NCBI RefSeq assembly: GCF_963675165.1
Contig: NC_087379.1
Span: forward strand, 620,001 to 684,000
Length of the DNA stretch: 64,000 nt
Reading direction: 5' to 3'
From: Halichondria panicea
Taxonomy: Eukaryota > Porifera > Demospongiae > Suberitida > Halichondriidae
Shown: piece by piece, positions 1 through 64,000 of the stretch
How positions within the stretch are numbered: the stretch's first letter is position 1
Layout: every line of letters begins with the position of its first letter
Notes under the pieces: generated by a model
Seen by the model: the letters and a program-made list of their open reading frames with translations, nothing else
The model's database searches: none
Told to the model about the DNA's origin: nothing
Made by a program: the position numbers and the translations under genes

Positions 1-134
1 ACACGTTACGTATAAGCTCTGCGTCTTGACTAAAATCATAATTATTTGATAACTATCGGAAAAAAATTTTAATTTACACATTATTATCACTGTACATGCA
101 CACATGCTGACTCCGCCCACTCTGCCCCCTCCAG

Positions 135-3100
135 GCGGCCTCTGTACCTTCACCTCCCTTGTTAGATAGTGGTATATACTCGGACCCAATATCTGCTGAC
201 ATCGGTATAAAACAGATGAAAGCTGCCACTCTGGAGAGGAAGAAATCGAGTGTGACTGACCCAGGCTCCGCCCACTTCCGCCCCCTCATGTCACCTGATA
301 TAACAGACAGTCCTTTCCCCGAGGGAGACTACGCCAGTGTTGAGGATGCCGTGAGATTTCAAGGGAATACACTGGCAATGTTCAACACTCTGGAACGTCA
401 ACGACAGACCCTACGCAGTCCCAGCATGTCCCCTCCCCCTGTTCCTATTTCTCCCACTGATACTGAGATATCCATACTCGATGGAGGCAGCGATGAGGAG
501 GAGCCTAACAGTATGTACGCTACCGTGCAGACCACTCCTAGACAACGCGCTTCTAAACTGGCTGCCAATAGAGGCTACGATCATTTAGAGGCCTCTCCCG
601 AGGTACAGCGTAAGAAACCACCCAGCTATGACCGTCTCAACCCTCCACCTATACCGTCCAGAACTGACTCACTACCGGTTATCCCTCGACAACCGCCCCC
701 CACACCTCTCACACTCCCCACACCCTCACAGACCACCTCCCTCGAGGATATGTACGCTACAGTGGACCTATCGGCTAAGACTCGTCGGCCCCCGCCCACA
801 CACAGCAGACACAGGTCCGAGGATAACACACTCAACAACAACGAGGCCCTGTACTCCACCGTGATCAAGCCTCCGCGCACCAAACCCAAACCTTCCCCAC
901 GGAGATCAACCACACCGGATGAACCTGTTTATAGTCTACCAGAGAAAGTCGTACGAGGTCGCCGTAGTCCACCCATCCCAGCCAAGACTCCGCCCCCTAT
1001 TGCCCCGAAGCCATCTAAGAAGTCCCCAACTCCACCCATTGGTATGTGACAATATTTAGTTAATGTACTTTTAAGTATGCAAAATTATGTACCTTATATC
1101 AGGGTTTCAAATGCGACGTTCTTTTGATTGCAAATTGCAAAATTCGCAACAAAAGAGTGAGCATGCAATATCCCATGTTTGGTATGCAATTCACAATAGT
1201 TAGAAACACAATCGATGCTTGTACAGTGTCATTTGCAATCGATTAACCTTTTGCATTCAAAACCCGATGTAACAGTACGGTGCTTTGTAAAATGTTATAC
1301 CGGTAAGTATTTTGTGTTCAAGGCATGCTTGTTTGTGTTGCAGGTCGCAACCCTCGTGTCAGTGGGAGAGCAGAGTCATTTAATACTGGTGTGCGTACTA
1401 AACCACCGCTGCTGTCTAGTGATAAAATGGGGAGGAGTTACTCCATGGACAAGAGGCAGGGTATCAAGAGTCCACTCACACCATCCAGGGAACACTCTGT
1501 AAGAGTTCAGTATTTGAGAGCCCGTAATTTGTGTTCAGATTGTCCGATTTTAAAACTAATTGATGCATTCAATAGCTCTCAGAATTACCTTTCCAGTGAT
1601 GTGCTTAGAGATACACTCTGTAAACTGTACTTCACTGCATTTGTTTGTTGATTGATATTATTGTAATCCATTGCTAAAAGACTGCGTTTCATTCTACCCC
1701 TCCCCCTCCACAGTTTAGTTTGCCCAGAGACTATCGCCATGATGGTGTTCAGGAGAATGGCCACGCTCTCACCCGATCACTAGAGAGCTCCCTCGAGGAG
1801 GGCCCTCCCTCTATACCAGCCAGGCGCTACCAGCCAACGTTAGTACTATATCTCACTCAGACACCCTGTACTTGTGTGGGGTGGGTGGGAGAGGTGCACC
1901 ACTTTGAGAGCCCGTCACTTGAATTTCATTGGTCCAATTTCATAATTGTAAAGGGCTTCCATTTAGAGTGCTTAGTATCATTTTTTTGACTCAATTTTGG
2001 CCAAATAGCATGGACTGTATTATAGCCCATAATTATTATAATAATACGTCTTTTTCCTGAAAATGATAAAATTCAGTGTGTTCAAAATTTGTGGGTTGGT
2101 TATGCTATTTTATAGAGCTTCTTCTAAGCTTTCAGAAAACTCATTGAAACTGGACCACCAGTTATGGCATTTCAAATATGCATAAGTTAGTTTGTTGAGA
2201 ATGTATCACCATTGTGGTATGTACGTGTGTCTACCCTTCAGTGATTTGGACCTCGATGATGAAGCCCCGCCCCTTCCTCCTCGGGTATACAACTGGTCTG
2301 ACTTTGAGGACAACGATGACGAGTTGTTCCAGAGTGAGGATGAACTGGACGACCATTCCTGGACCGTATCAGACCAACAGAAACTCTACGCCACGGTAAA
2401 GACCTTTCAAAATCAGGCCTGTTTTTTCTAACTTATATTAGGAACGTCCGATTTCAAATCTAAAAGTTGCTGTTGCCTACGAGGGTGTTCTTATATTAAA
2501 TCTAAGTGATTTCTTTTCGGCCCAAATTTCCATTTTTGAAAAAAACATAGGCTAATATAATTATTGTAGGTTCTTTTTCTGGGTATTTTTTCGAAACTAA
2601 CTTTGAGGATCCATAACATTTATATTGTGTGCTAGTAGATGTACTTTTTGCGAGGCAAGAAGTGTGCCCAGTGTGTGTGTGTGTGTGTGTGATACGCCCC
2701 CTCCCCTCACAGATCACACAAGCCACACAGCGCAGTGACAGTATGAGTGGTGTGGAGGCAGTGTACCACGTTGTCAACAAAATGGTACTGATGAGTGACA
2801 ACATACAAGTGGCCAGAGAGAGCTCGTTGACACAAGAGGAGGAGTCGGCTTATGATACACTGGAGAATGTACTCAAGAGCATGAGGACAGAGGGACACAC
2901 CCCCTACTCCCCCACACGCACGGAGGGTGGACACAGGAGCATGGTCCCACAACCACAGCAGGGGAAACCTGCCACACCTCCTCAAGCAAGATCACCACTC
3001 TCTAGGGAGAACCAGGCACAAGGACTCCAGTCGACTGTGAGTAGTGTGTGGTGTGTGGGTGTGTGTGTGTGTGTGATTGTAATGCAGTGGTGGTTGTAGC

Positions 3101-5052
3101 CTTCATTTCTAGCGGGCCCCCCTTTCAATTATTATACCAACTATTGTCCCCCATACACGCACACACACACACACACACACAGATCCACACACACATTTAC
3201 ACCCACCCACCCCCCACACACACAGCCACTGACAGCTGGTGAGATTAAGAATCTACGAAAGACTCAGAAATTGCTAAAACAATTGGAGAAACAGGCTCAA
3301 AAAGAAGCAGCTCGTCGGCACGCTAGGGAGGCTAAAAAGAAGAAAAGAGACTATGATGATAAAAGAAGGAAAGATGGAAAAAAGAAGACCCGGAAAGGAA
3401 AGGTATGTTACTTTTAAATGCTTACTCAGCATTTTCACATGCCCCACCCCCTCTTGTAGAAAGAACCGGAGCTGAATCGTTATTTTGGATCCCCGTTGGA
3501 GAGTGTGGTTGATGAGGGGGGAGTCCCCGTGTTTGTGAGGAAGTGTGTGGAGTTCGTGGAGCGTGAGGGGCTGAGGTCAGAGGGTATCTATCGAGTACCG
3601 GGGAAGAAAGAGAACGTTCTGTTACTACAGGACAAGTTTGAAGAGAGTGAGTTACAACACATCACATATGTACATTGTAGATGTACCATCCCATATGGTA
3701 CATGTATCTTATTAATATATGTACTAATGACGCTGTTTAAGTATTATGCTAATCCATGAATTGAAATCCGAGAAACGTGACTAGCTGCTAGAAGCCTATA
3801 CTTGACTTAGATTGATCATTGAGTTGTAGCAGTCTACACACAGACACACACCACTCTCTGTATGCCTTACTGTTTCTAGCATCCCCCCTCATCTATTGTA
3901 GCTATTCTGTTCTCTTTGCATGCTTACAGAGTTAGTTACATGACCTGTCCCCCCCCTCCCCTCACAGACCATGAACTGGACTTCACCAGCCTGGATATAT
4001 ACGAGAGTGCAGTGAGCAGCACACTCAAATCATTCTTCAAGTTACTACCTAATCCACTTATAGCAGAGAGTGTGGCTGCGCAACTACTGGTCGTCAATTG
4101 TAAGTAGACAAAGAACTCATAAATTATATATAACTATATAATTATCATTATTATAGTTCAATGTACACACACACATTGGCTGTACTGTTATAGAACTCTA
4201 CGTAGTTCAGATCTGCATGACTCTACTGCAGCTATAACGTTTCCAATGGTGTGATTCAATACATGTTACAAGTTCTGTGACTGTAAAAATCAACCATAAC
4301 ATTTTTCAAAGGCTACAATCGGGGACTCTTTCAGCTGCCATAACTTGAAATCTGTGGATCCAATTTCATTTCTGAAAGCTTAGAAGGAGACCTTTCAAAT
4401 GGTGTCATCAAATTTCATATTTGAGCGATAAAATTGTTTGCCAATTTAGCCATACCATGAATAATAGCCCATGGTCCAAGGCCGAAAAATGACAAATTAG
4501 GGCCCCAACAAAATTTTGGATTGAAACACATCATTTGAAAGGTCTCTTTCTAAGGTTTCAGAAACTCATAACATTTTTGACATTGGATCAACGGTACAGA
4601 AGTTATGGTGTTCAAAGATTCATCATTTTTATTATAATAGCGCTGTTACAGTAGCAAACTTTGAGTGTTTGGAACTTGTGTTCATATCAAAACTAGCTAA
4701 TTGACATTCTCTCAATAGTTGTTCATTCTTAGCGTCACCCCCTCCCACCCACGCACACACCCCACACACAGCACTGGACGCAGACTCCCAGAAGACACGT
4801 GTCCACGAGCTCCTCTCCTCCCTCCCCCATCCGAATATAAGCACACTCAAGTTCATGATGGAACACTTGAACCACATCCAAGAGGAGCATGAGGTCAACA
4901 AGATGACCCCTAGTAACCTGTCTATAGTGTTCTGGCCCACACTAATGCGACCGCCACTCATGGACCTGGCCGACCCTAGCAAGCAGTTAGGCTGGCAACT
5001 GATCATGACAAGAATGATACAATGTCCAGATTTTGTACCCAATGTGAACTGA
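135..5052 (+). CDS. p190-type RhoGAP (ARHGAP5/35-like), 3' part of gene
   Basis: GTPase-activating protein for Rho-family GTPases; only the C-terminal part lies in the window. Exons inferred from GT-AG sites and continuous frame: 135-1044, 1344-1498, 1714-1838, 2242-2395, 2713-3036, 3226-3402, 3460-3646, 3968-4099, 4772-5052 (stop). The first exon is proline-rich with many tyrosine motifs (GIYSDP, DYASVEDAV, MYATV, LYSTV, VYSLP), likely SH2/PTB docking sites. An acidic segment and a lysine/arginine-rich segment follow, then the RhoGAP domain from exon 7: VPVFVRKCVEF, arginine-finger loop EGIYRVPG, NKMTPSNLSIVFWPTLMRP. The phrase FWPTLMRP and the FVxKCVEF start are characteristic of p190 RhoGAPs; the N-terminal GTPase and FF domains expected in that family would lie upstream. 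The protein ends soon after the GAP domain. Family call is strong, p190 orthology is likely; exact exon borders are by eye. Confidence 0.85.
4311..4620. repeat. Fold-back AT-rich element in RhoGAP intron
   Basis: Lies in the last RhoGAP intron. Its left arm (GAAAGCTTAGAAGGAGACC, then CTTTCAAATGGTG) is answered by an inverted right arm (CATTTGAAAGGTCTC, then TTTCTAAGGTTTCAG). The same fold-back sequence recurs at about 12240-12610, 22130-22460, 25240-25570, 37110-37570, 47410-47760, 51030-51250, 56680-56990 and 59610-59960. It is a dispersed non-autonomous element family, not part of the gene. Confidence 0.7.
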
Positions 5053-5272
5053 CCCCTTGTGAATTTTTTTATTTCCTAAAATTAATAGCCTGATATTTTT
5101 TATAATTATATAATAGCCACACCCAATAGTGTTGTTTTTTCAAGCCATTATTAAATGCACAGAGATGAATAATAATAATAATTATTATGGTCAATTTTAT
5201 TATTGTTCTAATTATAAGAAATTGAAATTGGAGATAAGAAATTTCGCAGCAGCTTAAAAAGGTCATCAAAAC

Positions 5273-5278
5273 AATAAA
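5273..5278 (+). terminator. Poly(A) signal AATAAA of the RhoGAP gene
   Basis: AATAAA about 220 bases after the RhoGAP stop and some 85 bases before the VPS26 start codon, so the two genes are closely packed head to tail. Position fits; use is not proven. Confidence 0.45.
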
Positions 5279-5361
5279 ATTTATCTCGCTTGCTTGCTGT
5301 GGATATAGCTCAATCTTCGATCTCGATCTCCGCGGCTTTATAGATTGTCCAAGCAGCCATC

Positions 5362-6343
5362 ATGGTAAGTGCATGTGTGTGGTGAAGCTTAGCTGCGTGT
5401 GCTGTGTGTGTGTGTGGTATCTAGGGCTGATAGCCATGATCACATGATCAGTGCATGGAAAAGGCTTATAACAAAGCTTTCAGTAAAAGCGTGTAGCATT
5501 TGCTGTGCTTGTGTTTGCTGTGTGCAAAATTCTACATACGCATAATTATGTATAAAGTGTGCATGATGACAGACACGCCCCCTTTTGTATTCCCTTTTGT
5601 ACTGTGGATAAATTGTTCCTGACCCCCACGATGTTTGGCCCCCCCCCACGTACAGAGCTTCCTGTTTGGTCAGAGTGCTGAGGTCGTCATTGAGTTGGAC
5701 GGAGAGGACAAGAGGAAAAAAGTCGACGTCAAAAATGAGGAAGGGAAGAAGGAAAAGTTGGCCCTCTACTTTGATGGAGAATCCGTCTCTGGAAAGGTGG
5801 ACGATTATGATGCGTAATATAAATTTTGTGAGCGTACATGCAATGTAGTTGATGAACTCTAGTTGCTCCGAGTGACCCCCCTTTCGTCTGTGTTGTCATG
5901 ACTACAGGTCCACGTGAAGCTGAAGGGCAAGAGCATGGAGCATAAAGGAATCAGAGTTGAGTTTGTGGGACAGATTGAGATGTTCTATGATCGAGGCAAC
6001 CACCACGACTTCCTGTCTCTGGTACGACAGTTACAACCTCCCGGGGAGCTGTCCTCGTCCACCACCTTCAGCTTTGAGTTCTCTCAAGTGGAGAAGCCGT
6101 ATGAGAGCTACACAGGGACTAACGTTAGACTGAGGTGGGTGTGGTCTCACTGGTCATGTGACTGCATACTCTGATGCAGGATCTAGTACAATCTTTGTAG
6201 CTTTGTATCTCACTTAGAAAATGCAAGCTGTACGTATAATCACTTTTACTATAAACGTATTGTGCTTTCAACTTTTTCCTTGTAGTATGTAGCATAATTT
6301 GCTTGACAAGTACTCGTGCATGTGTGTGTGTGTGTGTGCGTGC

Positions 6344-6385
<42 letters not shown>

Positions 6386-7544
6386 GTGTGTGTGCGTGTG
6401 TGTGCGTGTGCATGTGTGTGTGTGCGCGTGGGTGTGGGTGCGTGCGTGTGGGTGTGTGTGTGTGTGTGTGTTACTGTTATCGTTGATTGCAGGTACTTTA
6501 TGCGTGTGGTGATTGTGAGAAGACTTGCTGACATCAGCAAAGAGTTGGACGTGGCTGTACACACACTGTCTCACTTCCCAGACATGAACAACTCACTCAA
6601 AATGGAAGTGGGTATCGAAGATTGTCTGCACATTGAGTTCGAATACAACAAAGCAAAGTAAGTAGACTAGTGGGTAGGGGAGAGGGAGGGGTTACCGTGA
6701 TGTGTGTGTGTGTGGGTGGGGAGGGGTTACCGTGATGTGTGTGTGTGGGTGGGGAGGGGTTACTGTGATGTGTGTGTGTGGGTGGGGAGGGGTTACTGTG
6801 ATGTGTGTGTGTGTGTGGGTGTGTGTGTGGGGGGGGTTTGACTCTGTTTTTTCTTCTCACCTCAGATATCATCTTCGAGATATTGTGGTGGGAAAGATCT
6901 ACTTTCTACTAGTGAGGATAAAGATTAAACACATGGAGATAGCCATCATCAAGAAGGAGACCTCTGGATCACGTGAGTAGCTCCACTAGCTGTAGCTGCA
7001 TGATGGTGGGGAGAGCTTTGTTACTTAGTGGTGTGGATTTTAAAACCTTGAAAAAAGCGGTAGTAATTAATTTCTGGCAGTTTCTATAGCAAAATAAATG
7101 ATTTCATGTGTTTACATACCCACAGCTCCTAATATCTACACTGAGAATGAACAGGTGGCCAAGTATGAGATCATGGATGGTGCTCCAGTGAGGGGGGAGT
7201 CCATCCCCATCCGACTGTTCCTGGCAGGCTATGACCTCACTCCCACTATGAGGGACATTAACAAGAAGTTCAGTGTCCGCTACTACCTCAACCTTGTGTT
7301 AGTGGATGAGGAGGAGAGGAGATACTTCAAACAGCAGGTGAGGGGGTGTGGTGTTGCTAGCGGGGTTGCTAGGGGTACTGTAAGGGAGGGGTACTGTAAG
7401 GGAGAGGCATTGTACAGCTAGTGAGCCAGAAACTACACTTTTATCTGTTACACTCCATGTAACTTAACTCCTCCCCTGCAGGAGATTGTGCTGTGGAGGA
7501 AGGGAGACCCAAAGACAGCGAGGAAAAGTGTCCCCAAGAATTAG
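5362..7544 (+). CDS. VPS26: VPS26 retromer subunit, complete
   Basis: Arrestin-fold subunit of the retromer (with VPS35 and VPS29), which recycles cargo from endosomes to the Golgi or plasma membrane. Exons: 5362-5364 (start codon only), 5656-5796, 5908-6134, 6493-6657, 6866-6972, 7126-7337, 7482-7544. Spliced, it reads [18 protein letters not shown], then [104 protein letters not shown] and [13 protein letters not shown], matching VPS26 in order from end to end. It stops soon after the arrestin fold and lacks the longer tail of vertebrate VPS26A. The first exon supplies only the ATG, followed at once by GTAAGT; splicing ATG to AGCTTC restores the family's MSFL start. Very secure call. Confidence 0.95.
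6326..6472 (+). repeat. (GT)n microsatellite in VPS26 intron
   Basis: Nearly uninterrupted GT/GC-GT run about 145 bases long in the intron between VPS26 exons 3 and 4. Reading frames through it are artefacts of the repeat. Confidence 0.95.
6690..6830 (+). repeat. Short minisatellite in VPS26 intron
   Basis: About four tandem copies of a 36-base unit with core GGGGAGGGGTTACYGTGATG plus GT repeats, in the intron before exon 5. Open frames across it are not genes. Confidence 0.85.
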
Positions 7545-7577
7545 CCCACTGACTCTGATAAGACTGCACTAGCTGTG

Positions 7578-7610
<33 letters not shown>

Positions 7611-7705
7611 AATATTGTCTGGAGAAAGAATAATGATTTGCAATGTGGGGGCGTTAGGTGAAACACTAATATGCAAAGTGGGGGCGGGGCTGGTATAGTA
7701 CAAAG
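7545..7705. other. Compact VPS26-kinase intergenic spacer
   Basis: Only about 160 bases separate the VPS26 stop from the next start codon. They contain a (GT)n run (about 7577-7607) and no clear TATA box or AATAAA. The promoter of the kinase gene must lie here or within VPS26. Confidence 0.5.
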
Positions 7706-9587
7706 ATGACTCGATCTGGAGATGGTGTCTTGTTTGGTGGAGGAGTGGAATGGAGCAGCTCTCCCGTTACCTTCCATAGGAATACGGGGAAGTATGTTGA
7801 GCTAACAAAGAGCGACACAGTAGCCACTAGAGTGAGAGATAAAGACTATGGTATAGTGTTCACCCGTGAGCCAATGGTTGTTGGACAGATGCTCAAGGTC
7901 ACTATGACAGAGAGGGAGGGAGGTTGGGATGTTGGAATGGTGAGAGCTCGTGTGCATTGCATGGATGCACTCATCACATTATGTATCATCAATCTCTGCT
8001 GCTCTCTCTGACAGGATATTGGTTTCACTGGAGAGAACCCGGAGGACTCCACGCTGACACAGTGTGAGGCGTTGGACTGGCAAATAGAGCACAAGCATTT
8101 ACTGTGTACTTGCCTTTATAGTCTCAAATATATGAGCAAGGAACTCTGTAGACTGGGTTTCAACACTGATGCTTTGGTAGTGGGTGATTCCTTAGGAATG
8201 TTGCTGACGCTGGAGAAGGAGGTCCACTGGTTTGTGAATGATGTGTGGATAAGGTCTGCACGTGTGAAGGACTACCCCCTGGACACACCTATGTGGGGGG
8301 TCGTGGACGTGTATGCACTGTGTAAACAAGTCAAGGCAGAGATTTGCACTGGTAAGCTATTACTAGTACAGTGTATGTGTAGTCACATGTGTTCACTACC
8401 CCACAGTGTCCAGGTACAACCCTGACACAGAGAGGAGGCTGAGAGAGATGGGACTAGTACAGGATGCAAGACCTCAAGTAGCCGGAACACAGTCATTGTT
8501 TGCAAGAATGCTAGGGTTTGGATCAACTAAGTCACAAGATGATGTCACTAAAACAGTCGATGGCCAACTTCAGCAACAGCTCACACAATCATGCTCAGAC
8601 ATTCAAGAGCTTCGACGAGAGGTGGCAGAAAAAGGCCAAGAAATCACTCAACTACAGCAACAACTAACAAGAGCCAACGAAAATTTGACAAGAACTAATG
8701 AAGAGCACGAAGAGCTGATAGCAGCCCTCAGACAACAATTGGATGCTCTCTCAGCCACCAATCGTAGCAGCCACCCTCAGGAGGTGGAGTTATGGCAGGT
8801 GTCTCCAGAGGAGGTGTCTATTAGAGAGGACGAGATTCTTGGCCGAGGGGCCTGGGGCTACGTTACCAAGGGAACCTTTAGAGGAACAACAGTGGCCGTC
8901 AAACGAGTGTATCCTGAAATCCTACGACAGACTACGGTGGATCGAATTCGTCGTGAGATTCGCACCATGGCTCAGATCCGCCACCCCAACCTTGTCCTCT
9001 TTGTTGCTGCCGTCCTCAACGAGCAAACCGGTCCCATGATTGTCACAGAGCTCCTGGATACCTCTTTACGTTCTGCCTACCAGGACAATCGTGTTGGTCC
9101 CAACAAGGTAAAGATCTTTGGAGACATATCCTCAGCTCTGGTTTATCTCCACCGACAGAGGGAACCCATCATCCACAGAGATGTGAGCTCTGCTAATGTC
9201 CTCCTTCTCTCTCTACCCAACAACAAATGGCTTGCCAAACTGTCTGACTTTGGATCAGCCAACCTAGCTCGAGATGCCACTACTCCTGGAGAAGGTGCTA
9301 TCCTGTACACTGCCCCTGAGGCCTATCCCCAACCACCTTCATCACTTCAACCACCACCACAACAGACGACAAAGATCGATGTGTACAGTTTTGGAGTGCT
9401 TGCTTGTGAAGTGGTGACTCGAACATTTCCGAAATCTGAACTGTTTTATCGTCTGCTATCGAGTATGGAAGCTATATGGCGGGAGCTCCACCCACTCATC
9501 ACCTCCTGTGTCTCTCACTCCCCTCAGGACAGACCCTCCATGGACACTGTGCTACACCACATCAGACAATTGGACTCGGAGCCTTAG
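7706..9587 (+). CDS. Neuralized-domain (NHR) protein kinase fusion
   Basis: Exons 7706-7939, 8015-8351 and 8407-9587 join in frame. The N-terminal part is a Neuralized homology repeat: FHRNTGKYVELT, ATRVRDKDYGIVFTREPM, VGQMLKVTM, DIGFTGENPED, LHWFVN-type segment VHWFVNDVW and a C-terminal GVVDVYALCKQV. A glutamine-rich coiled coil follows (about 8555-8750). The C-terminal part is a kinase with glycine loop GRGAWGYV, lysine in VAVKRV, catalytic loop HRDVSSANVLL, metal-binding DFG (DFGSAN), APEAYP and DVYSFGVLACEV, so catalytic residues are all present. Kinase features look TKL/tyrosine-kinase-like; HRDxxxxN alone does not settle specificity. NHR domains bind protein partners in Notch-pathway E3 ligases; here the domain probably targets the kinase. 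AATAAA follows the stop. The ATG at 7706 is the first in frame. Confidence 0.85.
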
Positions 9588-9895
9588 GACATTTAGTGAC
9601 TGTCATTTCTAAACGTGTGAAATAAATTTTCAACTACCCCATGTTCATCATTATTAATTTTTGTACTTAATATATTTTGTGTGATTATTATTTTTAGCAT
9701 TCTAGCATCCATGACTAGGACTGTTTTGTAATTACAATTTTTTTTAGTACATGTATTCTGCAAACAAAGTGGGGGAGGGGCTGCTCAAGATGAGGGGGTG
9801 TTGAATGGGGTCAGAGATCAGAAAGCCATGTGGACTCACTGAAAGAGCTATAAACTACATGAACTATCTCTCTTAATATACTACTAGATATCAAG
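9588..9895. other. Kinase 3' UTR and start of the repeat array
   Basis: AATAAA at 9621-9626 is the probable poly(A) signal. From about 9755 the sequence (GCAAACAAAGTGGGGGAGGG) is shared with the region just after each kinase fragment in units B-E, so the duplicated unit already includes this 3' flank. No gene seen. Confidence 0.6.
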
Positions 9896-10064
9896 ATGAA
9901 GGCAGCCTTGATAGCAGCCACGGTCCTCACACTGGTCTGCTCCCTTCATAAAGCCAGCTCTCTGGGGAAGCTGAACGTACCAGTGGTTTACTTCCCTATG
10001 TCCCCTCCAGCACTGGAGTCAAGGTCAGCTTCACTCTGAGCTCCCCTCAAGGTTGCTTCTCTTG
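9896..10064 (+). pseudogene. NUP210: NUP210 exon 1 copy A (frameshifted)
   Basis: Start codon and signal peptide MKAALIAATVLTLVCSLHKA, followed by sequence matching the N-terminus of the pore-membrane nucleoporin gp210/NUP210 (human NUP210 has a similar KVLLPF...VNFTLE stretch). The exon ends ...TCTTG before GTCAGT; joined to the exon at 10895 it would restore the tryptophan of the family's WLSTRP motif. One T is missing in VVLLPY relative to copies B, C and E, so the frame is lost after VPVV. Relic exon; no other NUP210 exon follows in a normal order. Confidence 0.75.
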
Positions 10065-10183
10065 GTCAGTGTACCTACTGTGTGTGTGTAGGGGGGAGGG
10101 GGGATACTGGTGCAAGCTGTGACCGTGATCTGTGTCTAGTGTTACAATTAATGAGTAGATGATGAGCGTCTAACCTTTTGATT

Positions 10184-10660
10184 TGAGATTGAAGAGTTAG
10201 AGGGATAGGAAACGGAGTGGTACGTGATGACCGCGTTACGCCCTATGAACGAGGCTATTAAGCACATTTTTGCCAGGTAACTCCCAAAGCTGTGTTTCCT
10301 CGAGACATCATCTCTTTCAGCAATTTATAACACGCCTAGTCCATGAGCCACGTGTAGTACTTGCTAATGACTGACCACACCCAGTAAAAAGAGACTTTCC
10401 AATAAAATTATGTTCCCAAGGCTGTTTTAGAGCTATTGGAACATATAACGTGTATGCGTGCTGGTTATGACTACTACAATAGGTATAGACCTTGAAATAT
10501 AAGTGAGTTGCACGGACTAAGCACAGTTACTTGTAGTTTATTATGCACTGGGTGTAGAAATAGGTATTGTTGTGATGGCCTCGATTAAACCGCGGGGAAA
10601 CACGGATTGTACCACGAGGGTGCTTCCGTTTCCAATCCCCTTTTCCTTTATCTATGGTCT
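10184..10660. mobile_element. Degenerate inverted-repeat element (copy of 49954-50451)
   Basis: Starts GAGATTGAAGAGTTAGAGGG and ends with a degraded inverse (TTTCCAATCCCC...TCTATGG). The interior (GAGGCTATTAAGCACATTTT, GTAACTCCCAAAGCTGTG, CGAGACATCATCTC) matches the better preserved element at 49954-50451. No coding capacity; non-autonomous. Confidence 0.7.
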
Positions 10661-10894
10661 AACTCTACATAGGTGTGGGAATCACATATCGTGTGTTTTC
10701 TTAAACACCGCATTGCCTTATAAGAAATTGTGTGCAAGTATGTGTACATAAATACTTGTGTGTGTTGTGTGTGTGTGTGTGTGCGTGTGTGTGGGGGGGG
10801 GGTGATCTGGTTTGTGTGGGTTGGGTCTAACAGGTCCACTACTGTCTAGAGCTTTGCTTAATGGTTCTATACACGCCCACACACACACACGCAG

Positions 10895-11027
10895 GTTGAG
10901 CACTAAACCGGACATAGTGTCAGTGAAGCCGCTGTATTTGGAGCGAGGTGCTATCGGGAGGCAGAACTCACGGCTCAGTCCACTCAGCCAATCAGATTGA
11001 GCAGTATTAGCATCGCTGAGGAGATTG
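10895..11027 (+). pseudogene. NUP210: NUP210 exon 2 copy A (internal deletion)
   Basis: After a CACACGCAG acceptor it reads LSTKPDIVSVKPLYLE, equivalent to LSTRPEVASIEPL in vertebrate NUP210. About 13 bases present in copy D (the region coding EEPG) are missing, so the frame shifts and soon stops. Donor-like GGTGAG at the end. Confidence 0.75.
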
Positions 11028-11526
11028 GTGAGAAGTGTAACTTACTTTAAAACTAAGACACTATATTTACCTGTATGCCAAACTAACGTTGAAAATAATT
11101 ATGACAAATAAACGGCCTGTTGGGACAAATGGTAGCCTAGGGACTCGGCTAATTAGAGTGAGTTTAGGTCTCTCAAGTATTTACACACAATATGTTAGGA
11201 GCTACATAAATCGACCATTCTACCAGGTAGCTATACTGGAACAGGGAGAAGAACACAAGGCATTATTAGTCTTTGGTTATTGGTATAATTTTTATTGTGT
11301 TAATTGGTGGCTGTGATTATTATGCTCTCTGTCTCATAATGCATTGAGCACCTCTCCACAGAAGAAATGGATGGTCAGAACTCTCTATTGTACAAAAAAT
11401 AGATCATACTGCTGAATAGTAGTATTCATTTTTAAGAACAGAAATCTAACCATGCAGTTAGCATACTTGTAGTGATACACGTGTGTCTCTCCCCTTCCCT
11501 AACCACACCCCCTCACACACGTGCAG

Positions 11527-12155
11527 GTGTTGGAAAGTCCACCCTCCTCCGCTCTATGGCGTGTTGTGAGCTGCGTCTACCAGCTGGTGTGAGTGTACTA
11601 CACGTGGAGCAAGAGGTCACCGGGGACAACACATTAGCACTGGATAGTGTACTCGAGTGTGACACTGAGAGAGTGCAGCTACTCGCTAGAGAGGGGGCCT
11701 CAGAGGACAAGGACACAGCAGCAGGCAGGTCTGTGTACCAGGGTGGGGGGTGTTTTAAGTATATGTTATTACCAAAATAATTAGTATCCAGCTATAATTA
11801 GGGTTACCAGTGTGTAGGTGTCCTAGTGTGTAGTGTACTGTGTGTTTGACTGCTAGTGAGCATTCGTATGATTATGGTTTGTGTGTATATTTTCAGTACT
11901 TATTTTCAGTACTTTATTTACCTTTCATCTGCCCCTCCCTCTGTATGTGTAGCGCTTCTGATGAACTGGCTGAGGCATACCTTCCACTACAGGAGATAGA
12001 CGCTGACAAAGCACCAGCAAGGTAACTGTACCCAGTAGATCAAGTACCATCTTACACACTGTGCTCACTCACTCACAGAGCTGGCTGTATTCTGGCTGGT
12101 CTGGGGTTCACTCCACAGAAGAATGAGATTTTATCTGGCCAAGACACTTTGCAAG
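11527..12155 (+). pseudogene. ABCF3: ABCF3 three-exon fragment, copy A
   Basis: Three exon-like blocks with intact GT-AG borders: 11527-11728, 11953-12021, 12079-12155. They read GVGKSTLLRSMA (Walker A of the first ABC domain), LHVEQEVTGDNTLALDSVLE, SDELAEAYLPLQEIDADKAP and CILAGLGFTPQKNE, matching the start of the first ATPase domain of ABCF3, a soluble ABC protein of the translation-related ABCF group. Nine bases (ELL region) are missing in frame. The signature motif, Walker B and the second ATPase domain are absent, so no functional ATPase can come from this alone; it is a duplicated gene piece or part of a chimeric transcript. Confidence 0.8.
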
Positions 12156-12239
12156 GTAAGCAGTTTTTGTGAGACGGAAGTGCTGACATTAATTAATCTT
12201 CTGTTTTCTGGGGTAAGGCGTGGGTGTTTTTTTAGAATC

Positions 12240-12610
12240 AGGCCTGTTTTCAGAGCTATCTTTTAGCTGCCATAACTTGAATTCCGTGGATACAATTTCA
12301 ATGGTTTTTTGATTTTCTGAAAGCTTAAAAAGAGACCTTTCAAATGGTGTCATCAAAGTTTATATTCGAGAGATAAAAGTATTTGCCAATTTGGCCATAC
12401 CATGAATAATATCCCATGGTCCAAGGCGGAAAAATTACAAATTAGGGCCCCAACAAAATTTTGGATCGAAACACATCATTTGAAAGGTCTCTTTCTAAGC
12501 TTTCAGAAAATCATGACATTTTTGACATTGGATCAACGGTATTAAAGTTAATGGCTGTTGAAAAATCAGGTTTGTTTTTAGAGCTATCTTTTAGATGCCA
12601 TAACTTGTGT
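12240..12610. repeat. Fold-back element copy, unit A
   Basis: Arms GAAAGCTTAAAAAGAGACC and GGTCTCTTTCTAAGCTTTCA face each other about 140 bases apart around a GGCCATACCATGAATAAT core. Equivalent copies sit at the same place in every unit and also outside the array, in the RhoGAP intron, so the element is dispersed and was carried along by the array. Confidence 0.75.
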
Positions 12611-12748
12611 TAGGAACGTCCTATTTAACAAACTCAAAGACGCATTCTGTAGCTCTGAGAAAGCACTATTGTATACAATTAAAGTGTCTTAAAACCGCTA
12701 ATTGCTCGCAGTGCCAAAGCTCACTAATTTGTGTGTCCTATGCTGTAG

Positions 12749-13216
12749 ATGTGGGAACACGGAACCATCGTTGGTTGTGTGCAGTGTATTATAGTCGTAC
12801 CCCCGGGTTTGAAGTGATCCATGGACTACTGGACCGTGTCATGCAGCTGCTGGAGGTGTCCTTCACCAAAGATGGCAGTGGATACTTCCTGAAGGCAGCT
12901 GAAGGTGAGGGTTGCATAAGCACAGCTGTGTATGTGTGTTAGGGACTTGTGAAGGAACTACTGTATATGCATTCAGTCCAGTTTGTTGGGAATTAGTGGC
13001 CTTGAGGTTTTTTGTAAGTGTATGTGTTGGGAAGATTATTTTGTCATAATTAATTCCTACAACTACACTTGCTCACTGCCCACACTTCTGCACTGCTTGT
13101 GTTTACCGCCCCCTCCCCTGCACACACACTCCACAAACTCTACCTAGTTCCCGGGCCTTTGTGCAGATGTGTGTGTACGTGGGAAGGTGATCGGGAAACT
13201 GGGCGTGCTCCATCCT
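12749..13216 (+). pseudogene. FARSB: FARSB two-exon fragment, copy A (broken)
   Basis: Blocks 12749-12904 and about 13137-13216. The first reads [36 protein letters not shown] and GYFLKAAEG; the second resembles FPGRCAEV-RGKVIGKLGVLHP. Both match the C-terminal part of cytosolic phenylalanyl-tRNA synthetase beta (human [33 protein letters not shown]). In this copy the acceptor of the second block is changed (CCACAA instead of CCACAG) and the TAT codon is TAG, so it cannot encode the normal product. Confidence 0.8.
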
Positions 13217-13273
13217 GGTGTGTCTGTTGTGCAGCTCTAGTGTGTGTGAGACTTTGAGGTGTGTCTGGTGCAG

Positions 13274-13341
13274 CTGTTCTCACGGCCTCCTCCAACCAGT
13301 ACCTGCCCTCCGTACTCTCCAGGGAGAACCTATTTCCTCAG
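13274..13341 (+). other. Conserved unidentified exon, copy A
   Basis: A block flanked by GTGCAG and CAG/GTTAGT reads AVLTASSNQYLPSVLSREN in the only sensible frame and recurs in all units: 26224-26291 (B), 38233-38300 (C), 48422-48489 (D), 60628-60695 (E). It follows the FARSB exons but does not match the FARSB C-terminus I know. Parent gene not recognised. Confidence 0.5.
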
Positions 13342-14100
13342 GTTAGTATGTGTTTCATCATGACCTCCTTGACAGTATGTACCCAGGTGTGTGTTTAGGG
13401 TCAATACTGCAAGGTCATGTACTGTACATAATTATGTCATGTACATATAATTATAGCCTGGATCCATCCCAGGGTAGGCCAGTGAACGAGGTAATCCTTT
13501 GTTTGTAGTTAGTGTGCTTTAGTAACCATTAAAGATCTATCGTACTCTTCTTGAGGGGAGGGGTAGTTAAACACATTATTTTAGTACCGTTGATCCAATG
13601 TCAAAATTTATCGTATTTTTCGGCATTGGACCATCAGCTATTATCCATGGTTGTGTCCAAATTAGTTTTGTAGCTCAAAATAATATGAACTTTGATGGCA
13701 AGATTTGAAAGGTATATTATCTTGTTGAAATTGAATGCCCAAATTAAGATCGTTCTATTGTTTGATGTAGTAGTGAGATGAGCAAAATGTAACCCACGTG
13801 ACAACGTTAGAATCTTTATCTCCATTTTGAAGATGTTCTTTCTTTGCAGCTAATTTAATACCATGACGATTATAGGCTCATGTGATTCCCATATCTGGGT
13901 ATCATAATTATTAGCTTGTACATGTAGCTACATGTACAATCAGTGTAATCTAACCTCGGTTCTAATTATTAGTATGTATGTATGTGTGTGTGTGGGTTGT
14001 AGTACGTGATCTATGAAGTGGGAAGAAGGGGAAAGCATGGAATTAGAATGGGAAATTATTGGTCATACATTTTTTGTTGATTTTTGGTATTCCTTAGAAT
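13342..14100. other. Non-coding spacer, unit A
   Basis: AT-rich, conserved with unit C (38301-39060) almost base for base and more loosely with B and D. Contains palindromic words such as GTACATGTAGCTACATGTAC. No convincing reading frame. Confidence 0.5.
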
Positions 14101-14109
14101 TTAGGAGGT

Positions 14110-14785
14110 AAAAATTAATTTCTGGTAGTTTCTTGTAGTTGATGTTCTATATCTTGAGTTGGTGTTGTTGTGTTAATCTGTACGTACTTTGGTCACAGAG
14201 TACAAGAGAGCATTGTTGTATGTAGTCGTCCGTATCTATGCCAAGATTTGTGTCTGCTGGTTTTATGGTGACTTCGGTTCTTTAGTTTGGCGTGGGCATA
14301 TCGTGTGTTTGTTCAGGTTGGATGTTGTTTGGTTAAATATAAGTGGTAGTTTGTCGTCCAATTTTGTTTTTGAAGTGGGCATTTGTGAATATACTTGAGT
14401 GTAAGTTACATAATTCGATTTCGGTAAAAATTTCATTCGTCTGTAGATATAATTATGGTCTATCTGTAAGGGATTGTTCAGGTTGTTCTCTTTTGGTGGG
14501 TGTTACATGTATGTTCGGTTTTGAAACTGCGTGTGTGTAGATTGGTCTAGGTGATCTTGTGAACTCATTGTATTGACGTAGTAGTTGGGGATGTTATCAA
14601 TGTTAGGGGTTGGTGTGAAGGAGAGTCCTTTAGTGAGTAGTGTTAGTTGTTCAGTGTTCAGAGATCCTGAGCTGAGGTTATGGACGGTTACGTTGGGAAT
14701 GTTGTGCGTGGTAGAAAATCTATCTTTGTTTGTTTTGTTGAATGTGGTTGGGGTTCCTGGGATTTTCTTTTTTGCCACGTGTTGA
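14110..14785 (-). mobile_element. Penelope-like retroelement, 5' part remnant (unit A)
   Basis: On the minus strand a fragment reads VHNLSSGSLNTEQLTLLTKG then LSFTPTP, the N-terminal hallmark of Penelope-like reverse transcriptases. Downstream minus-strand pieces in other frames contain ALAKIKQQR-like and DYIQQC-like segments of the early RT domain. The frame is interrupted several times and there is no RT active site here. Related remnants sit at the same place in units B, C and D, so the insertion came before the array expanded. Confidence 0.7.
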
Positions 14786-15324
14786 TTGTTTCGTCTCTGT
14801 CTCGCTGGGTATCTCCTGGTGCGTTATTGAGCTTGTATATATTGCTCATCCCTTCAACATTGGATTATTGTCATTAGCAAGAAAAGTTTTGATACGTAAA
14901 TATCCCGACCACAAGAGAAGGTCGGTGGTGTGAGTGGGTGGGGCAATGGAGTCCACTCAACCATGCATCTCATGGACCCAATTAAGAGTGTTCTAACATA
15001 ATTATACACATAGAGATTATCATCTGTATGTATGTATGTATGTATGTATGCTGATTTTTGTATTATGATGAATTTGAACTGATCTTGTGTGTGTGCATTG
15101 GGTGCATGATGTGAGATCAATTTCAACATGGTATGGAGTGTTGTTAACATGGAGGGTGACATTGTATGAGTGTGTGTTGTCTGTATCTCAGGCAACTGGT
15201 CAGAGGGCTAGCAATAGATCTAGAGTGGGTGTAGAATGTTGCTAGGCAATATAGCCACAAGTATGTGTGTACCATTATGGTCTAACCATAATCAATACTT
15301 TGATCCTATATGAATATTGTTGTG

Positions 15325-15422
15325 CATGCATCACCTGACCTGTCACTGTGAGAGCTGTGAGTCTATAGCTGCTTTTGCCAAGCTTTGAGCTTTTCTTTCT
15401 ACTACTAAACACTTTTCTAAAG
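15325..15422 (+). promoter_or_regulatory. 5' non-coding exon and upstream block of TRIM-NHL A
   Basis: A block starting near GCATGCATCACCTGACCTGT and ending CTTTTCTAAAG/GTGAGC is nearly identical in all four TRIM copies (B ends 29838, C 40188, D 52413). The GTGAGC donor pairs with the CTCAG acceptor just before each TRIM start codon, giving a 5' UTR exon and an intron of about 125-140 bases. The promoter probably lies in or just before this block; no TATA box was identified. Confidence 0.65.
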
Positions 15423-15572
15423 GTGAGCATAATTATTGTACACGTTCTGATACATTCGTTTAAGTTTGTAGTTTTCGTTGCTTGAATTCTTTGCTATTAT
15501 TATTATAAAGCTTGACACGCCCCCTTTTTAGCCTATTGTTATCCTTTTCTCTCCCCCCTCAGTTTTGTGTCA

Positions 15573-18482
15573 ATGGCTGAGAGGCCGAGTGCTGCTCAAG
15601 AAGCTCTCTCCAAAGTGGAGGACCAGCTGTCATGCCTAGTCTGTCTGGAGCCCTACACCAACCCTCGACTGCTCTCCTGTTTCCACGTCTACTGTCAACA
15701 TTGTCTCGAGGATATAGTTGCCCACAATCGACAAGGCCAGCTGGAATGCCCCAAGTGTCGCCGGCCCACCCCCCTACCCCCCACTGGTGTGAGTGGCCTC
15801 CAGGCTGCCTTCAATGTACACCATCTCTTTGACATTCAGGAAACACTCAAGAAGGTGAAAGAGCCTCAGAAATTGGCCTGTGAGAAATGTGTGAAAACGA
15901 CTCGTAAAGCCACCAGCTTTTGCCGACAATGCACCAAGTTCATCTGCGAGAAGTGTACTGATATGCACAAAGAATGGGAGGAGTTTGAAGGTCATGAAGT
16001 GGTTACTATCAAAAAAATTGAGGGAGATTTGATTCGCTTGGTCTCCCCAAAGAAGACGTCCCCTCGCTGCCCCAAACATGACGACAACATGAGACTTTAT
16101 TGTGAAACTTGTGGAGAGTTGATTTGCCGAGATTGTATTGTTCATATACACAAAGACCACAAGTACTGTGTGATTGCCGACACCTTTGAGAGCCACAAGA
16201 AAGAGATCCTGGACTCCCTGGGACCCGTTGAGAAACAGCTAGAGGCCACCGACACAGCTCTCGTCAATCTGGATGGACGTCATGCTGAAATTGTTGAACA
16301 CGGAGGAAAAGTTGCGACCAATATCCACTCGAAATTCGATGAACTCCATCAAGCTCTGTATGCTCGTGAGGGGGAGCTTATGGCCGAGTTGGAAAGCCAC
16401 ACCCAACAACAGCTCAAGAGCCTCTCTGCTCAGCGAGAGGAGGTGGAGATCCTCCAAACCCAACGTAGCAGCTGCCTGCATTTCGTGAGGGAGAGCATTC
16501 GTACCGGGTCTCCAGGAGACGTGCTCAAGATGAAGCAAGGTGTGGTGAAGCAAGTGAGAGAGCTGGTGGACACCTTTTACCCCAACACCCTAGAGCCTCG
16601 TGAGACAACCAACACCTGTTTTGTGCCTTCTGCTCAGCTAGTCAAAGATTGCAAGAAATACGGTGCCTTGTGTTGTGTTAATATTCCTCAAAAAGCAATC
16701 GCTGATCAAAAAGTAACTGCATATTGTCGATTCCTCTCCGCCAAAAATTCAACACCGCCAGAACTCTGGGCAGTTAAGGCCTGGGTCAGGCACTGATAAG
16801 ATTAATTTTATTCATTGCCTACATTTTATGTAGATCATGTAGATCATGTAGTGTTAATGAGATTCATAATGTTTATTAATGTTATTCATTGCACATGACG
16901 TCATAAGGTCAATGTATTTGCTTAGCTAGCTGCTAGAACTATTATAGATTATCTTTGGCAACAAATACGGCGGACTTAAACAAGGTAAGAGTAGCTGTTT
17001 AGGCCCTCAAAAGATAGATTATGTTGTTATGATTATGTTTCCTTGATGGGAAGTAAAAATGTCCAAAACTTTCTTAGCTATGCTAGCTTCTTTAGCTCTG
17101 ACAGCCACCCTAGAGGTAGGCTATTTTGTGTATCTCAAGAATACAATAACTCCTACTCTTCCCATCAAGGATACTAGTACCTAGCTATGAGATGTTCATC
17201 TAGCCTTGTTTTTGAAGATTGATCTTGGCATCTTCAACGCCGTATTTGCACTTCTCTTTCTGAAAGTGGCATGACGTCATCATCATTTATGGGACTAATT
17301 AGCATAATTGAATTAAGCTAATTAGTTTTTTGGAAAAAGAAAACATTGAGCTTCATTTTGGATCATTTTGATGCAGCATACACTGTATATTGCAAATAAT
17401 ACAGCAGTATGAACATAGTGTAAATTTTGGTGTTAAAATCTGGACCCGGGCCTTAAGTGCGCAGAGAAGCCAAACTTATCTCGAAAATAATTGACAAAGC
17501 CACAAAATGTGTTGTGAAGGAACGAGGGAAGGGAGAGTACGAGATCTCCTACCAGCCGACAGTGGGCGGGGCCAGCGAGCTGATTGTGAGAGTGGGTGGA
17601 GAGGAGGTGGCAGGAAGTCCATTCCCTGTGGCAGTTAAGACTCCGATCGATAAACTAGGAACTGTTATCAAGACTATCAATGATCCCAAGTCACCTTATG
17701 GAGTTGCACTCAACCTAGCTGGGGAGATAATTGTGGCTGAACAGGTTGCTGGTATTGTCTCGATATTTAGCCCCACAGGAGACAAGCTGCGAACATTAGA
17801 CACTCGAGGCACAGCTGTTGGGGAGATGAAGAATCCTCGTGGTGTGTCAGTGGACGGTGATGACAATATTCTGGTGGTGGACGCTGGTAATAGTCGACTG
17901 TTGAAGTTCTCACGTGGAGGAGACCTGATCCCAGCAGTTGGTAGTCATGACGATGGTGCTGGACAGTTTAACAATCCGATTGGTGTTTGTGTCAACAGTG
18001 TCAATGGGAAGGTGTACGTGGTTGAGTATGGTGCTGACTGTGTTCACATCTTCAACTCTGACCTCACCTTCTCCAGCCAGTTCGGCAGTAAAGGCAGTGG
18101 TAATGGACAGTTTAGTCTTCCCTGGGACGTTGCATCCGATCGTAGTGGTTGTGTGTATGTGGTTGATTATTATAATTGTCGAGTGCAAGTCTTCACACCC
18201 GATGGTGGCTATCTGAAGCAGTTTGGGAAGAGAGGCAGTGGAAATGGAGAACTTACCTACCCTGTCAGTATCTGTGTGGACAGTGATGATCTGGTGTATG
18301 TGGGGGAGCTTGGGAACGATCGTGTCTCAGTGTTCACGTGTGAGGGAGTGTTTCTCAAGTCGTTTGGATCAAAGGGATCTGGACCAGGACAGTTTGATTG
18401 TCCTTTTGGCATAGCAGTAGACCAGTGTGGTGTGGTGTATGTGTCTGATTATCGCAACAATAGAGTGCAAATATTATCCTAG
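15573..18482 (+). pseudogene. TRIM-NHL gene copy A, split by an inserted element
   Basis: RING, two B-boxes, coiled coil, filamin repeat and NHL propeller as in the intact copies, but a 0.7-kb inverted-repeat element (16766-17464) lies between the coiled coil and the filamin repeat. The first frame runs from ATG 15573 and ends at a TGA inside the element (16794-16796), giving a RING/B-box/coiled-coil protein of about 407 residues. The filamin-NHL part stays open from 17465 to 18482 with six blades and no lesion. B-box 1 region reads CEKCTDMHKEWEEF and the linker IPQKAIADQKV, as in copy D. It may give a truncated TRIM that could dominate over or compete with intact paralogues, or be spliced around the element; a dead gene is the simplest reading. 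Interruption is recent enough that the NHL frame is intact. Confidence 0.85.
16766..17464. mobile_element. MITE-like inverted-repeat element inside TRIM-NHL A
   Basis: Left end CTGGGCAGTTAAGGCC(T)GGGTC and the reverse complement of the right end, CTGCGCACTTAAGGCC(C)GGGTC, agree at 19 of 22 positions. Flanks AGAA (left) and AGAA (right) look like a target duplication of about 4-6 bases; copy D gives the uninterrupted sequence CCAGAAGCCAAAC. The interior also folds back (TCCTTGATGGGAAG against CTTCCCATCAAGGA; TACGGCG against CGCCGTA; ATGACGTCAT near both ends). No open frame of its own. Confidence 0.85.
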
Positions 18483-18654
18483 TTTATTTTTGTTATTAAA
18501 TTTGGTTGAGTTATTGTAACATTGCTAATGAATATTGAAATTGAAACCAGTGAATTCTTTGCCCATGCTGTCCCTGTGTACGTGTGTACTGAGTCTCTCC
18601 TGTTATAGTCGTACCTTTAGTATCGTACCTCACCCTACCCCCCCTCCGCTGCAG

Positions 18655-18880
18655 GGTCTCCATGGTGATATGGTGCTGTTAGCGGGCAGCAACACTGGTA
18701 TGGCCAAGGTCAAGGTCCGTCTGAGAGAGATGGCGTTACAGGGGGTGGAGCCTGATATCATCAAGCTACTAGTCATTGAGAACATGATGCTACAACCCTC
18801 CATGGATGTGTACATTCTGCCACTGCCACCCACGGAGGTCAAGGGTCACCGGACTGGACGCCATCCTACAAGACAACTAA
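18655..18880 (+). pseudogene. NUP210: NUP210 internal exon copy A (deleted)
   Basis: After a CTGCAG acceptor it reads GLHGDMVLLAGSNTGMAKVK, EPDIIKLLVIENMMLQPSMD and VYILPLP, aligned with vertebrate NUP210 GDTILVSG...KVRL...LLILENI...YDVYL. About 110 bases present in copy D between VYILPL and the CCACCCACGGAGGTC segment are missing, so the following codons are out of register. Confidence 0.75.
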
Positions 18881-18949
18881 ATTATTGTGTGTGGGTGTGT
18901 GGATCATTGTCTCGTTGCTTAATAATACAGAGATACATTTGTCCTTGCA

Positions 18950-19052
18950 GAATCTTTTGTGCCGAGCCTGTTTCCATGACGATAAGACCAGTGATTGGTC
19001 ATATGCCAAACTGCCCTCTATTGACTCAGACCAAAAATCACAATATTCAGGT
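18950..19052 (+). other. Conserved exon-like block of unknown origin
   Basis: A block after CCTTGCAG, reading either NLLCRACFHDDTTSDWSYAR or EPVSMTIRPVIGHMP depending on frame, recurs at 32699-32790 and 43034-43130. Phase is undetermined and the parent gene is not recognised. A further conserved block (GATTGTCCAATCAGAATGCT then a CAGATA/GTAAGT donor) follows at 19203-19269 and in units B-D. Confidence 0.4.
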
Positions 19053-19269
19053 ACACTCTAAAGTTCTAAGATTTTGTGATTTTGTCAAACAACAATACTT
19101 TCAATGTCTTAATTAATGCAGTTTTTCCTGTGCGGCCTTCCAAATGAAATAACACTGTATGGGGCGTTTGTCAACTTCACATCACTGCATTGGATGTGGT
19201 GATTGTCCAATCAGAATGCTCTACCCACCCCCCAGACCTCCTCACTACAACACAAGGACTCAGATAGTA

Positions 19270-21479
19270 AGTGTGTTGTTGAGGGGGACAACTTTTGCCA
19301 CTGATTTTAGCATACCATTACTTTGATAGAACTTCCTATAAGAGTTACATGTGTATACAGTGGTGGCTGTACGACTTTGAGAACCTGTAACTTGATATTG
19401 TGATTTTCTGAAACAAGGAGCTCCTTCATTATTTTGGTATGCTTAAATCATAGCTGGCCCAATTTCTGCTAATATTGGACAGTGCATGATAGCCCATGGT
19501 ATTTTTCGAGAAATTGTTGTGTGTTCAAAATGTGTGTGTTGATTATGCCATTTTAACAAGCTAGCTCACTGATATAGTTGACAAACACTCTCTGGGAACA
19601 AAAACCATTGTGTGTAGCTCTTATTTCAATATTTCACAAACTTCCTTGCTTTGGAATAAGTAGCGCTTATAATTTATTGCAGAATGCAGAGGCTGCAAAA
19701 ACGCATTGATTTTACGATGACTTCAATGTAAAAGGGTGTACCAGCTCAGCATAATTTTACTGCGGAAGCTATATCAGAAGTAGTTAGTGGGCGTTCGAAA
19801 AACAATCAAAATTCCAGGCTCTTACACGAATATAGGACTATTCTATTGATGTGAGTGTGCTAGCTAGCTGTTGAGACCCTGTGTAGGGTACGAGCTGGGC
19901 TTGTAAATGGGTTGTATTCTGCTTGTAATACATAGATATAAGATAGATGTGGCTTAGTGGTTAGGGTGGTGGCTTAGTAGATCACGCAACGACGTGGATT
20001 TGATTCCCTTCTAAAGACTTTTCTTCATTTTTTTGCATTTCAGTGAGTAGTTTCCCTAAGTTTTGAATGCATTATACTCTTGGAAGTACATAATCAAGTT
20101 GGGTCGTCGCCCGGTTTCCGTTTCGGAAATTGGGCAACAACCCAACTTGCGCCAATAATATCATTACTAATAGGTAGATTAATTAGGTTCTGTCTTTGTT
20201 TAATTCACATTTTGTAGAATCGAAGTGGCCAAGATATTCCACTATACTAAAATATGGGGCATATCCAGTATACAGGCTGGCTCACTAAGACTAAAATGGT
20301 AGCCGTGGATACCAACAATACGGCTCAGTTGATGAAACAGAGGTACCGTACATTGTACAGTATGTATATTGCCAGGAGTACATGAAGGGGAGTAAGCAAC
20401 TACTATACACACCATATGCATTCATTGCTGTCTCTCTGTCACAAAACCAGGAGACAAAACTTATAGTAATGTAAACTGTTTTGTTTGACATAACCATGTG
20501 TGCATGGCTAAGGCAGCCAGGCTACAATCAGAAATTCTACCAAGTGCTTGCACAGTACATGTAATTAACCACAGTGTTTGAGTGCAGCCACTTGAGATGT
20601 GGGCATTTTACACACATGTATGACAGAGTCAGACTACAACACGTTTGTATGGGCTGTATACCGTAAACTATAGCGCGAAATTTTCGAGGCACTTATATTT
20701 CGTGGATTGGCCTCTAAAAACCATTTCGTTGCACAATGTTCGCGGAATGACTGCTTACCGGAAGCCACGCCTTTAAATATTTGCACGATAGCAGGTACCC
20801 TTCATGTACTCCTGATATTGCCCATTTGTACTGTATAGTCCTCACCTGTTAGACCTTTGTCACGGTGTTTGGACGAAAAATTGGCAAATTAGCAATATAG
20901 CAGTGCATATACCCTCGACCCATAATTATAATAATTATTATGCTAATGGCATTACTTGGTTGACCCATAGGTATGAGACATAATAATAGTGGCAGCTATA
21001 GGTGACCCCAGAGGAGGTCCCACAACCGTGCATGCGCCTAGCATTAATTTTTGTTGCATCAGCATTTAATAAAACTTGCTTTTACAGATCGATGCTGCAT
21101 TGAGAGAGTTAGAGCTCCTGTTACTAAAACTATACAAGACAGAGGACTAAGTCTAAGAAGAGTGCTACACGTATCTCTAAAGGCAAGTTTTATGAAAATG
21201 CTGATTCAGCAAATATTAATGTTAGGCGTACGGTTGTCGGACCTCCTCTGCACACACACACACAAACACACTACCGTAACCTCGCTTGCGCATGCGCACC
21301 GAGGCATAATTATAGTTGGCCCAATTTCAGTTCAATACCGTGAACTACAGTCCTGGTCTTTTTCTAATTTTGTGTAGCATTCAAAATGTGGGGGTTGATT
21401 GCGCCATTTTATAGAGCTTCTTCTTAGGTTTCATAAAACCATAAAACTATTGAAATTGCATACATACAAAATGCACACA

Positions 21480-21480
<1 letters not shown>
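19270..21480. other. Gene-free spacer with element remnants, unit A
   Basis: AT-rich DNA without a credible reading frame. It contains a tRNA-like segment (19946-20020), a hairpin near 20095-20155 (AGTTGGGTCGTCGCC against GGGCAACAACCCAACTT), remnants of the ACCGTATAGCGGG-type inverted-repeat family (20658-20760) and a small AG/TG-rich stretch shared with unit D. Confidence 0.5.
19946..20020 (+). repeat. tRNA-like segment, possible SINE head
   Basis: GATGTGGCTTAGTGGTTAGG fits an RNA polymerase III A box (TGGCNNAGTGG), and GGATTTGATTCCC about 37 bases on resembles a B box with two mismatches. No convincing cloverleaf with paired acceptor stem, so a tRNA gene is unlikely; a tRNA-derived SINE or pseudogene is possible. 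Confidence 0.35.
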
Positions 21481-21703
<223 letters not shown>

Positions 21704-21779
21704 GTGAGTGTGCTAGCTAGCTTGTTAGAGCTAAACCTGTGTAGGGTACCAGCTACATAGGCTTGTACATGGCTTGTAA

Positions 21780-22000
21780 TAATAATTACCGTATAGCGAG
21801 TAATTTACGTGAGGTGGAAATGTTCGTATTTTTCGTATTGTAGAGCATCATACGAAAATGAAAACTGCTCTACCGCTATAGGTTCAACGTCACTATCCTG
21901 AGCTATACCAATATTTAGAATACAAAGTGCACGTAAGAACAGTTCATACGAACATTTGCATCAAAGAAAAGTGTAGTAGACAGTTGTATAATTCCGATTG
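21780..22000. mobile_element. ACCGTATAGCG-type inverted-repeat element remnant
   Basis: Begins TTACCGTATAGCGAGTAATT, the same end as elements near 33450, 34388, 35160, 44830, 56225 and 57475. The distal end is eroded here. Shared with unit D (56225-56420). Confidence 0.5.
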
Positions 22001-22537
22001 TAACAGAATGAGCTCATAAAGAAGATTATCCATGCAACTCCCACGCACACTCCATTCTGATCTGTTTAGAATAAATCTCATATTTGGCCGACATTGATGA
22101 ATTAGCATGCAGGGGAGGGGGTAGTTGAACATCTTTCAATAGCCATAACTTTAGTTCCGTTGATCTAATGTCAAAACTCTCACGATTTTTCTGAAAGCTT
22201 AGAAAGAGACCTTTCAAATGATGTTTTTCGATCTAAAATTTTTTTGCAGCCAGAATTTGTTGTTTTTCGGAAGTAATGAACTTTGATGTCTCTTTCTAAG
22301 CTCACACAAAATCAGAAAATCGTTGAAATAATTATGATCCACTGAATTCAAGTTTTGGCAACGTAAACATGCACTCCTCAGACCATTGATTAAACTGATG
22401 GGGTTGTTGAACGGCCCTAACTTTAGTGTTATTGATCCAGTGAAAAGTCCTAGAGCAAATTTTAGGATGAGGGGGGGCTGGTGTTTAATAATTATGTTTA
22501 AAAGCTCCCTCTAATTTACCCCTGTGATTAACCCCCC

Positions 22538-22568
<31 letters not shown>

Positions 22569-22600
22569 CCACACCCACACACACACGCACGCACACACGG

Positions 22601-22721
22601 CCACGGGGCAGACACTGCGTTGTGACGTATTTGTAGCGTATTGAGATCACAACTCGTACGAGGGAGCTGCTGTTGGGGGAGGAGCCCGAACGTTTCAGTG
22701 TGCAGGCTTTTTACGAGGAAG
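22601..22721 (+). pseudogene. NUP210: NUP210 exon 3 copy A (acceptor lost, 11-base deletion)
   Basis: Codes GQTLRCDVFVA...RTRELLLGEEPERFSVQAF, matching the GQVLRCD...TTRELYL...PLEL segment of vertebrate NUP210. Compared with copy D (57065) the AG of the acceptor is CACGG instead of CACAG, and 11 bases around ASIE are missing. Donor GAAG/GTACGT kept. Confidence 0.75.
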
Positions 22722-23061
22722 GTACGTACGTGAAAAACAGTTACAGTTAAGTAGTGGGTGTGTCGATAGTCATCCATCACTAGGTTTGCTGGGAAATTTG
22801 TAATCCATTCTCTAGAATTTATTTGTGTACCTAATTTGCTCGTTATTCTCTGACCCTTGTACTCAGAGATGTGCCCACAGAATAAGGCCTATAGTTTACT
22901 AGGATCATTTATGAGATGGAGGATTAAGATATTCCGGGCACACCACTGTCAGTGTGTACTGTATACACTATAGCAGGTAGGGTATAAAGCAACCAAGCTT
23001 GTACAAATGATTAACTTCGCATTTGGTATAGTACTGTCCTTATTCCTGTGTTGTACACTAA

Positions 23062-23277
23062 CAGGGGGGGGGCGCCCTGGGATTTCCCACCCCCAGCCAA
23101 ACTTCCCTCTCCTAGAAATCTGAAAAATTAATGATGTCATAACAACATTTATCCAAACGTCTACAATCTCAATAAAATTAATAATTTGTCATGGTTTGAA
23201 ACACGCAATAAAAATGTCTCTGAACGACCCCAGACCACCCTGAATTAAACGTTTTCCCCTCCCAGCTAAAAATCCTG
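23062..23277. mobile_element. Small hAT-like non-autonomous element with 5-base target duplication
   Basis: Ends CAGGGGGGGG... and ...AAAATCCTG. Flanks are ACTAA (left) and ACTAC (right); units B-E have the empty site TTGTACACTACTGTCT, so the duplication is ACTAC with one later change. Shares the CAGG...CCTG ends and 5-base duplication with the elements at 43757 and 49148. Confidence 0.75.
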
Positions 23278-23321
23278 ACTACTGTTTATTAATTGTTTTA
23301 TTTTCTGAAACTTTGTATATA

Positions 23322-23518
23322 CAGTTGAGCCTCGGTTATCCGAACACCTTTGTCCCCGGGCCCATTCGGGTAAGTGAAATATTCGGATAATCAAAAGCTG
23401 GCTTTTTGCCAGCCACGTGGGCAATTTCCTACTGCGCATGCTCAGATTGCACTATGCTCTAGCATTCGGATAATCGAGGATTCGGATAACCGGGATTCGG
23501 ATAACCGAGGCTCAACTG
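23322..23518. mobile_element. Tc1/mariner (pogo/Tigger-like) MITE
   Basis: Terminal inverted repeats CAGTTGAGCCTCGGTTATCC and its complement at the right end, flanked by TA on both sides. 197 bases, no coding capacity. A remnant of the same family (CCGGATAATCGAGG...TACTGTA) sits at 26645-26670. Confidence 0.85.
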
Positions 23519-23597
23519 TAGAGATAATGAGATTTAGATAAAATAGCATGAAGATTGTGTATTATTATTTCCTGAACCAATTTTCCCTCCCCCACAG

Positions 23598-23827
23598 TCT
23601 CATGCATGGACAAAGATGATGTGTACAGTTTTGGAGTGCTTGCTTGTGAAGTGGTGAATGCCAGATTTCCTGAAGCTGCTGTATTTCTTGGTCTGCTATC
23701 GAGTATGGAAGGTGTATGGCGGGAGCTCCACCCACTCATCACCTCCTGTGTCTCTCACTCCCCTCAGGACAGACCCTCCATGGACACAGTGCTACACCAC
23801 ATCAAACAATTGGACTCTGAGTCTTAG
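23598..23827 (+). pseudogene. Kinase C-terminal fragment, copy B
   Basis: After a CCCACAG acceptor it reads MDKDDVYSFGVLACEVVNAR, LSSMEGVWRELHPLITSCVS and HSPQDRPSMDTVLHHIKQLD to a stop: the last 70 or so residues of a kinase domain like that at 7706-9587. The full-length gene has no intron here and differs in sequence (TKIDVYSF; TRTFPKSEL instead of NARFPEAAV), so the source was probably a different paralogue. Lacks all catalytic residues. Confidence 0.8.
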
Positions 23828-23995
23828 CATTGGTGCATGAGTGTGTTATTATTAATTTGTGTAAAGAATATGAAGATTATTCTTGCAAACAAAGTGGGGG
23901 AGGGGCTGCTCAAGATGAGGGGGTGTTGCATATGGGGGTCAGAGATCAGAAAGCCATGTGGACTCCACTGAAAACTGCACTAGATATCATGCAAG

Positions 23996-24153
23996 ATGAT
24001 AGCAGCCACGGTCCTCACACTCGTCTGCTCCCTTCATAAAGCCAGCTCTCTGGGGAAGCTGAAGGTACCCGTGGTTTTACTTCCCTATGTCCCCTCCAGC
24101 ACTGGAGTCAAGGTCAACTTCACTCTGAGCTCCCCTCAAGGTTGCTTCTCATG
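23996..24153 (+). pseudogene. NUP210: NUP210 exon 1 copy B
   Basis: Reads MIAATVLTLVCSLHKASS then KVPVVLLPYVPSSTGVKVNF and SPQGCFSW. Part of the start region (KAAL codons) is missing but an in-frame ATG remains, so a shortened signal peptide is possible. Exon 2 downstream (24382-24412) is only a stub (NIKPDIVSD). Confidence 0.75.
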
Positions 24154-24497
24154 GTCAGTGTACCTACTGTGTGTGTGTATAGGGGAGGGGGGATACTGGT
24201 GTAAGCTGTGACCGTGAGTTACAGTCAATAGTTAATTAAGCTTGGTGCAAAGATTTAGGCCTAAAAACAATTTTAACGTGGCTTAATATTGCTCGGTGAA
24301 TTCCAGTGTCCAATAATTATATAGTGCAATAAAAATAATTAATGATTACGTATAATTATTATGCCACGCCCACACACACAGGTTGAACATTAAACCGGAC
24401 ATAGTGTCAGATATCTATAACCATGCAGCTAGCATACTTGTAGTGATACATGTGTGTCTCTCCCCTGCCCTAACCACACCCCCTCACACACGTGCAG

Positions 24498-25151
24498 GTG
24501 TTGGCAAGTCCACCCTCTTCCGCTCTATGGCGTGTTGTGAGCTGCGTCTACCAGCTGGTGTGAGTGTACTACACGTGGAGCAAGAGGTCACCGGGGACAA
24601 CACACTAGCAGTGGATAGTGTACTCGAGTGTGACACTGAGAGAGTGCAGCTGCTCGCTAGAGAGGGGGAGCTACTGTATGGCCTCAGAGGACAAGGACAC
24701 AGCAGCAGGCAGGTCTGTGTACCAGGGGTGGGGGGTGTTTGTTTTAAGTATAGTAAAACTAATGTTACCAAATTGGTATTCAGCTATAATATTAGGGTTA
24801 CCAGTGTGTAGGTGTTCTAGTGTGTAGTGTACTGTGTGTTTGACTGCTAGTGAGCATTCGTATGATTATGGTTTGTGTGTATATTTTCAGTACTTATTTT
24901 CAGTACTTTATTTACCTTTCATCTGCCCCTCCCTCTGTATGTGTAGCGCTTCTGATGAGCTGGCTGAGGTATACCTTCCACTACAGGAGATAGACGCTGA
25001 CAAAGCACCAGCAAGGTAACTGTACCCAGTAGATCAAGTACCATCTTACACACTGTGCTCACTCACTCACAGAGCTGGCTGTATTCTGGCTGGTCTGGGG
25101 TTCACTCCACAGAAGAATGAGATTTTATCTGGCTAAGACACTATTTGCAAG
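24498..25151 (+). pseudogene. ABCF3: ABCF3 three-exon fragment, copy B (frameshift)
   Basis: Blocks 24498-24712, 24947-25015 and 25073-25151 with conserved splice borders. Walker A GVGKSTLFRSMA. A 4-base insertion (CTACTGTATGGCC instead of CTACTGGCC) breaks the first exon before its donor. Confidence 0.8.
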
Positions 25152-25239
25152 GTAAGCAGTTTTTGTGAGTGCTGACATTAATTAATCTTCTGTTTTCTAG
25201 GGGAAGGCGTGGGTGTTTTTTCAGAATCAGGCCTGTTTT

Positions 25240-25570
25240 CAGAGCTATCTTTTAGCTGCCATAACTTGAATTCCGTGGATACAATCTCAATGATTTTCTG
25301 ATTTTCTGAAAGCTTAGAAAGAGACCTTTCAAATGGTGTCATCAAAGTTTATATTTGAGAGATAAAAGTATTTGCCAATTTGGCCATACCATGAATGGTC
25401 CAAGGCGGAAAAATTACAAATTAGGGCCCTGACAAAATTTTGGATCGAAACACATCATTTGAAAGGTCTCTTTCTAAGCTTTCAGAAAATCATAACATTT
25501 TGACATTTGGATCAACGGTATTAAAGTTAATGGCTGTTGAAAAATCAGGTTTGTTTTTAGAACTATCTTT
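25240..25570. repeat. Fold-back element copy, unit B
   Basis: Same inverted-arm element as at 12240-12610, at the same place between the ABCF3 and FARSB blocks. The core has lost about 12 bases (CCATGAATGGTCC). Confidence 0.7.
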
Positions 25571-25707
25571 TAGAGGCCATCTATTTAAAAAACTCAAAGA
25601 CGCATTCTGTAGCTCTGAGAAAGCACTATTGTTACAATTAAAGTGTCTTAAAACCGCTAATTGCTCGCAGTGCCAAGGCTCACTAATTTGTGTGTCCTAT
25701 GCTGTAG

Positions 25708-26167
25708 ATGTGGGAACACGGAACCATCGTCGGTTGTGTGCAGTGTATTATAGTCGTACCCCCGGGTTTGAAGTGATCCATGGACTACTGGACCGTGTCA
25801 TGCAGCTGCTGGAGGTGTCCTTCACCAAAGATGGCAGTGGATACTTCCTCAAGGCAGCTGAAGGTGAGGGTTGCATAAGCACAGCTGTGTATGTGTGTTA
25901 GGGACTTGTGAAGGAACTACTGTATATGCATTCTGTCCAGTTGTTGGGAATTAGTGGCCTTGTAAGTGTATGTGTTGGGAAGATTATTTTGTCAGAAAAT
26001 TAATTCCTACAACTACACTTGCTCACTGCCCACACTTCTGCACTGCTTGTGCTTACCGCCCCCTCCCCTGCACACACACTCCACAGACTCTACTTATTTC
26101 CCGGGCCTTTGTGCAGAGGTGTGTGTACGTGGGAAGGTGATCGAGAAACTGGGCATGCTCCATCCTG
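25708..26167 (+). pseudogene. FARSB: FARSB two-exon fragment, copy B
   Basis: Blocks 25708-25863 and 26087-26167. Both are open and keep splice sites; the second reads YFPGLCAEVCVRGKVIEKLG then MLHP, with IEK and GML differing from copies C and D. Only this part of the synthetase is present. Confidence 0.75.
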
Positions 26168-27129
26168 GTGTGTCTGTTGTGCAGCTCTAGTGTGTGTGAG
26201 ACTGGGAGGTGTGTCTGGTGCAGCTGTTCTCACGGCCTCCTCCAACCAGTACCTGCCCTCCGTACTCTCTAGGGAGAACCTATCTCCTCAGGTTAGTGTG
26301 TGTTTCATCGTGACCTCCTTGACAGTATGTACCCAGGTGTGTGTTTAGGGTCAATACTGCAAGGTCATGTACTGTACATCATTATGTCATGTACATATAA
26401 TTTTATAGCCTGGATCCCAGGGTAGGCCGGTAAACGAGGCTAGTACATATAATCCTTTTGTTTGTAGTTAGGGTGCTTTAGTAATCATTAAAGATCTAAC
26501 GTACTCTTCTTGAGGGGAGGGGTAGTTAAACACATTATTTTAAACAGCCATAACTTTAGTACCGTTGATCCATATCATTTGCTTAAAGCTTAGAAATAAT
26601 GTGCTTCAATCCAAATTTCTTTAGTGTAATTTTTCGGCCTTGGTGTCCGGATAATCGAGGTTCTACTGTAATGGGTATCATCTTACGTTTAGGTGTTTTG
26701 TGGCTTGTAGCTACATGTACAATCAGTGTAAGATCTAACCTTGGTTCTGACAATGTGGATTTGCATGCTAATTACTTGTGTGTTTGGAAAGGGGGTATGT
26801 ATAAGATCCAACCTTGGTTGGATTTGCCATTATAATTAGTCCAAATAAAATAGATGCTATAATTAAAAGTCTATTAATTGTGTTGAGTTTGACCTTCATA
26901 AAGTTGTCATAACTTTGTCATACTTCATTGAAATTCAAAGTTTCATATACTATTGGATTCCTTGTTAAAAGCGCTTCTATCTATTATGCTGTAGAGCTCC
27001 AACCAGCTAAAAGTTAGCATTTTCCATGTAGAAGTCCCAGGCCCCCAAAGCATAAATGAAGCCATAATTGACCACATAACTTCCGGGGTCGAACCCAATG
27101 CAAATAGACTTTAGTTTTGTAGGTAATCT

Positions 27130-28410
27130 GTGTAAGAGCGTGCGAGTGGTTGTAGTACGTGATCCATGAAGTGGGCAGAAGGGGAGAGCATGGAATTAGA
27201 ATGGGAAATTGTTGGTCGTACCGGGGTAGTGTCGTACATATTTTGTGGATTTTGGGTATTCTGTAGAACTTGGGAGGTTGTGTATTTTTGGGGTTGGGAA
27301 GTAAAAATTTTTTGAGGTTTTTGTGTATTGCGTTTAATTGTGGTGAAAAATGTCTGGTAGTTTCTTGTAGTTGATGTTCTATATCTTGAGTTGGTGTTGT
27401 TGTGTTAATCTGTACGTACTTTGGTCACAGAGTACAAGAGAGCGTTGTTACCCGAGGCGCGTGGGCGGCCACGGGTATTGTCGTCTGTTGGTCTGTTTGT
27501 TTGTTTGTTTGTCACAGGTATATATCTACTCACCTGGATGCCACAGCGCTGCGTTTACAGCATAGATAGCCTTCACACAACAATATCTTGGTTTAAATAG
27601 TGACAGATTTTGATGTTAAAGCTTCATTGTCGAGCAAAAGCTAAGAAGCTTAGCAGCTATATAACTAGCTACACGTGGCCTTGATTACGTAGTTGCAGCT
27701 GAAGTGATCCGTACCAGGAACAATTGATATAATTAATTATACAATATATGTAGTAGAAAGCTAAAATTGTGACTGGTTGTTGGCTGACTCTGGATCCTAT
27801 ACTCCAGCTAGCCTGGCAGGAGCCATACCTCTCTAAGTCCAGGCTTCTTTGCTGTGATCCCAGTCTAGTTCACAGTACATGTCTAATGTGACACACATAC
27901 CATGTACCACTAGCACTCAAAGTTTCAGCATGCCTCCAGTCTGGTTTAGTTTTATTGCTTTTGAGTTGCTCATACATGCTACATGCACTGCATTATCACT
28001 CTTCTGGTTTCATGTCACCAGCCGAGGGTTTGCACTTTAGTGCTCTAGTTGTATGTAGTCGTCCGTATCTATGCCAAGATTTGTGTCTGCTGGTTTTATG
28101 GTGACTTAGGTTCTTTGTTTTTTAAGTTTGGCGAGGGCATAATTATCGTGTGTTTGTTCAGGTTGAATGTTTTTTAGTTAAATATGAGTGGTATAGTTTT
28201 TCGTCCAATTCTGTTTTTGTTTGGTCAATGTACGCTTCTAAAGTGGGCATTCGTGAATATACTTGAGTGTAAGTTACATAATTCGATTTCGGTAAAAATT
28301 TCATTTGTCTGTAGATATAATTATGGTCTATCTGTAAGGGATTGTTCAGGTTGTTCTCTTTTGGTGGGTGTTATGTTCAGTTTGGAAACTGTGTGTGTGT
28401 AGATTGGTCT
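27130..28410 (-). mobile_element. Penelope-like remnant, unit B, with a 0.6-kb insertion
   Basis: Flanking parts match the unit A remnant (GTAGTCGTCCGTATCTATGC etc.). Between GAGCGTTGTT (27448) and TATGTAGTCGTCC (about 28047) lies about 600 bases absent from A, C and D, starting ACCCGAGGCGCGTGGGCGGC and ending TTTAGTGCTCTAGTTG. The insertion has no recognised coding content. Confidence 0.55.
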
Positions 28411-29740
28411 AAGTGATTGAGTTGGGTCAAGCAGGTCCAACAGTTTTAGAGCTAGGCTGGGTTTCAGTTGCACCAACTCTTAATCAATGTGTGTATTCTC
28501 AATCCCTCTCAATAATGATGTTTGTTCCTTGTACACAAGTGCACAAAATAACAGTCGGCCAGCACAATTAATTATTTCCGAGCGAAGTATAACAGTTACT
28601 GCATGTTGTTTTGTTCAATGTCTGCTCGAGTATTGGCAATACCCATTTATCCACATGGCATGCAATTATTGCTATGTCAGCTTATTCAATTGAAAACTTG
28701 AGCTAGCTAGCTAGCTACATGTAGCCTTTCAAGTAATAGTGAAAGGTCTAGACCAGGATCCGATGGTTACCGATATAGTGCTACCCCTTGTTCCTGTGGT
28801 GTAGAGAGAAGATTCATCGTCATGAAAACTAGTCATGGTGAAGATGACTTGCTAGATCTAGTTACTTTTCTCTTTACTTTTCTAGCTGATTGCGACACTT
28901 TAATTGTTATGTATAATGAACGTGTACAACTTTTGTAATCATCATTGTTCTTTGCTGATTAACAAAAATTATGTGTCTTACCAATTTTAGCTAATTTAAA
29001 TGGCCAATTAAATTTTGTTTGTTCGGACATAATTATGGCTGAACATTATTTTACAAATTGTTATTTTGTCCACTGCACAAGTGGTCTCAGGCTGCTTGTA
29101 TGGGCATTGGGTTGTGATGGACAATGAGCACTTGGAAATAATTGCCTAGTGTTGATTGTTTCGTCTCTGTCTCGCTGGGTATCTCCTGGTGCGTTGTTGA
29201 GCTTGTATATATTGCTCATCCCTTCAATACTGGATTATTGTCATTAGCAAGAAAAGTTTTGATACGTAAATATCCCGACCACAAGAGAAGGCTGGTGGTG
29301 TGAGTGGGTGGGGCAATGGAGTCCACTCAACCATGCATCTCATGGACCCAATTAAGAGTGTTCTAACATAATTATACACATAGAGATTATCATCGTATGT
29401 ATGTATATATGTATGCTGATTTTTGTATGTAAAAGATTATGATTGATTTTATTAATCTATGGTGTGAATCAATCTCAAACTTAGCCAGTGTATATTTGGA
29501 TGGACCGTACCAAAACCGCATGGACCCAAAAATGCAGACAGTGCAGAAAGTGACCCACAGAGAATCAGATGATTATTTGCACACATGACCTCAGCAATAA
29601 CAGATAACAATAGAGTGGGCGTACAATGTTATACTACTGTAACAATAGCATTGATCAATAGTAATGGTCCATATTCGTACAAACGTACAATAATAGCTAC
29701 TTATACAATATAGACACAATTGATCAATGCTGTTGTTGTG
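28410..29740. other. Non-coding spacer, unit B
   Basis: Partly unit-specific AT-rich DNA without a credible frame, then a stretch conserved with other units (TCTCGCTGGGTATCTCCTGG; TCATGGACCCAATTAAGAGT) up to the TRIM 5' exon. A TATG microsatellite near 29395 marks the same place as in A, C and D. Confidence 0.5.
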
Positions 29741-29838
29741 CATGCATCACCTGACCTGTCACTGTGAGAGCTGTGAGTCTATAGCTGCTTTTGCCATGCT
29801 TTGAGCTTTTCTTTCTACTACTAAACACTTCTCTAAAG
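29740..29838 (+). promoter_or_regulatory. 5' non-coding exon and upstream block of TRIM-NHL B
   Basis: Matches the copy A block; donor AAAG/GTGAGC. Acceptor CTCAG at 29968-29972 precedes the coding exon. Confidence 0.65.
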
Positions 29839-29982
29839 GTGAGCATAATTATTGTACATGTTTTGATACATTCATTTGTAGTTTTCGTTGCTTGAATTCT
29901 TTGCTATTATTATTATAAAGCTTGACACGCCCCCTTTTTAGCCCATTGTTATCCTTTTCTCTCCCCCCTCAGTTTTGTGTCA

Positions 29983-32202
29983 ATGGCTGAGAGGCCAAGT
30001 GCTGCTCAAGAAGCTCTCTCCAAAGTGGAGGACCAGCTGTCATGCCTAGTCTGTCTGGAGCCCTACACCAACCCTCGACTGCTCTCCTGTTTCCACGTCT
30101 ACTGTCAACATTGTCTCGAGGATATAGTTGCCCACAATCGACAAGGCCAGCTGGAATGCCCCAAGTGTCGCCGGCCCACCCCCCTACCCCCCACTGGTGT
30201 GAGTGGCCTCCAGGCTGCCTTCAATATACACCATCTCTTTGACATCCAGGAAACACTCAAGAAGGTGAAAGAGCCTCAGAAATTGGCCTGTGAGAAATGT
30301 GTGAAGACGACTCGTAAAGCCACCAGCTTTTGCCGACAATGCACCAAGTTCATCTGCGATCTGTGTACGAACATGCACAAAGAATACGAGGAGTTTGAAG
30401 GTCATGAAGTCGTTACTATCGAAAAAGTGGAAGGAGATTTGATTCGCTTGGTCTCCCCAAAGAAAACGTCCCCTCTCTGCTCCAAACATGACGAGAAAAT
30501 GAAACTTTATTGCGAAACTTGTGGGGAGTTGATTTGTCGAGATTGCCTCGTTCATATACACAAAGACCACAAGTACTGTGTGATTGCCGACACCTTTGAG
30601 AGCCACAAGAAAGAGATCCTGGACTCCCTGGGACCCGTTGAGAAACAGCTAGAGGCCACCGACACAACTCTCGTCAATCTGGATGGACAACATGCCGAAA
30701 TAGTTGAACACGGAGGAAAACTTGCGATCACTATCCACTCGAAATTCGATGAACTCCATCAAGTTCTGTATGCTCGTGAGGGGGAGCTGATGGCGGAGTT
30801 GGAAGGCCACACCCAACAACAGCTCAAGAGCCTCTCTGCTCAGCGAGAGGAGGTGGAGATCCTCCAAACCCAACGTAGCAGCTGCCTGCATTTCGTGAGG
30901 GAGAGCATTCGTACCGGGTCTCCAGGAGACGTGCTCAAAATGAAGCAAGGTGTGGTGAAGCAAGTGAGAGAGCTGGTGGAAACCTTTGACCCCAACACCC
31001 TAGAGCCTCGTGAGACAACCAACACCTGTTTTGTGCCTTCTGCTCAGCTAGTCAAAGATTGCAAAGAATTTGGAGCCATTGGCACACCATCAGTAACTGT
31101 CACTCCTACAAAAAGACTCGACAAAACCAGAGTACAAGGATCCACTAGTCTTCGATTTTCAAACACAAATCCATCCTCAAGCATTAAAGCCGAACTTATA
31201 GCAAAATCAACGAATCAGACGACAAACTGTGTTGTGAAGGAACGAGGGAAGGGAGAGTACGAGATCTCCTACCAGCCAACAGTGGGCGGGGCCAGCGAGC
31301 TGATCGTGAGAGTGGGTGGAGAGGAGGTGGCAGGAAGTCCATTCCCTGTGGCAGTCAAGACTCCGATCGATAAACTAGGAACTGTTATCAAAACTATGAA
31401 TGATCTCAAGAAACCTTGGGGAGTGGCACTCAACCAAGCTGAGGAGATAATTGTGGCTGAACGGGATGCTGGTATTGTCTCAATATTTAGCCCCACAGGA
31501 GACAAGCTGCGAACATTAGACACTCGAGGCACAGCTGTTGGGGAGATGAAGAATCCTCGTGGTGTGGCAGTGGACGGTGATGACAATATTCTGGTGGTGG
31601 ACTCTGGTAATCATCGACTGTTGAAGTTCTCACGTGGAGGAGACCTGATAGCAGTAGTAGGTAGTCATGGCGATGGTCCTGGACAGTTTAACAATCCGAT
31701 TCGTGTTTGTGTCAACAGTGTCAATGGGAAGGTGTATGTGGTTGATCATGGTGTTCACTGTGTTCATATCTTCAACTCTGACCTCACCTTCTCCAGCAAG
31801 TTCGGCAGTAAAGGCAGTGGTAATGGACAGTTTTACTATCCCTGGGACGTTGCATCCGATCGTAGTGGTTGTATGTATGTGGTTGATAATGCTAATCATC
31901 GAGTGCAAGTCTTCTCACCCGATGGTGGCTATCTGAGGCAGTTTGGGAAGGAAGGCAGTGGAAATGGAGAACTTAACTTCCCTGTCAGCATCTGTGTGCA
32001 CAGTGATGACCTGGTGTATGTGGGGGAGCGTGGGAACCATCGTGTCTCAGTGCTCACGTGTGAGGGAGTGTTTCTTAAGTCATTTGGATCATATGGATCA
32101 GGACCAGGACAGTTCGATCGGCCTCTTGGCATAGCAGTAAACCAGTGTGGTGTGGTGTATGTGTCTGATGATGACAACAATAGAGTGCAAATATTTTCCT
32201 AG
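29983..32202 (+). CDS. TRIM-NHL E3 ligase-like protein, copy B (intact)
   Basis: 739 residues, one coding exon. C3HC4 RING at residues 21-62 (C21, C24, C36, H38, C41, C44, C59, C62), B-box-like zinc modules at about 103-141 (CDLCTNMHKEYEEF) and 166-196 (CSKH...CETC...CRDC...HKDH), coiled coil about 205-335, filamin-type repeat about 395-470 (GEYEISYQPTV...GSPFPVAV), and six NHL blades to the C-terminus. Layout is that of the TRIM2/3/71 (C-VII) group: RING ubiquitin ligases whose propeller binds protein or RNA. The chosen ATG is the first after the CTCAG acceptor. The RING matches copies A and D and differs from C by one residue, but loop residues in every NHL blade differ among them. The linker before the filamin repeat (PSVTVTPTKRLDKTRVQGS) is shared with C but not A or D. 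No frame lesion. Confidence 0.92.
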   Translation: MAERPSAAQEALSKVEDQLSCLVCLEPYTNPRLLSCFHVYCQHCLEDIVAHNRQGQLECPKCRRPTPLPPTGVSGLQAAFNIHHLFDIQETLKKVKEPQKLACEKCVKTTRKATSFCRQCTKFICDLCTNMHKEYEEFEGHEVVTIEKVEGDLIRLVSPKKTSPLCSKHDEKMKLYCETCGELICRDCLVHIHKDHKYCVIADTFESHKKEILDSLGPVEKQLEATDTTLVNLDGQHAEIVEHGGKLAITIHSKFDELHQVLYAREGELMAELEGHTQQQLKSLSAQREEVEILQTQRSSCLHFVRESIRTGSPGDVLKMKQGVVKQVRELVETFDPNTLEPRETTNTCFVPSAQLVKDCKEFGAIGTPSVTVTPTKRLDKTRVQGSTSLRFSNTNPSSSIKAELIAKSTNQTTNCVVKERGKGEYEISYQPTVGGASELIVRVGGEEVAGSPFPVAVKTPIDKLGTVIKTMNDLKKPWGVALNQAEEIIVAERDAGIVSIFSPTGDKLRTLDTRGTAVGEMKNPRGVAVDGDDNILVVDSGNHRLLKFSRGGDLIAVVGSHGDGPGQFNNPIRVCVNSVNGKVYVVDHGVHCVHIFNSDLTFSSKFGSKGSGNGQFYYPWDVASDRSGCMYVVDNANHRVQVFSPDGGYLRQFGKEGSGNGELNFPVSICVHSDDLVYVGERGNHRVSVLTCEGVFLKSFGSYGSGPGQFDRPLGIAVNQCGVVYVSDDDNNRVQIFS

Positions 32203-32374
32203 TTTATTTTTGTTAATTAAATTTTGTTGAGTTATTGTAACATTGCTAATGAATATTGAAATTGAAACCAGTGAATTCTTTGCCCATGCTGTCCCTGTGT
32301 ACGTGTGTGCTGAGTCTCTCCTGTTATAGTCGTACCTTTAGTATCGTACCTCACCCCACCCCCCTCCGCTGCAG

Positions 32375-32560
32375 GGTCTCCATGGTGATATGGTGCTGGT
32401 GGCGGGCGTCAACACTTGTATGGCCAAGGTTAAGGTCGTCTGAGGAAGAGGGCGTGGCAGGGGGTGGAGCCTGATATCATCAAGCCACTAGCTACAGCCC
32501 TCCATGGATGTGTACATTCTGCCACTGCCACCCACAGAGGTCAAGGGTCACCGGGCTGGA
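32375..32560 (+). pseudogene. NUP210: NUP210 internal exon copy B (frameshift and deletion)
   Basis: Begins like copy A (GLHGDMVLV) but loses one C in AAGGTCGTCTG and about 20 bases of the VIENMMLQ region, so it cannot encode the NUP210 segment. Confidence 0.75.
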
Positions 32561-33449
32561 AGCCATCCTACAAGACATCAGTATTCTATTTTATATTGTG
32601 TGTGTGGGTGGTGTGTGACTGTGTGTGGGTGGGTGTGTGACTGTGTGGTGTGTGGATATTGTCTCGTTACAAACTAATGCTACATTTGTCCTTGCAGAAT
32701 CTCTTGTGCCGAGCCTGTTTCCATGACGATACGACCAGTGATTGGTCATATGCCAGACTGCCCTCTATTGACTCAGACCAACAATCATTTAGGTACACTA
32801 AGATTTACTATGATTTTTCAGAAACTATTGTCTTATTTGTAAATGTCCAGTTTCCTGTGCTGAGTGGACGACTTTTGAAATAACGATAATTATATAAATA
32901 TGGTGGGGTGCTTTACCTTGCTGCATTGGACGTGGTGATTGTCCAATCAGAATGCTCTACCCACCCCCCAGACCTCCTCACTACAACACAAGGACTCAGA
33001 TAGTAAGTGTGTTGTTGAGGGGGACAACTTTTGCCACTGATTTTAGCATACCATTACTTTGATAGAACTTCCTATAAGATTTACATGTGTGCCCGTGACT
33101 TGAATTTCGGTTGCCCGTTTCAATGATTTTTTTTCTGAAAGCTTAAAAAGAGCTCTTTCATTTGGTGTGCTTAAATCAATATCATTTATTAGCCCATGAA
33201 ATTTTTGAAGATGGACTATGGCATGGTCTTTTTATTTAAACGAGAAATGTTGGTGAGCTCAAAATGTGTGGGTTGATTGTGCCATTTATAATAATTATGT
33301 TTGAAATTGGACCACGTACCAGAACATACGTAAGTTATATGGCATCTCAATATCAGAGGGGGTGGGGCAGGTGAAGCTGTATATATAGGACTTTGAGAGC
33401 CCGTGACTTTACATTACGTACACACATCATTATCATTTGCCATACCCTA

Positions 33450-33655
33450 TAGCGTGTAATTTTCGTGGGGCAAAATATTCGTGGTTTTCGTGGTTGGAGG
33501 TCTGACCACGAATATTTTACCCACGAATGAAGCGACCTTGCCTACCTTTACCTGCAGTGCAAGCTGCAACCACGAAAATATTACCGATGAAATGTCTCAA
33601 TATTGCTGAACCACGAATATTTTGTCCCCCGAAAATTACCCGCTATACGGTATTT
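33450..33655. mobile_element. ACCGTATAGCGGG-type MITE
   Basis: Left CCTATAGCGTGTAATTTTCG and right CGAAAATTACCCGCTATACG are inverted repeats; the interior folds back again (CACGAATATTTT and its complement). No coding capacity. Confidence 0.75.
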
Positions 33656-34004
33656 GGTTGTGTTCAAAGTGTGTCTGTTGTGCAGCTCTAGTGTGTGAAT
33701 ATTTAGAATTCGAAATGTACGTAAGGACAGTTCACACAAAAATTTGCACCAACGAAAAGTGTGGTAGCTTTCATAAAACCATAAAACTATTGAAATTGGC
33801 CCACCAGACACTCATCCTAAACATTTCTAGTATCATAAGCTAGGTATGTTAGAATTGTGTCTGACTGCAACGTGTATACTATACTCTAATACCCAGTACA
33901 TTGTATACACAATTATGTGTTATTATACTCACATCATGCATACTACTATCTACTCCCCTCACACACACCCACCCACCCACCCACCCACACACACACACAC
34001 ACAG

Positions 34005-34302
34005 TCAGTCTTCTTTTTCTCTCCTCCTTCGCAATCCACCAGAACTAACGAAATACTGCTCTTCAATCACCCTCTAAACAAGGGCGCCCTCACTATAACC
34101 CACGGCTCTGATCATTCCTGATAATGTCATTGAGTTACTTGACTGTTTGCAGCACCCAGACACTGGTGAGGTTCATGACCTCCCGACCCTCATAACCAAG
34201 CACCAGGTGGTGGAGATCAACGACCCAGTGCAAGTGACCCCCAAACACCTCGTCATTCTCAGGGACCTCCAAACAGAGTTCAAATACCAGCACCAATTGA
34301 AT
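34005..34302 (+). pseudogene. NUP210: NUP210 internal exon (HPDTG type), copy B
   Basis: Opens after CACACAG, reads TNEILLFNHPLNKGALTITH, then a small insertion (GATCATTC) creates a stop; downstream the frame reads HPDTGEVHDLPTLITKHQVV and HLVILRDLQTEFKYQHQLN, matching vertebrate NUP210 (DGGVHILQVP...VEI...LTFPWQPKT). Donor AAT/GTGAGT. Confidence 0.75.
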
Positions 34303-34384
34303 GTGAGTGTGCTAGCTAGCTTGTTGAGAGCTAAACCTGTGTAGGGTACCAGCTACATAGGCTTGTACATGGCTTGTAATAATA

Positions 34385-35157
34385 ATTACCGTATAGCGAG
34401 TAATTTCCGTGAAGAAGTGAAAATTCGTTCATCTCGAAAGCGGTGATTTTCGTTTGACTTCATTGCCTGCAACCTACTGGTTTTACTAATACGTGTAGAT
34501 ATGAACAATTGTAAGGATCACGTTTATTTTGTTTCTAATACATGTATAACTATTAGATTGCATATGCAATTCCCGTACTTTGAATGCAATAATAAATCAA
34601 GCTTGTACAGTGTCATTCACAATCCATTAACTATCCGTACTCTTCAGGGAGAACCTATATATATGTCCTCAGGTTAGTGTGTGTTCATGACCTCCTTGAC
34701 AGTATGTGTACCCAGGTACATGTATAATTAGTGTGTGTAGTTGCAGTACATGTATTTGATTTCACACATCCGTCCTCTAACCACTTATCAATGCAAACAG
34801 CCACTTAGACCGCTGCACAAGTAGCTCATGTGTAATTTGCCAGAGGATATATACATTGTAACGGCTGGCTTGCGAGACTAGCTCTCATCATTCAACTAAT
34901 TTCACATTCGATGGTACTCTTGTTTTTACTAATACTACGTGATATGATGATCCCAGTATCATATTGAGTTTCAAATGCAGTGATTTTTCAATTGCAAATC
35001 TTATGTGTCGAAAGAAATGATTATAGATTGCAATTTCCATGCTTTGCATGCAATTTATTATAGTTACAACGCAATCAAGCTTGTACAGTGTCATTCACAA
35101 TCCATTAACCTCTCATTGGATAGTACTGTCCCTATTCCTGTGTTGTACACTACTGTC
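34385..35157. other. Non-coding spacer, units B-C
   Basis: AT-rich; includes a stub of the ACCGTATAGCG element (34388) and a displaced piece of the unidentified exon flank (GGGAGAACCTATATATATGT, 34649). The phrase CAAGCTTGTACAGTGTCATT occurs twice (34599, 35080). No gene seen. Confidence 0.45.
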
Positions 35158-35357
35158 TACCGTATATATATATGTTTCGTGTGGTAAAAAATTCGAGAAA
35201 AGGTGGTTTTCGTCAGTAAAAATTTCGTTTAGTCTCGTGGCTGCACGGCATTCCTACGTTCAGATAAGCCACGCCTACGTTAAAATTTCGTGGAGGTCAG
35301 CCTGCCCATAAAAATAACGAATATTTTACCCACGAAAATTACCCGCTATACGGTATT
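35158..35357. mobile_element. ACCGTATAGCGGG-type MITE upstream of kinase fragment C
   Basis: Left TACCGTATATATATATG and right CACGAAAATTACCCGCTATA, with flanking TA. Same family as 33450-33655. Confidence 0.65.
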
Positions 35358-35426
35358 TAATTGTAGATTGTGTTATTTATGTTTATGTGATCAATTTTCT
35401 GAACCAATTTTCCCTCCCCACACACT

Positions 35427-35660
35427 CTCGTGCATGGACAAAGATGATGTGTACAGTTTTGGAGTGCTTGCTTGTGAAGTGGTAAATGCCAGATTTCCTG
35501 AAGCTGCTGTATTTCTGCGTCTGCTATCGAGTATGGAAGGTGTATGGCGGGAGCTCCACCCACTCATTACCTCCTGTGTCTCTCACTCCCCTCAGGACAG
35601 ACCCTCCATGGACACACTGTGCTACACCACATCAAACAATTGAACTCTGAGTCTTAGCAT
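35427..35660 (+). pseudogene. Kinase C-terminal fragment, copy C (frameshift)
   Basis: Same fragment as 23598-23827. A 2-base insertion (ATGGACACACTGTG) changes the end to MDTLCYTTSNN and a stop. The acceptor is changed as well (CACACTCTC for CACAGTCTC). Confidence 0.8.
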
Positions 35661-35827
35661 TGGTGCATGAGTGTGTTATTATTAATTTGTGTAAAGAAAT
35701 TTTGTTAGCTTATTCTGCAAACAAAGTGGGGGAGTGGCTGCTCAAGATGAGGGGGTGTTGCATGGGGTCAGAGATCAGAAAGCCATGTGGACTCACTGAA
35801 TTAAAACTGTACTAGATATCATGCAAG

Positions 35828-35997
35828 ATGAAGGCAGCCTTGATAGCAGCCACGGTCCTCACACTTGTCTGCTCCCTTCATAAAGCCAGCTCTCTGGGGA
35901 AGCTGAACTTACCGGTGGTTTTACTTCCCTATGTCCCCTCCAGCACTGGAGTCAAGGTCAACTTCACTCTGAGCTCCCCTCAAGGTTGCTTCTCTTG
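35828..35997 (+). pseudogene. NUP210: NUP210 exon 1 copy C
   Basis: MKAALIAATVLTLVCSLHKA signal peptide, then LNLPVVLLPYVPSSTGVKVN and CFSW. Open to the donor TCTTG/GTCAGT. Exon 2 is reduced to a stub at 36232-36260 as in B. If read through the donor it would end after about 20 more residues. Confidence 0.75.
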
Positions 35998-36347
35998 GTC
36001 AGTGTACCTACTGTGTGTGTGTAGGGGAGGGGGATACTCGTGCAAGCTGTGACCATGAGTTACAGTCAATAGTTAATTAAGCTTGGTGCAAAGATTTAGC
36101 CCTAAAAACAATTTTAACGTGGCTTAATATTGCTCGGTGAATTCCAGCGTCCAATAATTATTATATAATTATAGTGCAATAAAAATAATATTAATGATTA
36201 CGTATAATTATTATGCCACGCCCACACACACAGGTTGAAGATTAAACCGGACATAGTGTCAGATATCTAACCATGCAGCTAGCATACTTGTAGTGATATA
36301 TATGTGTCTCTCCCCTGCCCTAACCACACCCCCTCACACACGTGCAG

Positions 36348-37022
36348 GTGTTGGTAAGTCCACCCTCCTCCGCTCTATGGCGTGTCGTGAGCTGCGTCTA
36401 CCAGCTGGTGTGAGTGTACTACACGTGGAGCAAGAGGTCACCGGGGACAACACACTAGCGCTGGATAGTGTACTCGAGTGTGATACTGAGAGAGTGCAGC
36501 TGCTCGCTAGAGATGGGGAGCTACTGGCCTCAGGGGACAAGGACACAGCAGCAGGCAGGTCTGTGTACCAGGAATGGGGGGGGGGGGTGTTTTAAGTATA
36601 GTAAAATTACAATACTGAAAAATAAAATGTTATTACCAAATTAGTATCCAGCTATAATTATGGTTATCAGTGTGTAGGTGTCCTAGTGTGTAGTGTACTG
36701 TGTGTTTGACTGCTAGTGAGCATTCGTATGATTATGGTTTGTGTGTATATTTTCAGTCACTTATTTTCAGTACTTTATTTACCTTTCATCTGCCCCTCCC
36801 TCTGTATGTGTAGCGCTTCTGATGAGCTGGCTGAGGTATACCTTCCACTACAGGAGATAGACGCTGACAAAGCACCAGCAAGGTAACTGTACCCAGTAGA
36901 TCAAGTACCATCTTACACACTGTGCTCACTCACTCACTCACAGAGCTGGCTGTATTCTGGCTGGTCTGGGGTTCACTCCACAGAAGAATGAGATTTTATC
37001 TGGCTAAGACACTATTTGCAAC
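36348..37022 (+). pseudogene. ABCF3: ABCF3 three-exon fragment, copy C
   Basis: Blocks 36348-36558, 36814-36882 and 36944-37022. Walker A GVGKSTLLRSMA; first two blocks open. Last donor is AAC/GTAAGC instead of AAG. Confidence 0.8.
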
Positions 37023-37109
37023 GTAAGCAGTTTTTGAGAGACGGAAGTGCTGACATTAATTAATCTTCTGTTTTCTAGGGGAAGGTATGGGTGTTTTTTC
37101 AGAATCAGG

Positions 37110-37570
37110 CCTGTTTTCAGAGCTGTCTTTTAGCTGCCATAATTTGAATTCCGTGGATACAATTTCAATGATTTTCTGATTTTCTGAAAGCTTAGAAAGA
37201 GACCTTTCAAATGGTGTCATCAAAGTTTATATTTGAGAGATAAAAGTATTTGCCAATTTGGCCATACCATGAAGAATAGCCCATGGTCCAAGGCCGAAAA
37301 ATTACAAATTACATCTTTCAAATGGTGTCATCAAAGTTTATATTTGAGAGATAAAAGTATTTGCCAATTTGGCCATACCATGAAGAATAGCCCATGGTCC
37401 AAGGCCGAAAAATTACAAATTAGGGCTCCAACGAAATGTCGTATCGAAACACATCATTTATTTCTAAGCTTTCAGAAAATCATAATGTTTTGACATTGGA
37501 TCAACATTAATGCCATGCATTGAAGAATCAGGTTTGTTTTTAGAGCTATCTTTTAGAGGCCATAACTTGT
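37110..37570. repeat. Fold-back element copy, unit C, with internal 110-base duplication
   Basis: Same element as 12240-12610, but 37202-37310 (CTTTCAAATGGTGTCATC to AAAAATTACAAATTA) is directly repeated at 37311-37421 almost without change. The doubled block gives a spurious repetitive reading frame. Confidence 0.85.
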
Positions 37571-37710
37571 GTTAGGAACGTCCTATTTAAAAAACTCAAA
37601 GACGAATTCTGTAGCTCTGAGAAGACACTATTGTATACAATTAAAGTGTCTTAAAACCGCTAATTGCTCGCAGTGCCAAAGCTGACTAATTTGTGTGTCC
37701 TATGCTGTAG

Positions 37711-38176
37711 ATGTGGGAACACGGAACCATCGTCGGTTGTGTGCAGTGTATTATAGTCGTACCCCCAGGTTTGAAGTGATCCGTGGACTACTGGACTGTG
37801 TCATGCAGCTGCTGGAGGTGTCCTTCACCAAAGATGGCAGTGGATACTTCCTCAATGCAGCTGAAGGTGAGGGTTGCATAAGCACAGCTGTGTATGTGTG
37901 TTAGGGACTTGTGAAGGAACTACTGTATATGCATTCATTCCAGTTTGTTGGGAATTAGTGGCCTTGAGTTTTTGAAGTGTACGTGTTGGGAAGATTATTT
38001 TGTCAGAAAATTAATTCCTACAACTACACTTGCTCACTGCCCACACTTCTGCACTGCTTGTGTTTACCGCCCCCTCCTCTGCACACACTCCACAGACTCT
38101 ACCTATTTCCCGGACCGTTGTGCAGAGGTGTCTGTACGTGGGAAGGTGATCGGGAAACTGGGCGTGCTCCATCCTG
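37711..38176 (+). pseudogene. FARSB: FARSB two-exon fragment, copy C
   Basis: Blocks 37711-37866 and 38096-38176 with intact borders. Some residues differ at conserved places (IRGLLDCVMQ instead of [16 protein letters not shown] instead of LKAAEG), suggesting relaxed constraint. Confidence 0.75.
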
Positions 38177-39089
38177 GTATGTCTGTTGTGCAGCTCTAGT
38201 GTGTGTGAGACTGGGAGGTGTGTCTGGTGCAGCTGTTCTCACGGCCTCCTCCAACCAGTACCTGCCCTCCGTACTCTCCAGGGAGAACCTATTTCCTCAG
38301 GTTAGTATGTGTTTCATCATGACCTCCTTGACAGTATGTACCCAGGTGTGTGTTTAGAGTCAATACTGCAAGGTCATGTACTGTACATAATTATGTCATG
38401 TACATATAATTATAGCCTGGATCCCAGGGTAGGCCGGTGAACGAGGTAATCCTTTTGTTTGTAGTTAGTGTGCTTTAGTAACCATTAAAGATCTAACATA
38501 CTCTTCTTGAGGGGAGGGGTAGTTAAACACATTATTTTAGTACCGTTGATCCAATGTCAAAATTTATCGTATTTTTCGGCATTGGACCATCAGCTATTAT
38601 CCATGGTTGTGTCCAAATTAGTTTTGTAGCTCAAAATAATATGAACTTTGATGGCAAGATTTGAAAGGTATAATTATTATCTTGTTGAAATTGAATGCCC
38701 AAATTAAGATCGTTCTATTGTTTGATGTAGTAGTGAGATGAGCAAAATGTAACCCACGTGACAACGTTAGAATCTTTATCTCCATTTTGAAGATGTTCTT
38801 TCTTTGCAGCTAATTTAATACCATGACGATTATAGGCTCATGTGATTCCCATATCTGGGTATCATAATTATTAGCTTGTACATGTAGCTACATGTACAAT
38901 CAGTGTAAGATCTAACCTCGGTTCTAATTATTAGTATGTATGTGTGTGTGTGTGGGTTGTAGTACGTGATCTATGAAGTGGGAAGAAGGGGAAAGCATGG
39001 AATTAGAATGGGAAATTATTGGTCATACATTTTTTGTTGATTTTTGGTATTCCTTAGAATTTAGGAGGTAAAAATTAATTTCTGGTGGT

Positions 39090-39480
39090 TTCGTGTAGTT
39101 GATGTTCTATATCTTGAGTTGGTGTTGTTGTGTTAATCTGTACGTACGTTGGTCACAGAGTACAAGAGAGCATTGTTGTATGTAGTCGTCCGTATCTATG
39201 CCAAGATTTGTGTCTGCTGGTTTATGCTGGTTTATGGAGATTTCGGTTCTTTGTTGTTTAATTTTGGCGAGGGCATATCGTGTGTTTGTTAAGGTTGGAT
39301 GTTGTTTGGTTAAATATGAGTAGTTTTTGTCCAATTCTGTTTGAGTGTAGGTTATATAATTCAATTTCAGTTCATTCGTCTGTAATTTATTATGGTCTAT
39401 CTGTAAGAGGTTGTTCTCTTTTGAAGTGGTCTCAGGCTGCTTGTATGGGCATTGGGTTGTGATGGACAATGAGCACTTGG
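39090..39480 (-). mobile_element. Penelope-like remnant, unit C
   Basis: On the minus strand 39469-39107 stays open for 120 codons and includes TRYALAKIKQQRTEISINQH and DTDDYIQQCSLVL, typical of the beginning of the Penelope RT domain. The N-terminal VHNLSS part present in unit A is deleted here. No active-site motif. Confidence 0.6.
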
Positions 39481-40089
39481 AAATAATTACCTGGTGTTGA
39501 TTGTTTCGTCTCTGTCTCGCTGGGTATCTCCTGGTGCGTTGTTGAGCTTGTATATATTGCTCATCCCTTCAACACTGGATTATTGTCATTAGCAACAAAA
39601 GTTTTGATACGAAAATATCCCGACCACAAGAGAAGGCCGGTGGTGTGAGTGGGTGGGGCAATGGAGTCCACTCAACCATGCATCTCATGGACCCAATTAA
39701 GAGTGTTCTAACATAATTATACACGTAGAGATTATCATCCGTATGTATGTATGTATGTATATGAAAAAGATTGATTTTATTAATCTATGGTGTGAATCAA
39801 TCTCAAACTTAGCCAGTGTATATTTGGATGGGCTGTACCAAAATCGCATGGACCCAAAAATGTGGACAGTGCAGAAAGTGATCCACAGAGAATCAGAGGA
39901 TTATTTGCCCATGCACACAAGGAAACTATGACCTCAGTAGTGGGCGTACAATGTTATACTACTGTAACAATAACAATAGTAATGGTCCATATTCGTACAA
40001 ATGTATAATAATACTTGTCCTACATACAATATAGAATTGTACGTTTGTATGGAACATTAATCACTACTATTGATCAATGCTGTTGTTGT

Positions 40090-40188
40090 GCATGCATCAC
40101 CTGACCTGTCACTGTGAGAGCTGTGAGTCTATAGCTGCTTTTGCCAAGCTTTGAGCTTTTCTTTCTACTACTAAACACTTTTCTAAAG
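40090..40188 (+). promoter_or_regulatory. 5' non-coding exon and upstream block of TRIM-NHL C
   Basis: Matches the A/B/D blocks; donor AAAG/GTGAGC. The acceptor at 40307-40311 has a shorter pyrimidine tract (CCTTTTCTCAG), lacking the CTCCCCCC run of the other copies, which may weaken splicing; the ATG at 40322 would still be the first in frame. Confidence 0.6.
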
Positions 40189-40321
40189 GTGAGCATAATT
40201 ACTGTACATGTTCTGATACATTCGTTTGTAGTTTTCGTTGCTTGAATTCTTTGTTATAAATTATACAGCTTGACACGCCCCCTTTTTAGCCTATTGTTAT
40301 CCTTTTCTCAGTTTTGTGTCA

Positions 40322-42565
40322 ATGGCTGAGAGGCCGAGTGCTGCTCAAGAAGCTCTCTCCAAAGTGGAGGACCAACTGTCATGCCTAGTCTGTCTGAAGC
40401 CCTACACCAACCCTCGACTGCTCTCCTGTTTCCACGTCTACTGTCAACATTGTCTCGAGGATATAGTTGCCCACAATCGACAAGGCCAGCTGGAATGCCC
40501 CAAGTGTCGCCGGCCCACCCCCCTACCCCCCACTGGTGTGAGTGGCCTCCAGGCTGCCTTCAATATACACCATCTCTTTGACATCCAAGAAACACTCAAG
40601 AAGGTTAAAGAGCCTCAGAAATTGGCTTGTGAGAAATGCTCCAAAACGACTCGTAAAGCCACCAGCTTTTGCCGACAATGCACCAAGTTCATCTGCGATC
40701 TGTGTACGAACATACACAAAGAATACGAAGAGTTCGAAGGTCATGAAGTCGTTACTATCGAAAAAGTTGAGGGTGATTTGATTCGCTTGGTCTCCCCAAA
40801 GAAGACGTCCTCTCGCTGCCCTAAACACGACGACATAATGAGACTTTATTGCGAAACTTGTGGAGAAGTGATTTGTATCAATTGCACCGTCCAAATACAC
40901 AAAGACCACAAGTACTGTGTGATTGCCGACACCTTTGAGAGCCACAAGAAAGAGATCCTGGACTCCCTAGGACCCGTTGAGAAACAGCTAGAGGCCACCG
41001 ACACAGCTCTCGTCAATCTGGAAGGACGACATGCCGAAATTATTGAACACGGAGGAAAAATTGCGACCAATGTCCACTCGAAATTCGATGAGCTCCATCA
41101 AGCTCTGTATGCTCTTGAGGGGGAGCTTATGGCGGAGTTGGAAGGCCACACCCAACAACAGCTCAAGAGCCTCTCTGCTCAGCGAGAGGAGGTGGAGATC
41201 CTCCAAACCCAACGTAGCAGCTGCCTGCATTTTGTGAGGGAGATCATTCGTACCGGGTCTCCAGGAGACGTGCTCAAGATGAAGCAAGGTGTGGTGAAGC
41301 AAGTGAGAGAGCTGGTGGACACCTTTGACCCCAACACCCTAGAGCCTCGTGAGACAACCAACACCTGTTTTGTGCCTTCTGCTCAGCTAGTCAAAGATTG
41401 CAAAGAATTTGGAGCCATCGGTATACCATCAGTAACTGTCACCCCTACAAAAAGACTCGACAAAACCAGAGTACAAGGATCCACTAGTCTTCGATTTTCA
41501 AACACAAATCATCCACTGATCCAAATTCCATCCTTGAACATTAAAGCCGAACTTATATCGAAATCAACGAATCAGACGACAAACTGTGTTGTGAAGGAAC
41601 GAGGGAAGGGAGAGTACGAGATCTCCTACCAGCCAACAGTGGGCGGGGCCAGCGAGCTGATCGTGAGAGTGGGTGGAGAGGAGGTGGCAGGAAGTCCATT
41701 CCCTGTAGCAGTCAAGACTCCGATCGATAAACTAGGAACTGTTATCAAGACTATCAATGATCTCAAGAAACCTCATGGAGTGGCACTCAACCAAGCTAGG
41801 GAGATAATTGTGCCTGAACAGGGTGCTGGTATTGTCTCGATATTTAGCCCCACAGGAGACAAGCTGCGAACATTAGACACTCGAGGCACAGCTGTTGGGA
41901 AGATGAAGAATCCTTGTGGTGTGGCAGTGGACGGTGATGACAATATTCTGGTGGTGGACGGTGGTAATTATCGACTGTTGAAGTTCTCACGTGGAGGAGA
42001 CATGATAGCAGCAGTTGGTAGTCATGGCGATGGTCCAGGACAGTTTAACTATCCGAATTGTGTTTGTGTCAACAGTGTCAATGGGAAGGTGTATACGTAT
42101 GTGGTTGATAACGGTGCTCACTGTGTTCATATTTTCAACTCTGACCTCACCTTCTCCAGCAAGTTCGGCAGTAAAGGCAGTGGTAATGGACAGTTTAATC
42201 GTCCCTGGGACGTTGCATCCGATCGTAGTGGTTGTGTGTATGTGGCTGATGCTGGTAATACTCGAGTGCAAGTCTTCACACCCGATGGTGGCTATCTGAG
42301 GCAGTTTGGGAAGAAAGGCGGTGGAAATGGAGAACTTTACTACCCTGCCTGCATCTGTGTGGACTGTGATGATCTGGTGTATGTGGCGGAGTATGGGAAC
42401 AAGCGTGTCTCAGTGTTCACGTATGAGGGAGTGTTTCTCAAGTCGTTTGTATCACCTGGATCTGGACCAGGACAGTTCAACAGTCCTTATGGAATAGCAG
42501 TAGACCAGTGTGGTGTGGTGTATGTGTGTGATAATGGCAACAATAGAGTGCAAATATTTTCCTAG
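40322..42565 (+). CDS. TRIM-NHL E3 ligase-like protein, copy C (intact)
   Basis: 747 residues, one coding exon; RING, B-boxes, coiled coil, filamin repeat and six NHL blades as in copy B. RING differs from copy B by a single residue (CLKPY for CLEPY). B-box 1 region matches B (CDLCTN-HKEYEEF), while the preceding cysteine pair region (CSKTTRKATS) and B-box 2 (CINCTVQIHKDH) match copy D, so it looks mosaic. An extra HPLIQIPS insertion lies before the filamin repeat and an extra YT in blade 3 (VYTYVVDNGAH). NHL loops are copy-specific: KKPHG, DGGNYR, NYPNC, DNGAHC, NRPWD, DAGNTR, YYPAC, EYGNKR, NSPYG, DNGNNR. No lesion. Likely cytoplasmic RING ligase; target unknown. Confidence 0.92.
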   Translation: MAERPSAAQEALSKVEDQLSCLVCLKPYTNPRLLSCFHVYCQHCLEDIVAHNRQGQLECPKCRRPTPLPPTGVSGLQAAFNIHHLFDIQETLKKVKEPQKLACEKCSKTTRKATSFCRQCTKFICDLCTNIHKEYEEFEGHEVVTIEKVEGDLIRLVSPKKTSSRCPKHDDIMRLYCETCGEVICINCTVQIHKDHKYCVIADTFESHKKEILDSLGPVEKQLEATDTALVNLEGRHAEIIEHGGKIATNVHSKFDELHQALYALEGELMAELEGHTQQQLKSLSAQREEVEILQTQRSSCLHFVREIIRTGSPGDVLKMKQGVVKQVRELVDTFDPNTLEPRETTNTCFVPSAQLVKDCKEFGAIGIPSVTVTPTKRLDKTRVQGSTSLRFSNTNHPLIQIPSLNIKAELISKSTNQTTNCVVKERGKGEYEISYQPTVGGASELIVRVGGEEVAGSPFPVAVKTPIDKLGTVIKTINDLKKPHGVALNQAREIIVPEQGAGIVSIFSPTGDKLRTLDTRGTAVGKMKNPCGVAVDGDDNILVVDGGNYRLLKFSRGGDMIAAVGSHGDGPGQFNYPNCVCVNSVNGKVYTYVVDNGAHCVHIFNSDLTFSSKFGSKGSGNGQFNRPWDVASDRSGCVYVADAGNTRVQVFTPDGGYLRQFGKKGGGNGELYYPACICVDCDDLVYVAEYGNKRVSVFTYEGVFLKSFVSPGSGPGQFNSPYGIAVDQCGVVYVCDNGNNRVQIFS

Positions 42566-42744
42566 TTTATTTTTGTTATTTTGTTAATTAAATTTTGTTG
42601 AGTTATTGTAACATTGCTAATGAATATTGAAATTGAAACCAGTGAATTCTTTGCCCATGCTGTCCCTGTGTACGTGTGTACTGAGTCTCTCCTGTTATAG
42701 TCGTACCTTTAGTATCGTACCTCACCCCACCCCCTCTGCTGCAG

Positions 42745-42900
42745 GGTCTCCATGGTGACATGGTGTGAGGGAGAGAGCGTGACAAGGGGTGGAGCCTGAT
42801 ATCATCAAGCTACTAGTCATTGAGAACATGATGCTACAACCCTCCATGGATGTGTACATTCTGCCACTGCCACCCACAGAGGTCAAGGGTCACCGGACTA
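42745..42900 (+). pseudogene. NUP210: NUP210 internal exon copy C (large deletion)
   Basis: Starts GLHGDMV then about 40 bases are lost, resuming at VEPDIIKLLVIENMMLQPSM in another frame. Not functional as an exon. Confidence 0.75.
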
Positions 42901-43756
42901 GAAGCCATAATACAAGACATCAGTTTTCTACTAAATTATTGTGTGTGGGTGGTGTGGGTGGTGTGGGTGGGTGTGGTGTGTGGATCATTGTCTCCTTGCT
43001 AAATAATACACAGAGCTACATTTGTCCTTGCAGAATCTCTTGTGCCGAGCCAGTTTCCATGACGATACGACTAGTGATTGGTCATATGCCAGACTTCCCT
43101 CTATTGACTCAGACCAACAATCACAATATTTAGTCTATATATATACGATTTTGTCAAACAACTATATATTTTTTCGATGTCTTAATTGTGTTTGTCTGCA
43201 GTTTCCTGTGTGGCCTTTGAACCAAAATTGAAATAATTAACGCTGTATGGGGCGTTTGAAAACTTCACATCGCTGCAATGGACGTGGTGATCGTCCAATC
43301 AGAATGCTCTACCCACCCCCCGACCTCCTCACTACAACACAAGGACTTAGATAGTAAGTGTGTCTTTGAGGGGGACAACTTTTGCCACTGATTTTAGCAT
43401 ACCATTACTTTGATAGAACTTCCTATAAGAGTTACATGTGTACAGTGGTGGCTGTACGACTTTGAGAGCCCGTAACTTGAATTTTGGTAGTCTGATTTCA
43501 ATTCTGAAAGTTAAATGGAGTTCATTCATTTGGCCATAATAGTTGGCCAGATTTCAGCTAAATACCATGGACTACAGTCCTGGTCTTTTTCTGACATTTT
43601 GTTGCTCATAATAAGGGGGTTGATTGTGCTATTTTATAGAGTATTAGCTTTCATAAAACCACAAAACCATTGAAATTGGACCACCTAAACATTTCTAGTA
43701 TCATAATTAAGCTAGGTAGTGTGTGGAATTGTGTCTGACTGCAATGTGTATACTAG

Positions 43757-44340
43757 CAGGGTTTCATCTAGTGGGGGGGGGGGCTGGGATGAACCTTCCT
43801 CCCCAAAATACTCATCTTCCCCCCAAATGTGTGTATAATAATGACATCATCACATTAGTACTGTCTATGATGTGCAATATGTAACTATAGATCTTCTGTG
43901 ATGCACTAAGAGTGGGCGTAGCTCGTGGAGGGGTAAGGCTGGCAGTGGGCGTAGCTGGTGGAGGGGTAGGGCTGGCAGTGGGCGTAGCTGGTGGAGGGGT
44001 AGGGCTGGCAATGGGCGTAGCTCGTGGAGGGGTAAGGCTGGCAGTGGGCGTAGCTGGTGGAGGGGTAAGGCTGGCAATGGGCGTAGCTGGTGGAGGGGTA
44101 GGGCTGGCAGTGGGCGTAGCTGGTGGAGGGGTAAGGCTGGCAGTGGGCGTAGCTGGTGGAGGGGTAAGGCTGGCAGTGGGCGTAGCTCGTGGAGGGGTAA
44201 GGCTGGCAGTGGGCGTAGCTGGTGGAGGGGTAGGGCTGGCAGATGAGAGACATGTAATAAGGGGTGTGGTCAACAAATGTGGGAGTGGCCAAACATTATG
44301 CGGTATATGCGTAAACCTTCCCCCCTAACTTTTAATCCTG
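43757..44340. mobile_element. hAT-like non-autonomous element containing a minisatellite
   Basis: Ends CAGGGTTTCATCTAGTGGGG and CCCCCCTAACTTTTAATCCTG, flanked on both sides by ACTAG. Unit B has the unoccupied sequence. 584 bases; the middle is filled by the 33-base tandem repeat at 43911-44243. Confidence 0.8.
43911..44243 (+). repeat. 33-base minisatellite, 10 copies
   Basis: Unit about AGTGGGCGTAGCTGGTGGAG plus GGGTARGGCTGGC, ten copies with few changes. As 33 is a multiple of three, all frames stay open and give repetitive peptides (ASLTPPPATPT, QPYPSTSYAHC); these are artefacts. Confidence 0.95.
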
Positions 44341-44444
44341 ACTAGTACCCAGTACACTGTATACATAATTATGTGTTATTATACTCACATCATGCATACT
44401 ACTATCTACTCCCCCCACACACACACACACACACACACACGCAG

Positions 44445-44753
44445 CGATAATATTCTCCCGGAGTCAATTTCTTTCTTCTCTACTCCTTCGCAATCCACCA
44501 GAATTGACTTCTACTGTTCTTCAATTACCCTCTAAACAAGGGCGCCCTCACTATAACCCACGGCTCTGCTGATAATGTCATTGAGTTACTTGACTGTTTG
44601 CAGCACCCAGACACTGGTGAGGTTCATGACCTCCCGACCCTCATAACCAAGCACCAGGTGGTGGAGATCAACGACCCAGTGCAAGTGACCCTCAAACACC
44701 TCGTCATTCTCTGGGACCCCCAAACAGACTTCAAATACCAGCACCAATTGAAT
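44445..44753 (+). pseudogene. NUP210: NUP210 internal exon (HPDTG type), copy C
   Basis: From LNKGALTITHGSADNVIELL the frame runs straight through HPDTGEVHDLPTLITKHQVV to QHQLN and the GTGAGT donor, showing that this block is one exon. The upstream end is altered and has an in-frame stop before LLFFNYP. Confidence 0.75.
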
Positions 44754-45244
44754 GTGAGTGTGCTAGCTAGCTTGTTGAGAGCTAAACCTGTGTAGGGTAC
44801 CAGCTACATAGGCTTGTACATGGCTTGTAATACCGTATAGCGGGTAATTTCCGTAAGGTGAAAATTTGTTCAACTCGAAAGCGGTGATTTTCGTTTGTCT
44901 GCAACCTACTGGTTTTACTAAATAATTATGAACAATTATAGGGATCTCCTTTATTAATTTTGTTTCAGATACAGCGACTTTTCGATTGCGAATTGCGAAC
45001 ATCGTAGCAATCTAGTCGAAAGTAACGATTTAGATTGGATATGCAATTCCCATACTTTGAATGCAATAATTATTATAGTTACAATGCAATCAAGCTTGTA
45101 CAGTGTCATTCACAATCCATTAACCTCTCATTGGATAGTACTGTCCCTATTCCTGTGTTGTACACTACTGTCTATTTAATTGTAGATTGTGTTATTTATG
45201 TTTATGTGATCAATTTCCTGAACCAACTTTCCCTCCCCCCACAG

Positions 45245-45474
45245 TCTCGTGCATGGACAAAGATGATGTGTACAGTTTTGGAGTGCTTGCTTGTGAAGTG
45301 GTGAATGCCAGATTTCTTGAAGCTGCTGTATTTCTTGGTCTGCTATTGAGTATGGAAGGTGTATGGCGGGAGCTCCACCCACTCATCACCTCCTGTGTCT
45401 CTCACTCCCCTCAGGACAGACCCTCCATGGACACTGTGCTACACCACATCAAACAATTGAACTCTGAGTCTTAG
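45245..45474 (+). pseudogene. Kinase C-terminal fragment, copy D
   Basis: Intact C-terminal fragment after CCCCACAG: MDKDDVYSFGVLACEVVNAR, LLSMEGVWRELHPLITSCVS, DTVLHHIKQLNSES and stop. No catalytic residues. Confidence 0.8.
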
Positions 45475-45658
45475 CATTGGTGCATGAGTGTTTTATTATT
45501 AATTTGTAAATAGAGATTTCTTATTCTGCAAACAAAGTGGGGGAGGGGCTGCTCAAGATGAGGGGGTGTTGCATGGGGTCAGAGATCAGAAAGCCATGTG
45601 GACTCACTGAAAGCTATAAACTACATGAACTATCTCTCCTATACTACTAGATATCAAG

Positions 45659-45801
45659 ATGAAGGCAGCCTTGATAGCAGCCACGGTCCTCACACTTGTC
45701 TGCTTCCTTCATAAAGCCAGCTCTCTGGGGAAGCATGTCCCCTCCAGCACTGGAGTCAAGGTCAACTTCACTCTGAGCTCCCCTCAAGGTTGCTTCTCTT
45801 G
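45659..45801 (+). pseudogene. NUP210: NUP210 exon 1 copy D (in-frame deletion)
   Basis: MKAALIAATVLTLVCFLHKA then GKHVPSSTGVKVNF: about 30 bases coding LNLPVVLLPY are missing in frame. Donor CTTG/GTCAGT kept. Confidence 0.75.
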
Positions 45802-46051
45802 GTCAGTGTACCTACTGTGTGTGTGTGTAGGGGAGAGGGGATACTGGTGCAAGCTGTGACCCTGAGTTACAGTCAATAGTTAATTAAGCTTTAGGTCTAA
45901 AAATAATTTTAACATGGCTTAATATTGCTCGGTGAATTCCAGCGTCCAGTAGTTATAGTGCACTGCAATAAATATTAATGATTATTATGCCACCCACACT
46001 CACACTCCACACACACACACACACACACACACAGGTTGACCACACACACAG

Positions 46052-46196
46052 GTTGAGCACTAAACCGGACATAGTGTCAGTGAAGCCGCTGTATTTAATT
46101 TGGAGGAGGAGCCTGGATGCTCTCGGGAGGTAGAGCTCACGGCTCAGTCCACTCAGCCAATCCGATTGAGCAGCATCATCATCGATGAGGATATCA
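46052..46196 (+). pseudogene. NUP210: NUP210 exon 2 copy D (5-base insertion)
   Basis: Reads LSTKPDIVSVKPLYL, then a small insertion (AATTT) shifts the frame, then EEEPGCSREVELTAQSTQPI and RLSSIIIDEDI, matching human NUP210 (LSTRPEVASIEPL...LTQPARLTSIIFAEDI). This is the clearest evidence that the signal-peptide exon and this exon belong to NUP210. Donor ATCA/GTGAGA. Confidence 0.85.
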
Positions 46197-46684
46197 GTGA
46201 GAAGTGGTTAACTTACTTTAAAACTGTATGCCAAACTAACCGTACTGAAAATAATAATTATGACAAACAAACGGCCTGTTGGGACAAATGGTAGCCTAGG
46301 GACTCGGCTAATTAGAGTGAGTTTAGGTCTCTCAAGTATTTACACACAATATGTTGGGAGCTACATAAATCGACCATTCTACCAGGTAGCTATACTGGAA
46401 CAGGGAGAAGAACACAAGGCATTATTAGTCTTTGGTCCTTTTTATTATGTTAATTGGTGGCTGTGATTATTATGCTCTCCGTCTCATGATGCATTGAGCA
46501 CCTCTCCACAGAAGAAATGGATGGTCAGAACTCTCTATTGAACATGAAAATAGAAACTGTTTCATACTGCTGAATAGTAGTATTCATTTGTAAGAACAGA
46601 AATCTAACCATGCAGTTAGCATACTTGTAGTGATACACGTGTGTCTCTCCCCTGCCCTAATCACACACCCTCACACACGTGCAG

Positions 46685-47328
46685 GTGTTGGCAAGTCCAC
46701 CCTCCTCCGCTCTATGGCGTGTCGTGAGCTGCGTCTACCAGCTGGTGTGAGTGTACTACACGTGGAGCAAGAGGTCACCGGGGACAACACACTAGCACTG
46801 GATAGTGTACTCGAGTGTGACACTGAGAGAGTGCAGCTGCTCGCTAGAGAGGGGGAGCTACTGTCCTCAGAGGACAAGGACACAGCAGCAGGCAGGTCTG
46901 TGTACCAGGGGGGGGGGTGTTTTAAGTATAGGAAAATTACAATGATGAAAAATAGTATCCAGCTATAATTATGGTTACCAGTGTGTAGGTGTCCTAGTGT
47001 GTAGTGTACTGTGTGTTTGACTGCTAGTGAGCATTCGTATGATTATGGTTTGTGTGTATATTTTCAGTACTTATTTTCAGTACTTTATTTACCTTTCATC
47101 TGCCCCTCCCTCTGTATGTGTAGCGCTTCTGATGAGCTGGCTGAGGTATACCTTCCACTACAGGAGATAGACGCTGACAAAGCACCAGCAAGGTAACTGT
47201 ACCCAGTAGATCAAGTACCATCTTACACACTGTGCTCACTCACTCACAGAGCTGGCTGTATTCTGGCTGGTCTGGGGTTCACTCCACAGAAGAATGAGAT
47301 TTTATCTGGCCAGGACACTGTTTGCAAG
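46685..47328 (+). pseudogene. ABCF3: ABCF3 three-exon fragment, copy D (best preserved)
   Basis: Blocks 46685-46895, 47124-47192 and 47250-47328, all open with intact splice sites: GVGKSTLLRSMACRELRLPA, LHVEQEVTGDNTLALDSVLE, SDELAEVYLPLQEIDADKAP, CILAGLGFTPQKNEILSGQD. Without the rest of ABCF3 it is a fragment; a spliced chimeric RNA cannot be excluded. Confidence 0.8.
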
Positions 47329-47409
47329 GTAAGCAGTTTTTGAGAGACGGAAGTGCTGACATTAATTAATCTTCTGTTTTCTAGGGGAAGGCGTGAGTGT
47401 TTTTTCAGA

Positions 47410-47760
47410 ATCAGGCCTGTTTTCAGAGCTATCTTTTAGCTGCCATAACTTGAATTCCGTGGATACAATTTCAATGTATTTTCTGAAAGCTTAGAAAGAG
47501 ACTTGTCATCAAAGTTTATATTTGAGAGATAAAAGTATTTGCCAATTTGGCCATACCATGAATAATAGCCCATGGTCCAAGGCAGAAAATTACAAATTGC
47601 CCCCAACAAAATTTCGGATCGAAACACATCATTTGAAAGGTCTCTTTCTAAGCTTTCAGAAAATCATAATATTTTTGACATTGGATCAACGGTATTAAAG
47701 TAATGGCTGTTGAAAAATCAGGTTTGTTTTTAGAGCTATCTTTTAGAGGCCATAACTTGT
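47410..47760. repeat. Fold-back element copy, unit D
   Basis: Same inverted-arm element as at 12240-12610, between the ABCF3 and FARSB blocks; one arm has lost about 8 bases (GAGACTTGTCATC). Confidence 0.7.
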
Positions 47761-47900
47761 GTTAGGAACGTCCTATTTAACAAGCTCAAAGACGCATTCT
47801 GTAGCTCTGAGAAAGCACTATTGTATACAATTAAAGTGTGTTAAAACCGCTAATTGCTCGCAGTGCCAAAGCTCACTAATTTGTGTGTCCTATGCTGTAG

Positions 47901-48365
47901 ATGTGGGAACACGGAACCATCGTCGGTTGTGTGCAGTGTATTATAGTCGTACCCCCGGGTTTGAAGTGATCCATGGACTACTGGACCGTGTCATGCAGCT
48001 GCTGGAGGTGTCCTTCACCAAAGATGGCAGTGGATACTTCCTCAAGGCAGCTGAAGGTGAGGGTTGCATAAGCACAGCTGTGTATGTGTGTTAGGGATTT
48101 GTGAAGGAACTACTGTATATGCATTCAGTCCAGTTTGTTGGGAATTAGTGGCCTTGAAGTTTTTTGAAGTGTATGTGTTGGAAAGATTATTTTGTCAGAA
48201 AATTAATTCCTACAACTACCTCACTGCCCACACTTTTGCACTACTTGTGTTTACCGCCCCCTCCCCTGCACACACACTTCACAGACTTTACCTATTTCCC
48301 GGGCCGTTGTGCAGAGGTGTGTGTACGTGGGAAGGTGATCAGGAAACTGGGCGTGCTCCATCCTG
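47901..48365 (+). pseudogene. FARSB: FARSB two-exon fragment, copy D
   Basis: Blocks 47901-48056 and 48285-48365, open with intact borders: [40 protein letters not shown], then YFPGRCAEVCVRGKVIRKLG. Best copy, still only a piece of the synthetase. Confidence 0.8.
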
Positions 48366-48489
48366 GTGTGTCTGTTGTGCATTTCTAGTGTGTGTGAGAC
48401 AGGGAGGTGTGTCTGGTGCAGCTGTTCTCACGGCCTCCTCCAACCAGTACCTGCCCTCCGTACTCTCCAGGGAGAACCTATCTCCTCAG

Positions 48490-49147
48490 GTTAGTGTGTG
48501 TTCATCATGACCTCCTTGACAGTATGTACCCAGGTGTGTGTTTAGGGTCAATACTGCAAGGTCATGTACTGTACATAATTATGTCATGTACATATAATTA
48601 TAGCCTGGATCCCAGGGTAGGCCGGTGAACGAGGCTAGTACATATAATCCTTTTGATTGTAGTTAGGGTGCTTTAGTAACCATTAAAGATCTAACGTACT
48701 CTTCTTGAGGGGAGGGGTAGTTAATTATTTTAAACAGCCATAACTTTAGTACCGTTGATCCAATGTCATTATTTGCTTAAAGCGACTTTCAAATGATGTG
48801 CTTGGAAACATTTGAAAGGTATATCACACAGAATATCAGAAAATCGTTGAAATTGAATGCCCAAAGATCGTACTATTGTAGTCAGAAGAGCAAAATGTAA
48901 CCCACGTGATAACGTTAGAATTTTTCTCTCCATTTTGAGGATGTTCTTTCTTTGCAGCTAATTTTAATACCATGACGATATTGTGTTTAGGCTCATGTGA
49001 TTCCCATATCTGGGTATCATCTTACGTTTAGGTGTTTTGTGGCTTGTAGCTACATGTACAATCAGTGTAGCCTTTGTTCTGACAATGTGGATTTGCTAAT
49101 TACTTGTGTGTGTGTGTGTTTGGAAAGGGGGTATGTAACCTTGGTTG
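48490..49147. other. Non-coding spacer, unit D
   Basis: Parallels 13342-14100 and 38301-39060 with several deletions; conserved phrases GTAACCCACGTGA and GTACATGTAGCTAC-like words. No gene seen. Confidence 0.5.
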
Positions 49148-49508
49148 CAGGGGCGTAGCCAGGATTTTGAGGATGGGGTGCTACCACGACGAAAGAGGGC
49201 GCGGAGCGCCGAAATTTGGTTGACCGGAAGCCACACCTCTTATTAATGACGTAATAATTAATAGTTGGGCTTAGCCCAATCTTCTATTTGCATAGAGAAG
49301 CCTATTTTACTACGAAAGAGAACTAGTCTATAGATCTAAGCCAGAATGTTTAAAGACCAATTCGTTTTGCTTGCCTACTAGCTAGCTAACTGCAGCAAGA
49401 TCTGGAAGAGAAGGGGGTGCTCAGCTAGACAATCAGGTACACTTTGTGTACAATCTCAGATAGAAGGGAGTGCTTGAGCACCATGAGCCCCCCCTGTCTA
49501 CGCCCCTG
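49148..49508. mobile_element. hAT-type MITE with 5-base target duplication
   Basis: Left end CAGGGGCGTAGCCAGGATTT, right end TGTCTACGCCCCTG (inverse CAGGGGCGTAGACAGG). Flanked by GGTTG on both sides; unit B keeps the empty site CCTTGGTTGGATTTGCC (26812-26826). CAGGGGCGTAGCC ends are typical of hAT elements. 361 bases, no coding capacity. Confidence 0.88.
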
Positions 49509-49953
49509 GGTTGGATTTGCCATTAGTCCATAATGAAAAGTCTATTTGTGTTGAGTTTCACCTTCATAAAGTTAACTTTGTCATACTTCACTGAAATTCA
49601 AAGTTTCATATACCATTGGATTCCTTGTTAAAAAGCGCTTCTATCTATATGCTGTAGAGCTGGTAAGCTCCAACCAGCTAAAAGTTAGCATTTTCCATGC
49701 AGAAGTCCCAGGCATACTTGTCCACCACGTAAAGCATAAATGAAGCCATAATTGACCACATAACTTCCGGGGTCGAACTCAATGCAAATAGACTTTAGTT
49801 TTGTAGGTAATCTGTGTAAGAGCGTGCGAGTGGTTGTAGTACGTGATCCATGAAGTGGGCAGAAGGGGAGAGCATGGAATTAGAATGGGAAATTATTGGT
49901 TGTACCGGGGTAGTGTCGTACATATTTTGTGGATTTTCGGTATTCCATAGAAC

Positions 49954-50451
49954 CATAGATTGAAGAGTTAGAGGGATAGGAAGAGGAGTGGTGCACGTGA
50001 TTATTTTACATTGAATCTGCAGTGGAGCCTCGAAAATTATCCGCGTTACGAGGCTATTAAGCACATTTTTGCCGGGTAACTCCCAAAGCTGTGTTTCCTC
50101 GAGACATCATCTCTTTCAGCAATTTATAACACGCCTAGTCCATGAGCCACGTGTAGTACTTGCTAATGACTGACCACACCCAGTAAAAAGAACAAAGTTA
50201 TATATGTTCCCAAGGCAGTTTTAGAGCTATTGGAACATATAACGTGTAAGCGTGCTGGTTATGACTACTACAATAGGTATAGACCTTGAAATATAAGTGA
50301 GTTGCACGGACTAAGCACAGTTACTTGTAGTTTATTATGCACTGAGTGTAGAAATAGATATTGTTGTGATGGCCTCGATTAAACCGCAGCGTAGCGCGGA
50401 TGTTACTCGAGATACCAACCGTTTCCTATCCCTCTAACTCTTCAATCTATG
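49954..50451. mobile_element. MITE with perfect 28-base inverted ends and 7-base target duplication
   Basis: Begins CATAGATTGAAGAGTTAGAG and ends with its exact complement. ATAGAAC flanks both sides; unit B shows the empty site (TGTAGAACTTGGGAGG, 27262-27277). A degraded sibling lies at 10184-10660. Confidence 0.88.
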
Positions 50452-50454
50452 ATA

Positions 50455-51025
50455 GAACTTGGGAGGTTGTGTATTTTGGGGGTTGGGAAGAGGTTTTTGT
50501 GTATTGCGTTTAGTTGTGGTGAAAAATGTCTGGTGGTTTCTTGCAATTGATGTTCTATATCTTGAGTTGGTGTTGTTGTGTTAATCTGTACGTACTTTGG
50601 TCACAGAGTACAAGAGAGCATTTTTGTATGTAGTCGTCCGTATCTATGCCAAGATTTGTGTCTGCTGGTTTTATGGTGACTTTGGTTCTTTGTTGTTTAA
50701 GTTTGGCGAGGGCATATCGTGTGTTTGTTCAGGTTGGATGTTGTTTGGTTAAATATGAGTGATAGTTTTTCGTCCAATTTGTTTGGTCAATGTACGCTTC
50801 TAATTTATAAAGTGGGCATTCTGAATATACTTGAGTTTAAGTTACATAATTCGATTTCGGTAAATTTCATTCGTCTGTTGATTGTTTTGTCTCTGTCTCG
50901 CTGGGTATCTCCTGGTGCGTTGTTGAGCTTGTATATATTGCTCATCCCTTCAACACTGGATTATTGTCATTAGCAAGAAAAGTTTTGATACGTAAATATC
51001 TCGACCACAAGAGAAGGCCGGTGGT
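50455..51025 (-). mobile_element. Penelope-like remnant, unit D
   Basis: Nucleotide match to the unit A-C remnants (GTAGTCGTCCGTATCTATGC, GGTTGGATGTTGTTTGGTTA), with much of the middle deleted. No meaningful open frame remains; identification rests on the other copies. Confidence 0.5.
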
Positions 51026-51281
51026 ACCATTTGAAGGGTCTCTTTCTAAGCTTTCAGAAAAACATAAAATATTTGATTTTCGATCCACAGAATTCAAGTT
51101 ATGGCAGCTGAAAGATTCCCAAAATCAGATTAAACGGAGGGGGGGGTGGGTGTTTTTTAACTGCCATAACTTCAGTAAAGTTGATCCAATGTCAAATATT
51201 TTATGATTTTCTGAAAGCTTAGAAAAATACCTTTCAAATGGTGTGTTTCCACACTACCATAGTAGTAAAAAAATAAATGAT

Positions 51282-51924
51282 TCTGGCCTGGTGAGTGGGC
51301 CTCGACATTTACTAAAACAATAAGTTTGTTTCTGGCCTAGTGAGTGACCAGGTAGTAAAAAAATAAAATAAAAGTTTGATTCTGGCCTGGTGAGTGGGCC
51401 TCGACATGTAGTAAAAAAAATAAGTTTGTTTCTGGCCTGGTGAGTGACCAGGTAGTAAAAAAATAAAAATAAAAGTTTGTTTCTGGCCTAGTGAGTGACC
51501 AGGTAGTAAAAAAATAAAAATAAAAGTTTGTTTCTGGCCTGTTGAGTGGGCCTCGACATTTACTAAAAAAATAAGTTTGATTCTGGCCTGGTGAGTGGGC
51601 CTCGACATGTAGTAAAAAAATAAGTTTGTTTCTGGCCTATAGTGAGTGACCAGGTAGTATAAAAATAAAAGTTTGATTCTGGCCTGGTGAGTGGGCCTCG
51701 ACATGTAGTAAAAAAATAAGTTTGTTTCTGGCCTGTTGAGTGGGCCTCGACATTTACTAAAAAAATAAGTTTGATTCTGGCCTGGTGAGTGGGCCTCGAC
51801 ATGTAGTAAAAAAAATAAGTTTGTTTCTGGCCTAGTGAGTGACCAGGTAGTAAAAAAATAAAATAAAAAGTTTGATTCTGGCCTGGTGAGTGGGCCTCGA
51901 CATTTACTAAAAAAATAAGTTTGG
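51282..51924 (+). repeat. About 50-base satellite, 13 units
   Basis: Alternating variants of TTCTGGCCTGGTGAGTGGGC plus CTCGACATTTACTAAAAAAATAAGTTTG-type and TAGTGAGTGACCAGGTAGTAAAA-type tails. Present only in unit D, between fold-back sequence and the conserved TRIM upstream region. The 214-codon minus-strand frame across it is repeat-driven and not a gene. Confidence 0.92.
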
Positions 51925-52314
51925 TGTGAGTGGGTGGGGCAATGGAGTCCACTCAACCATGCATCTCATGGACCCAATTAAGAGTGTTCTAACATAATTA
52001 TACACATAGAGATTATCATCCGTATGTATGTATGTATGTATGCTGATTTTGTATTATGATGAATTTGAATACATTTTGTGATCTTGTGTGTGTGCATTGG
52101 GTGCATGATGTGAGATCAATTTCAACATGGTATGGAGTGTTGTTAACATGGAGGGTGACATTGTATGAGTGTGTGTTGTCTGTATCTCAGGCAACTGGTC
52201 AGAGGACTAGCAATAGAGTGGGTGTAGAATGTTGCTAGGCAATATAGCCACAAGTATGTGTGTACCATTATGGTCTAACCATAATCAATACTTTGATCCT
52301 ATGAATATTGTTGT

Positions 52315-52413
52315 GCATGCATCACCTGACCTGTCACTGTGAGAGCTGTGAGTCTATAGCTGCTTTTGCCAAGCTTTGAGCTTTTCTTTCTACTACTAAA
52401 CACTTTTCTAAAG
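52315..52413 (+). promoter_or_regulatory. 5' non-coding exon and upstream block of TRIM-NHL D
   Basis: Matches the A-C blocks; donor AAAG/GTGAGC, acceptor CCCCTCAG at 52540-52547. The preceding 300 bases (52050-52310) are closest to unit A (15060-15320), including GGTGCATGATGTGAGATCAA. Confidence 0.65.
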
Positions 52414-52557
52414 GTGAGCATAATTATTGTACATGTTCTGATACATTCGTTTGTAGTTTTCGTTGCTTGAATTCTTTGCTATTATTATTATAAAGCTTGA
52501 CACGCCCCCTTTTTAGCGTATTGTTATCCTTTTCTCTCCCCCCTCAGTTTTGTGTCA

Positions 52558-54768
52558 ATGGCTGAGAGGCCGAGTGCTGCTCAAGAAGCTCTCTCCAAAG
52601 TGGAGGACCAGCTGTCATGCCTAGTCTGTCTGGAGCCCTACACCAACCCTCGACTGCTCTCCTGTTTCCACGTCTACTGTCAACATTGTCTCGAGGATAT
52701 AGTTGCCCACAATCGACAAGGCCAGCTGGAATGCCCCAAGTGTCGCCGGCCCACCCCCCTACCCCCCACTGGTGTGAGTGGCCTCCAGGCTGCCTTCAAT
52801 GTACACCATCTTTTTGACATCCAGGAAACACTCAAGAAGATTAAAGAGCCTCAGAAATTAGCCTGTGAGAAATGCTCCAAAACGACTCGTAAAGCCACCA
52901 GCTTTTGCCGACAATGCACCAAGTTCATCTGCGAGAAGTGTACCGATATGCACAAAGAGTGGGAGGAGTTCGAAGGTCACGAAGTTGTCACTATCGAAAA
53001 AGTGGAAGGGGATTTAATTCGTCTTGTTTCTCCGAATAAGGTGACCCCTCGCTGCCCCAAACACAACAAAAGCCTCAAGTTGTACTGTGAACCTTGTGGA
53101 GAGTTGATCTGTATCCATTGCACCGTCCAAATACACAAAGACCACAAGTACTGTGTGATTGCCGACACCTTTGAGAGCCACATGAAAAATATCTTGGACT
53201 CCCTGGGACCCGTTGAGAAACAGCTAGAGGCCACCGACACAGCTCTCGTCAATCTGGATGGACGACATGCCGAAATTGTTGAACACAGAGGAAAAATTGC
53301 GACCAATATTCACTCGAAATTTGATGAGATTCGTCGAGCTCTTGATGCTCGTGAGGGGGAGCTTATGGCCGAGTTGGAAGGCCACACCCAACAACAGCTC
53401 AAGAGCCTCTCTGCTCAGCGAGAGGAGGTGGAGATCCTCCAAACCCAACGTAGCAGCTGCCTGCATTTCGTGAGGGAGAGCATTCGTACAGGGTCTCCAG
53501 GAGACGTGCTCAAGATGAAGCAAGGTGTGGTGAAGCAAGTGAGAGAGCTGGTGGACACCTTTGACCCCAACACCCTAGAGCCTCGTGAGACAACCAACAC
53601 CTTGTTTGTGCCTTCTGCTCAGCTAGTTAAAGAGTGCAAGAAGTTCGGTGTCTTATATTGTGATATTGTTATTCCTCAAAAAGCAATTGTTGGACAAAAA
53701 GTAACTGCATATTATCGATTCCTCTGTCCCCTAAATTCAGCACCACCAGAAGCCAAACTTATCTCCAAAATAACTGACAAAACCACAAACTGTGTTGTGA
53801 AGGAACGAGGGAAGGGAGAGTACGAGATCTCCTACCAGCCGACAGTGAGCGGGGCCAGCGAGCTGATTGTGAGTGTGGGTGGAGAGGAGGTGGCAGGAAG
53901 TCCATTCCCTGTGGCAGTCAAGACTCCGATCGATAAACTAGGAACTGTTATCAAGACTATCAATGATCTCAGGAAACCTCGAAGTGTGGCACTCAACCAA
54001 GCTGGGGAGATAATTGTGGCTGAACTTGATGCTGGTATTGTCTCGATATTTAGCCCCACAGGAGACAAGCTGCGAACATTAGACACTCGAGGCACAGCTG
54101 TTGGGGAGATGAAGAAACCTCGTGGTGTGGCAGTGGACGGTGATGACAATATTCTGGTGGTGGACGCTGTTAATCATCGACTGTTAAAGTTCTCACGTGG
54201 AGGAGACCTGATGGCAGCAGTTGGTAGTCATGGCAATGGTCCTGGACAGTTGAACGATCCTTATGGTGTTTGTGTCAACAGTGTCAATGGGAAGGTGTAT
54301 GTGGTTGATCGTCTAGCTCACTGTGTTCACATCTTCAACTCTGACCTCACCTTCTCCACCAAGTTCGGCAGTGAAGGCAGTGGTAATGGACAGTTTAAAT
54401 ATCCCTGGGACGTTGCATCCGATCGTAGTGGTTGTGTGTATGAGGTTGATCATGGTAATTATCGAGTGCAAGTCTTCACACCCGATGGTGGCTATCTGAG
54501 GCAGTTTGGGGCGAAGAGAGGCAGTGGAAATGGAGAACTTGACAGGCCTGCCAGCATCTGTGTGGACAGTGATGATCTGGTGTATGTGGGGGAGAGTGGG
54601 AACAAGCGTGTCTCAGTGTTCACGTGTGAGGGAGTGTTTCTCAAGTCGTTTGGATCGTATGGATCTGGACCAGGACAGTTCGACAGTCCTTATGGCATAG
54701 CAGTAGACCAGTGTGGTGTGGTGTATGTGTCTGATTGTAGCAACAATAGAGTGCAAATATTTTCCTAG
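52558..54768 (+). CDS. TRIM-NHL E3 ligase-like protein, copy D (intact)
   Basis: 736 residues, one coding exon, with RING (C3HC4, identical to copy B), two B-box modules, coiled coil, filamin repeat and six NHL blades. The B-box 1 segment (CEKCTDMHKEWEEF) and the linker (IPQKAIVGQKVTAYYRF) pair it with copy A; the CSKTTRKATS and CTVQIHKDH segments pair it with C. B-box 2 is the most divergent (CPKHNKSLKLYCEPC). NHL loops: RKPRS, ELDAG, DAVNHR, NDPYG, DRLAHC, KYPWD, DHGNYR, DRPAS, ESGNKR, DSPYG, DCSNNR. One extra residue in FGAKRGSGNGE. No lesion. Likely a RING ubiquitin ligase with a substrate-binding propeller; target unknown. Confidence 0.92.
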   Translation: MAERPSAAQEALSKVEDQLSCLVCLEPYTNPRLLSCFHVYCQHCLEDIVAHNRQGQLECPKCRRPTPLPPTGVSGLQAAFNVHHLFDIQETLKKIKEPQKLACEKCSKTTRKATSFCRQCTKFICEKCTDMHKEWEEFEGHEVVTIEKVEGDLIRLVSPNKVTPRCPKHNKSLKLYCEPCGELICIHCTVQIHKDHKYCVIADTFESHMKNILDSLGPVEKQLEATDTALVNLDGRHAEIVEHRGKIATNIHSKFDEIRRALDAREGELMAELEGHTQQQLKSLSAQREEVEILQTQRSSCLHFVRESIRTGSPGDVLKMKQGVVKQVRELVDTFDPNTLEPRETTNTLFVPSAQLVKECKKFGVLYCDIVIPQKAIVGQKVTAYYRFLCPLNSAPPEAKLISKITDKTTNCVVKERGKGEYEISYQPTVSGASELIVSVGGEEVAGSPFPVAVKTPIDKLGTVIKTINDLRKPRSVALNQAGEIIVAELDAGIVSIFSPTGDKLRTLDTRGTAVGEMKKPRGVAVDGDDNILVVDAVNHRLLKFSRGGDLMAAVGSHGNGPGQLNDPYGVCVNSVNGKVYVVDRLAHCVHIFNSDLTFSTKFGSEGSGNGQFKYPWDVASDRSGCVYEVDHGNYRVQVFTPDGGYLRQFGAKRGSGNGELDRPASICVDSDDLVYVGESGNKRVSVFTCEGVFLKSFGSYGSGPGQFDSPYGIAVDQCGVVYVSDCSNNRVQIFS

Positions 54769-54920
54769 TTTATTTTTGTTATTAAATTATTGAGTTATTG
54801 TAACATTGCTAATGAATATTGAAATTGAAACCAGTGAATTCTTTTCCCATGCTGTCTCTGTGTACGTGTGTACTGAGTCTCTCCTGTTATAGTCGTACCT
54901 TTAGTATCCCCTCCGCTGCA

Positions 54921-55240
54921 GGGTCTCCATGGTGCTGGTGGTTGGTGTCAAAACTGGTACGGCCAAGGTCAAGGTCCGTCTGAGGGAGAGGGCGTGGCAG
55001 GGGGTGGAGCCTGATATCATCAAGCTACTAGTCATTGAGAACATGATTCTACAACCCTCCATGGATGTGTACATTCTTCCACTGTCCTTTGTCGAGTTCG
55101 GGTGGAGAGATGGAAGTATGGGAGGTTAGAGGTCATCACCATGCCATCAGAGCAGTATTCATTGGAGCTGACCAATACGACAGTGGGGAGACTCCACCCA
55201 CAGAGGTCAAGGGTCACCGGACTGGAACTTCAATGTACGT
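54921..55240 (+). pseudogene. NUP210: NUP210 internal exon copy D (longest copy, 1-base frameshift)
   Basis: Reads VKTGTAKVKVRLRERAWQGV, EPDIIKLLVIENMILQPSMD, VYILPL, and about 25 bases later, one frame over, VERWKYGRLEVITMPSEQYS and LELTNTTVGRL, which continue the NUP210 alignment (human [21 protein letters not shown]). One base appears to be missing in GAGTTCGGGTG. Copies A-C have lost this second half. Confidence 0.8.
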
Positions 55241-55822
55241 GGTGATCGTCCAATCAGAATGCTCTACCCATGCACCCCCCAGACCTCCTCACTACAACAC
55301 AAGGACTCAGATAGTAAGTGTGTTGTTGAGGGGGACAACTTTTTTGCCACTGATTTTAGCATACCATTACTTTGATAGAACTTCCTATAAGAGTTACATG
55401 TGTACAGTGGTGGCTGTACCACTTTGAGAACCTGTAACTTGAATTTCGGTAGTCTGATTTCAATTTTCTGAAGTTATGGGAGCTTTTTTTAAGTTAAATG
55501 GAGCTCATTCATTTGGTATGCTTAAAATTGATCATAATTATAGCCAGATTTCAGCTAAATACCATGGACTACAGTCCTGGTCTTTTTCTGACATTTTGTT
55601 GCTCATAATGTGGTGATTGATTGTGCTATTTCATAAAACCATAAAACCATTGAAATTGAACCACCAGAACATAATGTAGTCTGGTATCCCAGTATCATAA
55701 GGTTGGTGGAATTGTGTTGACTGCATGCTACGTGTATACTAGTACACAATACATGTAATTCTTTATTATACTGCACACCATACTGTACTTATCCACACGC
55801 CCACACACACACACACACACAG

Positions 55823-56139
55823 CTCCCTGAGTGTCAATTTCTTTCTTTCTCTCCTCCTTCGCAATCCACCAGAACTGACGTCTAATGAAATACTGCTCTT
55901 CAATCACCCTCTAAACAAGGGGGCCCTCACTATAACCCACGGCTCTGATTATTCCTGATAATGTCATTGAGTTACTTGACTGTTTGCAGCACTCAGACAC
56001 TGGTGAGGTTCATGACCTCCCGACCCTCATAACCAAGCACCAGGTGGTGGAGATCAACGACCCAGTGCAAGTGACCCCCAAACACCTCGTCATTCTCTGG
56101 GACCCCCAAACAGAGTTCAAATACCAGCACCAATTGAAT
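55823..56139 (+). pseudogene. NUP210: NUP210 internal exon (HPDTG type), copy D
   Basis: Same structure as copy B, with ELTSNEILLFNHPLNKGALT and a stop after THGSDYS, then HSDTGEVHDLPTLITKHQVV to QHQLN and the GTGAGT donor. Confidence 0.75.
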
Positions 56140-56679
56140 GTGAGTGTGCTAGCTAGCTTGTTGAGAGCTAAACCTGTGTAGGGTACCAGCTACATAGGCT
56201 TGTACATGGCTTGTAATAATAATTACCGTATAGCGAGTAATTTACGTGAGGTAGAAATGTTCGTATTTTTCGTATTGTAGAGCATCATACAAAAATGAAA
56301 ACTGCTCTACCGCTAGGTTCAACGTCACTATCCTGAGCTGTACCAATATTTAGAATACAAAGTGCACGTAAGAACAGTTCATATGAACATTTGCATCAAA
56401 GAAAAGTGTAGTAGACAGTTGTATAATTCAGATTTTTTTTATATCAGGTGACTGAATGGTCTTGTGAGGTGGAGGGGATTGCTCACCACTAGGACCAAGG
56501 GGAAGTCCCTAGTGGTAGCCGTGGATACCAAAAACACGGCTCACTTTGATAAACGGAGGTACCGTACATTATGCAATATGTATTGCTAGGAGCTCATAGA
56601 GAGGATTATCCAACTCCCACGCACACTCCATTCTAATCTCCTGTTTAGCAATAAATGGCCGAAATTGATGACTTAGCAT

Positions 56680-56990
56680 GCAGGGGAGGGATAGTTGAAC
56701 ATCTTTCAATAGCCGTAACTTTATCTAATGTCAAAACTCTCACGATACTTTTTTCTGAAAGCTTAGAAAGAGACCTTTCAAATTATGTTTTTCGATCTAA
56801 AATTTTGTTGTGGACAGAATTTGTTGTTATTCGGAAGTAATGAACTTTGAGGTCTCTTTCTAAGCTTACACAAAATCAGAAAATCGTTGAAATAATTATG
56901 ATCCACTGAATTCAAGTTTTGGCAACGTAAACATGCAGTCCTCGGACCATTGATTAAACTGATGGGGTTGTTGAACGGCCATAACTTTAT
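56680..56990. repeat. Fold-back element remnant upstream of NUP210 exon 3, unit D
   Basis: Arms GAAAGCTTAGAAAGAGACC and GGTCTCTTTCTAAGCTTACA surround a short centre. Matches 22130-22460 in unit A, so exon 3 and this element were duplicated together. Confidence 0.65.
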
Positions 56991-56992
56991 CA

Positions 56993-57023
<31 letters not shown>

Positions 57024-57030
57024 CCACCCA

Positions 57031-57061
<31 letters not shown>

Positions 57062-57064
57062 CAG

Positions 57065-57196
57065 CCACGGGGCAGACACTGCGTTGTGACGTATTTGTAG
57101 CCTCAATTGAGCGTATTGAGATCACAACTCGTACGAGGGAGCTGCTGTTGGGGGAGGAGCCCGAGCGTTTCAGTGTGCAGGCTTTTTACGAGGAAG
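57065..57196 (+). pseudogene. NUP210: NUP210 exon 3 copy D (intact exon)
   Basis: After CACACAG: TGQTLRCDVFVASIERIEIT and TRELLLGEEPERFSVQAFYE with donor GAAG/GTACGT. Matches human NUP210 (GQVLRCD...TTRELYLEDSPLEL). In protein order it belongs before the exon at 54921, yet it lies about 2 kb after it. Confidence 0.8.
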
Positions 57197-57961
57197 GTAC
57201 GTACGTTTCAAAGGGGTTAATGTGAAAACAGTTACAGTTAAGTAGTGGGTGTGTTGATAGTCATCCATCACTAGGTTTGCTGGGAAATTTGTAATCCATT
57301 CTCTAGAATTTATTTGTGTACCTAATTTGCTCGTTATTCTCTGACCCTTGTACTCAGAGATGTGCCCACAGAATAAGGCCTATAGTTTACTAGGATCATT
57401 TATGAGATGGAGGTTTGAAAAATTAAGATATTCCGGGCACACCACTGTCAGTGTGTACTGTATACCGTATAGCGGGTAGGGTATAAACTTTCGTAGAATG
57501 ACCGTTGAAAGGTTTTCGCGGATTTAATTTTCACGGAATAGCAGCCTTTCTGCAGCATGCATGCGATATTAAATTCTAAACCTGTGTAGGGTACCAGCTA
57601 CATAGTCTTGTACATGGCTTGTAATAATTATTATTATACGTGTATAATTATGATGATCCCATTTTGTACTACATCAGGAGTGCATGAACTCCTGGTACTA
57701 TAATAATTATTATCGGGTTTAAAATACAGCGACTTTTCAATTACAAATTGCGAAATTTGCTCAATAGATTGGTCATGCAATTTCCCATTTATAGTTACAA
57801 CGTAATCAAGCTTGTACAGTGTCATTCACATGTCCATTAACCTCTCATTGGATAGTACTGTCCCTATTCCTGTGTTGTACACTACTGTCTATTTAATTGT
57901 AGATTGTGTTATTTATGTTTATGTGATCAATTTCCTGAACCAATTTTCCCTCCCCCCACAG

Positions 57962-58197
57962 TCTCGTCCATGGACAAAGATGATGTGTACAGTTTTGGAG
58001 TGCTTGCTTGTGAAGTGGTGAATGCCAGATTTCTTGAAGCTGCTGTATTTCTTGGTCTGCTATCGAGTATGGAAGGTGTATGGCGGGAGCTCCACCCACT
58101 CATCACCTCCTGTGTCTCTCACTCCCCTCAGGACAAACCCGGCCCTCCATGGACACTGTGCTACACCACATCAAACAATTGGACTCTGAGTCTTAGC
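57962..58197 (+). pseudogene. Kinase C-terminal fragment, copy E (frameshift)
   Basis: As copy D, but ACAAACCCGGCCCTCC replaces ACAGACCCTCC (five extra bases), so the tail reads GPPWTLCYTTSNN. Confidence 0.8.
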
Positions 58198-58347
58198 ATT
58201 GGTGCATGATTATTAATTTGTGTAAAGAAATTTTGTTAGCAAACAAAGTGGGGGAGGGGCTGCTCAAGATGAGGGGGTGTTGCATATGGGGTCAGAGATC
58301 AGAAAGCCATGTGGACTCACTGAAAACTGTACTAGATATCATGCAAG

Positions 58348-58517
58348 ATGAAGGCAGCCTTGATAGCAGCCACGGTCCTCACACTTGTCTGCTCCCTTCA
58401 TAAAGCCAGCTCTCTGGGGAAGCAGAACTTACAGGTGGTTTTACTTCCCTATGTCCCCTCCAGCACTGGAGTCAAGGTCAACTTCACTCTGAGCTCCCCT
58501 CAAGGTTGCTGCTCTTG
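58348..58517 (+). pseudogene. NUP210: NUP210 exon 1 copy E
   Basis: MKAALIAATVLTLVCSLHKA then QNLQVVLLPYVPSSTGVKVN and QGCCSW. Open to the GTCAGT donor; exon 2 is a stub (58751-58780). Confidence 0.75.
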
Positions 58518-58867
58518 GTCAGTGTACCTACTGTGTGTGTGTAGGGGAGGGGGATACTGGTGCAAGCTGTGACCCTGAATTACAGTCAATAGTTAATTAA
58601 GCTTGGTGCAAAGATTTAGTCCTAAAAACAATTTTAACATGACTTAATATTGCTCGGTGAATTCCAGCGTCCAATAATTATTATATAATTATAGTGCAAT
58701 AAAAATAATTAATGATTACGTATAATTATTATGCCACGCCCACACACACACAGGTTGAGCATTAAACCGGACATAGTGTCAGATATCTAACCATGCAGCT
58801 AGCATACTTGTAGTGATACATGTGTGTCTCTCCCCTGCCCTAACCACACACCCTCACACACGTGCAG

Positions 58868-59525
58868 GTGTTGGCAAGTCCACCCTCCTCCGCTCTATGG
58901 CGTGTCGTGAGCTGCGTCTACCAGCTGGTGTGAGTGTACTACACGTGGAGCAAGAGGTCACTGGGGACAACACACTAGCACTGGATAGTGTACTCGAGTG
59001 TGACACTGAGAGAGTGCAGCTGCTCGCTAGAGAGGGGGAGCTACTGGCCTCAGAGGAAAAGGACACAGCAGCAGGCAGGTCTGTGTACCAGAGGGGGGGG
59101 GGGGTGTTTTAAGTATGGTAAAATTACAATAATGAAAAATAAAATGTTATTTCCAAATTAGTATCCAGCTATAATTAGGGTTACCAGTGTGTAGGTGTCC
59201 TAGTGTGTAGTGTACTGTGTGTTTGACTGCTAGTGAGCATTCGTATGATTATGGTTTGTGTGTATATTTTCATTCAGTACTTTATTTACCTTTCATCTGC
59301 CCCTCCCTCTGTTTGTGTAGGGCTTCTGATGAGCTGGCTGAGGTATACCTTCCACTACAGGAGATAGACGCTGACAAAGCACCAGCAAGGTAACTGTACC
59401 CAGTAGATCAAGTACCATCTTACACACTGTGCTCACTCACTCACAGAGCTGGCTGTATTCTGGCTGGTCTGGGGTTCACTCCACAGAAGAATGAGATTTG
59501 ATCTGGCTAGGACACTGTTTGCAAG
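58868..59525 (+). pseudogene. ABCF3: ABCF3 three-exon fragment, copy E
   Basis: Blocks 58868-59078, 59321-59389 and 59447-59525. All open; second block starts GGCTTC instead of CGCTTC, third has IGSG-type change (GATTTGATC). Splice borders kept. Confidence 0.8.
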
Positions 59526-59609
59526 GTAAGCAGTTTTTGTGAGACGGAAGTGCTGACATTAATTAATCTTCTGTTTTCTAGGGGAAGGCGTGGGTGTTTT
59601 TTCAGAATC

Positions 59610-59960
59610 AGGCCTGTTTTCAGAGCGCTATCTTTTAGCTGCTATAATTTGAATTCCGTGGATACAATTTCAATGATTTTCTAATTTTCTGAAAGCTTAG
59701 AAAGAGACCTTTCAAATGGTGTCATCGAAGTTTATATTTGAGAGATAAAAGTATTTGCCAATTTGGCCATACCATGAATGGTCCAAGGCCGAAAAATTAC
59801 AAATTAGGGCCCCAACAAAATTTTGGATCGAAACACATCATTTGAAAGGTCTATTTCTAAGCTTTCAAAAAATCATAACATTTTTGACATTGGATCAACG
59901 GTATTAAAGTTAATGGCTGTTGAAAAATCAGGTTTGTTTTTAGAGCTATCTTTTAGAGGC
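59610..59960. repeat. Fold-back element copy, unit E
   Basis: Same element and same position as in units A-D; core shortened as in unit B (CCATGAATGGTCC). Confidence 0.7.
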
Positions 59961-60110
59961 CATAACTTGTGTTAGGAACGTCCTATTTAAAAAACTCAAA
60001 GACGCATTCTGTAGCTCTGAGAAAGCACTATTGTATACAATTAAAGTGTGTTAAAACCGCTAATTGCTCGCAGTGCCAAAGCTCCCTAATTTGTGTGTCC
60101 TATGCTGTAG

Positions 60111-60565
60111 ATGTGGGAACACGGAACCATCGTCGGTTGTGTGCAGTGTATTATAGTCGTACCCCCGGGTTTGAAGTGATCCATGGACTACTGGACCGTG
60201 TCATGTAGCTGCTGGAGGTGTCCTTCACCAAAGATGGCAGTGGATACTTCCTCAAGGCAGCTGAAGGTGAGCAGCTGTGTATGTGTGTTAGGGACTTGTG
60301 AAGGAACTACTGTCTATGCATTCAGTCCAGTTTGTTGGGAATTAGTGTCTTTGAGTTTTTGAAGTGTATGTGTTGGGAAGATTATTTTGTCGGAAAATTA
60401 ATTCCTACAACTACACTTGCTCACTGCCCACACTTCTGCACTGCTTGTGTTTACTGCCCCCTCCCCTTCACACACACTCCACAGACTCTACCTAGTTCCC
60501 GGGCCTTTGTGCAGAGGTGTGTGTACGTGGGAAGGTGACCAGGAAACTGGGCATGCTCCATCCTG
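60111..60565 (+). pseudogene. FARSB: FARSB two-exon fragment, copy E (two stops)
   Basis: Blocks 60111-60266 and 60485-60565. CAG is changed to TAG at 60206 (after LLDRVM), and TAT to TAG in the second block. Clearly non-coding now. Confidence 0.85.
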
Positions 60566-60627
60566 GTGTGTCTAGCCCTGTTGTGCAGCTCTAGTGTGTG
60601 TGAGACTGGGAGGTGTGTCTGGTGCAG

Positions 60628-60695
60628 TTGTTCTCACGGCCTCCTCCAACCAGTACCTGCCCTCCGTACTCTCCAGGGAGAACCTATCTCCTCAG
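60628..60695 (+). other. Conserved unidentified exon, copy E
   Basis: AVLTASSNQYLPSVLSREN block as in the other units, with donor CTCAG/GTTAGT. Its 3' part is repeated at 62764-62817 as the start of the second tandem duplication. Confidence 0.5.
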
Positions 60696-61299
60696 GTTAG
60701 TGTGTGTTCATGACCTCCTTGACAGTATTTACCCAGGTGTGTGTTTAGGGTCAATACTGCAAGGTCATGTACTGTACATAATTATGTCATGTACATATAA
60801 TTATAGCCTGGATCCCAGGGTAGGCCGGTGAACGAGGCTAGTACATATAATCCTTTTGTTTGTGTTTTCAATCCCTTCATTTTTGGTTGCTATTATCCAT
60901 AGTGTGGCTTGATCCTCTTTATAATCACAACAGAAATCGGTTGAGCTATCGTGCCCCAGAGGAATCAGCTTGAGATCCAGGATTTAATTGCAACCTTTGA
61001 CCTTTTATTGAATTAAGCCACAAGATATGGAAATTAGCCTTCTGTGGCTACGGTATAATTTTGATGTACTGGCTTGCTGTACTGGATAGATCTAGGTATA
61101 GTAAGCTTTCCAAGCAGGCAAATAAAGAACAGAAACGCTAAGCTGCTATATGCAGCAAAGGTCAAGAACCCAGAACAAGAATGTTTAATCTTTCATTAAA
61201 CGTGACCCTATTGACCCTGGCGTTCCTCCTCTGACACCTTCCCACCCTACACAAATACATCTTCACCCACCCACACCACACACCAAACACACCACCACA

Positions 61300-61355
<56 letters not shown>

Positions 61356-61358
61356 CAG

Positions 61359-61465
61359 TTGACAGCTCTGGAGGATGATGCAGTGATTGCTGCCTACCTT
61401 CTACCTGCTACTGGTGGTGTCAAGTCAAGAGAGATTTTGTCCTCTACAAGTTCACAGCACATGAG
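61359..61465 (+). other. Exon-like block of unknown gene (LTALEDD)
   Basis: After a CA-rich CTCCAG acceptor: LTALEDDAVIAAYLLPATGG and KSREILSSTSSQH, ending ATGAG/GTTTGT. Phase could follow the AVLTASS exon. Repeated at 63485-63589, where two bases are lost (GCTGTGTCTTC). Family not recognised. Confidence 0.45.
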
Positions 61466-61649
61466 GTTTGTTATAATTATAGTGTTGTGTTTGGAATGAT
61501 GGTAGTAAGCAGTGGGTACACTGTTAGGTTCCAGTGATCAGTACGGTAGTAACAATGTGCATAATACATACTGTGTACAGTTGCAAATTACGCAAGCTAA
61601 CATTAAGTCCTTTTGGGACAAAAGTCTCTAAATTGTGAATCCAAAAGTC

Positions 61650-62760
61650 TTCTAATTATCTTGTAAAGTAGTTGCTGTGCGTGTCTATTGCTTGTACTGA
61701 TAAGTTTGAGGTTTTGTGATCCGAAAAATTGAAATGTACGCATACGTAGATTGTTTTGTTATTCTTAATATTCGTTCGGTGTTGGTTTATTGTGTCCTTG
61801 AGTGTTGTCTGGGTGTATCCTCCGTATTGCTTCTTACATTTAGTGCAGGTTATTAGGTAGATAATGTTGTTTGAGTTACAGGTGAATGAGTTTCTAATGG
61901 TGTATTGGCGACCTGTCGATGTGCTTTTAAATGAATTACCCGTGTTGTAGTGCTTGCAGGTTACACATCTCGGATGCTTGCATGTTGGGATTGTTGTTTT
62001 AGTATTGATGAGGTTAGGCATCATACCTGCAGCAGTCGTGTGTGGTTGACAAGCTCCTTCATTACCTAGCATAAGAATAATATATTATATAATTTGCTCG
62101 TCTGTGTGGTTGATTCGTGCTACCACTAATTCATTGCGTAGAGTTTTGTGGCCTAAAGTAATAAATCGTGGATGTGCGACGTATTTAGAAATTGTTTTGT
62201 AGTTTTGTAAGATCGTGGATTTTAACAGACTAAATACTGGTGGAGGTAAACAGTTTAGGATTGGTCGTCGCATAGAGTTTTGGGGTGGTGTTGGTGAAAG
62301 GTATCGTTGTCTATCTTTATACGCTATAGTTTTCAGTGTTTTGTTGATAAGTTGTTTGGGGCATCCTCGTTGTAATAGTGTTTGTTGGAGTAGTGTGATT
62401 GTTGCATAGTAGTTACTAGTCAGGCTGTTTGTACGTACATATCTGATGCATTCTCCTGGAATAATACCTTTGTATAATTTGCGTGAGTGGGCTGAATTGT
62501 AATGTACCTATTGATACAAGTTTGTTTGTTTTTGGTATGTTTTCGTGTCGAGTGTGTTGGTGTAGGGAAAGGTGTCGTGCTTGAAAATAGTGATGTCTAA
62601 AAAATTGGTTTGTGTTTGAGAGTGACTGGAGGTGAAATGCAGTGAGGAGTGAAAGGTGTTGAGAGCTGTGAGAAAGGTGTTTAGTTGGTCAGAGCTATGT
62701 GGCCAGATTACCAAAATATCATCAATGTAACCTTTACCAATTTAGCACTAAATCCTTTAG
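61650..62760 (-). mobile_element. Penelope-like retroelement, 3' part (RT core and GIY-YIG endonuclease)
   Basis: Minus strand, reading downward. YIDDILVIWPH (62718-62729 encode YIDD, the RT active-site box) continues as NTFHSSLHF and TNFLDITIFK, typical of the RT palm. A middle frame (62273-62085) reads PRFITLGHKTLRNELV. The last frame (62072-61656) has CKHPRCVTCKHYN and NIIYLITCTKCKKQYGGYTQ, TLKDTINQHR: the cysteine motif and GIY-YIG-type endonuclease that mark Penelope-like elements. Frames are broken by stops and the 5' half is missing, so the copy is dead. Confidence 0.85.
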
Positions 62761-63435
62761 AACCTCCTCCAACCAGTACCTGCCCTCCGTACTCTCCAGG
62801 GAGAACCTATCTCCTCAGGTTAGTGTGTGTTCATGACCTCCTTGACAGTATTTACCCAGGTGTGTGTTTAGTGTCAATACTGCAAGGTCATGTACTGTAC
62901 ATAATTATGTCATGTACATATAATTATAGCCTGGATCCCAGGGTAGGCCGGTGAACGAGGCTAGTACATATAATCCTTTTGTTTGTGTTTTCAATCCCTT
63001 CATTTTTGGTTGCTATTATCCATAGTGTGGCTTGATCCTCTTTATAATCAACAGAAATCGGTTGAGCTATCGTGCCCCAGAGGAATTAGCTTGAGATGCA
63101 GGATTTAATTGCAACCTTTGACCTTTTATTGAATTAAGCCACAAGATATGGAAATTAGCCTTCTGTGGCTACGGTATAATTTTGATGTACTGGCTTGCTG
63201 TACTGGATATATCTAGGTATAGTAAGCTTTCCAAGCAGGCAAATAAAGAACAGAAACGCTAAGCTGCTATATGCAGCAAAGGTCAAGAACCCAGAACAAG
63301 AATGTTTAATCTTTCATTAAACGTGACCCTATTGACCCTGGCGTTCCTCCTCTGACACCTTCCCACCCTACACAAATACATCTTCACCCACCCACACCAC
63401 ACACCACACACACCCTCACCCACACCACCACCACA

Positions 63436-63481
<46 letters not shown>

Positions 63482-63789
63482 CAGTTGACAGCTCTGGAGG
63501 ATAATGCAGTGATTGCTGTGTCTTCTACCTGCTACTGGTGGTGTCAGGTCAAGAGAGATTTTGTCCTCTACAAGTTCACAGCACATGAGGTTTGTTATAA
63601 TTATAGTGTTGTGTTTGGAATGATGGTAGTAAGCAGTGGGTACACTGTTATCAGGTTCCAGTGATCAGTACGGTAGTAACAATGTGGATAATACATACTG
63701 TGTACAGTTATAAATTACGCAAGCTAACATTAAGTCCTTTTGGGACATAAGTCTCTAAATTGAAATTGGTTGCTAAAATTAATTGTGAA

Positions 63790-64000
63790 TCCAAAAGTCT
63801 TCTAATTGTTTCAGTTCTTGTAAAGTAGTTGCTGTGTGTGTCTATTGCTTAAGCTTGTACTGATAAGTTTGAGGTTTTGTGATCCGAAAAATTGAAATGT
63901 ACGCATACGTAGATTGTTTTGTTATTCTTAATATTCGTTCGGTGTTGGTTTATTGTGTCCTTGAGTGTTGTCTGGGTGTATCCTCCGTATTGCTTCTTAC
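63790..64000 (-). mobile_element. Second copy of the Penelope-like 3' end, cut by window edge
   Basis: GTACTGATAAGTTTGAGGTT to TATTGCTTCTTAC matches 61690-61840 on the same strand. Its RT part would lie beyond the window. Confidence 0.8.

Follow-up and report, generated by a model that had tools for sequence, protein, structure and literature searches.

Diversifying selection on one propeller face in arrays of TRIM-NHL genes of the sponge Halichondria panicea: a probable germline-encoded recognition repertoire

To our knowledge, sponges have no adaptive immunity, and how they discern microbes and other sponges is an open question. The genome of Halichondria panicea carries rows of near-identical genes for putative ubiquitin ligases of the TRIM-NHL type, which differ mainly on one face of a beta-propeller and look like an inherited recognition repertoire in one of the oldest animal lineages. 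A preliminary description of one such row had proposed, from the sequence, that hypervariable residues confined to the same two loops of each propeller blade reflect diversifying selection on a recognition surface. The question that the locus raises is whether selection shaped these loops and, if so, what the face that they form may recognize. We report that diversifying selection acts on one propeller face in three separate arrays (F1, F2 and F3), as shown by computation, and we argue that the genes probably form a repertoire of recognition E3 ubiquitin ligases that is encoded in the germline and has a propeller geometry like that of the fungal HET-D and HET-E proteins.

TRIM-NHL genes of the window and their families

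The window, i.e. the whole stretch of 64,000 nucleotides that was analysed (G000:C3:620001-684000 in the H. panicea assembly), had been described as holding four tandem copies (A-D) within 29983-54768. This stands for B, C and D, which are intact, but not for copy A, which lies outside this range (15573-18482) and is broken (Table 1); every loop string quoted for the copies is present in the sequence. In addition to the RING, B-box and filamin matches, the Pfam scan of copy B gave an NHL match with an E value of 1.9e-37, and returned no NACHT domain, no WD40 repeats and no B30.2 (SPRY) domain. The eight RING ligands (C21, C24, C36, H38, C41, C44, C59 and C62) are present in 20 of 20 F1 paralogues, and among the other Cys and His residues up to residue 210 only H191 (9/20) and C199 (18/20) vary, most B-box metal ligands being kept. 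From these metal ligands the TRIM-NHL copies are putative E3 ligases. Moreover, a splice-acceptor-like sequence directly 5' of the ATG in copy B points to an intron within the 5' untranslated region.

Table 1. Features of the TRIM-NHL copies in the window (D-A and B-C loops as named in the propeller model; columns are those of the site-model alignment).
Feature	Position	Strand	Description
Copy A, RING/B-box half	15573..16796	+	Terminates at in-frame stop, TGA at 16796
Copy A, NHL half	17457..18482	+	New frame segment, ~660 bp beyond the RING/B-box half
Copy B	29983..32202	+	Intact single-exon TRIM-NHL gene, 739 aa; reference copy; Pfam RING, B-box, filamin, NHL
B RING finger	30043..30168	+	C3HC4, residues 21-62
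B filamin-type domain match	31195..31344	+	Residues 405-454, Pfam
B blade 1 D-A (entry) loop KKPWG	31408..31422	+	Selected columns 487, 489
B blade 1 B-C loop ERDAG	31459..31473	+	Selected columns 506, 507
B blade 2 D-A loop KNPRG	31549..31563	+	Selected columns 536, 538; 539 in segment-tree fit
B blade 2 B-C loop DSGNHR	31600..31617	+	Selected column 557
B blade 3 D-A loop NNPIR	31690..31704	+	Selected columns 587, 589
B blade 3 B-C loop DHGVHC	31744..31761	+	Selected columns 607, 608; 610 in segment-tree fit
B blade 4 D-A loop YYPWD	31834..31848	+	Selected columns 637, 639; 636 in segment-tree fit; Y619 aligns to LIN41 Arg564
B blade 4 B-C loop DNANHR	31885..31902	+	Selected columns 654, 655, 657; N636 aligns to LIN41 Arg581
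B blade 5 D-A loop NFPVS	31975..31989	+	Selected columns 684, 685, 687; F666 aligns to LIN41 Arg611
B blade 5 B-C loop ERGNHR	32026..32043	+	Selected columns 702, 705; R683 aligns to LIN41 Lys628
B blade 6 D-A loop DRPLG	32116..32130	+	Selected columns 731, 732, 734
B blade 6 B-C loop DDDNNR	32167..32184	+	Selected columns 749, 751
Copy C	40322..42565	+	Intact single-exon TRIM-NHL gene, 747 aa
Copy D	52558..54768	+	Intact single-exon TRIM-NHL gene, 736 aa

All family counts are lower bounds, the protein search scoring the best candidates only. Within its own genome copy B gave at least 24 matches across its whole length at 75-100% identity, 23 of them without in-frame stop; these constitute F1, and 23 of the 24 are on C3 (69-257 kb, 650-794 kb and 1.86-1.91 Mb) and one on C8. 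F2 comprises at least 28 long matches on C3 (5.89-6.31 Mb) with 37-39% identity to B, two of which have an in-frame stop, and F3 (C11, 0.86-1.30 Mb) at least 44 open frames that are 640 aa or longer and have a B-box match, the sampled frames showing approximately 30% identity to B. At least 14 B-box frames are also present on C5 (5.62-5.80 Mb), with three NHL matches in that stretch among the matches listed. A protein search with copy D gave no relatives closer than those described here. Four NHL-only frames (L011, L016, L018 and L034) begin right at the propeller, and the letters 5' of their ATG are nearly identical to those of copy B.

For the tests of F1 we used 20 of the 23 unbroken full-length genes, leaving out L071, L072 and L073 together with the broken copies (A, L009, L014, L024, L026 and L028), the NHL-only frames and the duplicates L006 and L008. 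The F2 tests were based on 14 of the 28 long matches, and those of F3 on 19 of 20 aligned frames out of the at least 44 (L059 was dropped for its mis-set start; L069 and L070 were left out).

Variability and selection on one face of the propeller

Since the loops had been defined on the window copies, the 17 F1 paralogues outside the window provide an independent test of where the variability sits. Among these, 25 of the 65 columns in the loops reach an entropy of at least 1.5 bits vs 3 of 213 in the remainder of the NHL domain (p 5e-15); 23 of the 65 show little variation (entropy <0.5). Variation is hence concentrated in the two loops beyond chance, as had been described, but is not confined to them: the earlier list lacked a third variable site, close to where the D-A loop begins (columns 628, 676 and 723). 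In F1, F2 and F3 alike the variable columns cluster at the same places of the motif, i.e. the residues on either side of the P in the blade-entry loop, those around the N of D/E-x-x-N-x-R, and a residue after FGS. The propeller frame between the loops is nearly fixed, but the near invariance noted earlier does not extend to all residues outside them: the B-boxes vary in part, as does the linker preceding the filamin domain. The entry loop of blade 2 varies least among A-D but not in the family, where its column 536 reaches 2.69 bits and is selected together with column 538 (see below).

Counted on the same 17 paralogues, pN/pS is 2.05 in the loops (bootstrap CI 1.37-3.29) vs 0.65 in the rest of the NHL region (0.45-0.96). 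The loop pS of 0.119 is about double that of the frame (0.062), perhaps reflecting that the loops escape homogenisation or an effect of the counting method. Site models were fitted with our own code (a codon model with F3x4 frequencies and a fixed tree; no standard package was used). For the F1 NHL region the comparison of M1a with M2a gave a 2dlnL of 550 with 12% of the codons at omega 10.3; on this single tree 30 codons had a posterior >0.9, 26 in the loops as first defined and four outside. The 2dlnL was 140 (omega 5.9, 17 codons) for F2 and 312 (omega 5.1, 24 codons) for F3. Diversifying selection on the loops, as the preliminary description had inferred, is thus borne out by the count with local synonymous rates as well as by the site models, with dN/dS above 1 in both. 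Any two of the 20 F1 genes differ at 16-30 of the 32 sites selected in the segment-tree fit given below; the least pairwise difference is 2 of 17 in F2 and 0 of 24 in F3, so some copies are alike at these sites.

The paralogues recombine strongly, as shown by the PHI permutation test for whole genes of F1, F2 and F3 (p 0.001 in each) and for the F1 NHL region alone (p 0.04). For this reason we ran recombination-only simulations of codon evolution, modelled on F1 only, in which omega was ≤1 and 12 or 30 segments were given shuffled trees. Twelve such simulations gave 2dlnL values of 18-74 and omega up to 3.5. The NHL signals of F1, F2 and F3 are above this range, and using six trees for six segments the F1 signal is kept (2dlnL 362, omega 8.2, 32 codons), which led us to reject a pure recombination artefact. 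The RING/B-box halves of F1, F2 and F3 (2dlnL 20, 15.6 and 6.4, with 7, 3 and 1 codons >0.9, respectively) fall within the simulated range, and we therefore make no claim of selection for them. Because recombination makes the fitted rates rough and inflated, the conservative statement is a loop pN/pS of about 2 measured against the local synonymous yardstick.

The positions of the selected codons were examined on an AlphaFold model of residues 375-739 of copy B, computed with 44 other sequences (pLDDT 91.7, pTM 0.87), and the faces were assigned from its DSSP strands. The six-bladed NHL propeller is supported by the Pfam match, the model and its top fold neighbours. In a propeller the D-A and B-C loops form a common face. 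Of the 32 codons that come out as selected with segment trees, the model places 12 in the D-A loops, 13 in the B-C loops and 7 at the second or third position of strand A; there are none among the 54 codons of the bottom (A-B and C-D) loops and none in strands B, C and D. The selected sites are thus predicted to lie on one propeller face or its edge, in keeping with the idea that the variable loops share a face, rather than being scattered over both.

Exchange between paralogues and relatives on other contigs

The NHL-only frames L016 and L018 differ at 38 of 1143 aligned bases, and 32 of these differences fall into a mid-propeller stretch of 260 bp; over a wider alignment of 2635 columns 33 of 66 mismatches are in the three adjacent bins (390 columns) that hold this tract. 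It is an exchange tract, with gene conversion as its simplest source, and shows that paralogues exchange sequence in short tracts; no donor of the L018 tract was found, the best match being 91%.

Selected codons often hold the third base fixed while positions 1 and 2 vary, which prompted us to consider a mutator targeted to the loops, resembling a diversity-generating retroelement or hypermutation. In F1 the third base is unvarying in 10 of the 32 selected codons vs 6.3 expected, a number reached by 14 of 200 simulations, and the numbers are 3 vs 4.1 in F2 and 7 vs 6.1 in F3. The ratio of third to first plus second position diversity, observed vs simulated, is 0.48 vs 0.40 (F1), 0.56 vs 0.47 (F2) and 0.62 vs 0.48 (F3), i.e. 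in none of the three families below that of simulated ordinary evolution. Changes are not confined to template adenines (AAY-type codons) as they are with a diversity-generating retroelement, since 6 of 64, 5 of 36 and 7 of 50 variable positions in F1, F2 and F3 are without A. Moreover, the synonymous diversity of unchanged framework codons at most three codons from a selected site was not significantly different from that of other framework codons (p 0.41, 0.29 and 0.10) and in F3 it was lower beside the loops. As ordinary codon evolution comes close and the flanking synonymous diversity shows no clear rise, no targeted mutator is needed, and given that allele-like pairs are without loop differences (see below) we regard it as extremely improbable. 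An origin without positive selection, where the loops are merely unconstrained and the rest is homogenised by gene conversion, would agree with the strong recombination and with the doubled pS of the loops; nevertheless, it appears very unlikely considering that pN exceeds pS within the loops, that recombination-only simulations reach 74 and not 550, and that selected codons are missing from the bottom loops and leave the synonymous diversity beside them without significant difference. The first of these points together with the bare bottom loops also disfavours relaxed constraint as such in the F1 loops.

Relatives of the F1 genes were also found outside the assembly. Contig 729079 (ENA) has six F1 proteins among the matches listed, with 99.9-100% identity to G000; P0032 (contig 56374) is identical to L033, and P0039, a 606-aa protein on another contig, is identical to copy D. 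Contig 311980 has five F1 proteins and is tied to H. panicea by P0006 (99.5% to copy C) and P0035 (100% to L071 over 622 residues). For the other three, P0007, P0009 and P0023, identity to the G000 loci compared does not exceed 90.5%; these loci include all 24 full-length F1 matches but not every fragment. P0021 (contig 7355) is 99.0% identical to L032, and for eight F1 proteins on contigs 196971, 17454, 4609 and 7190, the donors of which may be other individuals or other species, there is no match above 94%. Beyond the identical contigs 14 proteins were compared in total, three at ≥99% and 11 at ≤94%. This points to differences in gene content within the species, at the level of contigs and not of defined individuals. 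In the near-allelic pairs none of the amino acid differences is in the loops (0 of 2 for P0006 and copy C, 0 of 7 for P0021 and L032, counted from approximately residue 125), and for this reason our data are no proof of present-day selection.

Two groups of 23 and 30 proteins from other contigs, picked among 120 matches listed, show the same loop pattern: 26 of 65 loop columns are variable vs 3 of 211 others in the former, and 30 of 65 vs 21 of 212 in the latter. On six single contigs with 6-17 paralogues each, the loops have 2.4 to 3.9 times more amino acid difference than the rest (two of these six contigs share 16 proteins with the 23 of the first group). Here the pattern is at the protein level, where relaxed constraint may contribute to it. 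A search with one protein from these contigs gave 3025 matches.

Possible ligands and role of the variable face

The reading of the genes as a probable recognition repertoire follows from the combination of a constant RING module, a variable face, many copies, exchange between copies and signs of differences in gene content. The RING, most B-box ligands and the propeller frame are kept nearly fixed and the face of D-A and B-C loops is diversified, and each gene would have its own binding specificity. The face would bind varied and changing ligands, most likely proteins of intracellular parasites, viruses or microbes, or non-self variants, and ligand binding would lead to ubiquitination via the RING module. 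Conversion and duplication would yield new combinations of loops, among which selection would keep the useful ones. The repertoire may accordingly serve immunity or allorecognition, as was suggested when the locus was first described.

The closest parallel is provided by the HNWD NLRs of Podospora anserina, e.g. het-d and het-e, the propellers of which act in vegetative incompatibility. As reported in PMC1805685 and PMC12222747, the HNWD propeller is highly conserved save four codons per repeat that are under diversifying selection, and these are in the d-a loop (7 and 9) and the b-c turn (25 and 27), as in the sponge NHL; units are likewise exchanged between genes. The systems differ in that HNWD proteins have WD40 and not NHL repeats, a NACHT/HET effector and not RING/B-box, and belong to a fungus and not an animal; moreover, the repeats within an HNWD gene are 80-100% alike according to these sources, whereas the six blades of a sponge copy are, by eye, distinct. 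Among animals, large TRIM multigene sets with selected loops are also known: for the fish families finTRIM (ftr), btr and trim35/hltr, and for TRIM5-alpha, positive selection in the C-terminal variable loops is reported to hold under recombination controls (PMC3137616), the variable domain there being B30.2 (SPRY) and in the sponge NHL. The sponge copies have their domain types and fold in common with LIN41/TRIM71, Thin, TRIM2/3 and Brat. However, TRIMs without SPRY, those of LIN41/TRIM71 type included, are placed in a conserved group 1 with a mean human-mouse Ka/Ks of 0.13, for which PMC2533329 notes one invertebrate expansion, located in the filamin-related subgroup of worm and fly. In the sponge, TRIMs of a class reported as conserved elsewhere bear the signature of an immune-type repertoire.

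The fold neighbours also bring up the possibility that the face binds RNA, as in LIN41/TRIM71 and Brat, and tracks viral, transposon or host RNA. A structure search gave zebrafish LIN41, fly Thin and mammalian TRIM71 as the closest folds, also TRIM2/3, including RNA complexes, and PMC5908797 describes RNA binding by the upper face of LIN41 as well as rapid evolutionary change in how NHL domains recognize RNA. In LIN41 the RNA phosphates are contacted by Arg564, Arg581, Arg611 and Lys628, and Asp629 also binds (PMC5908797). In the alignment the three Arg and the Lys correspond to selected columns 637, 654, 685 and 702, so that selected residues coincide with positions that touch RNA, and Asp629 corresponds to column 703 (posterior 0.66); this mapping rests on letter spacing, as 1 of 400 numbering offsets matched the TRIM71 chain segment at all five letters, the protein of the paper being from zebrafish and the chain from another entry. 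However, the basic contact residues are not kept, the four aligned Arg/Lys positions being hypervariable in F1, and the selected sites are not consistently basic: their net charge per F1 gene ranges from -3 to +8 with a mean of 1.5, and the most common residues are Y (17%), N (13%), G (10%), R (9%) and D (7%). A shared basic surface for RNA is not suggested by this composition, though RNA ligands may be compatible with it, and we consider an RNA-recognition repertoire possible but not likely. Less likely still is a system in which the arrays determine self/non-self specificity among individual sponges. The two members of contig 311980 that match G000 at 99.5-100% alongside three at ≤90.5%, and the likeness to the fungal incompatibility propellers, are in line with such a role in allorecognition; we found no link of these genes to graft rejection, and diversity of this kind fits pathogen defence too.

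A tentative extension of the preferred reading, a repertoire of recognition ligases, is that the germline TRIM-NHL genes, numbering approximately a hundred or more per genome and spread over several tandem arrays, might be the main intracellular non-self repertoire of the sponge, with a constant RING effector and an antibody-like propeller face that is reshuffled by conversion, differs in content between individuals and is convergent with fungal het-d/het-e. If so, animals and fungi would independently have made the same beta-propeller face a variable receptor, and sponge non-self recognition would gain concrete and testable genes. Our literature search, which reached few subscription journals, found among the matches listed no report that sponges have NHL domains with hypervariability or positive selection; the main text of a paper on Dysidea NLRs has neither TRIM nor NHL, and the one match to 'tripartite motif' in a sponge paper concerned DNA motifs. 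Finally, as an observation that the source does not tie to these TRIM-NHL genes, the expression of pattern-recognition genes in H. panicea is reported to be largely individual-specific and its ubiquitination genes to respond to LPS (PMC8242945).

The linker of the TRIM-NHL genes and frames encoding the propeller alone

In the family F1, which comprises the intact copies B-D and their close paralogues (75-100% identical to B), the linker preceding the filamin domain (alignment columns 365-410) differs strongly between paralogues and looks like a small number of shuffled sequence types; the median dS in the F1 alignment was 0.33 for the linker plus filamin domain. Each of four paralogous loci, L011, L016, L018 and L034, contains an open frame whose product would consist of the propeller alone and lack the RING, B-box and filamin domains; decoys or gene-conversion donors are possible roles for these.

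A probable insertion in copy A and other sequences of the window

The stretch interrupting the broken copy A has, as read by eye, TTAA at both of its ends and imperfect inverted ends (GGCCTGGGTC / GACCCGGGCC), features that a small transposon with TTAA as its target would be expected to produce on insertion. The tandem units share a second repeated stretch with an identity of approximately 91-95% among its copies, and frames in the copy at 24-26 kb matched ABCF1 and the phenylalanyl-tRNA synthetase beta chain; these are perhaps exon pieces carried along during duplication. Sequence similar to the NUP210-matching frame behind copy A is also present behind copy B and behind the paralogous loci L014 and L034, and this frame may represent a host gene piece that was duplicated together with the array. 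For the long minus-strand frame overlying the direct repeats upstream of copy D no Pfam match was detected.

Positions of the predicted features (window coordinates unless a locus is named)
Feature	Position	Remark
Protein kinase gene	8367-9587	outside the array
Second repeated stretch	11439-13583	
Second repeated stretch	24408-26542	
Second repeated stretch	36260-38539	
Second repeated stretch	46597-48803	
Second repeated stretch	58780-60866	
Stretch interrupting copy A	16774-17456	TTAA at either end
Frame matching nuclear pore glycoprotein NUP210	18532-19116	behind copy A
Internal direct repeats	51258-51923	identity ~82-87%
Propeller-only frame, L011	2470-3336	
Propeller-only frame, L016	2608-3474	
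Propeller-only frame, L018	2743-3609	
Propeller-only frame, L034		minus strand

B-box clusters elsewhere in the genome

Another B-box cluster, with at least 16 matches and frames of approximately 240-460 aa, is located on contig C13 (5.26-5.38 Mb); no NHL match to these frames was present among the matches listed, and the cluster is perhaps a different TRIM-like array. On contig C5 (5.62-5.80 Mb), a further tandem set comprises no fewer than 14 frames with a B-box; among the matches listed, three NHL hits fall in this stretch.
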